Assembly (NCBI RefSeq): GCF_019443125.1
Contig: NZ_JAHYXK010000002.1
Span: forward strand, 310,001-374,000
Direction: 5' to 3'
DNA from: Pontibacter aydingkolensis
Lineage (GTDB): Bacteria > Bacteroidota > Bacteroidia > Cytophagales > Hymenobacteraceae
Length of the DNA stretch: 64,000 nucleotides
Part shown: piece by piece, positions 1-64,000 of the stretch
Layout of the letters: each line of letters begins with the position of its first letter
How positions within the stretch are numbered: position 1 is the first letter of the stretch
Notes under the pieces: generated by a model
Database searches by the model: none
The model's input: only the letters and a program-made list of their open reading frames with translations
Told to the model about the DNA's origin: nothing
Translations under genes and position numbers: made by a program

Positions 1-1708
1 CACCGTTTACAGTAAAAGATGTAGTGGTTGTTGTCGTACCATTTGCAATAAAGTTATTAAGCGTAATACCTGTACCACTTATTGATCCTGCACCTGCCAT
101 TGTGAGGCTACCAGTACTTTGAGTGAACGAACCAGCACCGGATGTACTTAAATTGCCGTTGATTGCAAGGGTTGGAGTAGCTAATGTATCTATTTTTACA
201 TCAGAACCAGTTATGGACAAATTATAAAACTCATTCTTCTGTGCCCCGGAGATACCAACAGTTCTATTTATCGTTTTGGATGTACCTGTCATTACGACTG
301 TACTGGTATTGCCTGTAAAATCAGCATTGTTTCTCCAGTTACCTGCAACAGTATGTGTCAAATTAGAACCACCGTTAAAAGACGACGAACCAATCAGCCT
401 AACATTTCCAATCACATTGATGTTTGCTAAGGCTGTAAAAGAAGCAAATCCGCTCCCTATAAAGTTACCGGCTACAGTCATCGCTGTACTTGGCATTGTT
501 TTAGAACTTGCTGCCAAACTAGTAAGATGCAGATTACCATAGAGCTCATTAGACACTACTTGGTTGCTGCCGTAGTACTCTACTGTACTGGTGCTTCCTA
601 AATTTCGTGTCTGATAACCTGTTGGGAAAGTGTTTGTACCGCCTATCCTAAGTGTGGCACCATTTGCCACAGTTAAAGTACCACCTGCTACAGATGTTCC
701 ACTACTAGTACGATTTAGCGTAAAAGTTTTCAAGTCCAGTATGCCGGCTTCTACAATTAACTGTGTCGCTGCATCAATGCTGGACACTGTTGTATTTCCT
801 TCAAGTTCTTTAATACCACCACCACTTGTTTTAAGAATACCATATTCCCTGGCTAGTACTGTCTGAGTTCCTGATGTGGCGGCATAGTCAACTGTGCTAG
901 TTGTGTACATTGTAGTAGGCTGCTTCCCATAATTACCAGCATAAGTTGTTGCCATTACCTTAATGGTACCACTAGGCTCAACTACAAAATCACCGGGATA
1001 ATTTTTGGAATCTGGTAACCATATAACCTTGTACGCTGAAGGATTTAATGTCCCACTAACTTTTAAATCAGAGGTGCTTATTATATTCTTGTGTACACTT
1101 GAAGGCAACTCCAAAGGCCTTATGTTTAAATCACTAGCCAATGACACAGATCCAGCAATTAATAAATGGCTAATGGCTGATGCAGTACTTCCGCCAAATG
1201 TCACTCCTGACCCAGAAAGAGTTACTGATGGGAAATACCTTCCTCTGGCGCCATTATTTTTGTAGTTGGTACTTTCTACATAAATGCCATCATTTGTCCA
1301 GTTGCCGCCAATACTTAGGTTTGTACCATTATTTTCTAAGGTGGCGCCTGACTCGATATTCAATGCACCATTTATAATCACGTTCTGGTCATTACTAATA
1401 AAAAGGCTACCTATTTTGGTGCCTCCCACACTTGTGTTCTTTAGTGTGAGTGATTTAATTGTAACGGCTGTTGAGCCGTCAATTCTTGGTTGATTGGCAC
1501 CAGTAAAGCCCGTACCGCCTATGATCACATCTGAAGTAGCACCTGGCACAGTTCCTGTGCTCCAGTTAGCACCTGCAAACCAATCAGAACTTGTGACCCC
1601 TGTCCAGTTTACTGCTTGTGCTATAACTTGTGTTGCTAACGTTAGTGAAAGCAGAACTAACATCAAAAAGCATAAACTGAATTTTCTGAGATAAGTAGAA
1701 ACTCTCAT
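1..1708 (-). CDS. Large secreted repeat/beta-helix adhesin-like protein (3' end outside window)
   Basis: The reverse strand is open from an ATG at 1708 to the window edge (at least 569 codons), and no stop was met in the parts I translated. It starts with a signal peptide of about 31 residues ending near VIAQA. A WTG...DWFAGANWSTGTVPG segment follows, a motif seen at the mature N-terminus of many giant Bacteroidetes surface proteins. The rest is rich in G, N, T, S and V with short beta-strand-like periodicity (for example TLTVANGATLRIGG), which suggests a right-handed beta-helix or autotransporter-like fold. The function is probably surface adhesion or matrix binding. The C-terminal sorting domain that would prove type IX secretion is outside the window. 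The gene contains none of the AAGTATA motifs common in the neighbouring host DNA, so it may have a different history. The plus-strand open frames over it are shadows. Confidence 0.8.
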   Translation of the reverse strand, partial: MRVSTYLRKFSLCFLMLVLLSLTLATQVIAQAVNWTGVTSSDWFAGANWSTGTVPGATSDVIIGGTGFTGANQPRIDGSTAVTIKSLTLKNTSVGGTKIGSLFISNDQNVIINGALNIESGATLENNGTNLSIGGNWTNDGIYVESTNYKNNGARGRYFPSVTLSGSGVTFGGSTASAISHLLIAGSVSLASDLNIRPLELPSSVHKNIISTSDLKVSGTLNPSAYKVIWLPDSKNYPGDFVVEPSGTIKVMATTYAGNYGKQPTTMYTTSTVDYAATSGTQTVLAREYGILKTSGGGIKELEGNTTVSSIDAATQLIVEAGILDLKTFTLNRTSSGTSVAGGTLTVANGATLRIGGTNTFPTGYQTRNLGSTSTVEYYGSNQVVSNELYGNLHLTSLAASSKTMPSTAMTVAGNFIGSGFASFTALANINVIGNVRLIGSSSFNGGSNLTHTVAGNWRNNADFTGNTSTVVMTGTSKTINRTVGISGAQKNEFYNLSITGSDVKIDTLATPTLAINGNLSTSGAGSFTQSTGSLTMAGAGSISGTGITLNNFIANGTTTTTTSFTVNG

Positions 1709-2336
1709 AAGCAACAATCAGACTAAATTAAATAAACTTGATTTTTATTAATATTTTGCAAAACTCTTAAAGGCATTATAACCATCTAATCTTATTGTAA
1801 TTGAATTATTTTAATGACACAAATTGCCCAATGTCCAATAAACAATATTTCATATTTGAATACTTACAACCAGTATTGTAATAAAGATTAGTTATGCTAT
1901 CTCCCTAAAGTATGTTTAAAGCGTATATAGGAAGATTATCATTCTCTTATGAATTTACTTAAAGAAATGCTCTTCAGAAATTATTTGAGCTATATTACTT
2001 AGCAAAAAAAAAAAATAAAATTCGCCAATAGTACATTTTATAACTTCTGTCTACTGCAAAGTTAGATATACACAAAAAACATAACAAGTATATGTTTTTT
2101 GCTATATTATTTTCATATTAAATATTAAGTTTTATAATTAAAAATGGTTAATGTTTTAATATTGCATTATAACCCACTAATACACATTTGCATTTTAACA
2201 ACTCAAAATGAGTTAGAGCTCTTCTATTAAATTCTTTTAACACCACTCACTCCTATAGTCTATCAGCACACTGTTTTTCTGAATGTCGAAAATTTTTAGT
2301 TACTTAAGGGGTTGTAACATCCGAATTCACTTGTAA
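1709..2336. other. AT-rich divergent intergenic region, no gene seen
   Basis: About 630 bases, very AT-rich, between the divergent adhesin-like and NhaC-like genes, so both promoters should lie here. I see no open frame with coding character and no clear TTG-N19-TAnnTTTG promoter that I would assign. There is a run of A residues near 2005-2015 and one AAGTATA motif near 2090. Confidence 0.6.
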
Positions 2337-4355
2337 ATGAAGTTTACTAAAGCGCTTTTAAGTCTTTCATTTTTACTCCTGTTCTCCTATCAACTTAAAG
2401 CTCAGGAAGTCACAAATGGTAAAGAAGCCATTGAAGAACTGAAGCTGCAAGCAGTTAACGATACTGCTTTTACCCTGAATACAACCAATAGTGTCGGTAA
2501 CCTGATAAAATATAGCGGCCCTTTATCGCTGAGAATTAATGGTAAACTACAGGAGATAAGTTTCACAGAAGGCGAAGCTAATTTTTCGCTTTCTGAGGAA
2601 GCAAAATTGGTGCAGGTAACTGCAAATCTGGGCACTCGCACCATCGCACGCCTTTACCGCACCGGAGATGACTCTACCCAAGGGATGGCGGAAATCCCAA
2701 TGTGGCTGTCTATACTTCCACCGCTAATTGCCATTGTACTGGCACTTATTTTTAGAGAGGTTCTGTTAGCCCTTTTTGCAGGTATATGGATTGGCGGCTT
2801 TGTAGTATATGGTCTTTCACTAAAATCAATGTTTACCGGCCTGCTAGCTGTTGGCGACACATACCTGATGGAGGCGCTTACCGATAGTGATCACGTATCA
2901 GTGATTATATTCTCGATGCTGATTGGCGGAATGGTAGCTGTGATATCTAAAAACGGCGGAATGGCAGGGGTGGTAAATGTACTGTCGAGGTATGCGCAGT
3001 CGGCTAAAAGTTCGCAGCTGGTAACCTGGTTTCTGGGCATTGCCATTTTTTTCGACGATTACGCCAATACCCTTATTGTGGGTAACACCATGCGCCCCGT
3101 TACAGACAAGCACCGCATATCCCGCGAAAAACTGGCCTACCTGGTTGATAGCACTGCAGCGCCGGTAGCTGCTATAGCTTTTGTTACTACCTGGATAGGA
3201 GCTGAACTTGGTTATATAAAAGATGCTGCCACTTCGCTTGGAATACAAGAGGGAGCCTACTCGCTTTTCTTTCACTCGCTGGAGTATGCCTACTACCCGG
3301 TTCTTACTTTGGTATTTATACTGATGCTTATCCTGATGAACCGCGACTATGGCGGGATGCATCATGCCGAAGTAAGGGCACGTGAAACAGGCGCATTAAC
3401 AGCAGCCAGCCTGGATCGCAAAGGCCAGGAAAAACAACAGCAGGAAATGAGTGAGTTCGAGCCAGTTGATACATCACGCACCCGTTCTATAAATGCGCTT
3501 GTTCCTGTACTGGTTGTAATTTTGGGAACACTGGCTGGTTTATTGTATACAGGTTACAACCCTGAAGTATGGGAAGACACCACCATCGGATTTATGCGAA
3601 AGCTTTCTATTACCATCGGTGACTCTAATTCCTATACAGCACTTATCTGGGCCTCGCTTAGCGGTGTTCTGGCAGCAGTTATACTTACGATCAGCCAGCG
3701 CATCATGAGCCTTTCTGAAACCATGGAGTCTTTATTGGTAGGTTTTAAAACTATGTTGCCTGCCATACTTATACTTGTGCTGGCGTGGTCGCTGGCGGCG
3801 GTTACAAAGCAGCTTTACACTGCCGAGTACCTTACCTCACTTTTCTCCGGCAATATTTCGCCATACTTTCTGCCTGAGATAACTTTCTTCCTGGCTGCTG
3901 TGATTGCTTTCTCTACGGGGTCTAGCTGGGGAACCATGGCTATACTTTACCCGCTTATGATGCCTGCGGCATGGTATGTAAGCCAGGCGCAGGGGCTTAG
4001 CGTGGAAGAGACTATGCCAATTATGTACAATGTGATATCAGTAGTGCTGGCAGGCGCTGTTTTCGGCGACCACTGCTCTCCGATTTCCGATACAACCATA
4101 CTTAGTTCACTTGCCTCCGGCTGCAACCACATAGATCACGTAAAAACACAGCTGCCTTACGCTATTACTGTAGCATTAGTGGCAAACCTGGTATGTACCA
4201 ACCTGTCTAGCTGGGGAGTACATTGGCTACTGGTATACATTATTGGCGCTGCTATACTTTGGGGACTGATACGACTTATAGGAAAGAAAAACATTACCGG
4301 AGCAGAAACTGAAACTGTGCAGCACAAACCGGCTCAGGCAAACTTGGAAGTGTAA
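2337..4355 (+). CDS. NhaC-family Na+/H+ antiporter with secreted N-terminal extension
   Basis: 672 residues. Residues 1 to about 23 look like a signal peptide ending in KAQ. About 90 residues of predicted periplasmic beta-rich sequence follow, and then an integral membrane domain from about residue 115 with many hydrophobic segments. The conserved acidic stretch FFDDYANTLIVGN (near residue 240) and the GDHCSPISDTTILSS motif in the C-terminal half are typical of NhaC-type antiporters. The family exchanges Na+ (or other cations or organic ions) for protons across the inner membrane. The periplasmic extension is not part of classical NhaC, but similar extended forms occur in Bacteroidetes. It stands alone, ending at a terminator shared with the convergent gene. 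The exact substrate cannot be decided from sequence. Confidence 0.85.
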   Translation: MKFTKALLSLSFLLLFSYQLKAQEVTNGKEAIEELKLQAVNDTAFTLNTTNSVGNLIKYSGPLSLRINGKLQEISFTEGEANFSLSEEAKLVQVTANLGTRTIARLYRTGDDSTQGMAEIPMWLSILPPLIAIVLALIFREVLLALFAGIWIGGFVVYGLSLKSMFTGLLAVGDTYLMEALTDSDHVSVIIFSMLIGGMVAVISKNGGMAGVVNVLSRYAQSAKSSQLVTWFLGIAIFFDDYANTLIVGNTMRPVTDKHRISREKLAYLVDSTAAPVAAIAFVTTWIGAELGYIKDAATSLGIQEGAYSLFFHSLEYAYYPVLTLVFILMLILMNRDYGGMHHAEVRARETGALTAASLDRKGQEKQQQEMSEFEPVDTSRTRSINALVPVLVVILGTLAGLLYTGYNPEVWEDTTIGFMRKLSITIGDSNSYTALIWASLSGVLAAVILTISQRIMSLSETMESLLVGFKTMLPAILILVLAWSLAAVTKQLYTAEYLTSLFSGNISPYFLPEITFFLAAVIAFSTGSSWGTMAILYPLMMPAAWYVSQAQGLSVEETMPIMYNVISVVLAGAVFGDHCSPISDTTILSSLASGCNHIDHVKTQLPYAITVALVANLVCTNLSSWGVHWLLVYIIGAAILWGLIRLIGKKNITGAETETVQHKPAQANLEV

Positions 4356-4380
4356 GTACAAAATGTAAACACATAAGCAG

Positions 4381-4408
4381 AAGGCTCACCATTTAGGTTG
4401 GGCCTTTT
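4381..4408. terminator. Imperfect hairpin between convergent genes
   Basis: AAGGCTCACC and GGTTGGGCCTT form an imperfect stem around ATTTA, followed by TTTTGTCT. It lies between two convergent stop codons and could serve both genes. Confidence 0.55.
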
Positions 4409-4412
4409 GTCT

Positions 4413-5348
4413 TTACAATACTATGGTATAAAAGTCATGCATAACTGCCCGGCCTCCATAGCTTTCCTTGTTTGCAATTAGTGTGGTGTTAAAGCCAACA
4501 GGATGCCGCTCATCCATAGAGGCGCCTAAGTCAAAGTACATTTTAGATCCGTACACATGGTTAATCAGGTAATGCAGCAGAGCATCCAGGGCTCCGTTTG
4601 CACGGCCAAACTCTGAAGAGCCGATATATTGGCAATGCGCTACAGTGGCTGTCTCATAAATAATGATACCTGCACCAATCTCACCTTCTTTATCGGCAGT
4701 AAACAGCTTTATATTATCCGGAAAAAGCTTTGCCAACAATGTTATCTCCTCTAAAGTATGCACAGGGCTGGCGTTATACTTCTCTTTAAGCAGTTGCACC
4801 TCCATGCACATAAACGCTCTGAAGTCGTGAGAGGGTTTTAGGCTCCAGCCAAATGCTTCGGCTGCCTTCACCTCCCATCGGCGGGTTCTGCTGTACTTTA
4901 CAGGGTTAGCCTGCTCTATAACAGATAAAACATCACGTCTGTAAAGTATGGCATTATACTTAAACAGGGAATACAGATCTTCCTGGGCTGGTACCTGATG
5001 GTAAATGTGCGGTATGGTTTTATACTTTATACTTTTAAACCCTTGCTGCTGGAAGTATAAAATCATCGCTTCAAACACTTGTAGCATTGTCTTCGATTTC
5101 ATACTTGTATCCGTCAGTAGGCCTCCGTATGTCAGGCCGCCATGCGAGTTAATATCAGTGCCTTTCTCATTGGCCGGTAGCAGCGCAACCAGTTTGCCTT
5201 TGCGGTAAAATAGCAGTGAGTGGTCAACAAATCTATCTGCATGATACTCCATGTAATCGCGAAAGCACAGGAACGTAGCATTCTTGGAGCCTGCCACAAA
5301 TGCATCCCATACTTTTTTATACTCCGAAGTATACTTTATAACTTCCAC
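4413..5348 (-). CDS. FemAB/GNAT-like acyltransferase
   Basis: 311 residues with the double-GNAT layout of FemAB-like proteins: an N-terminal half (LVALLPANEKG, then HGGLTYGGLL) and a C-terminal half with GEIGAGIIIYETATVAHCQYIGSS, then ALDALLHYLINHVYG and a final FDLGASMDERHPVGFN. The GxGIIIY-type strand and the late FDLG strand are typical acetyl-CoA or aminoacyl-tRNA-dependent transferase core elements. The likely role is an N-acyl transfer in cell-envelope or small-molecule metabolism; the substrate is unknown. It is monocistronic, with no signal peptide. The 150 bases upstream contain AATCCTG-type sequence resembling dispersed intergenic repeats seen in related genomes (recalled, not checked). 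Confidence 0.7.
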   Translation of the reverse strand: MEVIKYTSEYKKVWDAFVAGSKNATFLCFRDYMEYHADRFVDHSLLFYRKGKLVALLPANEKGTDINSHGGLTYGGLLTDTSMKSKTMLQVFEAMILYFQQQGFKSIKYKTIPHIYHQVPAQEDLYSLFKYNAILYRRDVLSVIEQANPVKYSRTRRWEVKAAEAFGWSLKPSHDFRAFMCMEVQLLKEKYNASPVHTLEEITLLAKLFPDNIKLFTADKEGEIGAGIIIYETATVAHCQYIGSSEFGRANGALDALLHYLINHVYGSKMYFDLGASMDERHPVGFNTTLIANKESYGGRAVMHDFYTIVL

Positions 5349-5498
5349 AGACCGGTGATTAAGGAAATCTTAATGATTTATGATGATTTCTGTCTAAGTA
5401 CAGATGAATTGTGATTTATAGAATTCGCCTGCTTTAATAATCCTGTAAATTTTTTTATCAACTTGCCAATCCTGATTTACAATTTAGTAATTCAACCA

Positions 5499-6674
5499 TT
5501 ACCTGTTCAGCACAATCCGGAAAGTAGTGCCTTTGCCAACCTCCGACCATTTTACAAACAGCTTGCCTTGGTGATAATTATCTATAATGCGTTTTGCCAG
5601 CGCCAGCCCTAGGCCCCAACCGCGCCTTTTGGTAGTGTAGCCCGGCAGAAAAACTGATGCCATCTTGCTTTTTGGTATGCCTTTGCCGGTGTCGGTTATA
5701 TCTACGGCTATACTACTTTTACCCAGCAGCACCATATTTATGGTTATACTTCCGCGGCCTTCCATGGCATCCACAGCATTTTTGCAGATATTTTCTATTA
5801 CCCAATCAAACAGTGACACATTTACTTTTGCGGTTATATCCGGAGAGAAACCCGAGTTTATAGTAAACACCACTTTTCGGGAAATACGGTTTTGCAGGTA
5901 ACTGATGGCATTCTGCGTTACCTGAAGTATATTCTCATCGCGAAGCAGCGGCACCGAACCGACATTAGAGAAACGCTCTGTAATGATCTCCAGTCGCCGT
6001 ACGTCTTTGCCTAATTCCTCAACAATAGGCTCGTTCTCAAATTTTGGGCTGGCTTTTATGTACTCATACCAGGCCATCAGCGATGAGAGTGGCGTACCCA
6101 ACTGGTGAGCCGTTTCTTTTGCCAGGCCAACCCATACCCTGTTCTGCTCTGCGCGGCGCGAGTAACTAAATGCAAAGTATGCCATCAGCGCAAAACAGGC
6201 TATTACGATCAGCTGCACATAAGGGTAGTAACGCAGCTGCGAGAGTAACGCAGAGTCTTTGTAAAACACATAGTTTTCGGACCCCTCGGCCCACGGCACC
6301 ACAATTGGAGGATGTTGTTCGCGCATTTTTTCTATTTCGCGCTGCAGCAACTCCGCTTTTCGTTCCTCTGAAATGTTTTTGGGTAAATCTATGTTCTTAG
6401 AATCGAGAATGTTCTCGTATTCATCTGTTAAGATAACAGGCACAGTTGTGTTTGCTGACAGGATCTCTTCCTCGATAAAAACGATGTTGTCATCGCTGGG
6501 GGCATTGATCATGTACCGGAGGCCTTTGGCATAAAGCTGCACCAGCTCCTGCTCTCTTTCAGATAGTTTGCTCACCAGCACGTTTGTATACGTAATAGTG
6601 GCAGCACCAATAATAAGGGCTATGATAACAACAATAAGCTTAATCCTGTTCTTCTGAGAGTAAATGGGAATCAT
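5499..6674 (-). CDS. Membrane sensor histidine kinase
   Basis: 391 residues. There are two membrane segments (about 12-34 and 152-171) flanking a periplasmic sensor of about 115 residues. The kinase core carries the phosphoacceptor His190 in AKETAHQLGTPLSSL, an N-box ENICKNAVDAMEG (Asn295, Asn299), DTGKGIP at 328-334 and RGWGLGLALAKRI at 351-363. All residues needed for ATP binding and autophosphorylation are present. There is no clear HAMP domain, and the linker after the second membrane segment runs straight into the H-box. No response regulator lies beside it, so its partner is elsewhere. It is transcribed divergently from hemA across about 110 bases. The sensed signal is unknown. Confidence 0.9.
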   Translation of the reverse strand: MIPIYSQKNRIKLIVVIIALIIGAATITYTNVLVSKLSEREQELVQLYAKGLRYMINAPSDDNIVFIEEEILSANTTVPVILTDEYENILDSKNIDLPKNISEERKAELLQREIEKMREQHPPIVVPWAEGSENYVFYKDSALLSQLRYYPYVQLIVIACFALMAYFAFSYSRRAEQNRVWVGLAKETAHQLGTPLSSLMAWYEYIKASPKFENEPIVEELGKDVRRLEIITERFSNVGSVPLLRDENILQVTQNAISYLQNRISRKVVFTINSGFSPDITAKVNVSLFDWVIENICKNAVDAMEGRGSITINMVLLGKSSIAVDITDTGKGIPKSKMASVFLPGYTTKRRGWGLGLALAKRIIDNYHQGKLFVKWSEVGKGTTFRIVLNR

Positions 6675-6733
6675 GCAGTGTACACGAAATTTATTTGAAA
6701 TTAGTATAAATTAAACATTAAGGGCAAGTAAGT

Positions 6734-6763
6734 TTCATTTTAAAAATTTGAAACGTAAATTTG
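6734..6763 (+). promoter_or_regulatory. Bacteroidetes-type promoter of hemA
   Basis: A perfect -7 element TAAATTTG lies at 6756-6763, with TTC (near TTG) 19 bases upstream at 6734-6736. This places transcription start about 20 bases before the ATG at 6788 and argues against a TTG start at 6761, which would lie inside the promoter. Confidence 0.65.
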
Positions 6764-6787
6764 CACTTTAGTAGAACACACGTTATT

Positions 6788-8062
6788 ATGCTTCAGAATT
6801 TTAAAGCGATCAGCCTGTCTTATAAGAAAGCACCGCTGGATATCAGGGAACTGATCGCCTTAGATGAGACCTCCTGCAGGCAATTTCTCCAGACGCTAAA
6901 AAGCTTTATTCAGGCTTCTGACGTGCTGGTTCTTTCTACCTGTAACCGCACCGAAGTATATTACAATGCCGATACCGACTATAGCACACAGATTGTAAAG
7001 CTGCTTGGCATTACCAAAGGCATTGATAATATCTCCAAATATCTTGATTATTTTACTGTACTAAATGAGCATAACGATGCGGTTCAGCATCTGTTTGATG
7101 TTTCGATGGGGCTTGAGTCGCAGGTAGTAGGCGATATGCAGATTTCAAATCAGGTAAAAGTGGCTTACCAGTGGTCTGCTGACAATGATACGGCCGGCCC
7201 GTTTCTGCACCGCCTGATGCACACCATCTTCTTTACTAACAAGCGTGTTGTGCAGGAAACCTCTTTCCGCGATGGCGCCGCCTCTACATCTTATGCAGCC
7301 ATTGAGTTGATCGAGGAATTAACTACTGACATTACAGAGCCAAGTATACTTGTGGTGGGCCTGGGAGAGATTGGCGCAGATGTATGCCGAAACTTGAAAG
7401 ATACGGGTTTCAAAAATATTAAGATCACGAACCGTACCCAGGCTAAAGCCGAGGCGCTGGCAGCAGAGTGTGACTTAGAAGTACTTCCGTTTGAGAATAT
7501 GGTGCAGGGCCTGAAAGAGGCTGATGTTATTATCTCGTCGGTTGCCCGCGAAACACCTTTCTTTACAAAAGAAGTGGTTAAGCGACTGGATATACTAACT
7601 TACAAGTTCTTTATCGACCTTGCCGTGCCACGCAGCGTAGAAGCCGATCTGGAAAGTATACCGGGTGTACTGGTGTATAATATCGATACCATCCAAAACA
7701 AAGCTTCAGAAGCACTTCAGCGTCGCATCAATTCTGTCCCGAAGGTAAAGCAGATCATCACAGAGTCTATTGAGCAGTTCAACGATTGGTCTAAAGAGAT
7801 GATTGTGTCTCCTACCATCAATCGCTTAAAGAATGCTCTGGAAACAATCCGCCAGGAAGAAATGGCGCGTTATCTGAAGAAGATGGGCCCTGAGGAAACC
7901 AAGCGTCTGGACAATATCACAAAATCAATCATGCAGAAGATCATAAAGCTTCCTGTGTTACAGCTAAAAGCAGCCTGCAAGAGAGGCGAAGCCGAAACAC
8001 TGATTGATGTACTGAATGACCTGTTTGATCTTGAAAAGCAGTCTGAAGAGGTAAAGCACTAA
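6788..8062 (+). CDS. hemA: Glutamyl-tRNA reductase
   Basis: 424 residues from the ATG at 6788. It reduces glutamyl-tRNA(Glu) to glutamate-1-semialdehyde with NADPH, the first committed step of C5 tetrapyrrole (heme) synthesis. The catalytic Cys52 lies in LSTCNRTEVYY, followed by the GLESQVVGDMQI signature and an NADPH-binding GLGEIG loop at about 191-196. The C-terminal dimerization domain is complete, including RLKNALETIRQEE and the final LFDL helix. An in-frame TTG at 6761 would add nine residues, but it overlaps the -7 promoter element, so the ATG is preferred. It is followed by a strong terminator. No other heme gene adjoins it. Confidence 0.97.
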   Translation: MLQNFKAISLSYKKAPLDIRELIALDETSCRQFLQTLKSFIQASDVLVLSTCNRTEVYYNADTDYSTQIVKLLGITKGIDNISKYLDYFTVLNEHNDAVQHLFDVSMGLESQVVGDMQISNQVKVAYQWSADNDTAGPFLHRLMHTIFFTNKRVVQETSFRDGAASTSYAAIELIEELTTDITEPSILVVGLGEIGADVCRNLKDTGFKNIKITNRTQAKAEALAAECDLEVLPFENMVQGLKEADVIISSVARETPFFTKEVVKRLDILTYKFFIDLAVPRSVEADLESIPGVLVYNIDTIQNKASEALQRRINSVPKVKQIITESIEQFNDWSKEMIVSPTINRLKNALETIRQEEMARYLKKMGPEETKRLDNITKSIMQKIIKLPVLQLKAACKRGEAETLIDVLNDLFDLEKQSEEVKH

Positions 8063-8097
8063 AATTAAGTAAACAGTATACTTTTCTTAGTGAATAA

Positions 8098-8157
8098 AAA
8101 AGCCTAAGGTCCCCGTAAGCTTCTGTTTAGAAGAATTTACAAAGACCTTAGGCTTTT
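8098..8157. terminator. Bidirectional terminator between hemA and ArsR-type gene
   Basis: A perfect 14-bp stem (AAAAGCCTAAGGTC with GACCTTAGGCTTTT) encloses a 32-base loop that holds a smaller TTCTgtttAGAA hairpin. A/T tracts on both sides suit both convergent genes. Confidence 0.85.
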
Positions 8158-8203
8158 CTACAATTATAAATTGCGCTACATGCCACCCTCAGTGGCTCAT
8201 TTA

Positions 8204-8512
8204 TTAAATGTCTATACAACATTCTTCGAGACAATCTATAACATCAATTAGCTTAGGGATGGCAAGTGAGTAGTAAATCTTGGTTCCTACTTTAAATGAG
8301 GACAAAACTCCCTTGTCCTTCAGTGTGATAAGGTGCTGAGAAGCAATAGCCTGTGGTAAATCCAGGTGCTTATATATCTCTGTTACAGTCATTTTGTCTT
8401 CTTTTCCCAACAAATCGACTATAGCCAGCCTTTTAGGGTGCGCCAACACCTTTAGCATAGCAGCTGCCTTATCTATTTTTTTTGATTCGACTCTTGATAA
8501 CAAACTTTTCAT
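8204..8512 (-). CDS. ArsR/SmtB-family winged-helix regulator
   Basis: 102 residues with the classical ArsR fold: AMLKVLAHPKRLAIVDLLG, then the recognition region TVTEIYKHLDLPQAIASQHLITLKDKGVLSSFKVGTKIYYSL. Such proteins usually repress by binding a palindrome, and are released by metal or oxidant. The extreme C-terminus is CLEECC, giving Cys94, Cys98 and Cys99, a possible thiol or metal sensing cluster; this is inference, because the usual alpha-3 metal motif ELCVCDL is absent (ELs replaced by TEIYKHLDL). A perfect 8-bp inverted repeat 40 bases upstream is a likely autoregulatory operator. No obvious target gene lies next to it. Confidence 0.88.
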   Translation of the reverse strand: MKSLLSRVESKKIDKAAAMLKVLAHPKRLAIVDLLGKEDKMTVTEIYKHLDLPQAIASQHLITLKDKGVLSSFKVGTKIYYSLAIPKLIDVIDCLEECCIDI

Positions 8513-8552
8513 AATTAAATATTATACCTAACAGTTTCTACATACATTTTCG

Positions 8553-8571
8553 ATCTTATTCATAATAAGAT
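8553..8571. promoter_or_regulatory. Candidate ArsR-type operator
   Basis: ATCTTATT-CAT-AATAAGAT is a perfect 8-bp inverted repeat with a 3-base spacer, 41 bases upstream of the regulator's start codon. Its size fits a winged-helix dimer site. Binding is inferred. Confidence 0.5.
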
Positions 8572-9066
8572 ATATACGGCGTTTAAAGTATTTTGCTGAG
8601 TAGCATCAGCGCAATTTTATAATTTTGTGCACGTACACTTATCATGTTGCGAGTAAAGTCTGCAACTCTACAAAAGCCACAAACATTGCACATTCTATAT
8701 TTACGTAAAAAATAAAAAATTGGATATATGATATACTAAATACTAATACATTAACATATTCATATACTTTTGTTGACTCTCTCCGGGATACTACAACTCC
8801 AACATCTCACTACTTATTGTACTTCAGCATGTTTTGATTTTAGATTTATCAACAAGCTGAAAAGGCTGGTAGCTAAACAACACGCAATCCCAACAATTTT
8901 GTTACCGCTTAAATACAATTTTTATAATATAACAGTTAAGTTTATACTTTGTTAATACCAGCCTATCTACATAACAGCTGCGGCCACATCCAAAGTAGCC
9001 ATGCCTGACTTTCTTCCATTTAACTATTGCAAGTTCCCTTTGCGTGCATCCTCTACGCTATTTTTG

Positions 9067-9074
9067 TACCTTTG
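9067..9074 (+). promoter_or_regulatory. Probable -7 element for the dehydrogenase-MscS operon
   Basis: TACCTTTG matches TAnnTTTG exactly and sits 29 bases before the ATG at 9104. No TTG is found at the expected 19-base spacing, so only the -7 half is supported. Confidence 0.4.
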
Positions 9075-9103
9075 CCAAACTGTAAAATCAACCCTTATAG
9101 GTA

Positions 9104-10330
9104 ATGAAAGAACTCCTGGAAAAATTTGAAAATAAAAGACCAGAAATTGTGTTTGAGTGGAAAGATGCTGAAACGGAGGCTGAAGGTTGGGTAGTGATCA
9201 GCTCGCTGCGCGGTGGCGCTGCTGGCGGCGGCACACGCATGCGAAAAGGCCTTGATAAGCGTGAAGTAGAGTCGCTTGCTAAAACCATGGAGGTAAAATT
9301 TACAGTATCAGGCCCTGCCATTGGCGGCGCAAAGTCAGGCATTAACTTTGACCCTGCCGACCCACGCAAGCGCGGCGTACTAGAGCGCTGGTATAAAGCC
9401 GTTATTCCGTTGCTTAAGAACTACTACGGCACAGGCGGAGACCTGAACGTGGACGAGATTCACGAGGTAATTCCCATTACGGAAGACTATGGCCTGTGGC
9501 ACCCGCAAGAAGGCATTGTTAACGGCCATTTTAACGCTACTGAGCCCCAAAAGATAAACAAGATAGGGCAATTGCGCCAGGGTGTTGTAAAGGTGATAGA
9601 AGACCCGCATTACTCTCCATCCACTGCCCGAAAGTACACAGTAGCAGACATGATCACTGGCTTTGGCGTAGCAGAGGCTGTGCGCCATTACTATGACATT
9701 TGGGGTGGCCAGTTTGAAGGCAAGCGCGCCATCATACAGGGATGGGGAAACGTAGGCGCAGCAGCAGCTTATTACCTTGCATCCAAAGGTGCCAGAGTAG
9801 TTGGAATCATAGACAGAGCCGGCGGCCTGATAAACGAGAATGGCTTCTCCTTTAACGAGATAACAGACCTTTTCCTTAGCCGCCAGGGCAATGCCCTTAA
9901 CCCCGAAGGCCTTTTGTCCTTTGAGGAGGTAAACAGCCGCATCTGGTCTGTTCCTGCCGAGATATTTATACCTGCAGCAGCATCAAGGCTTGTATCGCGC
10001 GATCAGGTAGAGCAAATGATTGCCAGTGGTATGGAGGTTATTTCCAGCGGCGCTAACGTACCTTTTCAGGATCCGGAGATCTTCTTTGGCCCTACCGGCG
10101 AGTTTGCAGACCGCAACCTGTCCGTTATCCCGGATTTTATTGCTAACTGCGGCATGGCACGCGTATTTGCTTACTTAATGGAGAGCGAAGTTGAAATCAC
10201 CGACGAGGCGATCTTCACAGATATATCCAACACTATTCGCACGGCGCTTGAGAAAACCCACGCCAAGCACAGCCAAAAAACTGAAATCGCCAAAACCAGC
10301 TTCGAAATTGCACTGAGCCAATTGCTGTAA
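9104..10330 (+). CDS. Glu/Leu/Phe/Val-type amino-acid dehydrogenase
   Basis: 408 residues. Family members reversibly oxidatively deaminate an amino acid to a 2-oxoacid and ammonia with NAD(P)+. The substrate domain has SLRGGAAGGGTRMRKG, Lys65 in the MEVKFTVSGPAIGGAKSGI segment with catalytic-type Lys77, and TGGDLNVDEIHE with Asp113. The Rossmann domain begins at IQGWGNVGAAAAYYLASKG. The length and the early Glu-dehydrogenase-like motifs resemble glutamate dehydrogenase, but substrate-pocket residues cannot be judged with confidence. It differs clearly from the leucine dehydrogenase at 20140-21237. The MscS gene follows after 10 bases, so the two are probably cotranscribed. Confidence 0.85.
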   Translation: MKELLEKFENKRPEIVFEWKDAETEAEGWVVISSLRGGAAGGGTRMRKGLDKREVESLAKTMEVKFTVSGPAIGGAKSGINFDPADPRKRGVLERWYKAVIPLLKNYYGTGGDLNVDEIHEVIPITEDYGLWHPQEGIVNGHFNATEPQKINKIGQLRQGVVKVIEDPHYSPSTARKYTVADMITGFGVAEAVRHYYDIWGGQFEGKRAIIQGWGNVGAAAAYYLASKGARVVGIIDRAGGLINENGFSFNEITDLFLSRQGNALNPEGLLSFEEVNSRIWSVPAEIFIPAAASRLVSRDQVEQMIASGMEVISSGANVPFQDPEIFFGPTGEFADRNLSVIPDFIANCGMARVFAYLMESEVEITDEAIFTDISNTIRTALEKTHAKHSQKTEIAKTSFEIALSQLL

Positions 10331-10340
10331 AGTATAAATT

Positions 10341-11516
10341 ATGACAAACTGGAAAGAGATCTTACAATACGAATTCCTGGGCAATACTGTATCGGAGTAC
10401 CTGCTGGCGCTAGGCATCCTGCTGTTTGGCTTTATTTTTAAGACTGTGCTCTCCCGGTTGCTATCGGGCATTATGTACAGGCTGGTAAAGCGCTTCTCCA
10501 ACGAAGACTACCTGCCTGAGTTCAGGCGCCTGCTGCTACAGCCTTTAGAGGTGCTCCTGTTCCTAGTGTTTTTATACTTTGCGTTCCAGGTATTGGACTA
10601 CCCACTGGAGTCTAGCCAGCTGCGTAAAAGCGATCCATTCCTGAAAACATTCCTATTCCGGACCTACCAGGTATTTGTGATCGTGGCATTGGCGTGGGTG
10701 GTAATGCGCTTTGTAGACTTCGTTGGCCTTATCTTTAAGTATCGCTCTGAGAAAACGGCCTCTAAGCTGGATGACCAACTAGTGCCTTTCTTCAAGGATT
10801 TCGCCAAAGTGATGGTGGTTATCTTTGCGTTTCTGGTTATGCTGGGATCCGTGTTCGAGGTAAACGTGGCTGGCTTGGTGGCTGGTTTAGGTGTAGGTGG
10901 TCTGGCTTTGGCATTTGCCGCTAAAGAAAGTCTCGAAAACCTGCTGGCATCTTTTACTATATTCTTAGACCACCCTTTTGTTGTCGGCGATCTGGTAGAG
11001 GTTGGCGGCATTACAGGCACTATTGAAAAAATTGGTTTCAGGAGCACACGTATCCGTACGCTGGAAAAAACCTTTGTTACGGTGCCCAACAAGTTTATGA
11101 TCGATAAGCCGCTGAACAACCTTACGCTGCGCACTTTTAGGAGGGTAAATTTTGATGTTACCCTAACCTACGACACTACATCTGAACAGTTGCGCGCTAT
11201 TACAACGGAGTTACAGCAGTACATAGACAAGCACCCTAACACCAACCAAGACGGTGTGGTCCGCTTTCAGGCACTTGCCGATAGCTCTAAAAATATATTG
11301 GTGCTATACTTTGTTGAGTCGATGGACTGGACAGAGTATGTAACGATCAAAGAAGAGGTGGCCTATAAGATTGTGGAGATAGTGGAGAAACATGGCGCTG
11401 AATTCGCCTATCCAACTCAAACGCTATACTTACAACGTCAGGCAGCAGAAACCGGGCCTAGAGTACCTTCTCAGCCTGATATGCCCTACATTGGATCCGA
11501 TTCTGATCTGAAATAG
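10341..11516 (+). CDS. MscS-family mechanosensitive channel
   Basis: 391 residues. Hydrophobic segments lie at about 20-33, 70-85, 110-130 and 155-170. The MscS pore helix follows with its Gly/Ala packing (VAGLVAGLGVGGLALAFAAKESLENLLASF, about 176-205). The beta-domain signature comes next: FVVGDLVEVGGITGTIEKIGFRSTRIRTLEKTFVTVPNKFM. Such channels open under membrane tension to release solutes during hypo-osmotic shock. It begins 10 bases after the dehydrogenase and ends at a strong terminator. Confidence 0.93.
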   Translation: MTNWKEILQYEFLGNTVSEYLLALGILLFGFIFKTVLSRLLSGIMYRLVKRFSNEDYLPEFRRLLLQPLEVLLFLVFLYFAFQVLDYPLESSQLRKSDPFLKTFLFRTYQVFVIVALAWVVMRFVDFVGLIFKYRSEKTASKLDDQLVPFFKDFAKVMVVIFAFLVMLGSVFEVNVAGLVAGLGVGGLALAFAAKESLENLLASFTIFLDHPFVVGDLVEVGGITGTIEKIGFRSTRIRTLEKTFVTVPNKFMIDKPLNNLTLRTFRRVNFDVTLTYDTTSEQLRAITTELQQYIDKHPNTNQDGVVRFQALADSSKNILVLYFVESMDWTEYVTIKEEVAYKIVEIVEKHGAEFAYPTQTLYLQRQAAETGPRVPSQPDMPYIGSDSDLK

Positions 11517-11524
11517 CTATAAAC

Positions 11525-11555
11525 AAAAAAGCAGGAGAAGCTCCTGCTTTTTTTT
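11525..11555 (+). terminator. Rho-independent terminator after the MscS gene
   Basis: AAAAAAGCAGGAG-AAG-CTCCTGCTTTTTTTT: a near-ideal stem with a 3-base loop and a T tract, 8 bases after the stop codon. Confidence 0.92.
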
Positions 11556-11877
11556 CACCCTTATTTCTTTAGTTACAAGTAGTCGCTTCCTTTTCCGTTA
11601 AAGCACTAATTGTAATCTTTTAATTATCATTAACCTTAAATCCCAAAAACCGCTTATTAATTTTTTGTAGTTTTGGTTTGTTTAACGGGCCAGCACAGCT
11701 ATAGTTACTATGTTTTTATAACTTTTCCGCTTTAGCACCATGTTTTACTAGTGAACGCACTTTAAAAACATGTTAACGAAAAATATAACTTTTGGTATAT
11801 TAGCAAAAATGACGCCGGATAATTAGGCAGAGATTTAATGCTGTTGATTTATAACAACAGGCGTAGCTATACTTTGT
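11556..11877. other. Intergenic stretch between convergent genes
   Basis: About 320 AT-rich bases between the MscS terminator and the stop of the AsmA-like gene. I see no open frame, RNA gene or clear repeat. A TATACTT motif sits near 11868. Confidence 0.5.
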
Positions 11878-14394
11878 TTAATTAAAGTCGAAGTATTCCC
11901 CTTCCTGCAGCTCAACTTTCTTTTCTTTGTCCTTTGGTTTTTTGCCGCGCAGCAAATCTTTCAGCTCTTGCCCTTCCTGCTTTAGGTCCGTTTTGATCTT
12001 TTGCCGAACGCGCTCATCATCATAAGCTATTTTAAAGTCGCTCTCGCGGCCCTTTAAGGTCAGAAAAAGGCTGCTGTTGCCTGCCCCGGGGTCTGAGGCC
12101 ACAACACCAAAAGCGGCATCCTTGTCGGGGCGCTGGTTACTGAACAGGGGCAGTTTTATCCTGTAATCCATGTGCTGGTCAAACGTATGCTGCCCGGATA
12201 TCGAAACTGTCGGCACCGCTGAGAGGCTGGAGCGGATATCCATCTCCGGAATATAAATGGTGCGCTGCTGTATCCAAAAGCTGTTATGAAGCTCTGCAAA
12301 TCGCATGTTAGCCAGCTCAGCGCGTTTTACGAAGGCAGACATCTTTTGCATCGGCGCAAAGTTTATGAGCTGCCCATTACGAACAGTCGCTACAATCTCG
12401 GCCTGCAACAAGTCTGTTTTAGCGTTTAATTGGCTATCAAAGTATAAATCAGAAACAATATCGGCTGTAAGCTGCCCCCGCAAGTGGCTGTCCATGATAA
12501 AGTTCTGCTGGAAGTTCTCAAACACATAAAAAAGGCTATCCACACTCATGTTCTTAAGCTTAGTGGCTGTGCTAACCTTTATATGTTCTTTGTTACGGGC
12601 ATCCAGGCTGCCGCGCACGGCAAACTTGCCGCCTATTGAATTAAAAGAAATGTTAGGCGATGATACGACTTGATTACGCAGCTTTACCTCACCTTGTATG
12701 TTCTTGCCATTAAACCTGCGAAACTTCACCCTGTTAATAGATGCGCTTAGATCAAAGGCGATGTTCGGAGAAAGTATAAATTTATAGTCGCCTTTATCTC
12801 CTTTTCTAGAAGCTTGTGGTGTATTTAGCTGTTCGCTCAGGAGCTGATCGCAGTTGATGTAGTTGCTATTGAAATCGGCCTCTACCAGTAAGCGTTGCCT
12901 ATCGAGCAATAGCCAGGCCATCACATTCTTAAACATCCCGTTAATCACGAAATCAGAATCGCCTAATCTGCCTTTAAAGTCAGAAACAGCCACATCGTTC
13001 CGCTTAAATATAAAGTTTCCGCTCAGTCCTTTCAGCGGAAGTGGCAACTCCTGCAAAACCAATGATACATTACGCAGTGTAATATCTCCGGAAGTGTTCA
13101 GGGTGCTGTTACCCGGGCGCGCCTTAAACTCGTTCAGGTTACCGTTAAAAGCGATGCGAACATCGGCTAAGCCACTGCCGCTTCGCACCTGTTCCAGCTT
13201 CGCCAGCCCCAGCACGTAGCCGACATCCAGTTTGCCCTTAATATCAAATGCTACAGACGGATTGTTAAAGTTGCTGTACCTGAAATTGCCGTTGAAGCGG
13301 TGCCCATTTAAAACACCGCTCAAATCTTTTAGCTCGAGCACCGAGGTGGTAGCGTTCTGTTTATTTCCGTTTGTAAAACTACCTGTCAGATTTATCTTAT
13401 CTATGCGTTGTTTAGCATCAGGATGGTAAAATGAGGCATTTCTGGCCCCAAAATTAAACGCCATCGTTGGGTTCTCCTTAGCAGAAACGTTACCTTTTAC
13501 AGTGCCGTTAAAATACACTTCACCTTCGCTTCTGTACTGGTTCAGTTCCTGGCTTATACTTTGCGGCAACAACGACAGTAGCGACTGCACATCTGTATTC
13601 TTCCCATCCAGCTTAAGATCCAGATTTGTAGGTCCTGTATAGTTGATATCACCACTTACTGCGTAGGCCGCACTTCCGATCTTTACAGTAGAAGGTTGCA
13701 GCTTGATTGTTTTAGTAAGGCGATCAATAACTAAGGCAGAAACCAAATCGACTGTCTTGCCTTTAAAGTATTCGCCGGTGCCTACTTTTATAGTATGGAT
13801 TGTAGCCCTACCGTTAGTTTCTACTGCTATTGTTTCATTGGTTATTCCCATGGCAGCCACAAGTTTGTGGGCGCTTAACTCGTAGGTTTGCTTTAGTTGC
13901 TGGTCAATGTAGTGCACCTCCACATCCTGCAGGTTTATCTGCTTAAGGTTAAAGGCAAAATCTTTGTCTCCTTCGGTGGTAGAGTCTGTTTTGATGACCA
14001 TGTAATTTACACTGCCATCAGGCAATACTTTTACATAGATAGCGCCCTGCTCCATGTACAACTGCTGTATGCTATACTTCCCGTGCAGCACATCCCAGAT
14101 ACTAAAGGTAAAGTATAGTTTCTCTGCCCGCGCCAGCGATTCCTGGCTACCTTCTACACCTTCGTGCACGTTAACGTTATCCAGCGATACGGCTACTTCC
14201 GGAAACTTCTCGAACAGTGACAGTGAGATTTGACCTACCTCTACTTTTGTGTTGATATATTTATTGGCCTCTGACACAAATAACCCGATAATTTTATCTT
14301 GGTAAGTATATAGTAACCCAAATGCAATACCCGCCGCTGCCATGATTGCTGCAGAAGTATAAAATAGCATTTTTTTAACAACTTGTTTCTTCAC
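11878..14394 (-). CDS. AsmA-like envelope protein
   Basis: 838 residues. A single N-terminal membrane anchor lies at about 8-30. The protein then opens with the AsmA-type start (VSEANKYINTKVEVGQISLSLFEKFPEVAVSLDNVNVHEG) and continues as a long beta-rich repeat-groove architecture. The C-terminal part (about 600-800) resembles the AsmA C-terminal domain (MSAFVKRAELANMRFAELHNSFWIQQRTIYIPEMDIRS), and the tail is highly charged and Lys-rich. Proteins of this superfamily bridge inner and outer membranes and are implicated in phospholipid transport and outer-membrane integrity. It is monocistronic. The plus-strand frames across it are shadows. Confidence 0.82.
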   Translation of the reverse strand: MKKQVVKKMLFYTSAAIMAAAGIAFGLLYTYQDKIIGLFVSEANKYINTKVEVGQISLSLFEKFPEVAVSLDNVNVHEGVEGSQESLARAEKLYFTFSIWDVLHGKYSIQQLYMEQGAIYVKVLPDGSVNYMVIKTDSTTEGDKDFAFNLKQINLQDVEVHYIDQQLKQTYELSAHKLVAAMGITNETIAVETNGRATIHTIKVGTGEYFKGKTVDLVSALVIDRLTKTIKLQPSTVKIGSAAYAVSGDINYTGPTNLDLKLDGKNTDVQSLLSLLPQSISQELNQYRSEGEVYFNGTVKGNVSAKENPTMAFNFGARNASFYHPDAKQRIDKINLTGSFTNGNKQNATTSVLELKDLSGVLNGHRFNGNFRYSNFNNPSVAFDIKGKLDVGYVLGLAKLEQVRSGSGLADVRIAFNGNLNEFKARPGNSTLNTSGDITLRNVSLVLQELPLPLKGLSGNFIFKRNDVAVSDFKGRLGDSDFVINGMFKNVMAWLLLDRQRLLVEADFNSNYINCDQLLSEQLNTPQASRKGDKGDYKFILSPNIAFDLSASINRVKFRRFNGKNIQGEVKLRNQVVSSPNISFNSIGGKFAVRGSLDARNKEHIKVSTATKLKNMSVDSLFYVFENFQQNFIMDSHLRGQLTADIVSDLYFDSQLNAKTDLLQAEIVATVRNGQLINFAPMQKMSAFVKRAELANMRFAELHNSFWIQQRTIYIPEMDIRSSLSAVPTVSISGQHTFDQHMDYRIKLPLFSNQRPDKDAAFGVVASDPGAGNSSLFLTLKGRESDFKIAYDDERVRQKIKTDLKQEGQELKDLLRGKKPKDKEKKVELQEGEYFDFN

Positions 14395-14511
14395 CAGTTA
14401 AAAGCTCAGATTTTTAGCGCCTTACAAAACTTAAAGGTACGCCACTTATAATATGCGTACAATAGACAGTAAGGGCTGAAAAAAAATTTTAACAATTTTT
14501 TTTCAAATGTT

Positions 14512-14541
14512 TTGCAGTATCAAAAATAACCCCCATATTTG
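14512..14541 (+). promoter_or_regulatory. Promoter of tRNA-Val
   Basis: TTG at 14512-14514, exactly 19 bases, then CATATTTG at 14534-14541 (one mismatch to TAnnTTTG), ending 40 bases before the tRNA. Confidence 0.6.
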
Positions 14542-14581
14542 CATCATCAAACAGGGACAAAAGGTCTCGAAAAGAAAAAAC

Positions 14582-14656
14582 GGGGTGTTAGCTCAGCTGG
14601 TTCAGAGCACCTGCCTTACAAGCAGGGGGTCACTGGTTCGAATCCAGTACGCCCCA
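14582..14656 (+). tRNA. tRNA-Val (anticodon TAC)
   Basis: A complete cloverleaf: acceptor GGGGTGT pairs with ACGCCCC, U8-A9 and the D arm start at TAGCTCAGCTGG, the anticodon loop is CTTACAA (anticodon TAC, reading GTA), and the T arm is CTGGTTCGAATCCAG. The discriminator is A and CCA is not encoded. It stands alone with its own promoter and terminator. Confidence 0.97.
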
Positions 14657-14657
14657 C

Positions 14658-14688
14658 AAAAGGACAACTTAAAAGTTGTCCTTTTTTT
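14658..14688 (+). terminator. Terminator of tRNA-Val
   Basis: AAAAGGACAACTT-AA-AAGTTGTCCTTTTTTT, a 13-bp perfect stem starting one base after the tRNA. Confidence 0.93.
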
Positions 14689-14837
14689 ATGTCCATACTT
14701 TTCTGTTCCTGCTTTTGCAATGTTGCAATTGCTATTTAAACCAGCAACTTATACTTTACAAACGCCAGGGCACAACCAAAAGTATACCTTGCTAATTTTA
14801 GATTAGCAGGATATTGGTTCTTTAAAGGGTTGTGGAA

Positions 14838-15440
14838 TTAATATGTGTGAGCCAGACCAAGGAACCGCTCATGCAGCGCCAGCACCTGCGGTATAACCAT
14901 TTGCTGGTCATCGTTTTTGATAACGAAATCTGCCCGGGCCATTTTCTCTTCTTCTGTAAGCTGCCTGTCTATAATGGCTTTCAGGTCTGCTTCTGTACGG
15001 TGGGTGTCACGCATCAGCAGTCGCTTAATCCTTACCTCCAAAGGAGCATACACAGCAATCATTTTATCAACCTGCTTCCAAGCCTCAGACTCGTACATGA
15101 GGGCAGCCTCTTTTACAATGTATGGCTTATCGGCATGCAAGTTTATCCAGTTGGCAAAATCGTTGCGTACATGCGGGTGTACAAGGCTATTTAATCGTTT
15201 TAGTTGCTCAGGGCTATTGAATACAACAGAAGCCAGGTAGCCACGGTCAAGTTGGCCTTGTTCGGTAAAAACCTGTGCCCCATAGGCAGTGATTAACTCG
15301 GTTTTCAGCGCTTCATTGTTATGCATTACCCACTTAGCACGACTATCCGAATCATAAACGGGTATGCCTAGCACTTTAAACATGCGAGCCACAACTGTTT
15401 TACCTACACCAATGCCGCCAGTTACGCCTACTTTTAACAT
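14838..15440 (-). CDS. coaE: Dephospho-CoA kinase
   Basis: 200 residues, normal length. It phosphorylates dephospho-CoA at the 3'-ribose to give coenzyme A. The P-loop GGIGVGKT lies at residues 8-15, followed by YDSDSRAKWVM (the substrate-binding acidic pair) and LMRDTHRTEADLKAIIDRQL, typical of the lid region. It is the last gene of the leftward nusB-to-coaE operon, 7 bases after the YbbR-like gene. Confidence 0.96.
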   Translation of the reverse strand: MLKVGVTGGIGVGKTVVARMFKVLGIPVYDSDSRAKWVMHNNEALKTELITAYGAQVFTEQGQLDRGYLASVVFNSPEQLKRLNSLVHPHVRNDFANWINLHADKPYIVKEAALMYESEAWKQVDKMIAVYAPLEVRIKRLLMRDTHRTEADLKAIIDRQLTEEEKMARADFVIKNDDQQMVIPQVLALHERFLGLAHTY

Positions 15441-15447
15441 GCTTATG

Positions 15448-16425
15448 TTATTGTAGAGAGACTTTTACACGCTCAGGCCACAGCGTTACGTTGCGCACAC
15501 CCATTGGTTTTTGCACCAGCTCAGGTATAAGCGTAGAGTCGCGGCGCGAGTAACGCCTGTAATCCAATATGGCTTTAAAATTATCCCTGTTAAGATAGAC
15601 GGCAGAATCTTCCAACAGTTGGTAGCGCACCAGTACGTAAGGTGGGCGCAGGGCAATCTCCCTGCCTGCCGGTGCATTAACAATCTCTGGTATGATCTGG
15701 CGTTCTTCCTGCACTAAGCCTCTTACGTTTATTGTTACCTCTGCAGTGTTTGCACTTGCTTTTATCAGCGCCTTGTTATTATAAGTAACAGGCACTTTCA
15801 CTTTAGTGGCCTCTGTTAACTGTTGGCCTTCTGGCAAGCGCACCAGCAAAGGGTTAGGTAAGCTCCCTACCATAGAGGCCGGCCCGGTAAATGTAACAGA
15901 ATCAGGATTTAAAACAACCGGCCCAACCACAGCATAACGGTCGCCGGTTATCTTTTGTGAGGGGTCTAGTTTGAGGGCAACTGTACGCGATACTCTAGCA
16001 TTAAAGTTAAAGTATAAAGTATCGGTTACCACAAAGTTTAGCTCTAACCCGTCAAGGGCATTAACGAGGGCAGGGCGCAGGGCCGAGCCAAGCAAATAAT
16101 TGTTACGGGGAAGATTTCGGATATAAATCTCAGCAGGTTGTATTTCCACGCGCAGCGATTTGCGCAACAGCTTCCAGCCTTTGCCTGTAACATTGATGGT
16201 TACTTCTTCGGGCAGGGCTTTTATAGGAACGAGATCACGTTCGTTGTAAACAAACTTTATGGGGTAAGTTGTTTGGGTAGAATAGCTTTTGTTAAGTGCG
16301 TTAAGCAGCCAAAAGGTAGAAGCCGCCACAAAACAAAGCAACACTACTCTCCAGTATTGCTTTGTTTGTGGCCTAAATGGCTTCGCAAACCATAGAACTA
16401 TATTTTGGACTTTCTCAAACGGCAA
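15448..16425 (-). CDS. YbbR-like domain protein
   Basis: 325 residues with one N-terminal membrane segment (VVLLCFVAASTFWLLNAL, about 27-44) and repeated YbbR-type beta modules (YPIKFVYNERDLVPIKALPEEVTINVTGKG; PDSVTFTGPASMVGSLPN; TAEVTINVRGL). YbbR domains occur in CdaR, a regulator of diadenylate cyclase in Firmicutes, but no cyclase gene is adjacent here. Its fixed place between yajC and coaE is a typical Bacteroidetes arrangement. The molecular function is unknown. Confidence 0.82.
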   Translation of the reverse strand: MPFEKVQNIVLWFAKPFRPQTKQYWRVVLLCFVAASTFWLLNALNKSYSTQTTYPIKFVYNERDLVPIKALPEEVTINVTGKGWKLLRKSLRVEIQPAEIYIRNLPRNNYLLGSALRPALVNALDGLELNFVVTDTLYFNFNARVSRTVALKLDPSQKITGDRYAVVGPVVLNPDSVTFTGPASMVGSLPNPLLVRLPEGQQLTEATKVKVPVTYNNKALIKASANTAEVTINVRGLVQEERQIIPEIVNAPAGREIALRPPYVLVRYQLLEDSAVYLNRDNFKAILDYRRYSRRDSTLIPELVQKPMGVRNVTLWPERVKVSLQ

Positions 16426-16430
16426 CGCTT

Positions 16431-16742
16431 CTAAACTTTTTGAGCTTTGGCAGTAGCCTCCATCGAAATTGCAGTTTTGTCGAATGTAAGCCTAACGCCT
16501 TTATCAACCTCAACTACCACTATGTCGTCTTCCAGGCCAACTAATTTGCCATGCAGGCCACCAATGGTGATAACCGTCATGCCTTTAGTCAGTTCTTCAC
16601 GAAATTTTTTCTGGTCACGCATTTTCTTTTGCTGTGGCCTGATCATGAAGAAATAGAAAACAAGGATGATCGCGCCGAACATCAGCAGTTGTGGCAGCAT
16701 GCCTCCATCTGGAGATCCGGCTTGTAGGAATATAGTTTGCAT
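16431..16742 (-). CDS. yajC: Preprotein translocase accessory subunit YajC
   Basis: 103 residues. One membrane helix (MLPQLLMFGAIILVFYFFMI, about 15-34) is followed by RPQQKKMRDQKKFREEL, TVITIGGLHGKLVGLEDDIVVVEVDKGVRLTFDKTAI, the canonical YajC tail. It associates with SecDF at the SecYEG channel. It is separated by 5 bases from the YbbR-like gene and 31 bases from the DUF1573 gene. Confidence 0.95.
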   Translation of the reverse strand: MQTIFLQAGSPDGGMLPQLLMFGAIILVFYFFMIRPQQKKMRDQKKFREELTKGMTVITIGGLHGKLVGLEDDIVVVEVDKGVRLTFDKTAISMEATAKAQKV

Positions 16743-16773
16743 GTTTATGTATTCTCTCTTTTAAGCTAAGGGC

Positions 16774-17316
16774 TTAGTTTCTTTTTACAGGACCATCGGC
16801 ACCCGCAGTAGGTATGTTGTTGGCCTCTACTGTTCCTTTTAAAGTTACTTGCGTAATGTTAGGCACTGTGTTCGCACGCACCGTAATCACCGGCGACTGC
16901 ATACCTACTTTGCCTGTGCTGTTAAAGTTTACCTGAATCTCGCCTGTCTCTCCCGGAGCAATTGGCTTATCCGGAGACTTAGGTACAGTACAGCCGCATG
17001 TTGCAGTCGCACTTTCGATTATAAGGGGAGACTTACCTGTGTTTGTAAACTTAAAAGTATGCTCTATTACTTCGCCCTGCTTCACAGTACCGAAATCGTA
17101 AGAAGTTTCAGCGAAAGTGATAGCAGCTGCGTTTTCAGATGCCTCTGCACCCTCCGCGCCTGCTACGTTAGGGTTCTCTACAACTGGTGCAGTTGTGGTA
17201 GCCTCCGTTGCTGTTGCCTCTGTTTCGGTAACGTTATCGCTTCCGGCGTTATTGTCGCAGCTTGTGGCAAATATAGCCACAGCAAAGCTTGCTGCTAAAA
17301 TCAAATTCTTTTTCAT
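16774..17316 (-). CDS. DUF1573 lipoprotein
   Basis: 180 residues. A lipoprotein signal with lipobox-like FATSC (Cys20) is followed by an acidic Thr/Glu/Ala-rich linker. The DUF1573 immunoglobulin-like domain follows: FAETSYDFGTVKQGEVIEHTFKFTNTGKSPLIIESATATCGCTVP...PGETGEIQVNFNSTGK. Its TCGCT motif is the family hallmark. It is probably an envelope-facing lipoprotein; its role is unknown. Its position upstream of yajC is conserved in Bacteroidetes. Confidence 0.9.
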   Translation of the reverse strand: MKKNLILAASFAVAIFATSCDNNAGSDNVTETEATATEATTTAPVVENPNVAGAEGAEASENAAAITFAETSYDFGTVKQGEVIEHTFKFTNTGKSPLIIESATATCGCTVPKSPDKPIAPGETGEIQVNFNSTGKVGMQSPVITVRANTVPNITQVTLKGTVEANNIPTAGADGPVKRN

Positions 17317-17333
17317 ATTAAATGGGTTTTGGG

Positions 17334-18332
17334 TTAAAGCTTTGAAATGATGTTTTGCGCAAACTCCATTGTGCTGGCCTTACCGCCAAGGTCTCCTGTG
17401 CACTCTGCAGGGTTTGCAAGTGTTGCTTCCAGGGCAGCCTCTATACGATTTCCCTCCTCTTTCAGGTCCAGGTGATGCAGCATCATGATAGCAGAGCGCA
17501 ATAAGGCAGTAGGGTTTGCAATTCCTTTGCCGGCAATGTCCGGAGCAGAGCCGTGCACTGCCTCAAAAATAGCCATCTCGTCGCCGATGTTAGCACCTGC
17601 CACTACACCCAGGCCACCTACAAGGCCGGCACAAAGGTCAGACAGGATATCGCCAAACAGGTTAGTTGTTACAATCACATCAAACTGCTCTGGCTTAGCT
17701 ACCAGCTGCATACACATGTTGTCAATGATCTTGTCATCAGCCTGAATGTGCGGGTAGTCCTTTGCAATAGTATTAAACTCGTCCAGGAACAGTGCTCCGG
17801 CGCTTTTCAGAATGTTAGCCTTATGCACGGCAGTTACTTTTTTGCACTGGTGCTTGTTGGCGTACTCAAAGGCTGCACGGATGATTTTGCGGCAACCAAC
17901 ACGCGTTAAACGGGCCACAGAATCTGATATCTGCAGGCGCTCATCAAACATCTCCAGGCCAGAGTACAAACCTTCGGTGTTCTCGCGGAACAGCACAGAG
18001 TTTACATTGTCAAAGCGGGTCTGGATACCTTTAGTTGTTTTGGCCGGCCTTACGTTTGAGTATAGGTCAAACATCTGGCGCAGCTGCACATTTATACTTT
18101 TAAAGCCTTTGCCCACTGGTGTGGTGATAGGGCCTTTTAAAGCAACACGGTTCTTGTTAAGAGAATCTATCAGTGTAGCTGGTATCAGCTCACCCATAGA
18201 ATCAAAAGTAGTCTGCCCGGCGTTTTCTTCTTCCCATTGTACGGGAACGTTGGCAGCTTCAAAAATAGCTTTTACTGCTTCTGTTATTTCAGGTCCTATC
18301 CCGTCTCCAGGAATAAGGGTTACTTGTCTCAT
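17334..18332 (-). CDS. NAD-dependent isocitrate dehydrogenase (isopropylmalate dehydrogenase superfamily)
   Basis: 332 residues. The family oxidatively decarboxylates 2-hydroxy acids. LIPGDGIGPEI starts the fold. SINVQLRQMFDLYSNVRP (Ser79, Asn81, Arg85) matches the SxNxxLR substrate motif of isocitrate dehydrogenases rather than the isopropylmalate pattern. The metal-binding region is FDVIVTTNLFGDILSDLCAGLVGGLG, and VHGSAPDIAGKGIANPTA contacts the cofactor. The likely reaction is isocitrate to 2-oxoglutarate with NAD+. It sits inside the nusB-to-coaE operon, 2 bases after the YtxH gene and 17 bases before the DUF1573 gene. Homoisocitrate or tartrate activity cannot be excluded. Confidence 0.82.
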   Translation of the reverse strand: MRQVTLIPGDGIGPEITEAVKAIFEAANVPVQWEEENAGQTTFDSMGELIPATLIDSLNKNRVALKGPITTPVGKGFKSINVQLRQMFDLYSNVRPAKTTKGIQTRFDNVNSVLFRENTEGLYSGLEMFDERLQISDSVARLTRVGCRKIIRAAFEYANKHQCKKVTAVHKANILKSAGALFLDEFNTIAKDYPHIQADDKIIDNMCMQLVAKPEQFDVIVTTNLFGDILSDLCAGLVGGLGVVAGANIGDEMAIFEAVHGSAPDIAGKGIANPTALLRSAIMMLHHLDLKEEGNRIEAALEATLANPAECTGDLGGKASTMEFAQNIISKL

Positions 18333-18334
18333 GC

Positions 18335-18640
18335 TTATAGTTCTTTCCTGCTATTGATTTCGTTTATTAATGAATCTACATCGCCGAGCAGTTTCTCGGC
18401 TTTGTTCTTCGCGTCTTGTATCACACGCTGCCCTTCCGACTTTGCGGTAGATGGCAGGCTATCTTCTTTTGCGATAAGCTGATCCAGTAAATCAGACAGG
18501 GTATCACGGTATCTCTCTAAACGATAGCTTAACCAGCTACGTGTTTCTCTACCTTTTTCGGGTGCAAACAGGATGCCGGCAGCGGCTCCAACGGCAGCGC
18601 CAGACACAAAGGCCAGTAAGTTGCTTGTCTTCTTACTCAT
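18335..18640 (-). CDS. YtxH-like small membrane-associated protein
   Basis: 101 residues. It has the short glycine/alanine-rich hydrophobic start typical of YtxH domains (LLAFVSGAAVGAAAGILFAPEKGRETR) followed by an amphipathic helical tail. Related proteins are general-stress or envelope-linked in other bacteria; a precise function is not known. It lies between nusB and the isocitrate dehydrogenase gene. Confidence 0.75.
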   Translation of the reverse strand: MSKKTSNLLAFVSGAAVGAAAGILFAPEKGRETRSWLSYRLERYRDTLSDLLDQLIAKEDSLPSTAKSEGQRVIQDAKNKAEKLLGDVDSLINEINSRKEL

Positions 18641-18724
18641 AGTTCTTATATTGTTATATAAACAGGTACAAATTTTCTCCTTTTACGGGGTTTTTAATTT
18701 GCCAGCCACCTCAAATCCTTCGAT

Positions 18725-19897
18725 TTACTTATTATCGATCAAGCCGCGGCCTGATTTGCGGATTTCGCCTTTGGTAGCAAGCTCCTGCGCCATTTTATCC
18801 AATACGCCGTTTACAAACTGCTTGCTTTTTGGAGTACTGTAAAGCTTCGAAATCTCGATGTACTCGTTGATGGTAACCTTTACAGGAATGCTTCGGAAGA
18901 TGTGCATTTCGCAAAGCGCCATCTTAAGTATGATCTTATCGAGCAGAGCCACGCGTTCCACATCCCAGTTTTTAACGCTGGCCGCAATCATCTCCTCATA
19001 CTTCTCATCCTCCTGTATCGTCTGGAAGTATAGTTCCTCAAAAAAGGCTTTATCGTCTTCCCAGTTGGCAGACAAATCTAACAGGCCCAGTTCTTCTTCG
19101 CTTTCCTCGCTAAAGATCTTAACCGTCTTGTTTACCAGGCTCTTTACAATGGCTTTGTTTTCTACCCAGTTTAGATCCTGCTCTTCAAACAAAGATTGTA
19201 AGTTTTTTTCTTTAAAGATAATGTTTTTGAAAATATGTTTCACTATGTCTCCGTCCTCTTCCAGAGTAGGAGCAGGCAGTTCAAGGTACGCTAAAAAGGC
19301 TTCATCCTGCTTTAACACGTTCTTATAAACCGAGCGTATTTCGCTGATGTCGGAGCCCCAGCTAATGTTGCGACGGATAATAGCCTGTCTGTACGACTCG
19401 TTTTGCAACAGGCGCTGCACCACGCGGTTATTCAGGAAACGTTTTGTATCAGGACCTGTGGCTGCCGTAAAGCGGTTTGCCTTCTTCTCTTCTTCCTCTT
19501 CTATCAGGCTGTTGATGATCTCCAGTATCTGAAGCGTGCCGATGTAATGGTCGTAAATACGCTCTACTGCACTCAGCATCTGATTGCCATAGTACTTGTA
19601 GTCTTTGTTCTTGAGGTTGTTGTAGTAAGCAATGGCTCTGTTTACCGCACTTGTTATCTCCTGGTCCGACTCTTCGGTTTCGAACTGGCGTGTTTCGTAC
19701 CATTCCTTGAACAGGAGCTGCGCGATCTGCTTTTTGCCTTCTAACAGTTTTTTATCCTGCACTTCCATTGAGTTCAGGTCTGGGGCAAATTCCTCGCTTA
19801 TCTGGTCCAGCGCCAGCAGATAATCTGAACCTTCGGCCTGCTGATAGGCATAAATGGCTTGCATCGCCTTGATTCGTAGTGTTCTGCGGTTGAGCAT
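18725..19897 (-). CDS. nusB: Transcription antitermination factor NusB (long Bacteroidetes form)
   Basis: 390 residues. The N-terminus MLNRRTLRIKAMQAIYAYQQAEGSD and the C-terminal block DVERVALLDKIILKMALCEMHIFRSIPVKVTINEYIEISKLYSTPKSKQFVNGVLDKM are NusB signatures. The middle 200 residues are a helical insertion that makes this far longer than the 140-residue E. coli protein, which is normal for Bacteroidetes. It binds boxA RNA with NusE in rRNA antitermination. It is the first gene of the leftward operon. Confidence 0.93.
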   Translation of the reverse strand: MLNRRTLRIKAMQAIYAYQQAEGSDYLLALDQISEEFAPDLNSMEVQDKKLLEGKKQIAQLLFKEWYETRQFETEESDQEITSAVNRAIAYYNNLKNKDYKYYGNQMLSAVERIYDHYIGTLQILEIINSLIEEEEEKKANRFTAATGPDTKRFLNNRVVQRLLQNESYRQAIIRRNISWGSDISEIRSVYKNVLKQDEAFLAYLELPAPTLEEDGDIVKHIFKNIIFKEKNLQSLFEEQDLNWVENKAIVKSLVNKTVKIFSEESEEELGLLDLSANWEDDKAFFEELYFQTIQEDEKYEEMIAASVKNWDVERVALLDKIILKMALCEMHIFRSIPVKVTINEYIEISKLYSTPKSKQFVNGVLDKMAQELATKGEIRKSGRGLIDNK

Positions 19898-20070
19898 ATT
19901 CTTATTTTAAAGAGCGTATTTTGATGATGTATTTCAAACTGGCGGCACCTACCGGCACCTTATACTTTATACTTTGTGGCCCTGCTTTTGCCACACTTTA
20001 TACTTCAGGTATACTATAGGCTAAAATGCAAAGCTGCCTGCTTATAGTTCCTTTTAAACTATATCCGTGT

Positions 20071-20111
20071 AAAACAAAAGTGCCACAGGTTAATGCAGCA
20101 CTTTTGTTTTT
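20071..20111 (-). terminator. Terminator of leucine dehydrogenase
   Basis: AAAACAAAAGTGC pairs with GCACTTTTGTTTT around a 14-base loop, 29 bases beyond the stop codon on the minus strand. Confidence 0.85.
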
Positions 20112-20139
20112 AACAGTATCATTCCTATACTTTCGTTAC

Positions 20140-21237
20140 TTAGAAAGTAGAACGTATTTTACCAATGCTCTGAATACGCTTTTCAGCCATCTTCATAGCA
20201 GCAGCCTGGTTATGGATGCCTTCTTTCTCAGCAAGTTCAAAGATATCCAACGTATAACCGTAGATACGCTCAGTTTGTGCATAAGCGCTCTCGCGGTTGT
20301 AACCGATAAGCTCAGAGTAAACGTTGATCAAGCCTCCAGCATTAATCAGGAAGTCTGGCGCGTAAACAATGCCTTTATCAACTAAAGCAGGCCCGTGCAC
20401 TTTCTCGTTGCGTAGCTGGTTGTTCGCGCAGCCTGCAATTACCTGGCACTTCAGTCTGTCTAATGTATTATCGTTGATGGTGCCACCAAGCGCACACGGA
20501 GAGTAGATATCCACATCAAGATCATAAATCTCATCCATGCTTACTACCTTGGCGCCGTACTTGTTAGATACTTCCTGCAGACGGTCTTCGTAGATGTCTG
20601 TGATAAAGATCTGGGCGTTTTCTTTAGCTAAAAGCTCTACCAGGTAACCACCTACGTGGCCAACACCCTGTACAGATATCTTCTTGCCTTCCAGTGAGTC
20701 AGAACCGAATGCTTTTTTAGCAGCAGCTTTCATACCCATATAAGTACCGTAAGCAGTTACCGGAGAAGGGTCTCCGCTACCGCCCATAGACTCAGGCAGG
20801 CCAGACACGTGCTCCGTTTCCATACGGATATACTCCATGTCTTTTGTAGTCATGCCTACGTCTTCAGCTGTGATATAAGCTCCGTTCAGGTTTTTTACGA
20901 AACGGCCGAATCTGCGAAGCAAAGCTTCACTCTTATCTTTTTTAGCGTCGCCAATGATCACGGCTTTACCGCCACCAAGGTTTAGGCCAGAGATAGCAGC
21001 CTTATAGGTCATACCTCTAGAAAGACGCAATACATCGTCAAGCGCCTCTGCCTCAGAAGCATAAGACCACATACGCGTACCACCCAAAGCAGGGCCAAGT
21101 ACAGTATTGTGGATGCCGATGATGGCTTTCAAGCCTGTTTCCTGGTCATGACAGAAAACAACTTTCTCATGATTGTATTCTGAAATCTGACCAAAGACTG
21201 ACTTGTCTTTCAGTTCTACTTCTTTTAATTCGACCAT
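20140..21237 (-). CDS. Leucine dehydrogenase (branched-chain amino-acid dehydrogenase)
   Basis: 365 residues, the usual length for leucine dehydrogenase. It deaminates leucine, valine and isoleucine to their 2-oxoacids with NAD+. GPALGGTRMW, Lys79 in RGMTYKAAISGLNLGGGKAV with Lys91, and Asp126 in AYITAEDVGMT are the substrate and catalytic elements. GVGHVGGYLVELL is the NAD loop. The branched-chain form is favoured over glutamate dehydrogenase by length and by the GLNLGGGKAVI and TAEDVGM patterns. It is monocistronic, with a clear promoter upstream and a terminator downstream. Confidence 0.9.
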   Translation of the reverse strand: MVELKEVELKDKSVFGQISEYNHEKVVFCHDQETGLKAIIGIHNTVLGPALGGTRMWSYASEAEALDDVLRLSRGMTYKAAISGLNLGGGKAVIIGDAKKDKSEALLRRFGRFVKNLNGAYITAEDVGMTTKDMEYIRMETEHVSGLPESMGGSGDPSPVTAYGTYMGMKAAAKKAFGSDSLEGKKISVQGVGHVGGYLVELLAKENAQIFITDIYEDRLQEVSNKYGAKVVSMDEIYDLDVDIYSPCALGGTINDNTLDRLKCQVIAGCANNQLRNEKVHGPALVDKGIVYAPDFLINAGGLINVYSELIGYNRESAYAQTERIYGYTLDIFELAEKEGIHNQAAAMKMAEKRIQSIGKIRSTF

Positions 21238-21307
21238 TTATGTAATTGATTAAGGGTTATTCTATCTTTGTGTGAATGAGACGGGTTACCCTTCCCGTTT
21301 CGTGCTG

Positions 21308-21337
21308 CAAAATTAATTCTTTTTTTGATTTATTCAA
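21308..21337 (-). promoter_or_regulatory. Promoter of leucine dehydrogenase
   Basis: On the minus strand, TTG (21337-21335), exactly 19 bases, then TAATTTTG (21315-21308) gives a perfect TTG-N19-TAnnTTTG match about 70 bases before the ATG. Confidence 0.75.
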
Positions 21338-21386
21338 TTTGTACTTTGTAAGTCTACGTAAAAGCCCTTGTGCTTAACTTTTTGCT

Positions 21387-23171
21387 GTGAAATCTCTACG
21401 TTACTTAAATAAATATCTGCTTAAATATAAATACAGGCTCCTGTGGGGCATTGTGTTTACCATTATTTCCAACTTTTTCCAGATTTTGCCTGCCCAGGTG
21501 GTGCGCCACGCCTTTAACCTGATAAAAGAGGGCATTAATCTGCACGGCTTATACGAAGGTTTTGCGCAGCAGGAAACAGTATATGACATTTTCGCGAATA
21601 GCATACTTGTTTATGGTGTAGTTATACTTTTGATGGCCTTGCTGCGGGGCGTGTTCCTGTTTTTTGTGCGCCAGACCATTATCGTGATGAGCCGCCTGAT
21701 AGAGAATGACCTGAAGAACGAGATTTACGAGCATTACCAAAGCCTGCCGCTTAGCTTCTATCGCAAAAACAACACCGGCGACCTGATGTCGCGCATTTCC
21801 GAAGACGTGAGCCGTGTGCGCATGTATGTAGGCCCGGCCATTATGTATGGTATCAACCTGGTGGTGCTTTTCCTGATGGTGATCCCGTACATGCTATCGG
21901 TAAACGTGAAACTGACGATGTATACACTGATACCACTGCCTATACTGGCCATCAGCATTTATTATGTAAATAACATTATCGAGCGTAAATCCGACGAGAT
22001 ACAAAAGAGCCTTTCGGGTATTACCACATTTGTGCAGGAGGCATTCTCAGGAATTAGGGTGCTAAAATCTTTTGTGCGTGAAAACGATTCGCACCAGAAC
22101 TTTACCACGGCCAGCAACACCTACAAAGACAAATCACTTGAGCTGAACTTCGTGAACTCCCTTTTCTTTCCGCTAGTATTGTTCCTGGTTGGCTTAAGCA
22201 CCATTATTACGGTATACATTGGCGGCCAGGAGGTGATCAACGGAAGTATAACCACAGGTAACATTGCCGAGTTTATCATTTACGTGAACATGCTTACCTG
22301 GCCGGTTACCTCGCTTGGCTGGACGGCCAGCCTGGTGCAGCGCGCAGCAGCATCGCAGGCCCGCATTAATGAGTTTCTGAACACTAAAAACGACATTGTT
22401 TCCCGTGAAAACGTGAGCAAAGAGATTTTGGGCGACATCCGCTTCGAGAACGTGGACTTTGTTTACCCGGACACTAACATCCAGGCACTCAAAAATGTGT
22501 CATTTGGCATTAACCACGGCGAAACACTGGCCATTATAGGCAACACCGGCTCGGGTAAAAGCACCATTGCCAACCTGCTGCCGCGCATGTACGACATTAC
22601 TGGTGGCCGTATTCTGATTGATGGCATTGATGTGCGCGACTACAACCTGAAAAGCCTGCGCAGCCAGATTGGTTACGTGCCGCAGGATGTATTCCTGTTT
22701 TCCGACACCATCAGCAACAACATCGGGTTTGGCCTGCCAAGTATAACCGAGGATCAGATGGTGCAGTCGACGAAAGATGCGGATGTGTATGAGAACATCA
22801 TGCGCTTTCCGGAGAAGTTTGAAACCAAGCTGGGCGAACGCGGCATTACCTTATCGGGAGGACAGAAACAACGCGTATCTATTGCCCGTGCGCTGGTGCG
22901 TGAGCCAAGTATACTTATACTAGACGATTCGCTTTCGGCGGTAGATACCAAAACAGAGAATGCCATACTTAACAGCCTGCGCCGCATCATGGCCAACCGT
23001 ACTTCTATTATTATTTCGCACAGGGTATCGTCGGTTAAGCTGGCTGATAGAATTCTGGTGTTAGAAGACGGGGAGATTGTGCAGCATGGTACCCATGAGC
23101 AATTAATAAGCGAGGATGGGCTATACAAGGTGCTCTACGAGCGGCAACTGCACTCAGAAGAGTCGGAGTAG
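21387..23171 (+). CDS. Half-ABC exporter, MdlA-like (degenerate catalytic site)
   Basis: 594 residues from a GTG start. An N-terminal six-helix export domain (about 1-320) is followed by an ATPase domain with Walker A GNTGSGKS, canonical signature LSGGQ (489-493) and Walker B ILILDDSLSAVD. Asp514 stands where the catalytic Glu normally is, as in the degenerate subunits of heterodimeric exporters (MdlA, TM287). A partner with an intact Glu would be needed for full activity, and the gene at 25354-27129 has exactly the complementary pattern. It is probably a drug or lipid exporter of the inner membrane; the substrate is unknown. Confidence 0.88.
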   Translation: MKSLRYLNKYLLKYKYRLLWGIVFTIISNFFQILPAQVVRHAFNLIKEGINLHGLYEGFAQQETVYDIFANSILVYGVVILLMALLRGVFLFFVRQTIIVMSRLIENDLKNEIYEHYQSLPLSFYRKNNTGDLMSRISEDVSRVRMYVGPAIMYGINLVVLFLMVIPYMLSVNVKLTMYTLIPLPILAISIYYVNNIIERKSDEIQKSLSGITTFVQEAFSGIRVLKSFVRENDSHQNFTTASNTYKDKSLELNFVNSLFFPLVLFLVGLSTIITVYIGGQEVINGSITTGNIAEFIIYVNMLTWPVTSLGWTASLVQRAAASQARINEFLNTKNDIVSRENVSKEILGDIRFENVDFVYPDTNIQALKNVSFGINHGETLAIIGNTGSGKSTIANLLPRMYDITGGRILIDGIDVRDYNLKSLRSQIGYVPQDVFLFSDTISNNIGFGLPSITEDQMVQSTKDADVYENIMRFPEKFETKLGERGITLSGGQKQRVSIARALVREPSILILDDSLSAVDTKTENAILNSLRRIMANRTSIIISHRVSSVKLADRILVLEDGEIVQHGTHEQLISEDGLYKVLYERQLHSEESE

Positions 23172-23307
23172 GTTCACCTTAAGGCTGCTAACTTTCGCCA
23201 CCTCAATGTTTCTGTTGGCACGCATTTAACGTTTACGGGATTTTTTTTGTACAGATTCTGTTATACCAACGTATAGCAATCTAAACTAACCTAAAAAATC
23301 TGCGCTT

Positions 23308-23718
23308 ATGGCCATCGACTTACAGCAAATCGGTAAAAGATTCAGGTTTTACACAAACCTCAAAGAACTGGAAATGGAACAGTTAAAATCCATGACCGGC
23401 AGCGACGAAACCACCCTTTCCAATATCATCTCCGGGCAAAACTACCTGCTAGACGACCTGGTAGCAATTGTAAAGAACTTTAAAGACCTGAATTCACAAT
23501 GGTTGATTTATGGCGAGGGCAGCATGTTTAAGCCGATGAATGCCGATGGCACCTGCCACGACCATCAGAAAGGCTGCCTCAAAAAAGACAAAGCCGCTTA
23601 TTTAAAGCAAATGCAGAACATGCTGATAGAACTCGACGCTGCAGAGGTAGCCAAAGGCCATCACCCGGATGTTGAGGCGCTAAAAGCAAAGCTAGACCAG
23701 TATAAAGCGACACATTAA
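23308..23718 (+). CDS. Small helix-turn-helix-like regulator
   Basis: 136 residues. The N-terminal 75 residues resemble an Xre/phage-repressor-type domain: SGSDETTLSNIISGQNYLLDDLVAIVKNFKDLNSQWLIYGEGSMF, ending in the N-x-x-W-L-x-x-G-E-G-x-M pattern common in Bacteroidetes Xre proteins. A short His/Cys segment (CHDHQKGC) and a helical tail follow. DNA binding is inferred; the first helix-turn-helix residues are atypical. No partner gene is evident. It is followed by a bidirectional hairpin. Confidence 0.6.
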   Translation: MAIDLQQIGKRFRFYTNLKELEMEQLKSMTGSDETTLSNIISGQNYLLDDLVAIVKNFKDLNSQWLIYGEGSMFKPMNADGTCHDHQKGCLKKDKAAYLKQMQNMLIELDAAEVAKGHHPDVEALKAKLDQYKATH

Positions 23719-23782
23719 TTGTTGATTGTTAGTTGCTGATTGCTGGAATAACTTAGCATAATGTAACAGCTCAATTATAGAT

Positions 23783-23830
23783 AAACACAAAGCCCCGGCT
23801 ATACTTTTGTATGGTTGGGGCATTGTGTTT
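23783..23830. terminator. Hairpin terminator after the HTH gene
   Basis: AAACACAA-A-GCCCC pairs with GGGGC-A-TTGTGTTT, a 13-bp stem with one A/A mismatch. Confidence 0.7.
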
Positions 23831-23879
23831 GCTTGTATCTTCTGATGGATTTACGCGACAAACTCCTGCTGAAATTGTA

Positions 23880-24065
23880 GGGGCAGGTCGGGACTTGTCC
23901 GAATCGCGCACGGGCAATCGCTCCAGAAGATTTTCTTAATTTTTGAATAGGCCTCCTGCCCAAGGACTTGCAGTATCAACAAATTGGCAGAATCAGGTAT
24001 TACCAAATCAACAGATTCTATTTCTTTGAAAAGCCTGTTGCACGGACAGGCCGCGATCTGTCCCC
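23880..24065. repeat. Inverted pair of REP-like GC-rich elements in a 420-base intergenic region
   Basis: GGGGCAGGTCGGGACTTGTC at 23880 and a related copy in the opposite orientation (24043-24065, GGGGACAGATCGCGGCCTGT on the minus strand) face each other across about 140 bases. They are much more GC-rich than the surroundings. The rest of 23719-24140 has no gene that I can support; TTGTTGATTGTTA-like low-complexity sequence flanks it on both sides. Confidence 0.45.
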
Positions 24066-24140
24066 ACTAACTTCACGAACAGGTATACTATTTTACGCCG
24101 GTCCAACATCCAACAATTACAACCAACAATTAGCAATCGA

Positions 24141-24746
24141 TCAGGCAGCAATGCCATTAAGTATAAGGTTGACGGTAAACAGCACATCGTGTTCAATCTT
24201 TTCGAAATCGATGTAGTCCTGCTGGTGAAACTCGGCACGCTGAAATTCTTCAAATTGAATAAGGTCTTTTACGACCATAATAGAGTAGCCCACACGCTCG
24301 GCCTCACAAGGTAGAAAAGTGCCGTTGGCCATACCCTCCTTAATTACCGTTGCGTAGTAATTTGACTCTTTTGCCCTCGACTCCCGAAATAACTCCTGAA
24401 ACACTGTGCGCGTCTCGATGAGAACTTTGATGGAGATGGTGTGTTGTGTTACAATTTTCTGATAATAACGTAACGAGGAACGGATGTAGAGCAGCAGGCG
24501 CTCATGCGGATTCCGTTCTTCTTCTGCAATGCGCTTCAGGTTAGAAAGGCTAGCTTTCCACTCCTGCGAGAAGGCCTCAATAAATAAAACTTCTTTATTT
24601 TTGTAATAATAGTATAGCGTGGGCTTTTTGAGGCCAATGGCATGCGCAATGTCATCAAGGGTGGCTTTGCTGTAGCCCAGCCTGCCAAACACTGATTTTG
24701 CCGCCTCCAGAATCAGCTCTTTTTTCGCCTCTGCTTTTTTACCCAC
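24141..24746 (-). CDS. TetR/AcrR-family regulator
   Basis: 201 residues. The N-terminal DNA-binding domain KKELILEAAKSVFGRLGYSKATLDDIAHAIGLKKPTLYYYYKNKEVLFIEAF is a textbook TetR helix-turn-helix; a ligand-binding helical domain follows. It lies just beyond the GyrI-like and MdlB-like genes on the same strand, so it probably controls this exporter group in response to a small molecule. The short gap upstream (24747-24838) carries AAGTATA-ATTC-TATACTT, a possible operator. Confidence 0.88.
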   Translation of the reverse strand: MGKKAEAKKELILEAAKSVFGRLGYSKATLDDIAHAIGLKKPTLYYYYKNKEVLFIEAFSQEWKASLSNLKRIAEEERNPHERLLLYIRSSLRYYQKIVTQHTISIKVLIETRTVFQELFRESRAKESNYYATVIKEGMANGTFLPCEAERVGYSIMVVKDLIQFEEFQRAEFHQQDYIDFEKIEHDVLFTVNLILNGIAA

Positions 24747-24838
24747 TTTGCTTGCTGTTGTATAAGGGCAGACAGGTAATTAAGCCCTATGCTCAAAGTT
24801 AAAGTATAATTCTATACTTGCAAGTATAAAATGGTTGG

Positions 24839-25357
24839 TTACTGCTTTATGGGTACTTCTACAATACCTCTGTCCTGTGCCGGAAACCACTCTACATAGA
24901 AATCTTCCAGCTTTAGCTTTTCTTCTTCGGCATAGTCGTAAATGGCTTTATACAGTTTCCGGGGCAGCAGTGATATGTTGCCCTCAGCTTCGGCGCGAAC
25001 CACTTTCCTGCCGCCTGGCAATGTACGCAACTCATAACCTGCCGGGAGCTTAGCCGCAGAGTCTGGTATGATCACACCAATAAAGGCTCTGATACTGTCG
25101 CCGCTTTTATCGGGGTCGTTGTAGTAAATGTTACCCAGCGTACCTTCCAGTTCTTTCTTATCGAGCACCTCAGCCGCGCGCATAAAAAGCTTACCCATCT
25201 GCTCATCTTCTACCGAGCCCGTATAAGCCTGGCCTGCCACATACATGGTTTCAGAGGTAGCTACTTTTACATCCGGAGCAGTAAAGCCGCCCAGGTAAGT
25301 ATAAAGTACCAGCAGTATGATGCCTAAGCCGGCCATTATGTAGAAGAGTTTTTTCAT
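24839..25357 (-). CDS. Membrane-anchored GyrI-like domain protein
   Basis: 172 residues. An N-terminal membrane segment (about 4-22) is followed by a domain resembling GyrI/SRPBCC small-molecule-binding proteins: VAGQAYTGSVED, a GVIIPDSAAKLPAGYELRTLPGGRKVVRAEAEGN core and a final FYVEWFPAQDRGIVEVPI strand. Such domains bind hydrophobic or cationic ligands. The start overlaps the stop of the MdlB-like gene by 4 bases, which indicates translational coupling and a shared job in efflux or ligand capture. The function is inferred from context. Confidence 0.65.
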   Translation of the reverse strand: MKKLFYIMAGLGIILLVLYTYLGGFTAPDVKVATSETMYVAGQAYTGSVEDEQMGKLFMRAAEVLDKKELEGTLGNIYYNDPDKSGDSIRAFIGVIIPDSAAKLPAGYELRTLPGGRKVVRAEAEGNISLLPRKLYKAIYDYAEEEKLKLEDFYVEWFPAQDRGIVEVPIKQ

Positions 25358-27129
25358 AAATCGATCATGTTCTTGTATTGCATCTGGTGCAGCTGTGCAT
25401 AGTAGCCGTTTTTCTGCAGCAGTTCTTCGTGGTTGCCCATTTCCTTCAGCTCACCCCTGTCCAGCACAATGATCTTATCTGCCTTTTGGATGGTTGAGAG
25501 GCGGTGCGCAATAACGATGGAAGTACGGCCGTGCATCAGCTGGTCTATGGCGTACTGTATAAGTTCTTCGGTTTCGGAGTCTACGCTAGAGGTGGCCTCA
25601 TCCAATATAATGATCTCTGGGTTGTATACCATCGCGCGAACAAAGGAAATCAATTGGCGCTGCCCCACTGATAAAGTCGCTCCGCGTTCCATCACTTTGT
25701 AGTGCAGTCCGCCAGGCAGGCGTTCTATAAACTTACGTGCACCTACCAGGTCAGCAGCATGCCATATCTGGTCTTCGGTAATGGCTTTGTTTCCCAAGGT
25801 AATGTTATCGGCAATAGTACCGGAAAACAGAAACACATCCTGTAAAACTACCCCAATATGGTGGCGCAGTACACTCAGATCATACTCCTGCAAGTCATGG
25901 CCATCTATAATTATATGCCCTTTATTGATCTCGTAGAAGCGGTTGAGCAAGTTTATAACAGACGTTTTACCTGCACCTGTAGCCCCTACAAAAGCCACAC
26001 TTTGGCCGGCCTTTACATCAAATGAGATATCGCGTAGCACCCACTCCTCGTCGTTATAGGCAAACCATACGTTCTCGAACTTTACATTACCTTTTATTTT
26101 CTCCGGAGCATAGTTGCCGTTATCCGGAATCATCTCTTTGCTATCCAGCAGCTTCATCAGACGTTCTGTACTTACCACCCCAAGTTGCAGCGTGTTAAAG
26201 CGGTCAGCTATCATGCGAATCGGGCGGAAAAACATCTGGATGTAAAGTATAAAGGCCATCAGCGTACCCAGCGAAGTATCGTCGTCTATCACACCATGCG
26301 CACCGTACCACACCAGCAAGCCCAAGCCAGCTGCACCAATAATTTCAGCTACCGGAAAGTATATCGAGTAGTATAAAACAGAACGTATGTTAGCGCGGGT
26401 ATGCTCTTTGTTGATCTCCTTGAACTTATCCATCTCACGGTCTTCGTTGTTGAAGATCTGCACGATGCTCATGCCTGTAATATGCTCCTGCACAAACGAG
26501 TTTAGCTTGGCTACAGCTGTACGCACCTCCTGGAACGTGTCTTTTATCTTCTCTTTAAAGATATAGGTACTGATGAGCATGATCGGGAAGGTAGACAAGC
26601 TTACCAGCGTAAGCTCCCAGTCGATGTAGAACATAAAGCCTACAATAAACACCAATTGCAGAATATCGCCGATCATAGCTGCCAATCCCTCACTAAACAC
26701 ATCCGACAGCGTTTCCACATCTGAAACATTTCGGGTAACCAAGGTGCCAATCGGTGTTCTGTCGAAGAATTTCAGGCGCAGGTCCAGGATATGGCGATAA
26801 AGTTTAATGCGGATATCGCGGACCACGTGCTGCCCCAGCCAGCCGGCAAAGTAGGTATGCAGGTACTGCACAATGGCATGCACCACCAGCAACACGCCCA
26901 GTATCACGAACATCTTGTTCAGGCCTTCCCAGTCGTTCTGCAGAATCTCGTTGTCTACAGTATACTGTATCAGAAAAGGGCGCACCGCGGCAAGTATAGC
27001 CGAGGCAAAAGTAAGGAAAACGATAAAGTAGAAGATACCGATGTAGGGCTTCACGAACGTGAACAGCCGCTTCAGTATATCCGAATCAAATACTTTACCG
27101 GTATTTTTGGGTTTGTCTTCCAAAGTCAA
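25354..27129 (-). CDS. Half-ABC exporter, MdlB-like (degenerate signature)
   Basis: 591 residues from a TTG start (no upstream in-frame ATG seen). The export domain covers about 1-330. The ATPase domain has Walker A GATGAGKT and intact Walker B IIILDEATSSVD with catalytic Glu511, but the signature is LSVGQ (486-490) instead of LSGGQ, as in MdlB and other heterodimer partners. Paired with the MdlA-like protein at 21387-23171 it would form one consensus and one degenerate ATP site. It is cotranscribed with the GyrI-like gene and probably the TetR gene. The substrate is unknown. Confidence 0.88.
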   Translation of the reverse strand: MTLEDKPKNTGKVFDSDILKRLFTFVKPYIGIFYFIVFLTFASAILAAVRPFLIQYTVDNEILQNDWEGLNKMFVILGVLLVVHAIVQYLHTYFAGWLGQHVVRDIRIKLYRHILDLRLKFFDRTPIGTLVTRNVSDVETLSDVFSEGLAAMIGDILQLVFIVGFMFYIDWELTLVSLSTFPIMLISTYIFKEKIKDTFQEVRTAVAKLNSFVQEHITGMSIVQIFNNEDREMDKFKEINKEHTRANIRSVLYYSIYFPVAEIIGAAGLGLLVWYGAHGVIDDDTSLGTLMAFILYIQMFFRPIRMIADRFNTLQLGVVSTERLMKLLDSKEMIPDNGNYAPEKIKGNVKFENVWFAYNDEEWVLRDISFDVKAGQSVAFVGATGAGKTSVINLLNRFYEINKGHIIIDGHDLQEYDLSVLRHHIGVVLQDVFLFSGTIADNITLGNKAITEDQIWHAADLVGARKFIERLPGGLHYKVMERGATLSVGQRQLISFVRAMVYNPEIIILDEATSSVDSETEELIQYAIDQLMHGRTSIVIAHRLSTIQKADKIIVLDRGELKEMGNHEELLQKNGYYAQLHQMQYKNMIDL

Positions 27130-27283
27130 TCTTCAACTTTTAGGGTTAATCTGTAAACGCACGAAATGCACCGTTTCTTCTGTACGTGCCTTTGCTTTTA
27201 ACCGGCTGCAAAGTTAATGGTTTAGGATCAGGATTTTTAACCGCAGATTAAAAGGATTAGAAATATTGGCGGGACTATTTCTC

Positions 27284-28036
27284 CTATGGTCTTCCTCTGA
27301 AAATTTGCTCCGGGTACTCTACTTTGGCTAAGTATAAACCCTCTGCCGGAGCGGCTCCGCTGGCTCTGCTGCGGTCCTGGCTGGCAATTATCTGCTCAAA
27401 TGCCTCTACTGTTAGCTTTCCGCGCCCAACATCAACCAAAGCCCCCACAACCAAACGCACCATACCACGCAAAAACCGGTTTGCCCTGATCGTAAATACC
27501 AGTTCCTCGTCATCCTGCCGCCAAACGGCTTCGTACATGTTGCAGCGGTAATGTTTTGTGTCGCCTTTTACCTTGCTAAAGGTGGTAAAATCCTCATACT
27601 TTAAAAGTATAGCTGCTGCTTCGTTCATCTTCTCAACATCCAAAGGCCGGCTTTGGTACCAGGCATAATTTCGTTTAAACGGATTTCTGGTGAGGGTGAT
27701 GTGGTAGTGATACGTGCGGGCAAAGGCATCGAAGCGGGCATGCGCCTCGTCGGTTACCAGGTATAAATTATAGGCTGAGATATCATCCGGAAGTATACGA
27801 TTAAGGCGGTAAACAACTTGCTGCGGATCCAGCTGCTGCTCCGTATCGAAGTGCACAAGCTGCTGACTGGCATGCACCCCTGTATCGGTGCGGCCGCTAC
27901 CAGTTGTGTTAATCTGCTCACGCAGAATTTTACTAAGGCAGTCTTCCAGCACCTCCTGCACCGACAGCGCATTGGGTTGCACCTGCCATCCATGAAAACG
28001 GCCTCCATCGTAGGCTATCTCTAAAAAATACCGCAT
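27284..28036 (-). CDS. truA: tRNA pseudouridine(38-40) synthase
   Basis: 250 residues from the ATG at 28036. It isomerizes uridines 38-40 of the tRNA anticodon arm. MRYFLEIAYDGGRFHGWQVQPN starts the fold, the catalytic Asp lies in GSGRTDTGVHASQQ, and RFLRGMVRLVVGALVDVGRG is the C-terminal signature. A longer in-frame version starting at 28093 would include 19 residues encoded by the hairpin terminator of the preceding gene, so the shorter start is chosen. Confidence 0.95.
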   Translation of the reverse strand: MRYFLEIAYDGGRFHGWQVQPNALSVQEVLEDCLSKILREQINTTGSGRTDTGVHASQQLVHFDTEQQLDPQQVVYRLNRILPDDISAYNLYLVTDEAHARFDAFARTYHYHITLTRNPFKRNYAWYQSRPLDVEKMNEAAAILLKYEDFTTFSKVKGDTKHYRCNMYEAVWRQDDEELVFTIRANRFLRGMVRLVVGALVDVGRGKLTVEAFEQIIASQDRSRASGAAPAEGLYLAKVEYPEQIFRGRP

Positions 28037-28055
28037 GCGGCAAAGGTATAAAATA

Positions 28056-28088
28056 AAACCCGCACACGCCTGAGGCATGTGCGGGTTT
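28056..28088 (-). terminator. Terminator between the basic secreted protein gene and truA
   Basis: AAACCCGCACA pairs with TGTGCGGGTTT around an 11-base loop, beyond the stop of the gene at 28114-28512 on the minus strand. Confidence 0.8.
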
Positions 28089-28113
28089 AGCATGTATATA
28101 GAAAGGAAAAGTA

Positions 28114-28512
28114 TTAGTTACGACGCTGTGTTTTACCTTTACGAACCTCCTCCAGAATTACCTGGTCAATCGGGCGGTTCTGGCGGCTTTCATCTCTGCG
28201 GGTTCTTTCCCAGCGTTCATCATCTCTTCTACGCTCTTCGCTTCGTCTCCTATCTTCATCACGACGCCTGTTCCAGGTATCATCGTCATCACGATCATCC
28301 TCATAGCGCTTATTCTGCTTTTTATATTCCTTCTCGTATTCTTTCTCACGTTTCCACTCGGCATGGGCGCGGTGTTTCTCTTCTACAAAAGATGGCTTGC
28401 CTTTGGCCTTACCTTTTGATTTGCCTTTTCCGTTGCCCGGGCCATCAGCCATTGCCAGCTGGCTACCTAAAGTCATTATGGCTATTAATGTAATCGTCAG
28501 TAACTTTTTCAT
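28114..28512 (-). CDS. Secreted, highly charged Arg/Asp/Glu-rich protein
   Basis: 132 residues. A signal peptide (about 1-22, ending AMA) is followed by a GPGNGKGKSKGKAKGK lysine-glycine segment and a long Arg/Glu/Asp-rich low-complexity region, ending IDQVILEEVRKGKTQRRN. No family is recognised. The composition suggests an extended or helical periplasmic or extracellular protein; it is probably real because of the signal peptide, the isolated terminator and the consistent frame. The function is unknown. Confidence 0.6.
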   Translation of the reverse strand: MKKLLTITLIAIMTLGSQLAMADGPGNGKGKSKGKAKGKPSFVEEKHRAHAEWKREKEYEKEYKKQNKRYEDDRDDDDTWNRRRDEDRRRSEERRRDDERWERTRRDESRQNRPIDQVILEEVRKGKTQRRN

Positions 28513-28689
28513 GAGCTATTGGTTTTGTTCTGATTACACATAGGCAAAGCCTGTGCCAAAAGTATATATGGCGGCTAAAGATGTTTTCACGGAGCTACCT
28601 TAATATGCAGGAAACTCACCCTGTTTCCAGAGCAAGCTTTTCTTTCTTAACACTCGCAGGAACTTCGGAAGCTGAGAGGTCTGAAAATT

Positions 28690-29889
28690 TTATACTTTCT
28701 CATAGATAATGGCTGCTCCTTGGCCTACACCCACACACATAGTTGCCAAGCCATACTTTACATCGCTGCGGCGTTTCATTTCGTGTAATAGCGTAGCAGA
28801 AATACGTGTACCGCTGGCACCAAGGGGGTGACCAATAGCAATAGAACCTCCGTTCACGTTCACAATGTCGGGATTGATGTCCAACTGTTGCACACATGGA
28901 ATAGCCTGCGCTGCAAATGCCTCGTTAATTTCAGCCAGGCCAATGTCGTTTATACTTATGCCGGCACGCTTCAGCGCTTTTTGTGTAGCTGGCACAGGTC
29001 CCATGCCCATGTGGGCCGGGTCTACGCCTGCTATTGCAGTTGACACCACACGCGCCATCGGAGTTAAATTATAACGCTTTAAAATTTCCTCACTCACAAT
29101 GATAGAAACAGCCGCACCATCGTTGATGCCCGAAGAGTTACCAGCCGTTACAGAGCCTCCTTTTTTGAATGCAGGCTTTAGTTCACCAAGCTTTTCTATA
29201 GAAGATAAGCGTGGATGCTCGTCTGTATCGAAAACAATGTCATCGCCTTTGCGCTGCGGGATATGTACCGGCACGATCTCATCTCTAAACTTACCTGCCT
29301 CTGCGGCTGCTTTATACTTTACCTGAGACTGGTGTGCGAACTCATCTTGGGTTTCACGTGAAATGCCGTAGCGCTCTGCCACATTCTCGGCTGTCTCGCC
29401 CATGCCAAACGGGTAATGCAGTTTAGATAAAGCAGGGTTTGTAAAGCGCCAGCCAATGGTGGTATCGTAAATCTCAGGAGTACGCGAAAAAGCAGTTTCA
29501 GCTTTTGCCATCACAAACGGGGCACGCGTCATACTTTCTACACCACCTGCCAGGTATACTTCTCCGTCGCCGCAAGTTATGGCTCTCGATGCATCCATTA
29601 TGGCCTGTAAGCCGGAGGCGCAAAGGCGGTTAACAGTTACGCCACCTATTTCCATTGGCAAGCCTGCTAAAAGCAAAGCCATTCGCGCTACATTGCGGTT
29701 GTCTTCGCCGGCCTGGTTGGCGGCTCCCATTACCACATCCTCTATTAAAGCCGGGTCTAAATTGGGGTTACGGGCAATAATTTCTTTCATCACAAGCGCG
29801 GCCATATCGTCGGGACGAACGCTGCTAAGCGTGCCTGCAAACTTGCCTACTGGAGTGCGAAGTATATCAACTATGTATGCTGTGTTCAT
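28690..29889 (-). CDS. Thiolase (acetyl-CoA C-acyltransferase, PcaF/PaaJ-like)
   Basis: 399 residues. It catalyses thiolytic cleavage of a 3-oxoacyl-CoA to acetyl-CoA plus a shortened acyl-CoA, or the reverse. The nucleophile is Cys90 in NRLCASGLQA. NEAFAAQ, GGSIAIGHPLGASG (His) and CVGVGQGAA (second Cys) complete the active site. The N-terminal RTPVGKFAGTLSSVRPDDMAA resembles 3-oxoadipyl-CoA thiolases, but ordinary beta-oxidation thiolases cannot be excluded. It is monocistronic. Confidence 0.92.
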   Translation of the reverse strand: MNTAYIVDILRTPVGKFAGTLSSVRPDDMAALVMKEIIARNPNLDPALIEDVVMGAANQAGEDNRNVARMALLLAGLPMEIGGVTVNRLCASGLQAIMDASRAITCGDGEVYLAGGVESMTRAPFVMAKAETAFSRTPEIYDTTIGWRFTNPALSKLHYPFGMGETAENVAERYGISRETQDEFAHQSQVKYKAAAEAGKFRDEIVPVHIPQRKGDDIVFDTDEHPRLSSIEKLGELKPAFKKGGSVTAGNSSGINDGAAVSIIVSEEILKRYNLTPMARVVSTAIAGVDPAHMGMGPVPATQKALKRAGISINDIGLAEINEAFAAQAIPCVQQLDINPDIVNVNGGSIAIGHPLGASGTRISATLLHEMKRRSDVKYGLATMCVGVGQGAAIIYEKV

Positions 29890-29896
29890 CTATGTT

Positions 29897-29925
29897 TTGG
29901 TTTTACCTGTCTTTGTCTAATTTTG
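29897..29925 (+). promoter_or_regulatory. Promoter of the DUF4293 gene
   Basis: TTG at 29897-29899, 18 bases, then TAATTTTG at 29918-29925 (perfect TAnnTTTG), ending 30 bases before the ATG. Confidence 0.6.
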
Positions 29926-29955
29926 TATCTCATTGCAAGTTAAATTAACCCCTTT

Positions 29956-30441
29956 ATGATACAAAGAATTCAATCCGTATTTCTGTTCCTGCTGGCTCTA
30001 TCAATGATAGTTATGCTGTTTTTACCGCTTTGGTCCAAAACTGATGCCACTACCGGCGAAGAAGTGGTGCTTACTGCCTGGAATATCAAGTCTTATATGC
30101 CTGCCGATGCCGCCGAAGGTACGCCTGTAAAAAGCGCTATAGCGATCGGCATGCTGGCCATTGCTGCTGCCACCATTGCACTTTACGAGATATTCCAGTT
30201 TAAAAACCGCCTGAACCAGATGAAGCTTGGACTGTTGAATACGTTGGTATTGGCTGCCTTACTTGGCACATCGTTCTATTTTGCTGCCTATGTAGGTGCA
30301 GAAATGGTAAAAGCTGACAACAACGGCGCCTACGAGGCAGGCTTTTACTTCCCGATGCTGGGCTTACTGCTAAATGCGTTGGCCAACCGCTTTATTAAAC
30401 GCGACGAGGACTTGGTTAGGTCTGTAGATAGATTGCGTTAA
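29956..30441 (+). CDS. DUF4293 membrane protein
   Basis: 161 residues with four hydrophobic helices. The opening MIQRIQSVFLFLLALSMIVMLFLPLW is typical of DUF4293, a family found almost only in Bacteroidetes. An extracytoplasmic loop (about 28-55) precedes the second helix. Function is unknown. It ends at a strong bidirectional hairpin shared with the convergent DUF4476 gene. Confidence 0.85.
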   Translation: MIQRIQSVFLFLLALSMIVMLFLPLWSKTDATTGEEVVLTAWNIKSYMPADAAEGTPVKSAIAIGMLAIAAATIALYEIFQFKNRLNQMKLGLLNTLVLAALLGTSFYFAAYVGAEMVKADNNGAYEAGFYFPMLGLLLNALANRFIKRDEDLVRSVDRLR

Positions 30442-30480
30442 TTTTGAATGAGTGATTGAGTGAATTTGCTTAGTGCTCAT

Positions 30481-30529
30481 AAATACAGAAGCCGCTTTGA
30501 GGACAAGTCCTGAAGCGGCTTCTGTATTT
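30481..30529. terminator. Long hairpin between convergent genes
   Basis: A 17-bp perfect stem (30481-30497 with 30513-30529; AAATACAGAAGCCGCTT on the left) around a loop containing a nested AGGACAAGTCCT. It can act on both strands. Confidence 0.8.
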
Positions 30530-30569
30530 ATATAAAGCTATGATCGAAGTATATCACAAAACTACTTTG

Positions 30570-30647
30570 TCATTTCGAACGCAGTGAGAAATCTGGAGCA
30601 TTTCACAGTCCCGTAATATTTCAGATTTCTCACTGCGTTCGAAATGA
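30570..30647. repeat. Perfect 26-bp inverted repeat, dispersed-element type
   Basis: Arms at 30570-30595 and 30622-30647 are exact reverse complements (left arm begins TCATTTCGAACGCAGTGAG) around a 26-base loop. From memory this sequence type (TCATTTCGAnCGnAGnGAGAAATCT) recurs between genes in many Bacteroidetes genomes, so it is probably a mobile or REP-like palindrome rather than a simple terminator. Confidence 0.75.
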
Positions 30648-30676
30648 TAGCATAACCATATTCACTCAATCAAAAT

Positions 30677-31420
30677 TTACCTCCTACCTGTATACCGCTC
30701 CAACTCCTGCACACTACTATCGAACCTGAACAAGTCGTAGATGTAGTAGAAGTGCTCTTTATCGCAGAGGTAGTCATAGGCGTATTTGGCAAATTCTACT
30801 CTCGTAGTTTCATAATCGAACTGCTGCAGTACGCGCTTCAGGTCTTCGGCAAGTATACTTCCGTTACGCACGGCATCGCGAGCTATACTTAGTTTGGTGC
30901 TCTCGAAATCACGGCTGCGCATGGTCTGTATCAGGCGGTCTACTTCGTGGCCTGTCATCAGGTTTCGGCAGTCGCCACTATAGCGATTGTCGTAGCGTGG
31001 TGGCACGGGTTCGTAGCGGTGCTCACGGTCGTAATCGTCGTAGCGGTCTGGGTAGCGAGGCAGCGGCCTTACTACTACAGGAGGCGCCAGAGGCACTTCG
31101 CTGATCAGGCGCAGGTAGGCTTTGCCGCTTCTGCCTACAGTACGCACAGCATAGTTAGCTTCTACGCCGGCTGGTACTACAATGCGCTGGCCCATCTGGT
31201 AAACCCCATGGCGCGTTCGCACTTTCACCTCTATATAATGCCTGCCCGGCCTTAGCGGTGCAATGCGCACAAAATTTGATGCCGTGTGATTTATGGTTCT
31301 GTCGTCGAGCCTGATATGGAATACCTCGCCACGCTCGGCGGTAAAGGTGAGCACAGCGGTTTGCGCAAAAACCGGTAATGCCAGCAGCACAAACAAGAAC
31401 GGAAGTAGAAGCTTTTTCAT
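30677..31420 (-). CDS. DUF4476 secreted protein
   Basis: 247 residues. The signal peptide ends near AQT (about 1-21). A beta-rich N-terminal domain is followed by a Pro/Tyr/Asp/Arg linker (RPLPRYPDRYDDYDREHRY) and the C-terminal DUF4476 domain: LMTGHEVDRLIQTMRSRDFESTKLSIARDAV...LQQFDYETTRVEFAKYAYDY. It is probably periplasmic or surface-exposed; the function is unknown. It converges with the DUF4293 gene. Confidence 0.85.
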   Translation of the reverse strand: MKKLLLPFLFVLLALPVFAQTAVLTFTAERGEVFHIRLDDRTINHTASNFVRIAPLRPGRHYIEVKVRTRHGVYQMGQRIVVPAGVEANYAVRTVGRSGKAYLRLISEVPLAPPVVVRPLPRYPDRYDDYDREHRYEPVPPRYDNRYSGDCRNLMTGHEVDRLIQTMRSRDFESTKLSIARDAVRNGSILAEDLKRVLQQFDYETTRVEFAKYAYDYLCDKEHFYYIYDLFRFDSSVQELERYTGRR

Positions 31421-31512
31421 GGTAGTATAGGTTTTTCCTTATACTTCCGCTAAGCCAATTATTGTGCCAAAGTTTTGGAACTAAGTATGAGGTGGGTTTC
31501 TGTGATAGCGTT

Positions 31513-32211
31513 TTAGAGATTATAGTTAAGCCCTAAAGAAAGAGATTTTGGTCTGTAGTAATTTTTGATTCTTAGGTCCTCAATAAACAGATTTGCTTTA
31601 GTATAAGCCTCTAGTTTCTTACTAAGTTTATAGTTTAACAGTAAGCCTGCGGTAGCATGCAAGTATAAACCAGAATCGTGTGCATCGTAAGTGATCTTCG
31701 TCTCTCCTTTATAGACTTCTGAAAGCTGCTGATTTACTTCTCCTAAAACAGGAATCAAAGAAGCAGTAGCATGCAAGTTTAAGCGCCTGCTTAAATTAAA
31801 AGGAGTATACTTTACAGTAAGAGGCACTGCTATGCCGCTGTGTTTCCAACCTTCATAATGATGTATGATTGTATCATTATAGCCATAATATGTCCCTCTA
31901 AGTACATTATCCTTGTTTCTTCCATAGGTTACCCCAAGTTCTAGCTGCACTCTTTTGCTCAACCTATAACCCAAATTGAAATGTGCAACAGGTATTATTT
32001 CACCTGAAACAGTTCTTTCATCTTTCACCATCCTATAGTATATCGAGCTAAACTCTACACCAACATAAAACCTGCTGTTATTTAAGGTGTCTGCTTTATT
32101 CATGTGTTGTGCGTAAGTTGAAGTATTAAAAGCACAACAAACTATAATAGCAATAACTACAAGTGCAGTACAATGCCTTTTTTGAGTGGAAGTATAAGTT
32201 TGTTTTCCCAT
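31513..32211 (-). CDS. Outer-membrane beta-barrel protein
   Basis: 232 residues with a signal peptide (a hydrophobic stretch at about 14-30). Alternating amphipathic strands follow and the protein ends with LGLNYNL, a hydrophobic beta-strand terminus typical of barrels. It fits the porin or OmpW/PorT-like small barrel class. No specific substrate can be named. It stands alone. Confidence 0.7.
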   Translation of the reverse strand: MGKQTYTSTQKRHCTALVVIAIIVCCAFNTSTYAQHMNKADTLNNSRFYVGVEFSSIYYRMVKDERTVSGEIIPVAHFNLGYRLSKRVQLELGVTYGRNKDNVLRGTYYGYNDTIIHHYEGWKHSGIAVPLTVKYTPFNLSRRLNLHATASLIPVLGEVNQQLSEVYKGETKITYDAHDSGLYLHATAGLLLNYKLSKKLEAYTKANLFIEDLRIKNYYRPKSLSLGLNYNL

Positions 32212-32309
32212 GTTAACCAGATAATTATCATATAGTATAACTCAATATACCATCTCTCTATTATATGGAAAAGGTGATATCTTTTCTTGTCATAGTATGA
32301 GCAAAAAAA

Positions 32310-32336
32310 TAGCCACAGGCTATGCACCTGTGGCTA
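32310..32336 (-). terminator. Terminator of the purM-type gene
   Basis: TAGCCACAGG pairs with CCTGTGGCTA around a 7-base loop. On the minus strand it is followed by a T7 tract (32309-32303). Confidence 0.92.
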
Positions 32337-32361
32337 CTCAAAAGTATAGGTTTATACTTTA

Positions 32362-33534
32362 CTACCCTTCGTAGTAAAACTCGCCTTTATCGCTTTTAAT
32401 GGTAAGCTCGTTGTGCTCGCTTGCCTCTACCCGGCCAATGATCTGTGCATCTACTCCAAACGATTTAGAAATGTCGATCAGGCTCTGGGCGTATCGCTCT
32501 GGCAGGTAGATCTCCAGGCGGTGACCCATGTTAAACACCTTATACATCTCTTTCCAGTCGGTGTGGCTTTGCTCCTGTATAATGCGGAACAGCGGCGGCA
32601 CCGGGAACAGGTTATCTTTTATGATGTGCACCTTCTCGGTAAAGTGAAGCACTTTAGTTTGAGCGCCTCCGCTGCAATGTACCATGCCGTGTATGTGCTG
32701 GCGGTGCTGCTTTAAAATCTCTATTACAATAGGTGCATAGGTACGGGTTGGCGAAAGCACCAGCTTGCCCACTTCCATCCCTGTTTCCTTATCAACATCG
32801 GTTAACCTATAGTTGCCGGCATATACCAGGTCTGCGGGCAATTCAGGATCGTAGCTTTCGGGATAAGAGGCAGCGAGGTATTTATGGAATACATCGTGGC
32901 GTGCAGAGGTAAGGCCGTTGCTGCCCATGCCGCCATTATACTGTGTTTCATACTTTGCCCGGCCTGCAGAAGAGAAGCCTACAATTACATCGCCGGGTTG
33001 TATCGTATGGTTCGAGATCACATTGTCGCGACGCATGCGTGCCGTTACGGTGCTATCTACAATAATAGTGCGCACCAGGTCGCCAACATCTGCTGTCTCG
33101 CCGCCTGTGCTGTAAATACCCACGCCATTATCGCGCAACATCTGCAACACTTCTTCGGTGCCGTTAATGATAGCAGCTATTACCTCTCCAGGTATCAGGT
33201 TTTTGTTGCGGCCAATGGTAGATGAAAGCAGGATATTATCAGTGGCTCCCACACAAAGCAAATCATCAGTATTCATCACTACGGCATCCTGGGCAATGCC
33301 TTTCCATACACTCATGTCACCGGTTTCTTTCCAATACATGTAAGCCAGCGATGATTTTGTTCCGGCCCCGTCGGCGTGCATCAGGGCGCAGTACTCGGGA
33401 TCCCCGGTTAGTATATCAGGGATGATCTTGCAGAAAGCTTTCGGGAAAAGTCCTTTATCGATGTTCTTGATGGCGTTGTGCACATCTTCCTTGGATGCAG
33501 AAACGCCGCGGCGCAAATATCTGTTTTCTTCCAT
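32362..33534 (-). CDS. purM: Phosphoribosylformylglycinamidine cyclo-ligase-type (AIR synthase)
   Basis: 390 residues from the ATG at 33534. AIR synthase closes the imidazole ring in purine synthesis using ATP. The PurM fold is seen in MHADGAGTKSSLAYMYW, DAVVMNTDDLLCVGATD, STGGETADVGDL and VHCSGGAQTKVLHF. The length is greater than the E. coli 345 residues, as is usual for the Bacteroidetes version. An upstream in-frame start at 33666 is rejected because a perfect -7 element lies between the two starts. The assignment to AIR synthase rather than another PurM-fold enzyme is by overall resemblance. Confidence 0.85.
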   Translation of the reverse strand: MEENRYLRRGVSASKEDVHNAIKNIDKGLFPKAFCKIIPDILTGDPEYCALMHADGAGTKSSLAYMYWKETGDMSVWKGIAQDAVVMNTDDLLCVGATDNILLSSTIGRNKNLIPGEVIAAIINGTEEVLQMLRDNGVGIYSTGGETADVGDLVRTIIVDSTVTARMRRDNVISNHTIQPGDVIVGFSSAGRAKYETQYNGGMGSNGLTSARHDVFHKYLAASYPESYDPELPADLVYAGNYRLTDVDKETGMEVGKLVLSPTRTYAPIVIEILKQHRQHIHGMVHCSGGAQTKVLHFTEKVHIIKDNLFPVPPLFRIIQEQSHTDWKEMYKVFNMGHRLEIYLPERYAQSLIDISKSFGVDAQIIGRVEASEHNELTIKSDKGEFYYEG

Positions 33535-33554
33535 AGTGGTGGATGATTTGCTTA

Positions 33555-33562
33555 CAAATTTA
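33555..33562 (-). promoter_or_regulatory. -7 promoter element of the purM-type gene
   Basis: TAAATTTG on the minus strand ends 20 bases before the ATG at 33534 and supports that start. No TTG is found at the expected spacing. Confidence 0.5.
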
Positions 33563-34104
33563 ACAAAGCAGATGGGATAAGTGGTATGAGTAGGAAAGAA
33601 AAAGGCAGTTTGAGATTTATACTTGATAAATTTCTGCGGTAACGTGTCCAACTGCCCCTCTCCCAAAACAAGTCCGGGATCTTTGACTTAACCCAGGAGG
33701 GGAGTTTTTACTTTTCTACTGCAGTCTTCCTGATAGATTATTTTTAAAGCCTGCTAAGTATTAACACACCCCTACCCCTCTCAAGAGGGGAATCTCCAGA
33801 TATTGCTACTTAGCCATATACTTTGTAGTTACCGCTTCACCTCCCTTCTACCAAGATCTCTACAAGATGACAGAGAGAGCCGAAAGCTTGAGTTAACTTG
33901 ATGGCAGATGTTATAGAGATGACAGAGACAAAGTTTCTATTGTGAAGACAATTGAAGAAGTAATAGCAAGGTTCCTTTCCTGTTGTTAGGAAAGGGCTGG
34001 GGTGAGGTATTACAGCAGGAGTAGTTGGACCTGGTACTGCAGATGTAATCCTTTTAATCAATCTAATCCCCTTAATCTGTGGTCCTTAATCACCGGTCAA
34101 AAAA
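33563..34104. repeat. Intergenic region with repeat-like fragments
   Basis: About 540 bases without a supportable gene. It includes CCCCTCT-CA-AGAGGGG at 33775-33790 within an ACACCCCTACCCCTCTC context, and near 34048 TAATCCTTTTAATC followed by CTTAATCTGTGGTCC. Both resemble intergenic repeat families common in Bacteroidetes genomes (recalled). A related AGATTAAAAGGATTAG fragment occurs at about 27245. Confidence 0.4.
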
Positions 34105-34133
34105 AGCCGCACAAGTATAAAACTTATGCGGCT
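34105..34133 (-). terminator. Terminator of the PorE-like gene
   Basis: AGCCGCA-C-AAGT pairs with ACTT-A-TGCGGCT. On the minus strand it is followed by a T7 tract. Confidence 0.88.
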
Positions 34134-34158
34134 CTCTTGCTTTGTTGCGCTACACTGA

Positions 34159-36114
34159 TTACTCCTGTATACGCACTACTTTAAATTCTGTACGACGGTT
34201 TCGCTGATGTTCTTCGTCTGTGGTAGCATTTTTAACTACCAGTCGGCTTTCGCCATAGCCTTTGGCCGTAATGCGTGAGCGATCTATACCTTTGGAGATG
34301 ATGTATTCCACAGCAGACTCAGCGCGGCGCTGTGACAGGTCCTGGTTGTAGGCATCGCTACCCCTAACGTCGGTGTGTGAGCTAAGTTCTATAGAGATGC
34401 TTGGATTGTCGTTTAGCACCTGTACCAGTTTATCCAGTTCTAAGGCTGCATCCGGTCTGATATTGGCTTTGTCGAAGTCGTAAAAGATGTTCTCCAATAC
34501 AATAGGTTTCTCTTTTACAATCTCGTTCAGCACCAGCGTTGCTGTCAGGCGCACTTCGTTTTCTTCTTCGGTAAGTTGATCCTGAGCCGGCATTTTACCC
34601 ACTGTGGTTATGCGCTGGCGGGCCGTAAAGAACCCTGGCTTCTCAGCGATCAGGAAGTATGCAGAGGCTGTATCCAAAGCAAAAGTAAACTTACCCTCTG
34701 CGTCTGTAGTAGTATTTCGGAGCTTGTTTCCTGCTTCATCCTGCAGCACAACAGTATGGCTGCCAACTGCTGTGCGCTGGCGGGCTCCGTCGCGCTGCTG
34801 AAACAGGGTACCATCTACAAAGAAGTTAACCACTTTGCGTTTTGTTCTGGCAATAAAGTATAAATCATCGCCACCTTTTCCACCGTCGCGGTTAGAGGCA
34901 AAAAAGCCGGTATTATCGTTCTGCAAAAATAGGCCAAAATCATCACCAGGTGAGTTTACAGGCTGGCCCATGTTTACAGGCACGCCATTTTCTATCCGGA
35001 ACAAGTCAAGATTGCCTAACCCCGGAAGACCATCAGAGGCAATATATAAGGTACCATCCGGACCAACAGAAACAAACGACTCGTTCCCCGGCGTATTTAT
35101 ACTTGGGCCCAGGTTTTCAGGAGTGGAAAAACGGCCGCTACCATCCAGGGTAGATTTATAAATATCGTTTCCGCCTAAGCCGCCTTTTCTGTTAGAAGAG
35201 AAGTATAAGGTTTTGCCATCTGCAGAGAAAGCCGGAGAAGAATCCCAGGCACGCGGATCGCTGATGTTAAGCAGTTTTGGCTCAGTCCAGGCGCCTGAGC
35301 GGAAAAACGTGATGTACAGGTCTACGTTCTGGCGGCCTTTTTTTGTGCCTTCGTTACCGCGGGCAAAAACCATGGTGCGGCCCTCGTCGGTAAAAGTTGT
35401 TAACGCATCATGGATGCCTTCCATATTAACACCCTCAAACTTTCGAACTGCACCGCCAAGCGCTGCAGCAGAATCAGTAAGTGTGGTCGCATAAATATTT
35501 ATAAAGCCTTCGCCGTTTCCCATGTAGGTCTTTCCAGGACCACGAGTAGAAGAAAACACTAGCTCGTTGTTTAATATGTAAGGTCCAAACTCAGAAGCTT
35601 CGGTATTCAGTGCTTCCAGGTTTTGTATTTCGTAACGTGGTGCTCTGCGCAGGATATCGCTTAGTGTACTAAAACTCTCGACTTCGCGGGTTGCCCTGGC
35701 TTTAAGTTGTGGGTTAGAGCCTAATCTGATGTAGTCCTCAAACTGGTTAAGCGCTTCTTCGTATTTGCCATTGGCTTTTAGTGCCAGACCATAGTAAAAA
35801 AAGCCATCTTCTCTTTTAAAGTTGGCATCCAGAGCAGCCTTATAATATGGCTCAGCCTCAGACAGGCGGTTAGACAAACGATAGGCTTCAGCAATTTTGT
35901 AATTTACCTCCCCAGGATTATTTGCTTTACCAAGACCCTGCTTGTAGAACTCTATAGCACGCTCATACTCTTCTTCTCCAAATTTTTTATCGCCTCTGCT
36001 TAAGTATCTGCCAGAGCCGCATGAGCCGAGCAGCAGGGCAAGCAGCAGAAACAGACTAATAAATCTTAGCTGATGTGCCAGAGGCTTGATTTGTAGCATT
36101 TGATGCATGAACAA
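34159..36114 (-). CDS. PorE-like OmpA-family lipoprotein (TPR, beta-propeller, CRD, OmpA)
   Basis: 651 residues in PorE order. There is a lipobox LLLGSC (Cys32) and TPR helices (about 38-150: EEEYERAIEFYKQGL; EAEPYYKAALDANF). A PD40/WD40-like propeller covers about 170-420 (SSPAFSADGKTLYFSSNRKGGLGGNDIY; FFASNRDGGKGGDDLYF). A carboxypeptidase-regulatory-like domain follows (about 430-520), then a C-terminal OmpA peptidoglycan-binding domain (IFYDFDKANIRPDAALELDKL; SSHTDVRGSDAYNQDLSQRRAESAVEYI). PorE (PG1058) is a type IX secretion component anchoring the machinery to peptidoglycan. Family members without that role also exist, so it is called PorE-like. Confidence 0.85.
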   Translation of the reverse strand: MFMHQMLQIKPLAHQLRFISLFLLLALLLGSCGSGRYLSRGDKKFGEEEYERAIEFYKQGLGKANNPGEVNYKIAEAYRLSNRLSEAEPYYKAALDANFKREDGFFYYGLALKANGKYEEALNQFEDYIRLGSNPQLKARATREVESFSTLSDILRRAPRYEIQNLEALNTEASEFGPYILNNELVFSSTRGPGKTYMGNGEGFINIYATTLTDSAAALGGAVRKFEGVNMEGIHDALTTFTDEGRTMVFARGNEGTKKGRQNVDLYITFFRSGAWTEPKLLNISDPRAWDSSPAFSADGKTLYFSSNRKGGLGGNDIYKSTLDGSGRFSTPENLGPSINTPGNESFVSVGPDGTLYIASDGLPGLGNLDLFRIENGVPVNMGQPVNSPGDDFGLFLQNDNTGFFASNRDGGKGGDDLYFIARTKRKVVNFFVDGTLFQQRDGARQRTAVGSHTVVLQDEAGNKLRNTTTDAEGKFTFALDTASAYFLIAEKPGFFTARQRITTVGKMPAQDQLTEEENEVRLTATLVLNEIVKEKPIVLENIFYDFDKANIRPDAALELDKLVQVLNDNPSISIELSSHTDVRGSDAYNQDLSQRRAESAVEYIISKGIDRSRITAKGYGESRLVVKNATTDEEHQRNRRTEFKVVRIQE

Positions 36115-36133
36115 GTATAGTTATGTTGCCGGA

Positions 36134-36616
36134 TTAGAAGTATCGGGAGAGCCAACTACTACCGGCTGGCTTTGGCCATGCCTGCTGTAACTCTCCATAA
36201 TTGTTTACTAAGGTATCAAAGTATAAAGTATTCTCGTTTATATCGCCAGTAGCCACTTTGTTTTTCAGTTCGCCCATGGCTACTGTCTCTACCTCGCCTT
36301 TGTTTAAAAAAGCTAACTGAGAGCGATCAAAAAAAGATATTCCCAGCTGCTCCTCCAACTCCCGCACAAAGCGAACAGATGCATCGATAGAGCATCCGCT
36401 GGCAGATGTCTCGGCTTCATTATTAGCCAACACCAGGAACCGATCGTGAAGTAAACTGGCTGAAGCCTGAAGGCCTTTCCCGTGACTACTCCACTCAGTA
36501 GCAAAACGTTGCAAAAGCGGTTTTATTTCAGTCTGCTCTGCCTCAGTTAATGGTCTGCTAGCCTGGTAAATCCACAGGCGTGCATGCGGCGGCAATTCGT
36601 CAAACGGAATATACAT
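36134..36616 (-). CDS. Conserved Bacteroidetes protein of unknown function
   Basis: 160 residues, no signal peptide. The start MYIPFDELPPHARLWIYQASRPLTEAE and the segment CSIDASVRFVRELEEQLGISFFDRSQLAF look conserved and globular. Homologues are sometimes labelled ABC transporter ATPase in databases (recalled), but there is no Walker A or signature here, so that name is wrong. It lies 19 bases upstream of the PorE-like gene on the same strand and is probably cotranscribed. Confidence 0.65.
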   Translation of the reverse strand: MYIPFDELPPHARLWIYQASRPLTEAEQTEIKPLLQRFATEWSSHGKGLQASASLLHDRFLVLANNEAETSASGCSIDASVRFVRELEEQLGISFFDRSQLAFLNKGEVETVAMGELKNKVATGDINENTLYFDTLVNNYGELQQAWPKPAGSSWLSRYF

Positions 36617-36785
36617 AGTTAATTATTGAATTGTTGATTGTTAAATTGTTAGATCAGCATAAGATACTGATGTTGACTCCTTAAGGAGACAAGCTCTTAT
36701 ACTTTGTGTAATCCTGTGTGGCAGCCGAAAAGTATACTCCAATTACTGGTAAATCAACAATTAAGCAATTTAACAATGTTGCAAT

Positions 36786-37604
36786 TTATTTACTAAGCCC
36801 CTCTGCTTGGGCGATAAGTTCTGCTATGTCAAAAACCTTTACGGTTTCTTCCTGCTCCTTGTTCTTAACGCCATCGTTCATCATAACCATACAAAACGGG
36901 CAGGCTGTGGCAATAACACCGTTTCCGGCTCCAAGAGTTGCCAGCGCCTCTTCTGTTCTCTCTATATTAACATCTTTTTTACCCGGCTCAGGCTCTTTAA
37001 ACATCTGGGCACCACCGGCACCGCAGCAAAGGCCATTGGCACGGCTGCGCTTCATTTCTACAAGGTCGGCATCCAGGGCAGCCAGTACTTCGCGCGGGGC
37101 CTCGTAAATATCGTTGGCACGGCCAAGATAGCACGAGTCATGGAAAGTAATGCGCTTGCCTTTAAAGGCTTCACCTCCCTGTACTTTTACTCTGCCTTCG
37201 TTTATCAGCTGCTGCAAAAATGTGGAATGATGAATTACTTCATAATTACCACCTAAATCAGGGTACTCGTTTTTGATAGTGTTAAAGCAGTGCGGACAGG
37301 CAGTAACGATAGTCTTTACATTATAGGCATTTAATACCTCAATGTTGGTAAGCGCCTGCATCTGGAACAAGAATTCGTTACCGGCACGCTTCGCCGGGTC
37401 GCCGGTACAGCTTTCTTCTGTGCCAAGTACAGCATACTTTACGCCTACATGCTCCAGTATTTGCACGAAGGCGCGTGTTACTCTTTTATAACGGTCGTCG
37501 AAAGCACCTGCACAACCAACCCAAAACAATACTTCAGGTTCCTCGCCATTTGCAGCCATCTCGGCCATGGTCGGCACTTTTACTAATCTTTTATTCTCTT
37601 CCAT
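36786..37604 (-). CDS. Cysteine-rich (CCG-domain) Fe-S oxidoreductase subunit, HdrB-like
   Basis: 272 residues from the ATG at 37604 (a GTG/ATG-type start 12 codons earlier is possible). Two CCG-type repeats are visible: ACPHCFNTIKNEYP with FHDSCYLGR, and GLCCGAGGAQMF with ACPFCMVMMNDG; VGCAGAFDDRYKR is an extra Cys segment. Such domains bind a noncubane 4Fe-4S cluster in HdrB, LutA and GlpC-type proteins. With the membrane Fe-S protein upstream it forms an HdrBC-like pair that probably passes electrons to or from the quinone pool. The electron donor is unknown. Confidence 0.82.
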   Translation of the reverse strand: MEENKRLVKVPTMAEMAANGEEPEVLFWVGCAGAFDDRYKRVTRAFVQILEHVGVKYAVLGTEESCTGDPAKRAGNEFLFQMQALTNIEVLNAYNVKTIVTACPHCFNTIKNEYPDLGGNYEVIHHSTFLQQLINEGRVKVQGGEAFKGKRITFHDSCYLGRANDIYEAPREVLAALDADLVEMKRSRANGLCCGAGGAQMFKEPEPGKKDVNIERTEEALATLGAGNGVIATACPFCMVMMNDGVKNKEQEETVKVFDIAELIAQAEGLSK

Positions 37605-37703
37605 CTGATTATTTGTAAACGACAAAGGATCAATTGACAAAGGACTTTTTGTTTGGGTCCTGTATCTTGAAGTCTTTTGTCCTATGTCTAAAAATTCTTT
37701 TGT

Positions 37704-39077
37704 CTAGTTTTTAGAGGGCACATACAGTTCATCGGCCCAGTTAAAGCGATCTGATGCCGGGAATGCCCATGGCGCACCATTATTTTCGATGTTGGTGAAC
37801 ATAGCATTTAGTGAGGCTGGCGCGGCAGACTCTTCAAGCACCAGGTAGCGACGCAGGTCCATGATCGTAGAAACCTGGTCTATATTTACAGGGCAAGATT
37901 CAACGCATGCGTTGCAAGTGGTACAGGCCCATAGTTCCTCCGGAGTAATGTAGCCACGAAGCAATGTTTTCTCATCGGTTGTCTCTACACGCTCCACTCC
38001 TAATTCTTTATAGTGGTTAGGTGCAAAAATTGCTGGATGCTCCCCTTTCTCCTCCATCCTGTCGCGGGTATCCATGATGATCTTGCGCGGAGATAGCAGT
38101 TTGCCTGTTAAGTTAGCCGGGCATACAGAAGTACAGCGGCCACACTCGGTACAAGTATAAGAGTCCATCAGTTGCTTCCAGGTCAGGTCTTCCACGTCTT
38201 TGGCCCCGAAGCGCTGCATTACCGGGTTGCCCTCTGCGTCTACCTCGGGGGCAGGTGGCTGGTAGCTTGGGTCCAGCATGGCTTTTATCTCGTGTGTAAT
38301 GGCTGGGTTAGTCGTAAACTTACCCTTTGGCAACAGCTTAGAGTAATACACATTCGGGAAGGCCATAATGATGTGGAAGTGCTTGGAGCTTGGCAGATAG
38401 TTCATAAAGGCAAGTATACCTAATATGTGGAACCACCATCCTACTTTAGCAATAATGTAAAGCTGCTCAGGGTCTTCGCCAAAAATATCCACAAAGAATT
38501 GGCTAACGGGGTAAAGCCCTACAACCTCCTCGCCTGCCAGCAACACGCGCTTCATGTCAGCAATGTTAAACACGAACAGCGCCAGCATCAGTACGATCTC
38601 TACAACCAGAATAATATTGGCATCTACTTTTGGCCAGGCTCGCATCTCCACTCCAGTCGCTAATCGAGGCACTTTAGTTACATTACGTCTCCACAGAAAC
38701 ATCACGCAGGCAATAATTACCAGTGCTGCCAGTATTTCATTCAGGGCCATCAAGCCACTATACAATGGGCCTACAAAACCCAGTACACGGTGTGTACCGA
38801 AAATACCGTCGATCAGTATCTCAAGCACTTCGATGTTGATCACAATAAAGCCCACGTACACAAAAAGGTGCAGTACGGCTGGCAACATACGCTTAAACAT
38901 TTTCTGCTGCCCAAATGCCACCAGCAATGTCTTATTAATCCGCTCCGAAGGGTTATCTGCCAGTTCCACATCGCGGCCCAGCAACACGTTTTTCCGGATC
39001 TTGCGTATCTGCCACACAAACAGGCCAATGCCAAGGGCAGCCACAATCAAAAAGATAATATTCTCTATTCCTATCAC
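37704..39077 (-). CDS. Membrane 4Fe-4S ferredoxin-type protein, HdrC/NarI-like
   Basis: 457 residues. The N-terminal half has about five or six membrane helices and NarI-like character. The C-terminal half has two 4Fe-4S motifs, CTECGRCTSVCP and CTTCNACVESCP. This layout fits a quinone-interacting electron-transfer subunit. It is upstream of the CCG protein with a gap of about 100 bases, and the two are probably one functional unit. The physiological partner cannot be read from the sequence. Confidence 0.83.
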   Translation of the reverse strand: MIGIENIIFLIVAALGIGLFVWQIRKIRKNVLLGRDVELADNPSERINKTLLVAFGQQKMFKRMLPAVLHLFVYVGFIVINIEVLEILIDGIFGTHRVLGFVGPLYSGLMALNEILAALVIIACVMFLWRRNVTKVPRLATGVEMRAWPKVDANIILVVEIVLMLALFVFNIADMKRVLLAGEEVVGLYPVSQFFVDIFGEDPEQLYIIAKVGWWFHILGILAFMNYLPSSKHFHIIMAFPNVYYSKLLPKGKFTTNPAITHEIKAMLDPSYQPPAPEVDAEGNPVMQRFGAKDVEDLTWKQLMDSYTCTECGRCTSVCPANLTGKLLSPRKIIMDTRDRMEEKGEHPAIFAPNHYKELGVERVETTDEKTLLRGYITPEELWACTTCNACVESCPVNIDQVSTIMDLRRYLVLEESAAPASLNAMFTNIENNGAPWAFPASDRFNWADELYVPSKN

Positions 39078-39179
39078 GGCAAATTATTCGTTATACATAC
39101 TATTTGGTATATAAAGATAGCAGAATAATGAGAAAAACGTATGTAAGGGCAATTTTTTAAAATATTTTTCTCAAGAATG

Positions 39180-39210
39180 TTTGCTACTTAAAAGTTAGTT
39201 ACTACTTTTG
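39180..39210 (+). promoter_or_regulatory. Promoter of tRNA-Phe
   Basis: TTTG at 39180-39183, exactly 19 bases, then TACTTTTG at 39203-39210: a perfect TTG-N19-TAnnTTTG promoter, 36 bases before the tRNA. Confidence 0.85.
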
Positions 39211-39246
39211 CATACCCTTACGGAAAAGGGTGACACAACAAGAGCT

Positions 39247-39319
39247 GGTGATGTAGCTCAGTTGGTAGAGCAAAGGACTGAAAATCCTTGTGTCGTTGGT
39301 TCGATTCCAATCATCACCA
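39247..39319 (+). tRNA. tRNA-Phe (anticodon GAA)
   Basis: Acceptor GGTGATG pairs with CATCACC, the D arm is GCTCAGTTGGTAGAGC, the anticodon loop is CTGAAAA (GAA), the T arm is CGTTGGTTCGATTCCAATC, and the discriminator is A. It is the last host gene before the phage genes; no duplicated 3' end (att) is visible in the window. Confidence 0.97.
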
Positions 39320-39352
39320 CTTTTTACCATATCTTCGGACTGGTAAGACATT

Positions 39353-39388
39353 AAAAAAGGCCTCTTATGTAACGTAAGAGGCCTTTTT
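39353..39388 (+). terminator. Terminator of tRNA-Phe
   Basis: AAAAAAGGCCTCTTA pairs with TAAGAGGCCTTTTT around a 7-base loop, with T tract. Confidence 0.9.
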
Positions 39389-39481
39389 ATGTTTTAGTCC
39401 ATTTTGTGTATAGCAATATGTATGGCAAACTACTCTATGGCAACAGAGTAAATATTATATTATTAGATTCTGCCTAATTCA

Positions 39482-39886
39482 TTAAATAATAGTCAGTTCA
39501 AACTCCTCAGGCAGCAAATTCAGCAGCTTCTTCATCGTATTTTTACTTTCAGTTACATCCTTATAGCCATCACCATTGATGTCTAAAAAACTTTTACCTA
39601 CCAGCACACAGCCTAATATATCTGTGTGATAATTACCGTGATGAATTAAAATGTAGCTTCTGGCTTGCACATCCTGAATGTGGAAGTGGTGTCCATACTT
39701 CTTGCTGGTTCTTTTCTTTACTTTATACTTCCCTTTAGGAATGCAGCTTACCTGCGGCTGGTTGTTCTTGTCTGCTAATTCTAGCGTGTAGCAGGTGAAT
39801 ACGACTTTGTTCTGTGCATCTACTACATCCATTGTACCAAGGGTTTGCTTGTCCTGGTACTTGTTCCTTTTGATAAATAATTTCAT
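39482..39886 (-). CDS. DUF5675 phage protein
   Basis: 134 residues matching the DUF5675 pattern: FTCYTLELADKNNQPQVSCIPKGKYKV, then HFHIQDVQARSYILIHHGNYHTDILGCVLVG. The family is common in phages and prophages of Bacteroidetes. The conserved His and Cys residues suggest an enzymatic fold, and a lysis-related role is possible but unproven. It is transcribed away from all other phage genes, but its promoter is the same bipartite element as the rightward late units, with the same 18-base spacing to the ATG. It therefore belongs to the same regulon. Confidence 0.8.
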   Translation of the reverse strand: MKLFIKRNKYQDKQTLGTMDVVDAQNKVVFTCYTLELADKNNQPQVSCIPKGKYKVKKRTSKKYGHHFHIQDVQARSYILIHHGNYHTDILGCVLVGKSFLDINGDGYKDVTESKNTMKKLLNLLPEEFELTII

Positions 39887-39904
39887 TTACACTGTCAGAT
39901 TTGA

Positions 39905-39933
39905 CAGTATAAAGGCGCTGATGATGTTAGTCT
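39905..39933 (-). promoter_or_regulatory. Phage late promoter (leftward, DUF5675)
   Basis: On the minus strand AGACT begins at 39933 and TTTATACTG spans 39913-39905, 20 bases from the start of one to the start of the other. The leader TCAAATCTGACAGTGTAA to the ATG is nearly identical to that at 56486-56503. Confidence 0.8.
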
Positions 39934-39934
39934 A

Positions 39935-40158
39935 TTAGTGTATCGGCATAAGTAAGGGGTTGGTATTCTTACACTATAGTTAGCTTAAACTCCTCTCAAT
40001 TAGTGTATCGGCATAAGTAATGTGTGCTTACATCTCTTATCCTTCTCGCCTCCTTTATTTAGTGTATCGGCATAAGTAATGTACGCTTACTTTATTATAC
40101 ACTCTTTCTACTAATCCCTTCTTAGCTTCTCCTTTCTTCTATTATGCCGATACACTAA
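39935..40158. repeat. Four-copy regulatory-type repeat in the divergent phage control region
   Basis: The core TTAGTGTATCGGCATAA occurs at 39935, 40000 and 40059 in direct orientation and once inverted at 40142-40158. Direct copies extend to AGTAA and are followed by a short palindrome (for example AAGTAA-TGTACGC-TTACTT after copy 3). Copy 1 lies one base upstream of the -35 of the leftward late promoter. The whole region 39887-40272 (386 bases) has no gene. It probably holds operators or iterons. Confidence 0.85.
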
Positions 40159-40272
40159 AAATATTTTGAAAATATTCAGACAAATGGTCAAACGGAGAGG
40201 ATAATGTCAAATACATAATGATATAAAATGTTGCTGCAAAGCGACATCTAAAAAAAGTACGAGACTAAAAAG

Positions 40273-41013
40273 ATGTACCACAACACTACAACAACCGAAA
40301 CCCTAAATGAAAACTTACCTGCTGTAATACCACCAGTACTGAAGACAGACGACTTCGTATTTGACGCTGACAAGATGATACTTGTAGACATCTCTGGTTA
40401 TTGGAGATACGCCCAGTTTATAGGCGCAGAAAGAGTAAACAAAAAGTTAGGTACCAAAGGCTACAAAGAATTCTGCGTGAAAGATTCTACTCAGGATTTC
40501 AACAACAAGCCACACCACGAATGGCTGAAAGACGATTACAAGTCTCACATGATAGGCATCTTCGGTGAACTAGCTTACGGATTAGAAGCAGGTTTACAGC
40601 CAAATATGGAACTGCTTGAGTTTGGCGACGGCAATCAAGATTTCGCGGATGTAGACATTAAATCTTGCTGGATTGACCATCCTGAAATGAGTAAATATCT
40701 AATTGAAAACTGCTACAAGAAAAACAAGAATCAAATAACAAAATACTATGTGAAAGCTGCTATTTCACTTCAGTACAAGAAAGTTGTGCTTGTAGGCTGG
40801 TTAACTGGCGAAGAATTATGCAAGGGACACATCAAAAATTACGGTAAGGGTAACGCTAAATGGGGCGACGACGGAAACAGATTCGCAGTACATTACTCTG
40901 ACCTAAATAGTATGTACACCTTCCCTCCTCTGGTAAACCAGAAAAAGAAAATACTATCCAAGACTATTGGCTTCGCAAACAGATTCCAGCAACAGCTTAA
41001 GCTAAGCGCATAA
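40273..41013 (+). CDS. Putative PD-(D/E)XK nuclease-like phage protein
   Basis: 246 residues, no family recognised with certainty. A restriction-nuclease-like core is visible: GIFGELAYGLEAGL (Glu99), then NQDFADVDIKS with Asp126, Asp128 and Lys130 in the D-I-K position, followed by a helix and strand, YYVKAAISLQYKKVVLVGWLTGEEL, a usual continuation of that fold. If correct it cuts DNA, perhaps in packaging, degradation of host DNA or recombination. It is the first rightward gene after the repeat region and ends at a hairpin terminator. The assignment is inference from motif order. Confidence 0.5.
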   Translation: MYHNTTTTETLNENLPAVIPPVLKTDDFVFDADKMILVDISGYWRYAQFIGAERVNKKLGTKGYKEFCVKDSTQDFNNKPHHEWLKDDYKSHMIGIFGELAYGLEAGLQPNMELLEFGDGNQDFADVDIKSCWIDHPEMSKYLIENCYKKNKNQITKYYVKAAISLQYKKVVLVGWLTGEELCKGHIKNYGKGNAKWGDDGNRFAVHYSDLNSMYTFPPLVNQKKKILSKTIGFANRFQQQLKLSA

Positions 41014-41024
41014 AAAAGTAAAAA

Positions 41025-41061
41025 TGTGCCGATTGATGAAAAACGGAAGTCAATCGGCACA
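41025..41061 (+). terminator. Hairpin after the nuclease-like gene
   Basis: TGTGCCGATTGA pairs with TCAATCGGCACA around a 13-base loop; an AT tract follows rather than a pure T run. Confidence 0.7.
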
Positions 41062-41112
41062 TATATATTTTAACACGATGCTATTCGTGTCTAAAATTCC
41101 CCTCACTATGAA

Positions 41113-41721
41113 TTGAATACCGAATTAACTAACCAAGAGAAAGCTGACAAATTCCTAAGTATATGCGGAGAGGATAAGAATATCAAGAAGCACATGATTT
41201 ACAAAGTGCTTAAAGTGCATCACAGCTACCTGACATCAGACTTTGATGATTTCTACCAAGACACCCTTTTTGCTTGTTACAATGCGATATTGAAGTACGG
41301 CAGAGTTGACGACTGCCCCGAAAAATATAAAGGCTACTTGTATAGCGCTTTAAGAAACAACTATCAGGAACACCAGAAAAGAGACACAAAATATTCCAAC
41401 CAGTTCGTCCACCTTTACCTGAACCCGGATGAATCAGACTACTCTGATGGTTTATTAACAGACGATTTCCTAACAGAAGGTGAAGAACTCAGCAACAGAG
41501 AAGCCTATGAACTGGAAGAGTTAGAGGACTCAAAAGAAATAGTCAAACTGGTGTATCAGCTTGACGAACCGCTGCGAGAACCAGTACTGCTTCACTACCT
41601 CAACAAAAAAAGCTATAAGCAGATAGCAAAAATACTTGGCATCAGTTTCCATATGGTCAGGAACAGGCTGTACATGGCTAGACAGGAACTGAAAAATAAA
41701 ATGGAGAAAGGAAAATTGTAA
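41113..41721 (+). CDS. Phage-encoded ECF-like sigma-70 family factor
   Basis: 202 residues from a TTG at 41113. The region-2-like part is YLTSDFDDFYQDTLFACYNAILKYG...YLYSALRNNYQEHQKRDTKY. The region-4 helix-turn-helix is LDEPLREPVLLHYLNKKSYKQIAKILGISFHMVRNRLYMARQEL. Regions 1 and 3 are absent, as in ECF sigma factors. An ATG-AAT-TGA mini-frame overlaps the TTG, and the nearest upstream in-frame stop is at 41092, so the start may instead be a later Met (residue 28). It precedes the terminase genes. It is the best candidate to recognise the ten ARACA/TTTATACTG promoters, whose AAC-like -35 suits ECF factors. Some phage proteins of this type act as small terminases, an alternative. Confidence 0.72.
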   Translation: MNTELTNQEKADKFLSICGEDKNIKKHMIYKVLKVHHSYLTSDFDDFYQDTLFACYNAILKYGRVDDCPEKYKGYLYSALRNNYQEHQKRDTKYSNQFVHLYLNPDESDYSDGLLTDDFLTEGEELSNREAYELEELEDSKEIVKLVYQLDEPLREPVLLHYLNKKSYKQIAKILGISFHMVRNRLYMARQELKNKMEKGKL

Positions 41722-42053
41722 TGGCAGAAGAAACAGAAGAACCTCAGAAAAATAAAGGAGGACGACCAAAGGGGGCTACTACCAAAAAGAAAGGGCTAAA
41801 TGAAGATGTACGGGATGTCCTTGATAAAAAACTGAAACGGCTTGCCTTAGAAGCATTGGAATCTGATGATGTTTCAGAGAAGGAAAAGATGGCAATCATC
41901 CGGGACCTACTACCTTATGCCGCTTCAAAGAAGACGGAAGAAAAGAAAGAGATACCTGAAAACCTGAAGTTTGTAAAAATCATCATCAAGGGTTACAACC
42001 CAGGTGAAGACCCTTTTGCAGACGACGATAAACCAGAAGAAACAGAAGAATAG
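41721..42053 (+). CDS. Probable small terminase subunit
   Basis: 110 residues, starting in an ATG that overlaps the sigma gene stop (TAATG). The N-terminus is basic (GGRPKGATTKKKG), a helical middle follows (LDKKLKRLALEALESDDVSEKEKMAIIRDLLPYA) and the tail is acidic. The assignment as TerS rests on its position directly before large terminase and on its size and charge; there is no diagnostic motif. Confidence 0.45.
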   Translation: MAEETEEPQKNKGGRPKGATTKKKGLNEDVRDVLDKKLKRLALEALESDDVSEKEKMAIIRDLLPYAASKKTEEKKEIPENLKFVKIIIKGYNPGEDPFADDDKPEETEE

Positions 42054-42056
42054 TTG

Positions 42057-42076
42057 AAGGTGGCAAATGCCACCTT
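42057..42076 (+). terminator. Short perfect hairpin before the terminase promoter
   Basis: AAGGTGGCA-AA-TGCCACCTT followed by TTCC, 4 bases after the stop codon. Confidence 0.7.
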
Positions 42077-42087
42077 TTCCTGTTTAT

Positions 42088-42117
42088 AGACTATCCCCAC
42101 AAAGCCCATTTATACTG
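42088..42117 (+). promoter_or_regulatory. Phage late promoter P1 (terL)
   Basis: AGACT at 42088, TTTATACTG at 42109-42117 (21 bases start to start), 18 bases to the ATG at 42136. Confidence 0.75.
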
Positions 42118-42135
42118 CTAAACAGCACATAGTGA

Positions 42136-43524
42136 ATGGGAAATACTAAACAAATAACGGTCAAAACTAACCAATGGGTAATAGATAAAGTTCTTACATC
42201 AAAAGCCAGATACCTGGTACTTAAAGGCGGCGGTTCAAGCGGCAAGTCAAACGGGGCATTTTTAAAAATAGTACTCCGTGTACTGAGTGAACCGAAGCAA
42301 CGCATACTGGTAGTACGAAAAGTAGCATCAACCCTTAAAGAGTCCTGCTACAAAGATATTGAAACCCACATCAATGAGATGGGGCTTAACTACCGCTTTA
42401 CTTTTTACTCCCAACCATTAAGAATTAAGGACAACTTCAACGGCAATGAAATCCTGTTTGCAGGTCTTGACGACGTTGAACGCCTGAAGTCCATCAAAGG
42501 TATCTCTTCCATAATGATTGAAGAGGCAAGCGAGATTGATGAACATGACTTCATGCAACTTGACCTTCGACTTCGTGACAGGAACCCGAACTACAAGCAG
42601 ATTATACTTGCTTTCAACCCAGTCTCAGAAGACTTGTGGATTAAGAAGTATTTCTTTGATGTAAGAAATCCTAAAGCGGATTTAGTAGAAACCACCTTCC
42701 TTAACAATGCCTTCCTGGACAAGGACAGTAGAGAAGTGCTTGAAAAGGAGATGAAGAAGAGTAAGCACTACTACCAGGTATACGCATTGGGAGAATGGGG
42801 CACGCCAGACACATCCGGACTCTTCTATAACCAGTTTGACTTAGACAAGCACGTCCGTGACAATGGTGAAGCCGATTATGACCCGGATAAGCATATCTAC
42901 CTTAGCTGGGACTTTAACGTGCTGCCTTCTGTGTCTTTACTGGTCTCACAGCTTTCGGATGATGGCAGAGAACTCAGGATTGTGGACGAAGTACACCTAC
43001 CCTACCCGAATAACAACACGCTTCATATAGTACAGGAATTCAAGCGCAGGTATTCAGGCCACACAGCAGGTATAACTTACTGCGGTGACCCAAGTGGTAA
43101 GAATCAAGGAACGACCACTAACGCAGGATTCAACAACTATACCATCATTAAGGAAGAGTTGCTAGAGTTCTACCCTATTGACAGGGTTCAGTCAAAGCAC
43201 CCATCTGTACAGCAGCGTGGCCTTTTCATCAACTCCATCTTTGAAAGTAATTACCAAGGGCTGAACATCATCATCAACAAGAAGTGTAAGAAGCTAATTG
43301 AAGACCTCTCATTCCAGAAGCAATCAAATACAGGTAAGGACAAGTCAAAGGTAAAGGACCGTAACACAGGCCAGTCCTGGGAACGCTACGGCCACTTCTC
43401 GGACGCTTTTGACTACCTGACTACCGTTTTGTTTGCAGTTGAGTTTGACATCTTCCAGCGAGGCAAAAGGGCCTTTACTTACGAACTGGGCTACCACGAA
43501 ATCAGCAGTAGGTATGCTTTCTAA
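42136..43524 (+). CDS. Phage terminase large subunit
   Basis: 462 residues. The ATPase that drives DNA into the prohead and the nuclease that cuts concatemers are both present. Walker A GGGSSGKS lies at 31-38 and Walker B SIMIEEASEID at about 126-135 with catalytic Glu. The RNase-H-like nuclease acidic residues are Asp259 (YLSWDFNVLP), Asp318 (YCGDPSGKN) and Asp423/426 (FSDAFDYL). The domain order fits the PBSX/Terminase_3 class. It is preceded by late promoter P1. Confidence 0.95.
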   Translation: MGNTKQITVKTNQWVIDKVLTSKARYLVLKGGGSSGKSNGAFLKIVLRVLSEPKQRILVVRKVASTLKESCYKDIETHINEMGLNYRFTFYSQPLRIKDNFNGNEILFAGLDDVERLKSIKGISSIMIEEASEIDEHDFMQLDLRLRDRNPNYKQIILAFNPVSEDLWIKKYFFDVRNPKADLVETTFLNNAFLDKDSREVLEKEMKKSKHYYQVYALGEWGTPDTSGLFYNQFDLDKHVRDNGEADYDPDKHIYLSWDFNVLPSVSLLVSQLSDDGRELRIVDEVHLPYPNNNTLHIVQEFKRRYSGHTAGITYCGDPSGKNQGTTTNAGFNNYTIIKEELLEFYPIDRVQSKHPSVQQRGLFINSIFESNYQGLNIIINKKCKKLIEDLSFQKQSNTGKDKSKVKDRNTGQSWERYGHFSDAFDYLTTVLFAVEFDIFQRGKRAFTYELGYHEISSRYAF

Positions 43525-43530
43525 AGCAAA

Positions 43531-43560
43531 AGACAAACTCAGTCTATTCAATTTATACTG
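43531..43560 (+). promoter_or_regulatory. Phage late promoter P2 (gp36-portal-MuF unit)
   Basis: AGACA at 43531, TTTATACTG at 43552-43560 (21 bases), 21 bases to the ATG at 43582. Confidence 0.75.
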
Positions 43561-43581
43561 CTATAAAAGAATAGACTGAAC

Positions 43582-43986
43582 ATGATTTTTCTAACCCAAA
43601 GCGATTTTGATGCGGCCATTAAGGCAGAGAACTTAACCCAGATTCTGGATAACAATCCAACACTGCTTGACGCGGTAGTTCTCGCAGCGGTACAGGAGGT
43701 GCAATCATACCTGAAAACTAAGTTTGATGTAGCTGCCATTTTTTCTACAGTAGGCGAAGCCAGAAACTCACAGATAGTGATGTATTGTGTAGACATTGCA
43801 CTATACCACATACACGCGAGAGTAGCACCGAGACAACTTCCTGAAGCAAGACTGGCAAGGTACGAACAGGCCATTGACTGGCTTAAGCTGGTGATGCGGG
43901 GTTCAATCATACCTGACCTACCACTATTGCAGAACGACGCAACTACATCGCTGCAATGGGGTTCGCAACCACAGTTCAGATACTAG
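43582..43986 (+). CDS. Mu gp36-like head-tail connector (DUF1320)
   Basis: 134 residues. FLTQSDFDAAIKAENLTQIL, then VQSYLKTKFDVAAIF and IVMYCVDIALYHIHARVAPRQLPEARLARYEQAIDWL match the DUF1320/gp36 helical connector pattern. It is thought to join the portal to the tail. It starts the unit driven by P2 and is followed closely by the portal gene. Confidence 0.82.
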   Translation: MIFLTQSDFDAAIKAENLTQILDNNPTLLDAVVLAAVQEVQSYLKTKFDVAAIFSTVGEARNSQIVMYCVDIALYHIHARVAPRQLPEARLARYEQAIDWLKLVMRGSIIPDLPLLQNDATTSLQWGSQPQFRY

Positions 43987-44009
43987 TCTAAAAAATCCTT
44001 GAAATAAAA

Positions 44010-45221
44010 GTGGAAATATATAACCAATTCAAAAGTACGGTAACTAATCTTTTCAGCAAGCCGCAACCAGGCAAAGCCGATTTGATGGGCAAAATAAATG
44101 AGATGTCAATTACCAGGTCAAAGCAGGATATGGCTACGCTGAAGTCTGCATTGGCAATGGCTGAATCTACTATAAACCCTACCCGCGACCTGCTGTACAA
44201 CATTTACGAGAACATCCTGACGGATGCACACCTTACATCTGTTATCAATTCCAGGAAGAATAAAGTAACAAGCAAAAACTTTAAACTGGTCAACGTCAAG
44301 ACAGGCAAGGAAGAACTTGATAAGACAAAGCTTTTCCAGACTGCCTGGTTCTATAAGTTCATGGAACATACGCTTGACTCTATTTTCTACGGGCACTCGC
44401 TTATTCAGCTAGGTCCGGTGGAAGACGGTAAGTTTACCGAGATACAGGTAGTAGACAGGCGGTATGTAAAACCTGAATTCGGCATTGCTGTAAAATATCC
44501 TTCCGCTACGGAAGGTGTTTCCTATACAGCTGATGGCACCAGACTATGGTGTGTTCCGGTAACCAAGGACAAGAAAGACTTAGGATTGCTGATGAAAGTC
44601 GCAGACTTGTTGCTGTACAAGAAAATGGCAATGGCGGCTTTCGCCCAATATACAGAGTTATTTGGTGTGCCTATCAGAATAGGTAAAATGGGTAACAACC
44701 AGTCTTCAGCTAGGGAAATGATGAACATGCTGAAAAATATGGGTACAGCTGCTTATGGCGTGTTTGACAAGGACGACAGTATTGATATTCACGAATCAAG
44801 CGGTAAGTCAGGCGAAGTATTTGAACAGTTCCTGGCTTACCTGGACGCTGCTATCAGTAAGGCTATCGTAGGCCAGACAATGACCACTGATGAAGGCGGT
44901 TCATACTCCCAGGCAAACGTACACCAGAATACCTTCTACACCCTGATTGAGGCAGATGCACGTTTTGTGGAATTCACCATCAATGATTTGCTGATACCTC
45001 GAATGATTGAAATGGGCTTCCCTCTGAAAGGCTATACTTTCAAGTTTGACAATACGGAACACGTTTCCCTGAAAGACAAATTTGAGATGACGGACAAACT
45101 TCTGACGCTAGGTTACGAGGTGCCTGACATCTTTATTCTGGATGAATTCGGTATACCAGCCACCAAACCAAAAGTTACTGCGGCACCGGAAGACACCGTA
45201 AAAAAGGACTCGCCACTGTAA
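44010..45221 (+). CDS. Portal protein, DUF935 (Mu gp29-like)
   Basis: 403 residues from a GTG start 23 bases after the gp36 gene. The DUF935 signature is clear: RDLLYNIYENILTDAHLTSVINSRKNKVTSKNFKL, and later YGHSLIQLG and the QTMTTDEGGSYSQANVHQNTF segment. It forms the dodecameric ring through which DNA enters and leaves the capsid. It is shorter than Mu gp29 (about 510) but within the range of the family. It is followed by a structured 68-base gap. Confidence 0.9.
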   Translation: MEIYNQFKSTVTNLFSKPQPGKADLMGKINEMSITRSKQDMATLKSALAMAESTINPTRDLLYNIYENILTDAHLTSVINSRKNKVTSKNFKLVNVKTGKEELDKTKLFQTAWFYKFMEHTLDSIFYGHSLIQLGPVEDGKFTEIQVVDRRYVKPEFGIAVKYPSATEGVSYTADGTRLWCVPVTKDKKDLGLLMKVADLLLYKKMAMAAFAQYTELFGVPIRIGKMGNNQSSAREMMNMLKNMGTAAYGVFDKDDSIDIHESSGKSGEVFEQFLAYLDAAISKAIVGQTMTTDEGGSYSQANVHQNTFYTLIEADARFVEFTINDLLIPRMIEMGFPLKGYTFKFDNTEHVSLKDKFEMTDKLLTLGYEVPDIFILDEFGIPATKPKVTAAPEDTVKKDSPL

Positions 45222-45245
45222 ACGGCGAGTATACCTGTTACAGTG
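45208..45245 (+). promoter_or_regulatory. Two mutually exclusive hairpins between portal and MuF genes
   Basis: ACTCGCC (45208-45214) pairs with GGCGAGT (45224-45230), and CACTGTAA (45214-45221) pairs perfectly with TTACAGTG (45238-45245). The two stems share bases and cannot form together. It could be an mRNA switch or processing site; the role is unknown. Confidence 0.45.
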
Positions 45246-45289
45246 GCTACATAGTAGATAATGACAGCGACAGCTTCTTTACATTCCTG

Positions 45290-46042
45290 ATGCCATCACT
45301 TACTGACTGGTTTAAGCGGATATTTGAAGCGAAGGGCAAGCCTACTGAAATGTTTGATGTAAATGTTTTCAACAGCACCTACGACCACCTGAATAAGGCA
45401 GTAAAGCAGAATTACGTCTACAAGTACAGCAGCGATGAAAAAGTGGTGGAAGCGTTGCAGAAGAACGTCAGAATCTTCAGCTTATTCAAGACACACAAGC
45501 AGCAACGCGACATAGCTGCCTTACTAGTTGGTAAGAATAAGATTAAGGACTACGACGAATTTGAACGTGAGGCCCTGAAGATTTCCCTTAACTACAACCG
45601 TCATTGGCTGAAAGCTGAATACAACACAGCAGTAGAACAAGCGAGATTGGTATCTTATTGGCAGAAGATTGATGCGGAGAAAGAGACATTCCCTTACCTG
45701 CAATACATCACAAGGGACGATGGCAATGTACGCCACCAGCACCAGCAGTGGGACAGAAAAATTCTACCTGTTGACCACGCCTGGTGGAATACCCACTACC
45801 CTACTAACGGCTTCAATTGTCGCTGCACAGTAAGACAGTTAACAGAAGGAGATGCAAAAAGACTGGGTATATCCAAAGAGAAGAACCGGGAAACCTACAA
45901 AGGAGAATTCAACTTCAATTGTGGCAAGACACAACAGATATTCGGAGAGTACCACAGCTACTTCCAGGACCTGCCTGACGAGACTGTGAAGCTACTGAAG
46001 GAATACGCGGAGAATACAAGCATGACAGAAGAAAGGTGGTAA
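45290..46042 (+). CDS. Mu gp30/SPP1 gp7-like head morphogenesis protein (MuF)
   Basis: 250 residues. The MuF signature is present: WLKAEYNTAVEQARLVSYWQKI, then YITRDDGNVRHQHQQWDRKILPVDHAWWNTHYPTNGFNCRCTVRQL. It is a minor capsid protein that associates with the portal. Its last codons form part of a strong terminator hairpin. Confidence 0.93.
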   Translation: MPSLTDWFKRIFEAKGKPTEMFDVNVFNSTYDHLNKAVKQNYVYKYSSDEKVVEALQKNVRIFSLFKTHKQQRDIAALLVGKNKIKDYDEFEREALKISLNYNRHWLKAEYNTAVEQARLVSYWQKIDAEKETFPYLQYITRDDGNVRHQHQQWDRKILPVDHAWWNTHYPTNGFNCRCTVRQLTEGDAKRLGISKEKNRETYKGEFNFNCGKTQQIFGEYHSYFQDLPDETVKLLKEYAENTSMTEERW

Positions 46043-46060
46043 TAGTTACCGCCTTTTTTT
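46032..46060 (+). terminator. Rho-independent terminator overlapping the MuF stop codon
   Basis: GGTGGTAA-TAG-TTACCGCC (one G/U pair), extended by AAA/TTT, and a T7 tract. It ends 6 bases before late promoter P3. Confidence 0.9.
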
Positions 46061-46066
46061 ATGCCC

Positions 46067-46096
46067 AAACAACACCTGACTGTGGCCTTTATACTG
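46067..46096 (+). promoter_or_regulatory. Phage late promoter P3 (gpG-like/fibre/LamG unit), leaderless type
   Basis: AAACA at 46067, TTTATACTG at 46088-46096 (21 bases), then only CT before the ATG at 46099. Confidence 0.8.
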
Positions 46097-46098
46097 CT

Positions 46099-46512
46099 AT
46101 GATAGGCTTAACACAGAATGGCGATTTCGATTTCGACAAGATACTGAGTCAACTAAGCGGTGAATTCAAGAGAGAAGTTACCACGAAGGTAGCACAGCAT
46201 TCCCTCCTATTCTTCAAAGTACAGTTCCAGAAGCAGGGTACGGATAAAGACGGCTTTGTGAAGTGGAAAGAACGGAAGTTAAAGGTTAACCGGAAGATGC
46301 TTGTGGAAACAGGCTACCTCAGAGACTCCATGAAAATCACTTCCCAGAGGTTTGAGAGAGTCAAGATAGCGATTACAGCGCCTTACGCGGAATACCACCA
46401 GAACGGCACCGATACCCTACCACAAAGGGAAATGGTCTACGAATCCAACAAGCTGAACAAACAGGTGGAATCAATCATCAAGAAAGAACTTGACAAAATT
46501 TTTAAACGCTAA
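46099..46512 (+). CDS. Phage virion morphogenesis protein, Mu gpG-like
   Basis: 137 residues from the ATG at 46099. The typical pattern is FDKILSQL, KWKERKL...MLVETGYLRDSMKI, then APYAEYHQNGTDTLPQREMVY, the Phage_tail_S/gpG family (tail completion or morphogenesis). An upstream in-frame GTG at 46036 lies within the terminator and is rejected. The stop codon abuts the next ATG. Confidence 0.88.
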   Translation: MIGLTQNGDFDFDKILSQLSGEFKREVTTKVAQHSLLFFKVQFQKQGTDKDGFVKWKERKLKVNRKMLVETGYLRDSMKITSQRFERVKIAITAPYAEYHQNGTDTLPQREMVYESNKLNKQVESIIKKELDKIFKR

Positions 46513-48729
46513 ATGAAATTAATATATGAAGCGCTGAAACAGCACATCCTAACCAAAGTGCCTGAGGTGCAAGATGTAAGACTATTCAATAACCAGGTAC
46601 AGAACATGGAGAAAGGTTCTGACACCCTATACTTACCGTCAGTGTTGATTGAGTTCAGTAATATTGAGTACGGACACAAGAACCATCTAAACCAGTATGG
46701 TAAAGCTTCTGTTAAATTCCATATCGTTACGGAAGACTATAATAGTTCACCTGAAATCGGCTTTACTGTACGTGAAAATGTTAACAGGGCACTAAACAGG
46801 TATTCAGACGGAGTGAACTTTTATCCCCTTGAAAGAGTGGGCGAAGAACCTGATACGAATTTCACCAATGTATACGTGTATGTTGCTGAATTCAAAATGG
46901 ACTTCATACACTACCTGACGCCTGAGACACCTGCTGACACAGCAGAAGTAATGGTAGACCTGATGATTACAGAGACTGAAAAGTCGGTAATCGTTCCGGT
47001 ACAAGATGAACCAGCTAAGATAGTACAGGGAGAAACGGTTTTCTACCTAGATAGAAACAATACTTATACATTCCCCGAGTACTCTGAGGTAAATCATACG
47101 CACGACGAATATGCACTTAAAACGGATTTAAATACTATTGATTTATCCTCTAAGGCTGATGTAGACCACATACACCCAAACTTGGTTACAGACGACGAAC
47201 TGTCTACTGGTTTGGCGTTGAAGGCTGATACTGTACACACTCACCCAGAGTACGCATTGAAAACCGATTTGCAGAATGTAGACCTTTCTTCCAAGGCTGA
47301 TGTAGACCACAACCACAACGATATTTACTACACACAGGCTGACGTTGACAACAAGATAATTGCTATCACAACTAATCTGGACTGGCGGGGCAGCGTTGAC
47401 ACATACGCACAGCTTGCCACAACCTACCCAAGTCCACTGCAAGGCTGGACTGTGACTGTCAACGCCGATGGCAAGGACTACAGGTACAACGGCACTTCCT
47501 GGGTTGACATAGGCAACAACTCCGTTCCTATGGCTTCGACTACAGTTGACGGTAGGATGAGTAAGACACATTTCACTACGGTAAACAACCTGCCTACTAC
47601 CCACTACACCAAGACTGAGGCGGATACGGCTTTCAAGAACGCATCTAACCTTACCACAGGTACTGTCAGTGACTCAAGGCTATCTACTAACATCGCAAAG
47701 AAGAACGAAGCCAACACCTTCACAAGCAACGTAACAGTAGGCGGAGATTTAAGCGCAGCAGGGTTTACGAGAGGTATGTTGATGTCTTCCGGCCACAGTA
47801 ACTGGCTTAGCTTTGCAGACAAGAGGTTCAATGTTACAATGACGGAAAACGGGGTTCCGACCAACTCGTCTATGGTGGGGCAGCTGTTCAATGGCCGTAC
47901 CAACGCAGCGTACTCTTTCCTGGAACCTAACACTAAGTGCCCGATGGTCATAGAGATTACAGGGTTCCCAACTATCGCTACCACTGTAGACTTCAGGCCT
48001 TATTTCCTGGGTTGGAGGGACGGCGGCAGCGGAGGCGGTTTCAAGAATTGGAAGGTTGAGATGTACTGCTATACTGATGGCGGTAGCACTGGCCCGCAGG
48101 CTTGGGTGCCTGTATTGGACAGGACAAACGACACAACTACATTCCCCTTTACTATATTAAGCTGGAACAACGACGGGGTTACGCATGCTGCCGGTTATCC
48201 AGGTTCTTATTTGTACGCTACTGGTATACGCATCACCATCAACGAGTTCATAGTGCCTGCTAACGGTAGGGTGTACCTTACACATTTCGGTGCCAGGTAT
48301 TCGGCAGGCGCAGCGCCCTGGGATTCTGTAGGTGCACTATCTGCAGGCGGCGGTGAGGTGTACGGCGACTTGAATGTAGACAAGATTTTAAATAGGAAGA
48401 ATAACCTTTACTCAAGTGTTGCTTTTACTGACACAGGTGTTGAGTTGAGTACCTCTATTACGGCGAATGTCGCTGCAAAATCAATTAATGTAAGTACTTC
48501 TACGTCAAATGCAGGGGACCTGCACCAGTTCATAAAGGGCAGCAATGTGGTTGCAAGAATAGACCACACCGGAAAGTTCTACGGTAATATTGATACCACA
48601 GCCCTACCAACGGGTACAGTTACATCAACGGGTTCACCTCAGACGGTAAGTAAGATGTGGGTAGGCACACAAGCGCAGTACGACGCTATTGCTACGAAAG
48701 ACGCAAATACAATCTACTTCATACAATGA
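46513..48729 (+). CDS. Tail-terminator-like domain fused to a tail-fibre
   Basis: 738 residues. Residues 1 to about 155 look like a small tail-terminator/gp37-type domain (YEALKQHILTKVPEVQDVRLFNNQVQ, YLPSVLIEFSNIEYGHKN, KASVKFHIVTEDYNSSPE). A linker follows, then fibre repeats with His-rich turns (YALKTDLNTIDLSSKADVDH; YALKTDLQNVDLSSKADVDH), a GTSWVDIGNNSVP module, and a long C-terminal receptor-binding-like region ending QYDAIATKDANTIYFI. Tail terminator and fibre are normally separate genes, so this is an unusual fusion. It ends at ATGA, overlapping the LamG gene. Confidence 0.68.
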   Translation: MKLIYEALKQHILTKVPEVQDVRLFNNQVQNMEKGSDTLYLPSVLIEFSNIEYGHKNHLNQYGKASVKFHIVTEDYNSSPEIGFTVRENVNRALNRYSDGVNFYPLERVGEEPDTNFTNVYVYVAEFKMDFIHYLTPETPADTAEVMVDLMITETEKSVIVPVQDEPAKIVQGETVFYLDRNNTYTFPEYSEVNHTHDEYALKTDLNTIDLSSKADVDHIHPNLVTDDELSTGLALKADTVHTHPEYALKTDLQNVDLSSKADVDHNHNDIYYTQADVDNKIIAITTNLDWRGSVDTYAQLATTYPSPLQGWTVTVNADGKDYRYNGTSWVDIGNNSVPMASTTVDGRMSKTHFTTVNNLPTTHYTKTEADTAFKNASNLTTGTVSDSRLSTNIAKKNEANTFTSNVTVGGDLSAAGFTRGMLMSSGHSNWLSFADKRFNVTMTENGVPTNSSMVGQLFNGRTNAAYSFLEPNTKCPMVIEITGFPTIATTVDFRPYFLGWRDGGSGGGFKNWKVEMYCYTDGGSTGPQAWVPVLDRTNDTTTFPFTILSWNNDGVTHAAGYPGSYLYATGIRITINEFIVPANGRVYLTHFGARYSAGAAPWDSVGALSAGGGEVYGDLNVDKILNRKNNLYSSVAFTDTGVELSTSITANVAAKSINVSTSTSNAGDLHQFIKGSNVVARIDHTGKFYGNIDTTALPTGTVTSTGSPQTVSKMWVGTQAQYDAIATKDANTIYFIQ

Positions 48730-49409
48730 TAGCGGGAGTTAAAGACGTAAGACTGGGTAGTAATTCCATCCAAAAGGTATGTAAGGGCAGTTCTTTGCTA
48801 TGGCAAAGAAAAGGCAGCGCCTTCTACGGTACAGGCGAAAATGATTATATCTCAGCCACTAACATAATGCCGAACCAGGCGCAGTTTACAATGATGGCTT
48901 GGGTAAAATCGACGAACATAGCGAAAGACCAGATATTCCTTTCAAACTCTAGCGGAACGTATATGAGAATATACGGTAGCAGGCCATTTTATAGTATAAA
49001 CACACCAACCCAAAGGACGTACACTGCACCGGTACCATATATGCTGAATGATGTATGGTACCACTTGTGTTTAACTTATGACGGTATTACAATTAGAAGG
49101 TATTTTGACGGGGTTGAACAGGCCAGCTACGCACAAGAGGGTTATGCTGAACTACATAACCGGGCTTTCAGGATGGGCAGGTTCTCAGACGGTGACCCTC
49201 GTTCATTAGAAGGAAACTTATGTAATGTGCAGTTCTGGTCAAAAGCATTGTCGCTAAGCGAAATCAATACTTTTAAATATCAGGTGTTCAATCCTGATAC
49301 TCCTGACTTGATAGCACAGTACCCGCTGTATTACGACGCTAAAGACGTCAAAGGTAATGACGGCATCATTTACGGTACCACCTGGAGTACTGAAGCGCCA
49401 TACCAATAA
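48726..49409 (+). CDS. LamG/concanavalin-like lectin-fold phage protein
   Basis: 227 residues from the ATG at 48726 that overlaps the preceding stop. A laminin-G-like sandwich is clear: FTMMAWVKSTN, DVWYHLCLTYDGITIRRYFDGVEQ, then RMGRFSDGDPRSLEGNLCNVQFWSKALSLSEI. It probably binds a surface glycan and adds to the host-range module with the fibre upstream. A longer frame from 48657 would lie within the fibre gene and is rejected. Confidence 0.82.
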   Translation: MIAGVKDVRLGSNSIQKVCKGSSLLWQRKGSAFYGTGENDYISATNIMPNQAQFTMMAWVKSTNIAKDQIFLSNSSGTYMRIYGSRPFYSINTPTQRTYTAPVPYMLNDVWYHLCLTYDGITIRRYFDGVEQASYAQEGYAELHNRAFRMGRFSDGDPRSLEGNLCNVQFWSKALSLSEINTFKYQVFNPDTPDLIAQYPLYYDAKDVKGNDGIIYGTTWSTEAPYQ

Positions 49410-49439
49410 AAACAACAGATTGAAAGGCCATTTATACTG
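49410..49439 (+). promoter_or_regulatory. Phage late promoter P4 (baseplate J unit)
   Basis: AAACA at 49410, TTTATACTG at 49431-49439 (21 bases), 18-base leader TCAAAGAAAACGGTATAA to the ATG at 49458. The leader closely matches those of P8 and the leftward promoter. Confidence 0.8.
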
Positions 49440-49457
49440 TCAAAGAAAACGGTATAA

Positions 49458-50288
49458 ATGGCACGTTCAATAGAAGAAATTTTCAACCAAATACTAGACG
49501 CTAAGAATTCTGAACCTGAGTTAGCATCGCTTAATTCCAGTTCAAAGACTGCTTTGTATAGACTGTTCGCATACTGCTTCGCGGTGGCTACCCATTTCCA
49601 TGAAAGAACCTGGGAGTTGTTCAAAGTCGACTTAGAGAAGATAGCGGAAGAGGCCAACGTAGGCACAAACAAGTGGCTGCAACGCAAAGCCCTGGAATAC
49701 CAGCACGGTTCAACCTTGTCTGTTATTGGTGACACGGTACAATATAATACCATTGACGACACCAAGAAGATAATCACCAGGTGTTCAGTAAAAGAGAATA
49801 ACCTGAATAGAAACGTACTGGTGAAGGTTGCGAAAGATAACGGTACGGGCGGCTTAACAAGGCTGACAGACAATGAGATGTCTGGTCTGAGGTCTTACCT
49901 GAACCAGATAAAGATGGCAGGCACCAAGCTTATACTTACTTCGCTGGACGCTGACAGAATAAGTGTTTACGGTGACATCTACTACAACCCTGCTTTCCTG
50001 CCTGAGACTGTAAAAGAGAATGTTGTAAATGCAATCAACAGCTACTTTGCTTCTATCGACTTCAGCGGTAACGTCTATGTATCAAAACTACAGGACGCGA
50101 TACAGGCAGTAGAAGGCGTGCAGGATGTGCAGATATTTGAAATCAAGTGCAGGATGCACACGGATGATATTAACAGCGCTACAGCGCATGAAAGGGTGTA
50201 TGAGTCTTATGCAGGTTATGTACTAAGCGAGAATACAACCTCTTACACATTGGATGATACTATCACAATGAAACCATTCGAGGGATAA
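49458..50288 (+). CDS. Baseplate J-like protein
   Basis: 276 residues. The Bacteroidetes-type short baseplate J layout is recognised from SIEEIFNQILDAKNSEPELASLNSSSKTALYRLFAYCFAVATHFHERTWELF and the later VYGDIYYNPAFLPETVKENVVNAINSYFASIDFSGNVYVSKLQDAIQAVEGVQDVQIFE. It forms the wedge of a contractile-tail baseplate. It is unusually placed before the head protease and capsid genes. Confidence 0.8.
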   Translation: MARSIEEIFNQILDAKNSEPELASLNSSSKTALYRLFAYCFAVATHFHERTWELFKVDLEKIAEEANVGTNKWLQRKALEYQHGSTLSVIGDTVQYNTIDDTKKIITRCSVKENNLNRNVLVKVAKDNGTGGLTRLTDNEMSGLRSYLNQIKMAGTKLILTSLDADRISVYGDIYYNPAFLPETVKENVVNAINSYFASIDFSGNVYVSKLQDAIQAVEGVQDVQIFEIKCRMHTDDINSATAHERVYESYAGYVLSENTTSYTLDDTITMKPFEG

Positions 50289-50289
50289 G

Positions 50290-50775
50290 ATGAAGAAGCT
50301 GAATTTTATAAACATCATTCAAAGTCTGTTGCCGCCTACTAAAAGAATGCCGCTTATTGTAGCATTCTTAAAAGTGTTGTCGGCACCAGTGCAGGCATTG
50401 AATGACTGGATTAGCGGCACCTACTATCCTGATATTACCAGGAGAACCAAATGGAACGCCCAGGTGCTGTTGTTCTCAAAGCTGCTGAACGACTTGTTCA
50501 ATGCTGGCAACTACCAGAACAGAGTTTACATTGATGCCGGTGCTTCAGACCTGGAGAATAATTATTTCTACCGGACACACGAAGAACAGCCGGTTTACCT
50601 GTACACAGTCGATGAAGCATTACCTATGTACAGCTATAACGAAGAAGAATACGAAGCTGATTATGACTTCGTGGTAAACTACCCTTCGATGCTGGCGACA
50701 AAAGCACCACAGATAGAAGCTACGGTGAAGAAGTATAAAATAGCCGGTACCACCTATCTGATGAAAGGCTACTAA
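50290..50775 (+). CDS. Probable baseplate-associated protein, unrecognised family
   Basis: 161 residues, starting one base after the baseplate J stop. IIQSLLPPTKRMPLIVAFLKVLSAPVQALNDWI is followed by KLLNDLFNAGNYQNRVYIDAG and an acidic C-terminal half (YSYNEEEYEADYDFV). I do not recognise the family. Its position suggests a baseplate or fibre-attachment role like tail protein I; this is inference. Confidence 0.6.
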   Translation: MKKLNFINIIQSLLPPTKRMPLIVAFLKVLSAPVQALNDWISGTYYPDITRRTKWNAQVLLFSKLLNDLFNAGNYQNRVYIDAGASDLENNYFYRTHEEQPVYLYTVDEALPMYSYNEEEYEADYDFVVNYPSMLATKAPQIEATVKKYKIAGTTYLMKGY

Positions 50776-50803
50776 CTGGCCTTAAAAAAACTATTACAGA
50801 TGA

Positions 50804-51652
50804 ATGAATAAGAAATTTATTTCACCGCTGCCATCAGGCGGTGTTCCAATTACATCAGAAGACTTCCTGATGATTCAGGATGAATTACACGAAGCGTTAA
50901 ACTCACTTTGCGCAGGCATAAACGATGCTTTTGTTATCAGCGGCTGTGATGTGTCTTTTAACGGCTTTAATATTGCAATAGGCGCAGGTGTGGTATTCGT
51001 CGACAGTCAGGTGATGAAGTTCGACGGTTATACTGGCAGTTTCCCTTGCTATGTTAAGGCAGGTACTGTTGTAAAATCACCACGCATCTACAAAGACGGT
51101 TTTTCAAAGGACACCATAACACAAAGAAAAGCTATCTGCAATACCTCGACATCTGGTAACGGCGTGATTAAGTTTAACCCGATGCCTGAAAAGACTTTAA
51201 AGTACAGCATCACTTCTTATGTCGATGGTAGAATTACACAGGAGATAACAGACAGAACCAACGGAGATACCAGCTTAAACAACCGGATTACTTCTGAGGT
51301 AGCTGCGCTGACGAATAGCATCAACACAAAGCTTACCAAGACAAACGAAGCCTGGCAAAACGCCACATATAATGCAGGTACTACCAATTTCGGTTCCGGT
51401 TCAAAACCTGCACAGTATAAGAAGACTTCTGACGGCATCGTATTCTTGCGCGGGCAAATGTCAATTTCAGTTTCTACTGGTGGTGGTTATACCTCATTTA
51501 CTTTACCGGCTGGTTACAGACCATCACAGGATATGGCATTCAAAACGATTAATACTTCTGGTACTGTTGCCGCTGACGGTAGGGTAATGATGTATACTGC
51601 AGAAGCAGGCGTGTGGACTTTGGACGGTATAAGCTTCATAGCTGAACAATAA
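50804..51652 (+). CDS. Tail fibre with C-terminal receptor-binding module
   Basis: 282 residues. The N-terminal attachment part (PLPSGGVPITSEDFLMIQDELHEALNSLC) is followed by a trimer-type helical stalk (ITSEVAALTNSINTKL). The C-terminal module AWQNATYNAG...AQYKKTSDGIVFLRGQMSIS...YTSFTLPAGYRPSQDMAF is typical of fibre tips. It is the second of three fibre-like proteins in the prophage. Confidence 0.78.
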   Translation: MNKKFISPLPSGGVPITSEDFLMIQDELHEALNSLCAGINDAFVISGCDVSFNGFNIAIGAGVVFVDSQVMKFDGYTGSFPCYVKAGTVVKSPRIYKDGFSKDTITQRKAICNTSTSGNGVIKFNPMPEKTLKYSITSYVDGRITQEITDRTNGDTSLNNRITSEVAALTNSINTKLTKTNEAWQNATYNAGTTNFGSGSKPAQYKKTSDGIVFLRGQMSISVSTGGGYTSFTLPAGYRPSQDMAFKTINTSGTVAADGRVMMYTAEAGVWTLDGISFIAEQ

Positions 51653-51679
51653 ACAAACCTGGGAGAAGTCTTTATACTG
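51651..51679 (+). promoter_or_regulatory. Phage late promoter P5 (protease-scaffold), leaderless type
   Basis: AAACA at 51651, TTTATACTG at 51671-51679 (20 bases), then only AT before the ATG at 51682. It overlaps the stop codon region of the fibre gene. Confidence 0.8.
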
Positions 51680-51681
51680 AT

Positions 51682-52884
51682 ATGGAATTAAGATATACAC
51701 ACATAGACGAGTCAATGGAATCTGCAGTAATGCTGCTGAAAGGTACAATTGGTCTTGAGGTTGATACTGTCCAGTTCGTGAATGAAATCAAATACCTGGA
51801 AAAACTGGGAGTAGAGAACCTGGAAATCAGAATCAACTCTGGCGGCGGTTCGGTGCTTGCTGGTTACGACATAGTAGACGCATTGCTTACTACTCCAATG
51901 AACACCACTACTTACATAGCTGGTATGGCAGGCAGTATGGCAGGTGTGATTGCAATGGCTGGTAAGACTGTAAGGATTGTTAATTACGGTTTACTGATGA
52001 TACATTCAGTAGGCGGCATAGATAATCCTGCTGTGATTGAGAAATTCAACCAATCACTGATAGCTATTTTCAACACAAGACCTGGCATCAACAAATCCTA
52101 CATGGAACAGCTGATGGCAAAGGAAACTTTCTTCACGGCACAGGAAGCCATAGACGCAGGATTTGTGGATGAAATCGTAGCGACAAATCACACTATAACA
52201 CAGGATGCCCGAAATACTTCTCTGGAAGAATTGGTGAACATCTATAATAAAATCGACATCAAAGTAATGGAAGAACCTAAAGTTGAAGAAACTGTAATTG
52301 AAAACGCTGAGGTAGTTGTAGAGACTCCTGAGGTAATAAATGAAGAAGCTGTAACTGAAGAGGTAATAGCGGAACCCGAAGAAGCAAAGGTAGAAGAACC
52401 TAAAGAAGAAGCGGTAGCTGAAGAGTCTGCTGATGAACTGAAAGCGAAGCTGGAAGAACTTGCAAAGGCAAACGAAGTACTTACGGCAAAGCTTGCTGAA
52501 CAGGAAAAAGTTGCTAATGAACTGGTTGAGAAAGAAAATAACCGTCTGAAAGCAGAGAAAGAAGCTAAAGAAATGGCTGTTATAAACTCTGCCCTGGAAG
52601 CAGGTAAGATTACAGCCGATGTAAAAGATACCTGGGTAAACTTCATCAAGATTGATTTCGACGGCGCTAAAAAGGCCTTAGATAACATCGTAGTAAACAA
52701 GGCATCTGTTGACATCATGGACATCGTGAATAAGTCTACTGCTGCTAATGCAATTCCTACAGAGAAAACTTTCCGTCAGCTTGAAAAGGAAAACCCTGCT
52801 GAACTCGAAAGAATACTGAACGAAACGCCAGAGATATTCAAGGAAATGTACAAGAGAGAGTACGGCGTTTACCCTACCCTATAA
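51682..52884 (+). CDS. Head maturation protease (ClpP-like) fused to scaffold
   Basis: 400 residues. The N-terminal S14/ClpP-like protease has LEIRINSGGGSVLAGYDI, the nucleophile Ser85 in GMAGSMAGVIAMAG and His108 in LMIHSVGG, with AQEAIDAGFVDEI closing the fold (about 165). Residues about 195-300 are an Ala/Glu/Lys/Val-rich coiled-coil, and the end (KTFRQLEKENPAELERILNETPEIFKEMYKREYG) resembles capsid-binding scaffold tails. One polypeptide thus supplies scaffold and its own protease. It is followed by a terminator and the capsid gene. Confidence 0.88.
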   Translation: MELRYTHIDESMESAVMLLKGTIGLEVDTVQFVNEIKYLEKLGVENLEIRINSGGGSVLAGYDIVDALLTTPMNTTTYIAGMAGSMAGVIAMAGKTVRIVNYGLLMIHSVGGIDNPAVIEKFNQSLIAIFNTRPGINKSYMEQLMAKETFFTAQEAIDAGFVDEIVATNHTITQDARNTSLEELVNIYNKIDIKVMEEPKVEETVIENAEVVVETPEVINEEAVTEEVIAEPEEAKVEEPKEEAVAEESADELKAKLEELAKANEVLTAKLAEQEKVANELVEKENNRLKAEKEAKEMAVINSALEAGKITADVKDTWVNFIKIDFDGAKKALDNIVVNKASVDIMDIVNKSTAANAIPTEKTFRQLEKENPAELERILNETPEIFKEMYKREYGVYPTL

Positions 52885-52924
52885 CCGGCACAAATTTTAT
52901 ATATTTTCCTTTCCTAAGTGCTGG

Positions 52925-52954
52925 AAAGCCTGACCGTCCTGGTCAGGCTTTTTT
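52925..52954 (+). terminator. Terminator after the protease-scaffold gene
   Basis: AAAGCCTGACC-GTCCT-GGTCAGGCTTT with a T tract. Confidence 0.92.
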
Positions 52955-52982
52955 ATTTGCGCTTATGCCATAACTAAGAAAA

Positions 52983-53011
52983 AGACAAATTTTCAGCACC
53001 CCTTTATACTG
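52983..53011 (+). promoter_or_regulatory. Phage late promoter P6 (major capsid)
   Basis: AGACA at 52983, TTTATACTG at 53003-53011 (20 bases). The leader to the capsid ATG is 53 bases, the longest of the set and A-rich. Confidence 0.8.
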
Positions 53012-53064
53012 TTAGCTGCGGTGAAAAGCCACACAAAAAAACCAAAAAAAAGAAGCTAACAATT

Positions 53065-53967
53065 ATGGCATTAAACAAAGAACTTTGGATTGCCGACATC
53101 CAAGAAGCTATAAAAATGGACTCTCCATTTTTAGCTACAGTAACTAACCACGATGCTTATATCGTGAACCGTACAGTACACGTACCACAGGCTGGTTCGG
53201 TAATAGACATACAAGTTGACCGTACTGTACTTCCTGCAGGTGTGCTACAAAGAACTGACAGCGAATTAACTTACGACATTCGCCAGTTTACTATTAGCCC
53301 AGTAAGAATTACTGACCTAGAGACTGCACAGATTTCTTACGACAAGCGTCAGTCTATCCTAGGTGAAGGTTTCCGTACCCTTGCAGAGAGAATGGGTAAC
53401 GAAGCCCTAAAAGAATACGCAAAAGGTGCTATCACAAAAGTAACCACTTCAGGTACTGCTACTAACACGGCACTTGCTGAAGGTGTTTCTACCAACCGTA
53501 AAGCAGTTACTACTGCTGACATCATGAAGCTTGCCCAAGTGCTTGATAAGCAGGGCATGCCAAAGAATGGCAGAAAGCTAATTATGCAGACTGATATGTT
53601 CTATCAGCTTCTAGCACAAGACAACATGCTTAATTCTGCTTACAATGGTTTCGCTAACAACGCGCTAGAAACTGGTGTTGTATTGAAGCTATTCGGTTTT
53701 GACATCAGCATCCGTCCATTTGTTGCAGTTTATGCGACCGATGGTACACCGAAGGACTTCGGTGCTGCTGGTGTTGGTACCGATAACCTAGCTTGTATTG
53801 CATACCATCCCTCTGCTGTAGCAAAAGCTATGGGCGCTACTGAAATGCTTTATGATGAAAACAACCCTGTGTACTACGGTTCTATCCTAAGTGCCATCCA
53901 GTGGGCTGGTTTCTCTAAGCTTCGCGCTGACAATAAAGGTGTTGTAGCACTTGTCCAGTCTGTTTAA
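53065..53967 (+). CDS. Major capsid protein
   Basis: 300 residues. The fold type is recognised from position after the protease-scaffold gene, length and sequence features: QEAIKMDSPFLATVTNHDAYIVNRTVHVPQAGSVIDIQVDRTVLP, RQSILGEGFRTLAERMGNEALKEYA, and LDKQGMPKNGRKLIMQTDMFYQLL, which resembles HK97-fold capsids of Bacteroidetes phages. It has its own promoter with a long leader and a terminator, fitting very high expression. Confidence 0.85.
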   Translation: MALNKELWIADIQEAIKMDSPFLATVTNHDAYIVNRTVHVPQAGSVIDIQVDRTVLPAGVLQRTDSELTYDIRQFTISPVRITDLETAQISYDKRQSILGEGFRTLAERMGNEALKEYAKGAITKVTTSGTATNTALAEGVSTNRKAVTTADIMKLAQVLDKQGMPKNGRKLIMQTDMFYQLLAQDNMLNSAYNGFANNALETGVVLKLFGFDISIRPFVAVYATDGTPKDFGAAGVGTDNLACIAYHPSAVAKAMGATEMLYDENNPVYYGSILSAIQWAGFSKLRADNKGVVALVQSV

Positions 53968-53990
53968 TCAGGCAACATAACAGAGTAATC

Positions 53991-54028
53991 AAGGCCAATC
54001 AATTACAATTATTGGTTGGCCTTTTTTA
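53991..54028 (+). terminator. Terminator after the major capsid gene
   Basis: AAGGCCAA pairs with TTGGCCTT around a 17-base loop with a T6 tract. No late promoter follows before the sheath gene, so the sheath and tube genes probably depend on read-through. Confidence 0.82.
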
Positions 54029-54058
54029 CAACCAAACAAAAAACAAAACAGATAAATC

Positions 54059-55183
54059 ATGGCATTAAATGATATAACATTTGTAAAGAATGGAAATGGT
54101 TTGGGTCGTAGACTGCAAAGCGCAGACGGTGTTGCTGGTATAGTATTTTATTCTGCTGCACTGCCAACTGGCTTCTCTACTACTGAAAGAATTAAGATTG
54201 TCTATTCAGTAGCGGAAGCAGAAGCGCTAGGTATCACCTCGGCACTCTTCGGTTCAATTCATTACCAGGTAAAGGAATTCTTTAGAGGTAACACCTCGGG
54301 TAAACTTTACATCAGCATCAACGCTGTACCAGCTTCTACTTACAACTTCGTTGAAGTTACTTCGCTGGTAAACTACTCTAATGGTGAAATTAAATTAGTA
54401 GGTGTTGTGGCTGACGCTTCGGTGTTCGCTGCAGCACAGATTACTACCCTGAATACTATCGCAGAAGGTTTGTATGCTTCATTCAAGCCGGTATCTATAC
54501 TGTATGGTGCGAAATTCTCAACCCTGACTACTGCAACACTTCCGTCAGCTATTGCTACGGCCCCTTATGTAACTACTGTACTGGCTTCTGACGGTAAGTC
54601 TGCTAGCGTAGCAAACGTTGGACTGGCACTTGGTACAGTTTCTAAAGCAAAAGTATCTGAAAGCATCGGCTGGATTAGAAAATTCAACCTTTCTGACGGT
54701 ATTGAAATGGAAGAACCTGCTATCGCAACTGGCGATAAAGTAAACGCTTTAACTGACGCTGCTTTGTCTGACCTGAAAGATAAAGGTTATCTGGTAGCAA
54801 GAAAGTATACTGGTATCGCTGGTACATACTTCGCTGACTCATTGACATCTGACGCGGCTACTTCAGACTACTCTACCATCGAAAATGTAAGAACCATCAA
54901 CAAGGCTATCATGGGCGTAAGAACCATGCTACTGCCTGAACTGATGTCTCCGCTTACATTATCTGCCGGCAAACTGTCTGAGGACACTATAGCTAAGTTC
55001 GAGTTACTTGCTACACAGGCGCTTGAATCACTTCAATTTGCTGGCGAACTATCTTCTTTCACGGTTCTTATCAACCCGGACCAGAACGTACTGGCGTCTT
55101 CTAAACTGGAGATTTCATTGTCCCTTGTTCCGCTAGGTGTTGCCAGAAAGATTGTAGTAAACATAGGCTACGCACTAAAATAA
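54059..55183 (+). CDS. Contractile tail sheath, DUF2586
   Basis: 374 residues. The DUF2586 pattern is seen in MALNDITFVKNGNGLGRRLQSADGVAGIVFYSA, VYSVAEAEALGIT, then VNALTDAALSDLKDKGYLVARKYTGIAGTYFADS and RTINKAIMGVRTMLLPELMSP. It forms the outer contractile sheath around the tail tube. It lies between capsid and tube. Confidence 0.9.
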   Translation: MALNDITFVKNGNGLGRRLQSADGVAGIVFYSAALPTGFSTTERIKIVYSVAEAEALGITSALFGSIHYQVKEFFRGNTSGKLYISINAVPASTYNFVEVTSLVNYSNGEIKLVGVVADASVFAAAQITTLNTIAEGLYASFKPVSILYGAKFSTLTTATLPSAIATAPYVTTVLASDGKSASVANVGLALGTVSKAKVSESIGWIRKFNLSDGIEMEEPAIATGDKVNALTDAALSDLKDKGYLVARKYTGIAGTYFADSLTSDAATSDYSTIENVRTINKAIMGVRTMLLPELMSPLTLSAGKLSEDTIAKFELLATQALESLQFAGELSSFTVLINPDQNVLASSKLEISLSLVPLGVARKIVVNIGYALK

Positions 55184-55205
55184 ATCAAAATAGAGGAACA
55201 GAATA

Positions 55206-55616
55206 ATGTTAATAAATGGATTAGAGTATAGCTGGTCAAAGATAACTTTTATCGTAGCTGGCATACCCGTTACACGTATCTCTGCTATCAACTATTCAGA
55301 TAAGCAGGAGAAAACTAACAACCGTGGTGCAGGCAGCATGCCAGTATCGCGTTCCCAGGGTGCATACGAAGCAACAGCTTCTATTACCTTGCACGCATCA
55401 GAAATTGAAGCATTGACAGCCGCAGCCCCAAACAGACGTTTGCAGGACATACCGCCGTTTTCAATTATAGTTAGTTATGCAAAACCTGATAATTCAGGTA
55501 CGGCTACTCACAAGCTTAGAAACGTGGAATTCATGACTAACGGTCGTGACATCAAGACGGGTGATACGTTGATTGAAACAGAATTAGAACTTATAGTATC
55601 TCATATAGATTGGTAA
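55206..55616 (+). CDS. Tail tube protein
   Basis: 136 residues of beta-rich sequence in the usual place between sheath and tail chaperones. LINGLEYSWSKITFIVAGIPVTRISAINYSDKQEKTNNRGAGSMPVSRSQGAYEA resembles the tube proteins that accompany DUF2586 sheaths. It is followed by a long hairpin. Confidence 0.8.
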   Translation: MLINGLEYSWSKITFIVAGIPVTRISAINYSDKQEKTNNRGAGSMPVSRSQGAYEATASITLHASEIEALTAAAPNRRLQDIPPFSIIVSYAKPDNSGTATHKLRNVEFMTNGRDIKTGDTLIETELELIVSHIDW

Positions 55617-55634
55617 TTATCACCACCTATCAAA

Positions 55635-55667
55635 GAAAGGGAATCCTGAAAGACAGGATTCCCTTTC
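55635..55667 (+). terminator. Perfect 14-bp hairpin overlapping late promoter P7
   Basis: GAAAGGGAATCCTG pairs with CAGGATTCCCTTTC around AAAGA. Only a weak T-rich tail (TCCTTTAT) follows. The -35 of P7 (AGACA at 55651) lies in the loop and right arm. Confidence 0.75.
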
Positions 55668-55679
55668 TCCTTTATACTG
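55651..55679 (+). promoter_or_regulatory. Phage late promoter P7 (tail chaperones)
   Basis: AGACA at 55651, TTTATACTG at 55671-55679 (20 bases). The likely start codon is the ATG at 55705, 25 bases on. Confidence 0.7.
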
Positions 55680-55704
55680 GTATATAAAATTGGAATACCA
55701 GGAA

Positions 55705-56262
55705 ATGAAAAACACACAAGAATTAGCAGGTACATTTACCCTGACTGTTACAGACAACAACGGTAAAGAGTACAACACCATCATCAAGAAAGGAAGCATT
55801 GAAGAGAGAAAGAAAATACACCTTACTATCGGTACTGATGATTACTTCCCGTTAGCGGAACAATTCATCAAGAATAACCTAGTAAGTGGCGATAATCTTT
55901 TTGCTGATGAAGAGGCGCTTTATGCGGCAACAACACGCCTAATGGAAGTTGTTACTTTCAACGCGGCAAAATTAGTAGACACACCTGAAGGCATCAATGC
56001 AGCATTCAGTATTGAAGCAACCGATACAAACGGTAACACCTTACTTGCACATTTTGAGAAGCCAAGTGTCCAGGTGAAAAAGAAGCTGTTTACAATGCTT
56101 ACAAAAGGCGTTGACAACCCCTTTACATTAGGTGAAGTTATGGTGCTTGAATGCTTCTTAGAAGGAGACGAGTTAAACAATGATGCGGAAGTATTGGCAT
56201 CGGCGGCAATGATATTATCATCTTATATCGAAAGCTATAACATCGTTATAAAAAAAAATTAG
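55705..56262 (+). CDS. Tail assembly chaperone, short form
   Basis: 185 residues from the ATG at 55705 (a TTG at 55690 would add five residues but lacks support). The protein is acidic and helical, located between tail tube and tape measure, where tail chaperones always lie. Its last codons are ATA AAA AAA AAT TAG. The nine-A run gives a slippery A_AAA_AAA, and a second open frame lies in the -1 frame just after it, so it is probably the G-type short product of a G/GT pair. The fold assignment is by position. Confidence 0.68.
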   Translation: MKNTQELAGTFTLTVTDNNGKEYNTIIKKGSIEERKKIHLTIGTDDYFPLAEQFIKNNLVSGDNLFADEEALYAATTRLMEVVTFNAAKLVDTPEGINAAFSIEATDTNGNTLLAHFEKPSVQVKKKLFTMLTKGVDNPFTLGEVMVLECFLEGDELNNDAEVLASAAMILSSYIESYNIVIKKN

Positions 56263-56432
56263 GACAAACATTAAGTGATAAGGATTACTTCAGGCAAATA
56301 AAGGCGTTGATTCGCTTCCATTATAAAATCAATCCAGACGATTTAGAACCTGATGAATTTATTGAGTTGTGGCAGGAATTAAGGTGGGTATTAGACAAGC
56401 AAGGCATCTTAAGCTTTGGAAAGGGTAGTTAG
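56256..56432 (+). CDS. -1 frameshift extension of the tail chaperone (T part of GT)
   Basis: Reading in the -1 frame from the A run gives KLGQTLSDKDYFRQIKALIR and about 38 more residues ending LSFGKGS at a TAG (56430-56432). The frame has no ATG or GTG, and its only TTG (56307) would cut off a third of it. The content (DYFRQIKALIRF, PDEFIELWQELRW) looks like real protein. Expected product: about 242 residues by slippage at 56250-56256. It would chaperone the tape measure during tail assembly. Confidence 0.68.
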   Translation, partial: KLGQTLSDKDYFRQIKALIRFHYKINPDDLEPDEFIELWQELRWVLDKQGILSFGKGS

Positions 56433-56449
56433 AAATAGCTACCCTTTTT
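56420..56449 (+). terminator. Terminator at the end of the chaperone frame
   Basis: AAAGGGTAG pairs with CTACCCTTT around a 10-base loop, extended by wobble pairs, with a T tract. It overlaps the -1-frame stop and precedes P8. Confidence 0.8.
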
Positions 56450-56455
56450 CATTTA

Positions 56456-56485
56456 AAACACACCTGTAAACGGGCCTTTATACTG
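56456..56485 (+). promoter_or_regulatory. Phage late promoter P8 (tape measure-hub-spike unit)
   Basis: AAACA at 56456, TTTATACTG at 56477-56485 (21 bases), 18-base leader TCAAATAACACAGTGTAA to the ATG at 56504. Confidence 0.85.
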
Positions 56486-56503
56486 TCAAATAACACAGTG
56501 TAA

Positions 56504-58147
56504 ATGGCTAACATAGTTGAATATGTAATATCACTCAAAGATAAATTCACCTCACCGATGCAGCGTGCAAACAGGAGTGTTCAGCAACTGAATAACTCAG
56601 TAGGCAGGATGCGAGGTACTACCGCATCGGCATCTAAAGGTGTCAATGTATTGGGCGCTGGCTTTAGTATGATGGGCTTGTCTATTGCCGGTGTAGTAGC
56701 TGGTTTAGGCGCAGCCATCTATAAGGTTGGGCAGATGGGTATGGAGATGGAACAGACGCGGGTAAGGTTTGAGACCTTTACCGGTTCTGCTGAGAAAGGC
56801 AACGCTGTCATAAAGGAGTTACAGAAGTTCGCTATTGCTACACCATTTGACGACGCACAAGTACTAAAGGCAGGCCAGTCCTTATTGGCTTTCGGTATAG
56901 AAGCCGAGAACCTGAAACCCATACTTTCCACGCTGGGAAATATCTCATCTGCAACTGGCAAAGACTTCAATGAACTTGTAACCATTTACGGTAAGAATAA
57001 GCTGGCTGGCATTATCCAGGCAGAAGACCTGAACCAGCTGACAGAAGCCGGTATTCCGGTATATGAGTCCCTGGCAAAACAGATGGGTGTAAGTACTGAC
57101 CAGGTTAAAAAGATGGGTAGCGAAGGTAAAATCTCCTTTGCTATGCTTGAGAAGTCATTTGACGAACTGGGCGGTAAGTCCGGTAAGTGGGGCGACTTGA
57201 TGGAGAAGCAGTCAAAGACTTTTGGCGGCAGGCTATCATCATTAATGGGTATGGTACAGAACCTGGGTTCAGGCTTAGGTGAAATGATGCTTCCAATGAT
57301 GGGGTCTATAGTTGACGCAGGCAATACTTTAATGACCTTCATCAACACCAATAAGAAAAGGCTTGGTTCTATGTTCAAGCCACTGATGGACGCGTTTAAA
57401 CCCATCAAAGACGCCTTCGTGCAAATCCGAAAAGAAATGGGCATGACAGGTGATAGTAGCGAGATGCTTAAATCTGTATTTAATGGTATCGCTACGGTAA
57501 TCAAGTTGGTATCCCCTATCATCAAAATGTTCGCGACTGTCCTTGCTACAGTTTACACAAGTGTCTTTAAGATTATCAAGGCCTTTGCAGACTGGTACAA
57601 GAGAACAGAATGGATTCAGAAGGCAGTTAAATTCCTTTACCTCACTTTCAAGTATGCTTTCGAGGACATCGCTACTATGGCTACCAAAATCTTTGGTGGT
57701 ATAGGTGATATGATTGCTGGCGTGTTCAATACTGATTGGGACCAGGTTAAAAAAGGTGCAGCTTCCATTGGTGATGGTATCTATAAAAGCAATGAGGAAA
57801 TAGCCGAACAACAAGCCAGGATGAAGAAAGACTGGGAAGCCCCAATGACAGTTGATATGTGGGCAGACGAGAAATCGACTTCAACCATAGCAGACGAAGT
57901 AAGTGATGCTACTAATTCAAAAGCTTCAAAGGCGGCTGCTTCTGCCAGTGCAGACAAGAAACTGGAATCGGCTATCGGTTCAGCTTCCGGTTCAAAAAGC
58001 ACCACCATCGACATCAGGATTGACAAGCTTATTGAACGCTTCGAGAACTACAACACCAACATCAACGAGTCGAAAGAAAACATCAGGAAGATGGTGTTGG
58101 AAGCATTAACAGGCGCAGTGTCCGACCTGTCAGCAAATTATAATTAA
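56504..58147 (+). CDS. Tape measure protein
   Basis: 547 residues. The tape-measure domain is clear: VEYVISLKDKFTSPMQRANRSVQQLNNSVGRM, a hydrophobic GFSMMGLSIAGVVAGLGAAIY segment, QTRVRFETFTGSAEKGNAVIKELQKFAIATPFDDAQVLKAGQSLLAFG, then LTEAGIPVYESLAKQMG. A second hydrophobic zone lies at about 325-365. The length would set a short tail of very roughly 80 nm by the usual 1.5 angstrom per residue rule. Confidence 0.93.
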   Translation: MANIVEYVISLKDKFTSPMQRANRSVQQLNNSVGRMRGTTASASKGVNVLGAGFSMMGLSIAGVVAGLGAAIYKVGQMGMEMEQTRVRFETFTGSAEKGNAVIKELQKFAIATPFDDAQVLKAGQSLLAFGIEAENLKPILSTLGNISSATGKDFNELVTIYGKNKLAGIIQAEDLNQLTEAGIPVYESLAKQMGVSTDQVKKMGSEGKISFAMLEKSFDELGGKSGKWGDLMEKQSKTFGGRLSSLMGMVQNLGSGLGEMMLPMMGSIVDAGNTLMTFINTNKKRLGSMFKPLMDAFKPIKDAFVQIRKEMGMTGDSSEMLKSVFNGIATVIKLVSPIIKMFATVLATVYTSVFKIIKAFADWYKRTEWIQKAVKFLYLTFKYAFEDIATMATKIFGGIGDMIAGVFNTDWDQVKKGAASIGDGIYKSNEEIAEQQARMKKDWEAPMTVDMWADEKSTSTIADEVSDATNSKASKAAASASADKKLESAIGSASGSKSTTIDIRIDKLIERFENYNTNINESKENIRKMVLEALTGAVSDLSANYN

Positions 58148-58152
58148 CAGGA

Positions 58153-58758
58153 ATGGAAAGAGATTATCAACTACCTAAGACATACCAGCAACTACAGACA
58201 AACAAGCTGGAACTGGTCACTACTACTTTCGCTAACGCATATGTAAAACCAGCGCTGTATGAGAAAGCTTTTGGCGATACCTCAGCTTTTCTGGGCAGGC
58301 AACTAATTACTACCGTGAAGCTGGTACTACCGGACTATGAGATTGAAAAGTATGATTTAAGAACCAGTAAATGGGAAAAAGTAACAGTCCCTGGTGATGA
58401 AATATTACTGGACACGGTGCTTGTGGAAATTTCATCTTCAAAGAATATCGTACAGACTGCCATTAACGGTATGCATGGTACTGTGAAGGAATACATATCT
58501 AATGGTGATTATGAAGTTACCATCAGCGGTGCTATAGTTTCTAAAGGCAAAGGCTTTCCTGCCGAGGAAGTAAGAACACTCAACAACATTCTGCATGCCC
58601 CTATTGCTATCAAAGTAGAATCAGAATTGCTTTCCCTCTTCAGCATCTACAACCTGGTGGTGACATCAGACTCTTTCCCATCCCGTGAAGGCTACACCAA
58701 CACGCAGCTATTCAGCTTCAACGCACTAAGCGACGAACCGCTGGAATTAAAACTCTAA
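58153..58758 (+). CDS. DUF6046-like tail/baseplate protein
   Basis: 201 residues, 5 bases after the tape measure. I associate the pattern (FLGRQLITTVKLVLPDYEIEKYDLRTSKWEKVTVPGDEILLDTVLVEISSSKNIVQTAINGMHGTVKEYISNGDYEVTI) with DUF6046, found in Bacteroidetes phages, from memory. Its place between tape measure and hub suggests a tail-tip or hub-adaptor role like the DNA circularisation or LysM protein of other phages. Confidence 0.65.
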   Translation: MERDYQLPKTYQQLQTNKLELVTTTFANAYVKPALYEKAFGDTSAFLGRQLITTVKLVLPDYEIEKYDLRTSKWEKVTVPGDEILLDTVLVEISSSKNIVQTAINGMHGTVKEYISNGDYEVTISGAIVSKGKGFPAEEVRTLNNILHAPIAIKVESELLSLFSIYNLVVTSDSFPSREGYTNTQLFSFNALSDEPLELKL

Positions 58759-58766
58759 CAAGTTGA

Positions 58767-59744
58767 ATGAAACGATTAACTAATCTGATAAAGATAGGCC
58801 AGCATGAAATCAATTATGTATCCGAGGTAGAGATAGAGTCCAGTTATGAGAACTTCACTGACAAGTGTACCATCAGGATGCCAACTAAAATCCAGTGGCA
58901 GGGCAAGCCGATTATCCAGGGCAGCAACAACACCATCTTCAAGATAGGCGACAAAGTGGAAGTTAACCTGGGTTACGACTTCAAAAACCAGAAAACCTTC
59001 ACCGGCTATGTGACAAAGGTAAGTACGCAAACACCACTTGAGATTGTCTGCGAGGATGCGATGTACCTGTTCAAGAAAGTTACCTACAACAAAAGCTTCA
59101 AAAAGGTAAGCCTGAAAGAACTGGTTGATTTCTTAATGGAAAAGATTGACGAGAAATTCAAAGTCAATATAACAATGGACGTACAGCTAGGCCAGTTCAT
59201 CATCAAGAAGGCTACGGGTGTGCAAGTGTTAGAGGAACTTAAGAAGACTTACGGCATTAACAGCTTCTTCAGGGACGGTGAATTGTACGTGGGCATGGCC
59301 TACAACACCAAGAATACCACAAGCTACCGCCTGGAAAAGGAATTCGTATTTCAGCAGCAAATTATAGACGACTCCCTGGAATACTTATCAGCTGAGGACA
59401 GAAAGATTAAAATCAAAGCCACCAGCATTGACGACAAGAACCAGAAGATTGAGTATGAGACAGGCGACGCAGACGGAGAGTCCCGCGACATCTTTGCTTA
59501 TAACCTTTCTGCGAAAGACCTGAAAGTGCTGGCTGATAACAGCATCAGCAAGTACAAGTACAGCGGCTTTGAAGGCGACTTCACCACTTTCGGAAACCCT
59601 CGCGTCAGACACGGCGATGCGGCCAAGCTGGTTGACTGGCAATACCCTGAGAGAAACGGCACTTACATAGTAAAGGCAGTTACGACCACTTTCGGTAACA
59701 ACGGCTTCAGGCAGCAGGTAACGCTGGCCCAAAAAATATCCTAA
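58767..59744 (+). CDS. Baseplate hub protein (gpD / Mu gp44-like)
   Basis: 325 residues with the hub pattern: INYVSEVEIESSYENFTDKCTIRMP, KVEVNLGYDFKNQKTFTGYVTKVSTQTPLEIVCEDAMYLFK, and a middle GVQVLEELKKTYGINSFFRDGELYVGM. The end is YSGFEGDFTTFGNPRVRHGDAAKLVDWQYPERNGTYIVKAVTTTFGNNGFRQQVTLAQK, typical of late-control/gp44 hubs. It carries the spike and connects tube to baseplate. Confidence 0.88.
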   Translation: MKRLTNLIKIGQHEINYVSEVEIESSYENFTDKCTIRMPTKIQWQGKPIIQGSNNTIFKIGDKVEVNLGYDFKNQKTFTGYVTKVSTQTPLEIVCEDAMYLFKKVTYNKSFKKVSLKELVDFLMEKIDEKFKVNITMDVQLGQFIIKKATGVQVLEELKKTYGINSFFRDGELYVGMAYNTKNTTSYRLEKEFVFQQQIIDDSLEYLSAEDRKIKIKATSIDDKNQKIEYETGDADGESRDIFAYNLSAKDLKVLADNSISKYKYSGFEGDFTTFGNPRVRHGDAAKLVDWQYPERNGTYIVKAVTTTFGNNGFRQQVTLAQKIS

Positions 59745-59751
59745 CCCATAG

Positions 59752-60174
59752 ATGAACATACAGAATGCAATACAGCGCCTGGCAAACAACAAGGAGTACT
59801 ACAGTTCTATAGCAGAGGTAACTGCTGTGAATGGCAACACCTGCGACGTGCTACTGCTGAGGGAAGACCTGGAATTATTTGATGTAAGGCTGAGTGCTGG
59901 TGAAGGCAAAGGCTTTGTGGTTACGCCTAAGGTGGGTTCTAAAGTACTGGTAAGCTACCTGAATGAAACGAATGCTTTTGTGTCTATGGTTGAGACTGCC
60001 GAACTGTATACCATCCAGACAGAGAATGAATCCCTCAAAGCCATCCTTTCTGACTTCTTTGATGCTATAGGAAGAATGACGGTAACAACCGCTATGGGCC
60101 CATCTGGTACGCCCATCAATGCGATGGACTTCACAAATCTCAAGACCAGACTAAACAAACTATTAAAAGAGTAA
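59752..60174 (+). CDS. Baseplate spike/OB-fold protein (Mu gp45 / gpV-like)
   Basis: 140 residues. The OB-fold pattern is IAEVTAVNGNTCDVLLLREDLELFDVRLSAGEGKGFVVTPKVGSKVLVSYLNETNAFVSMV. A helical tail follows (LKAILSDFFDAIGRM...NLKTRLNKLL). It follows the hub gene, as in Mu. No metal-binding HxH tip is visible, so the tip may be on another protein. Confidence 0.72.
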   Translation: MNIQNAIQRLANNKEYYSSIAEVTAVNGNTCDVLLLREDLELFDVRLSAGEGKGFVVTPKVGSKVLVSYLNETNAFVSMVETAELYTIQTENESLKAILSDFFDAIGRMTVTTAMGPSGTPINAMDFTNLKTRLNKLLKE

Positions 60175-60392
60175 TGGCACTGGTAAAACAAACACTGGAA
60201 ATGCAGGTACTGAACCTGTTGACAGACCTAAGCAAGAGGACCGAAAATCCACAACAGGCTAACCAGGATTTCGCAAGGGAGTTGGCTACCATCATTGACA
60301 ACTACATCAAGTCTGCTACGGTGACGGTTACTGTGGCGACTACCGGAACTGCTGCGGCACAAACTGGTACAGGGACAGGCAATCTTTCCTAA
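60174..60392 (+). CDS. Small phage protein, unknown
   Basis: 72 residues, starting in a TAATG overlap with the spike gene. A helical N-terminal part (LEMQVLNLLTDLSKRTENPQQANQDFARELATIIDNYI) is followed by a Thr/Val/Ala/Gly-rich tail (VTVTVATTGTAAAQTGTGTGN). No family is recognised. It is conserved in position in this type of phage as far as I recall. Confidence 0.6.
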   Translation: MALVKQTLEMQVLNLLTDLSKRTENPQQANQDFARELATIIDNYIKSATVTVTVATTGTAAAQTGTGTGNLS

Positions 60393-60420
60393 ACACACCG
60401 CTAAAACCCCATTTATACTA
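60391..60420 (+). promoter_or_regulatory. Phage late promoter P9 (gp25-fibre unit), leaderless type
   Basis: AAACA at 60391 (overlapping the upstream stop), TTTATACTA at 60412-60420 (21 bases), then only AT before the ATG at 60423. The final G is A here, the only variant of the element. Confidence 0.75.
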
Positions 60421-60422
60421 AT

Positions 60423-60728
60423 ATGCAAGCACAGGATTTTTTACTGAACGAAGACGGTGATTTGGCGATAGTCAACGGTGACCTGGTTGCCGGTGATTCC
60501 GATAACCAGCACGTGTGGGACATTCTGATTTCACATAAAGGCTGGTACAAGGAATTCCCTTTTGTGGGCGTAGGCTTGCAGTCTTACCTGAAATCCGCAG
60601 GGATGCAGCAGGAACTGAAAAGCGAAATACAGATTCAACTACAGTCGGACGGTTACAAGGTTAAAGAGGTAACAGTAGGCGACTTAGAAAAAATGGAAAT
60701 CGAATGGGATGTCACAAGAATCATTTAA
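60423..60728 (+). CDS. Baseplate wedge protein, gp25 / Mu gp46-like
   Basis: 101 residues. DFLLNEDGDLAIVNGDLVAGDSDNQHVWDILISHKGWYKEFPFVGVGLQSYLKS is the usual gp25/gp46 pattern, with C-terminal LKSEIQIQLQSDGYKVKEV. It is a wedge initiator in contractile systems. The start at 60423 is required by the conserved N-terminus. Confidence 0.85.
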   Translation: MQAQDFLLNEDGDLAIVNGDLVAGDSDNQHVWDILISHKGWYKEFPFVGVGLQSYLKSAGMQQELKSEIQIQLQSDGYKVKEVTVGDLEKMEIEWDVTRII

Positions 60729-61251
60729 CACAAGTTCAAACCAAACCATCTATGATGTAGCACTCACCACCTACGGGACAATGGAAGGTGTTATTGACTT
60801 GTTGGTGCTGAACAGTCTGGAATTTGATTCTACCCTACCCGCTTCCATAACATACGGTGTACAGGATAACTACATAGTAAAGCACCTAGGCAAGACTCGC
60901 ATTACCACAGGTTCATCTTTGGTGTCTACCAATCCAGTAGCACTTCCATATATCAACTCAGGCAACGGCGATGGCGACGCACCGGTGCTTACACCGTCAA
61001 CAGTTAAAGTATACCGAGTAAAAGCGGAACAGAGTGTTTTCGACATAGTCTGTATGCTGACTGGTAACATGGAAGATGTAATGGACATCTTGATAAACAA
61101 CGGGTTGACCTTTGAGACACAACTAAACTTGGGACACCAGATTAAATATGCTGGTGAAATGTACATCACAGAAGATATTACCACTGGTGGTTCATACAGT
61201 ATTAAACCTGTTGGTGCATTCAGTGATGGATTCCATGATGGATTCCAATAA
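60709..61251 (+). CDS. Two-repeat LysM-like tail protein
   Basis: 180 residues, overlapping the gp25-like gene by 20 bases. Two related LysM-like helical units are seen, at about 11-37 (NQTIYDVALTTYGTMEGVIDLLVLNSL) and 108-133 (EQSVFDIVCMLTGNMEDVMDILINNGL), joined by a Gly/Ser/Pro linker. The order resembles tail protein X-type LysM proteins. It probably joins baseplate parts or binds peptidoglycan. The duplication is seen directly; the function is inferred. Confidence 0.65.
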   Translation: MSQESFNTSSNQTIYDVALTTYGTMEGVIDLLVLNSLEFDSTLPASITYGVQDNYIVKHLGKTRITTGSSLVSTNPVALPYINSGNGDGDAPVLTPSTVKVYRVKAEQSVFDIVCMLTGNMEDVMDILINNGLTFETQLNLGHQIKYAGEMYITEDITTGGSYSIKPVGAFSDGFHDGFQ

Positions 61252-61280
61252 TAACCTTAGAAAAAAATTATTACTCTAAA

Positions 61281-63587
61281 ATGACGAAAGATGCACTACT
61301 ACAACTAATGGCAGATGCCATTTATGATAACACTAATGGCAAAATAACACCTGCTGCGGTACGTGAAGTATTGACTAATATCATTAACAGAAAGGTTAGG
61401 TTAAACAACATAGATATAGATTCCATACCAGATGAAGCGTTGTATGTGAACGGGCATCTAATATTCAATAAATCCATTTGTTATAATTCTACTAATGTCG
61501 AATCAGAGTTTGATTCATTAGATTCTGCTGATGATGTTTTGATTCCAAACGTGGGATGGGTGAAGAAGAAAATTGCTTCGCTGACCATCCCAAGCATCAA
61601 TGATGATGACTACTATGAAAATACGGTTTGGAGTTCGTCACATACACACTACGAAATTCAAAGAGAGGTGGCAAAGATGGCGTCTCTTGTACATACACAT
61701 AGTATCTCCGACGTTACCGGCTTGTCTGATGCGCTAAACGGCAAGGCTAACATAACACACTCACACAGCGGCTACCAGGCAACTATAACAGGTGCAGCCA
61801 CTACCATAACATCAAACAACCTTACTACGAACCGGGCATTGATAAGCGACGCTAACGGTAAGGTTTCCTATTCGGCTGTTACTTCAACTGAATTGGGATA
61901 CGTATCAGGTGTTACTTCTGCTATTCAGACACAGCTAAACAGTAAGGCGGCAAGTACGCACACTCATACCGATATGGTTAAAAGTGTTAACGGAAACTTG
62001 CCTGATGCGAACGGCAACGTTACTATCTCAACGGGTGGCGCATCGCCAACTTTCACAGCATCCAGGGCAATTATTTCCGATGCAACCGGGAACCTAGCAG
62101 CATCAACGGTTACGTCCACACAGCTTGGCTACGTAGCAGGTGTTACATCAGCAATCCAGACACAGCTTAACGGTAAGGCATCAACATCAGTGGCTACGAC
62201 TTCTGTAAACGGTCTGATGTCAAGTACAGACAAGACAAAACTGGACGGTATCATACCATCGGTTCTGCCGACTGCAGGAACAGTAGTTCAAAGGGCAGCA
62301 TCAACAGGTAAAGTGGAGTTGGCTGAACTTCAGGTGAACGGTGCGACTACGTTAGGTGCAACAACAGTATCAGGTGTATTATCAGCAAACTCTGCGACAT
62401 TCACCCAAGGCGCAACAGTTGGTAATATACTGAAGTCTCACTCCTATGTAATTGGTACAGACGGTTTCTCCATCAGGGAGGTTTCTGCCGGTCAATCAGT
62501 TATACAGTCCTGGAACGCTTTGCAGCTTGCAGGCAGGAGAATGAGTAATGTGGTTGATAACGCATTATCAAATGTTGGTTTACTGGGTGAGATGTCGGTG
62601 GTAATGCCTGTGCCTGCGGCAGACGTCAAGGGTTTGGTTATCAAAGCAGCAGCATCACAAACTGCTAACCTGTTGGATATATGGAACAGTAATAATACCA
62701 GTATAGCTTCTATCACTGGTACGGGTGGTGCAAGTTTCAATGAGAACCTGAACATCAGAAATATAGGTACTGGTAGCGGTTTACACCTGCATTCAGACAC
62801 TGCACAGTTTTTATCAATTAAGAGAAGTACAAATCACAACGTTGATATAGAAAGTTATACTGGTGGTAATATCAACATTAAACCTGCTGGTGGTATCGTT
62901 GCTACAAATGGTAGATTCCAATCTTCAAGTTTTGATACTTCAACTACCTATGGTAATTGTGGTGTATGGACAGGTAACGGTGATGCTGCTTCTTATGCTG
63001 CACATAACATCAAAATCGCAAGCTGGAACGGTATAGGTTTACATTGTACATTGGATAATACAACCAGACACGTGTTTGATGCCAGATACGGTCATTACTC
63101 ATTACATGGGAATATTAATGCAGGTGGAAGTATTACAGCATCAGGTACTTTATCTGTAAGTAACGGAGTTGGTACTTTTGCCGCTGGCGGTGGTATTTAC
63201 TTTGATTTCAATACAACTAAATCGGGTGGTTTCTATTTCGCCAAATCCATCAGAGTAGAAGGCGATGTGGTTGCTACTGGTAACGTAACTGCTAACTCAG
63301 ATGCGCGTCTTAAAACTAATATCAGAGAATATGAATCTGGTATCGCAAAGGTGATGCAGTTGAAACCAGCTGTTTATGACAGAACAGACAAGGAATCAAA
63401 AAACGAGGTAGGATTCATCGCACAAGAAGTGCAAGCCATCGAACCGAATATCGTGGTAGGTGTTGATACTTTATCACTTGACTATTCAAGAATAACAGTG
63501 ATGTTGACAAAGGCTGTACAGGAACAACAGCAGATGATAGAAGAACTGAAAAATGAAATCAACCTACTGAAAGGAGAAAGTAAATAA
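61281..63587 (+). CDS. Tail fibre with C-terminal S74 intramolecular chaperone
   Basis: 768 residues. An N-terminal attachment part is followed by fibre repeats with HTH/HSHSG turns, including a near-duplicate RALISDANGKVSYSAVTSTELGYVSG / RAIISDATGNLAASTVTSTQLGYVAG. Variable beta-rich sequence and the S74 autoproteolytic chaperone follow (NSDARLKTNIREYESGI with Ser673-Asp674, then GFIAQEVQAIEPNIV and a C-terminal coiled-coil). The chaperone trimerises the fibre and cuts itself off. The gene overlaps the next ATG by one base. Confidence 0.9.
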   Translation: MTKDALLQLMADAIYDNTNGKITPAAVREVLTNIINRKVRLNNIDIDSIPDEALYVNGHLIFNKSICYNSTNVESEFDSLDSADDVLIPNVGWVKKKIASLTIPSINDDDYYENTVWSSSHTHYEIQREVAKMASLVHTHSISDVTGLSDALNGKANITHSHSGYQATITGAATTITSNNLTTNRALISDANGKVSYSAVTSTELGYVSGVTSAIQTQLNSKAASTHTHTDMVKSVNGNLPDANGNVTISTGGASPTFTASRAIISDATGNLAASTVTSTQLGYVAGVTSAIQTQLNGKASTSVATTSVNGLMSSTDKTKLDGIIPSVLPTAGTVVQRAASTGKVELAELQVNGATTLGATTVSGVLSANSATFTQGATVGNILKSHSYVIGTDGFSIREVSAGQSVIQSWNALQLAGRRMSNVVDNALSNVGLLGEMSVVMPVPAADVKGLVIKAAASQTANLLDIWNSNNTSIASITGTGGASFNENLNIRNIGTGSGLHLHSDTAQFLSIKRSTNHNVDIESYTGGNINIKPAGGIVATNGRFQSSSFDTSTTYGNCGVWTGNGDAASYAAHNIKIASWNGIGLHCTLDNTTRHVFDARYGHYSLHGNINAGGSITASGTLSVSNGVGTFAAGGGIYFDFNTTKSGGFYFAKSIRVEGDVVATGNVTANSDARLKTNIREYESGIAKVMQLKPAVYDRTDKESKNEVGFIAQEVQAIEPNIVVGVDTLSLDYSRITVMLTKAVQEQQQMIEELKNEINLLKGESK

Positions 63588-64000
63588 TGGGATTAGGTTA
63601 CGGTGCAATTTCTATGCGAGATGTACACTATGAGATTTTTAAGTATTACGCTTCGGGTGCATACAGTTTAACATACCTTTTCGCTTACTCTAATCTTATA
63701 GGTAATTCACTGTTGGATTTCAGGGGTTATACGCATAACTCTTGCCCTGTTTATGGGACTTACTCACATTCTGATTGTGGAAGTTGGACAAACTATTCAG
63801 GTATTGACTATTATCACGACGGGCAATGCGGTTATTATCAGATGGAAAACGGTTTCCAATGTTCATCTGAAGGCACGTGTTTGGTAGCAGGTACGATGGT
63901 GAAAATGGCAGATGGAACAGAAAAGATGATTGAACATCTGGTGGTAGGTGATGAACTGGAAAGTTATGATATAGCTACACTGGATAAGGACAATGAATCA
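63587..64000 (+). CDS. Hint (hedgehog/intein-like) domain protein, 5' part
   Basis: An open frame of 138 codons from the ATG at 63587 to the window edge. The first 97 residues are Tyr/Ser/Gly/Cys-rich (Cys53, 64, 81, 92). A Hint domain then starts: EGTCLVAGTMVKMADGTEKMIEHLVVGDELESYD, with Cys98 as the splicing or autoprocessing nucleophile. Such domains cleave or ligate their own backbone. The rest of the Hint fold (TxxH block and end) is outside the window. It is translationally coupled to the fibre. Confidence 0.78.
   Translation, partial: MGLGYGAISMRDVHYEIFKYYASGAYSLTYLFAYSNLIGNSLLDFRGYTHNSCPVYGTYSHSDCGSWTNYSGIDYYHDGQCGYYQMENGFQCSSEGTCLVAGTMVKMADGTEKMIEHLVVGDELESYDIATLDKDNES

Follow-up and report, generated by a model that had tools for sequence, protein, structure and literature searches.

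A prophage of Pontibacter aydingkolensis carries its own ECF-type sigma factor, which very probably drives ten late promoters of a single two-box form, with probable leaderless starts at some of the genes behind them and hairpins that seem to hide the start codon at others. The preliminary description of this DNA had proposed that the sigma factor runs a late regulon, a reading that stands; it did not mention an initiator, leaderless starts or start-codon hairpins. Coordinates are those of the 64,000-nucleotide stretch of DNA that was analysed (the window). The prophage occupies approximately 39.3–77.8 kb (38 kb) and is integrated at tRNA-Phe of the 4.72-Mb host genome. The tRNA-Phe(GAA) gene lies at 39247–39320 (ARAGORN) and its 3′ part forms attL (39269–39321, + strand), a 53-bp core with an identical repeat at window-equivalent positions 77760–77812; this second att copy is outside the window. 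Mu-like head genes are present, and terminase, Mu-like head and baseplate genes are common to the prophage and Winoviridae-like Bacteroidota phages, which does not imply taxonomic membership.

Results

Ten TTTATACT(G/A) sites each have an ARAC box starting exactly 20 or 21 bases upstream (AAAC in five and AGAC in five; fifth base A in eight and T in two). Positions, strands, spacing and base counts are exactly those of the preliminary description. The window holds 15 copies of TTTATACTR versus 1.7 expected, and the 38-kb prophage ten of ARAC-N16/17-TTTATACT versus 0.1 in shuffles, which rules out chance. One reservation is that TTTATACTT is a common word in the host genome, so that ARAC..TTTATACT has 119 matches genome-wide. 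Pattern searches of the 4.72-Mb genome with the extended form ARAC-N16/17-TTTATACTRNYA return exactly ten matches, 10/10 in the prophage, and this exclusivity rules out the sites being a mere TTTATACTT word bias of the host. Counting from the first T of the box (t0), the base at t0+11 is A and that at t0+10 a pyrimidine in 10/10 sites. The invariant A, 11 bases past the box start, is likely the transcription start, and all +1 positions given here are inferred in this way.

The only promoter on the minus strand, AGACT-N15-TTTATACTG (39902–39933, +1 at 39902), precedes the DUF5675 gene (39482–39886) and has orthologous minus-strand operon promoters in two related IMG/VR phages, G914 and G915, with a spacer of 20 in all. 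On the plus strand, a spacer of 21 is kept in the three phages upstream of the terminase large subunit (AGACT-N16-TTTATACTG, 42088–42120, +1 at 42120; gene at 42136), a gp36-like gene (AGACA-N16-TTTATACTG, 43531–43563; 43582), a 276-aa gene (AAACA-N16-TTTATACTG, 49410–49442; 49458) and the tape-measure gene (AAACA-N16-TTTATACTG, 56456–56488; 56504). AGACA-N15-TTTATACTG, with a spacer of 20 in the three phages, precedes both the capsid gene (52983–53014; 53065) and a 190-aa ORF (55651–55682; ATG 55705). At the remaining three genes the ATG falls exactly on the inferred +1: virion morphogenesis (AAACA-N16-TTTATACTG, 46067–46099, +; ATG 46099; spacer 21 here and in G914), a Clp-type protease with an N-terminus conserved in the relatives (AAACA-N15-TTTATACTG, 51651–51682, +; ATG 51682; spacers 20/21/20) and a 101-aa gene (AAACA-N16-TTTATACTA, 60391–60423, +; ATG 60423; spacers 21/21/20). 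Given this placement, the mRNAs of these three genes are probably leaderless. The mechanical ORF list places the start of the gene behind the 46088 site at GTG 46036; the actual start is ATG 46099.

Elsewhere the −10 box is often complementary to the start-codon region. At the DUF5675 gene, the inverted repeat TTTATACTGTCA-4 nt-TGACAGTGTAAA(TG) (39886–39913, − strand; z −2.9) pairs the box with sequence up to the start codon at 39886. On the plus strand, CCCATT..AATGGG (42105–42140; z −3.2) surrounds the box and the start codon at 42136, with counterparts in G914 (z −4.0) and G915 (z −3.4), and GCCATTTATACTG..CGGTATAAATGGC (49426–49462; z −6.3) and GCCTTTATACTGT..ACAGTGTAAATGGC (56473–56508; z −3.6) enclose the start codons at 49458 and 56504. 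The stem AGTCTATTC..GAATAGACT around the −10 box of the gp36-like gene (43540–43578, + strand; z −3.8) stops 4 nt short of the start codon at 43582; in G914 and G915 its sequence differs and is still paired (z not significant there, AT-rich). Of the ten late promoters, five have a strong hairpin; it is weak at several sites, and the leaderless genes have none. Pairing exceeds that of swapped pairs in each of the three phages (permutation P = 0.001, 0.00009 and 0.009). Predicted accessibility of the start region rises from 0.32 in read-through RNA to 0.60 in RNA begun at the promoter, and this gain exceeds that in control genes (P = 0.0003). A role as terminators is ruled out by the lack of a T-run after the hairpins. 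Their effect on translation is inferred; they seem to keep late genes untranslated until the promoter fires.

The alternative that survives best concerns the hairpins only, namely that the inverted repeats are repressor operators or DNA cruciforms and not RNA switches. It draws on TTTATACTGTCA/TGACAGTGTAAA being common to several repeats and near-palindromic as DNA, but the arms vary between genes and orthologues with pairing kept (CCCATT/AATGGG, AGTCTATTC/GAATAGACT) and often enclose the start codon, and we consider it unlikely without dismissing it.

G914 and G915 (GC 30%) are 69% identical to the prophage in the terminase and 41–44% in the sigma factor, which is syntenic. The two-box promoter stands at 10/10 orthologous gene starts in G914 and 9/10 in G915, versus 2/12 and 0/12 other late genes (Fisher 1e-4 and 2e-5), and the spacer length per gene is mostly unchanged across the three phages, although GC is 30% versus 43%. 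A relaxed motif, ARACA-N15/16-TTTAWANWR, was defined after inspection of the relatives (the strict motif of the prophage has one match in G914 and none in G915); it occurs 8 times in the prophage versus 0.2 in shuffles, 6 versus 0.5 in G914 and 8 versus 0.9 in G915. In the sigma-less Flavobacterium phages lotta8-1 and FPSV-S1, related through the terminase (about 30% identity) and baseplate hub (38%), the counts are at chance level only, 0 versus 1.0 and 0 versus 0.4. More distant terminase relatives (L003–L006) lack the sigma, with the motif not above chance in L004 and L006, and distant baseplate relatives (L051–L053, fragments) lack it too and have only stray motif matches; L045 and L049 are exact duplicates of G914 and contribute nothing further.

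The preliminary description had held that absence of the pattern from sigma-carrying relatives would refute its proposal, a test that was passed in both G914 and G915. Conservation in both sigma carriers, together with absence where the sigma is missing, makes the late-regulon reading well supported, and the SigW-like spacing agrees with it. In the absence of transcript data or biochemistry, that the sigma reads these promoters remains an inference. No further sigma-carrying relatives were found with the sigma profile in 390 genomes of the order, by terminase search in 395 genomes of the phylum, by search with the ORF upstream of the sigma in 395 genomes of the class, or in scans of viral contigs, genome contigs and INPHARED. 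With only three sigma-carrying phages known, the motif–sigma link therefore rests on one clade.

These comparisons also bear on whether a host sigma, primary or alternative, uses the boxes as its promoters, with the phage sigma serving something else. TATACT and GACA do resemble general sigma-70 boxes as well, and related genomes hold many ECF sigmas (weak relatives of the phage protein were found), but the host genome contains no copy of the extended motif besides these ten, and related phages without the sigma lack it. The motif also lacks the Bacteroidetes TAHHTTTG element, which the prophage has elsewhere: host-type elements lie at 65.48, 65.51 and 65.67 kb, with another 5′ of the tRNA-Phe gene, and none on the + strand at 39.3–63.1 kb, in agreement with the earlier remark that no site shows the TAnnTTTG form. 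We therefore regard a host sigma as very unlikely.

The one sigma gene (41113–41721, + strand; 202 aa, TTG start), earlier called ECF-like, encodes a complete ECF-type sigma as judged by the curated profile TIGR02937 (62.7 bits, cutoff 42.9; residues 32–197 to profile positions 14–165/165); core polymerase binding and transcription activity are inferred. Pfam Sigma70_r4_2 matches at 1e-11 and region 4 (−35 recognition) is present in all three members, while Pfam Sigma70_r2 alone gives no match. Region 2 is joined directly to region 4, without regions 1 and 3, a trait of ECF group 4. Among solved structures SigW is the best match to the family profile (residues 20–195, 1e-8). With an alignment of three sequences behind it, the AlphaFold model has low confidence (mean pLDDT 64) and serves as support only; its top Foldseek match comes from an initiation complex and is an ECF sigma, and VIA-align matches are mainly over region 4. 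tblastn against 50,697 phage records (INPHARED) gave no match at 1e-3, and no trigger of sigma gene expression was identified.

An upstream ORF of unknown function (40273–41013, +) is co-conserved with the sigma, at 46–49% identity in both sigma-carrying relatives, and has no homologue in the other loci or in 395 genomes of the class. The ORF between the sigma and terminase large subunit genes (41721–42053, +) is conserved in both relatives without a match in Pfam or PHROG, and its position suggests a small terminase. In phage Mu, the C protein activates late promoters with host polymerase; a similar activator binding the ARAC box, to which the Mu-like head genes and the two ORFs without family match beside the sigma gene might point, is the least credible reading, given that the positions and spacing of the boxes are those expected for ECF sigma contact, that the phage has a complete ECF sigma gene, which is co-conserved, and that the host-type −7 element still expected at an activator-dependent promoter is missing.

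Discussion

In the sigma-driven model, the phage ECF-type sigma would be made before the late stage and recruit host RNA polymerase to ten ARACA-N15/16-TTTATACTG-N-Y-A(+1) promoters, which would serve practically every head, packaging and tail gene and the separate leftward DUF5675 gene. Transcription would begin 11 bases past the first T of the box, giving leaderless mRNA at the three genes with ATG on +1. At several other genes the −10 box, which would not be transcribed from its own promoter, is complementary to the start-codon region. Because read-through RNA alone would contain the −10 box, only this RNA from upstream would fold and hide the start codon, and late-promoter RNA, without the 5′ arm, would be translatable.

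Outside Bacteroidetes, there is already a known case of a phage sigma acting at bipartite late promoters. This closest precedent is Salmonella phage 7-11 (phiEco32-like). Its sigma, SaPh711_gp47, has a region 4 and works with host core RNA polymerase, and eight bipartite promoters, GTAAtg-(16)-aCTA with a 16-bp spacer, precede its late genes (PMC8948821). Common to both systems are a phage sigma and several copies of one bipartite late-gene promoter; phage 7-11 differs in being a podovirus of Salmonella with other boxes and in having been demonstrated biochemically, unlike the prophage system, and the accessible portion of that source reports no start-codon hairpins or leaderless starts at its late promoters. 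The phiEco32 sigma gp36 serves middle and late genes and resembles the prophage sigma in having promoters at structural genes, but uses a single-element tAATGTAtA promoter, without a −35 element or region 4 homology (PMC8948821). The AAAC-N16/17-TTTA geometry equals that of Bacillus subtilis SigW, an ECF sigma with the promoter TGAAAC-N16,17-CGTA (PMC2375139), in its AAAC to −10 box spacing; SigW, however, is a cellular stress sigma with an anti-sigma, and its −10 box is CGTA, not TTTATACTG. T4 has the late sigma gp55, and its late promoters consist of a −10-type box (TATAAATA) alone. At T4 gene e, soc and I-TevI, the 5′ arm of a hairpin contains the late promoter, and the start region is hidden when early read-through RNA forms this hairpin (PMC3014915). 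The prophage shows the same layout, in which the 3′ arm carries the start codon or ribosome site; the hairpin is strong at half of its late promoters, whereas in T4 it is reported at a few genes.

More tentatively, at slightly less than an even chance, a private ECF sigma runs the late programme of a temperate Bacteroidota phage lineage with two-step gating, in which translation comes mainly from each gene's own sigma-dependent promoter, through either a leaderless +1 start or a −10-box hairpin arm. To our knowledge, Bacteroidota are a phylum without Shine-Dalgarno sites. No late-transcription switch of Bacteroidota phages was found in the literature searched. If true, this would be a complete switch of that kind, and the gating would be a form of start-site control in such a phylum. 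The sigma/promoter pair is small, comes with 29 naturally aligned promoters and does not occur elsewhere in the host genome, and may be of use in a phylum with few genetic tools; the hairpins and leaderless starts would offer a direct test of start-codon hiding and exposure in bacteria without Shine-Dalgarno sites.

Results

The preliminary description placed ten two-box promoters in the phage region, nine rightward (-10 boxes starting at 42109, 43552, 46088, 49431, 51671, 53003, 55671, 56477 and 60412) and one leftward (39913). These positions are correct, and all ten have ARAC 20 or 21 bases upstream of the -10 box as claimed. ARAC-N16/17-TTTATACT is seen 10 times in the 38-kb prophage versus 0.1 in dinucleotide-preserving shuffles. 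Genome-wide, a simple pattern count is inflated because TTTATACTT is unusually common in the host; it is strongly over-represented throughout the host genome (G000), where ARAC..TTTATACT has 119 matches versus 8 for the reversed control pattern. This confounder is removed by the columns past the -10 box, which are invariant in 10/10 sites (counting from its first T, t0: R at t0+8, Y at t0+10 and A at t0+11), since the extended pattern has exactly 10 genome matches, all in the prophage.

The prophage spans approximately 38.5 kb between two copies of a 53-bp stretch from the 3' end of tRNA-Phe (39269-39321 and window-equivalent 77760-77812). It has a tyrosine integrase at its right end, and its late genes include terminase, Mu-like portal, Mu F and gp36 proteins, Clp-type protease, capsid, tape measure and baseplate. 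The rightward promoters precede consecutive transcription units that begin at 42.1 kb and run past 60.4 kb; the leftward one serves DUF5675. No host-type TAHHTTTG occurs on the + strand across the rightward late-promoter region; three such elements are present at 65.5-65.7 kb and a fourth ahead of the tRNA. This promoter type, along with the Flavobacterium phage relatives, is the basis for taking the host as a member of the Bacteroidetes. Separately, the 738-aa protein of 46513-48729 has approximately 136 residues in common with a 153-aa protein of relatives and has a further tail-type domain, a pattern that an inserted tail module would give. The prophage also has a Tsp45I-type restriction enzyme gene adjoining an N6/N4 DNA methylase gene (L007:10127-12250). 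A strong inverted repeat, AAAGGGAATCCTG/CAGGATTCCCTTT (55630-55670), lies immediately 5' of the 55671 box, and its loop falls at the AGACA -35 box.

The ORF at 41113-41718 matches a curated ECF superfamily model over residues 32-197 at 62.7 bits (cutoff 42.9); Pfam by itself detects region 4 only. A profile built from the three phage homologues matches Bacillus subtilis SigW over residues 20-195 (1e-8), and Foldseek matches the predicted structure, a low-confidence model, best to an ECF sigma from an initiation complex. The sigma start codon is TTG in all three phages (41100-41120; L002:3450-3470 and L027:2475-2490 in the relatives), and the gene overlaps a mini-ORF that opens with an upstream ATG in another frame, possibly a translational control. 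The ORF 5' of it (40273-41013), of unknown function, is found in the three sigma-carrying phages only and has a DVDIK stretch resembling PD-(D/E)XK nucleases. The 21-bp repeat TTAGTGTATCGGCATAAGTAA has six copies in two intergenic clusters, four (one inverted) at 39936-40160, between the DUF5675 promoter and the sigma-region ORF, and two at L007 ~3860-3960; these are candidate operators governing entry to the late programme.

Two IMG/VR relatives, G914 (L002, L035) and G915 (L027, L036, L037), have the same order of unknown ORF, sigma, small ORF and terminase, at 69% identity to the prophage for terminase and 41-44% for sigma, and a GC content of 30% versus 43%. Spacers are 21 in all three phages at the terminase large subunit (TerL), gp36, 276-aa and tape measure genes, and 20 in all three at the capsid and 190-aa genes and the leftward DUF5675 operon. 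They are 20, 21 and 20 (prophage, G914, G915) at Clp, 21, 21 and 20 at the 101-aa gene, and 21 and 21 at the 46099 gene, where G915 has no promoter. By hand tally from a per-gene table, promoter-bearing genes keep the promoter in 10/10 (G914) and 9/10 (G915) cases, versus 2/12 and 0/12 remaining late genes (Fisher 1e-4 and 2e-5). The -10 box varies by phage (TTTATACTG, TTTATAnnn or TTTATATAG), with AAAC and TTTA unchanged. The relaxed motif was set post hoc, with the relatives already inspected; shuffles and sigma-less phages served as controls. Flavobacterium phages lotta8-1 and FPSV-S1 have no sigma, despite terminase and baseplate genes in common, and the motif occurs there at chance level only.

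Promoters of SigW, an ECF sigma, read TGAAAC-N16,17-CGTA (PMC2375139), a spacing that AAAC-N16/17-TTTA of the prophage equals. Judged from sequence, the YA present at t0+10/11 of every site resembles an initiator, from which we infer +1 at t0+11. The A of the ATG falls exactly there in three genes (46099, 51682 and 60423), whose N-termini, read from ORF translations, are conserved in relatives, so their messages would be leaderless. This would be an unusual arrangement, given that, among predicted Flavobacterium johnsoniae transcripts that have a probable promoter, 87% carry leaders longer than 10 nt (PMC6847099).

At five of the prophage's sites the -10 region pairs with a stretch reaching or crossing the start codon (z -2.9 to -6.3). 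Arm sequences differ between genes and between orthologues, and duplexes are weaker when upstream arms are matched with downstream arms of other genes (P = 0.001, 0.00009 and 0.009 per phage; 0/100,000 permutations for 29 pooled sites, a test that mixes base compositions). Predicted start-region accessibility is 0.32 in read-through RNA versus 0.60 in RNA from +1. The gain is larger than in 13 control genes (P = 0.0003) and persists with +1 at t0+9, 11 or 14. Any effect of the hairpins is a prediction without measurement.

Discussion

In T4 gene e, the start region is covered by folding of the early read-through RNA, and transcripts made late, which lack the 5' portion, are translated (PMC3014915); the mechanism predicted here is alike, with a start region hidden in read-through RNA and exposed in late-promoter RNA. 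Bacteroidetes lack Shine-Dalgarno sites, and among the features that tune their initiation is secondary structure close to the start codon (PMC6847099). A phage-encoded sigma with its own late promoters is a principle already known from earlier-described phage systems, including phage 7-11 and the similar phiEco32, which has one-box promoters. The open-access literature searched describes no such system in Bacteroidetes phages. What is new is the phylum, the temperate lifestyle and the sequence of the promoter, along with its coupling to a start-codon hairpin or a leaderless start at most late genes.
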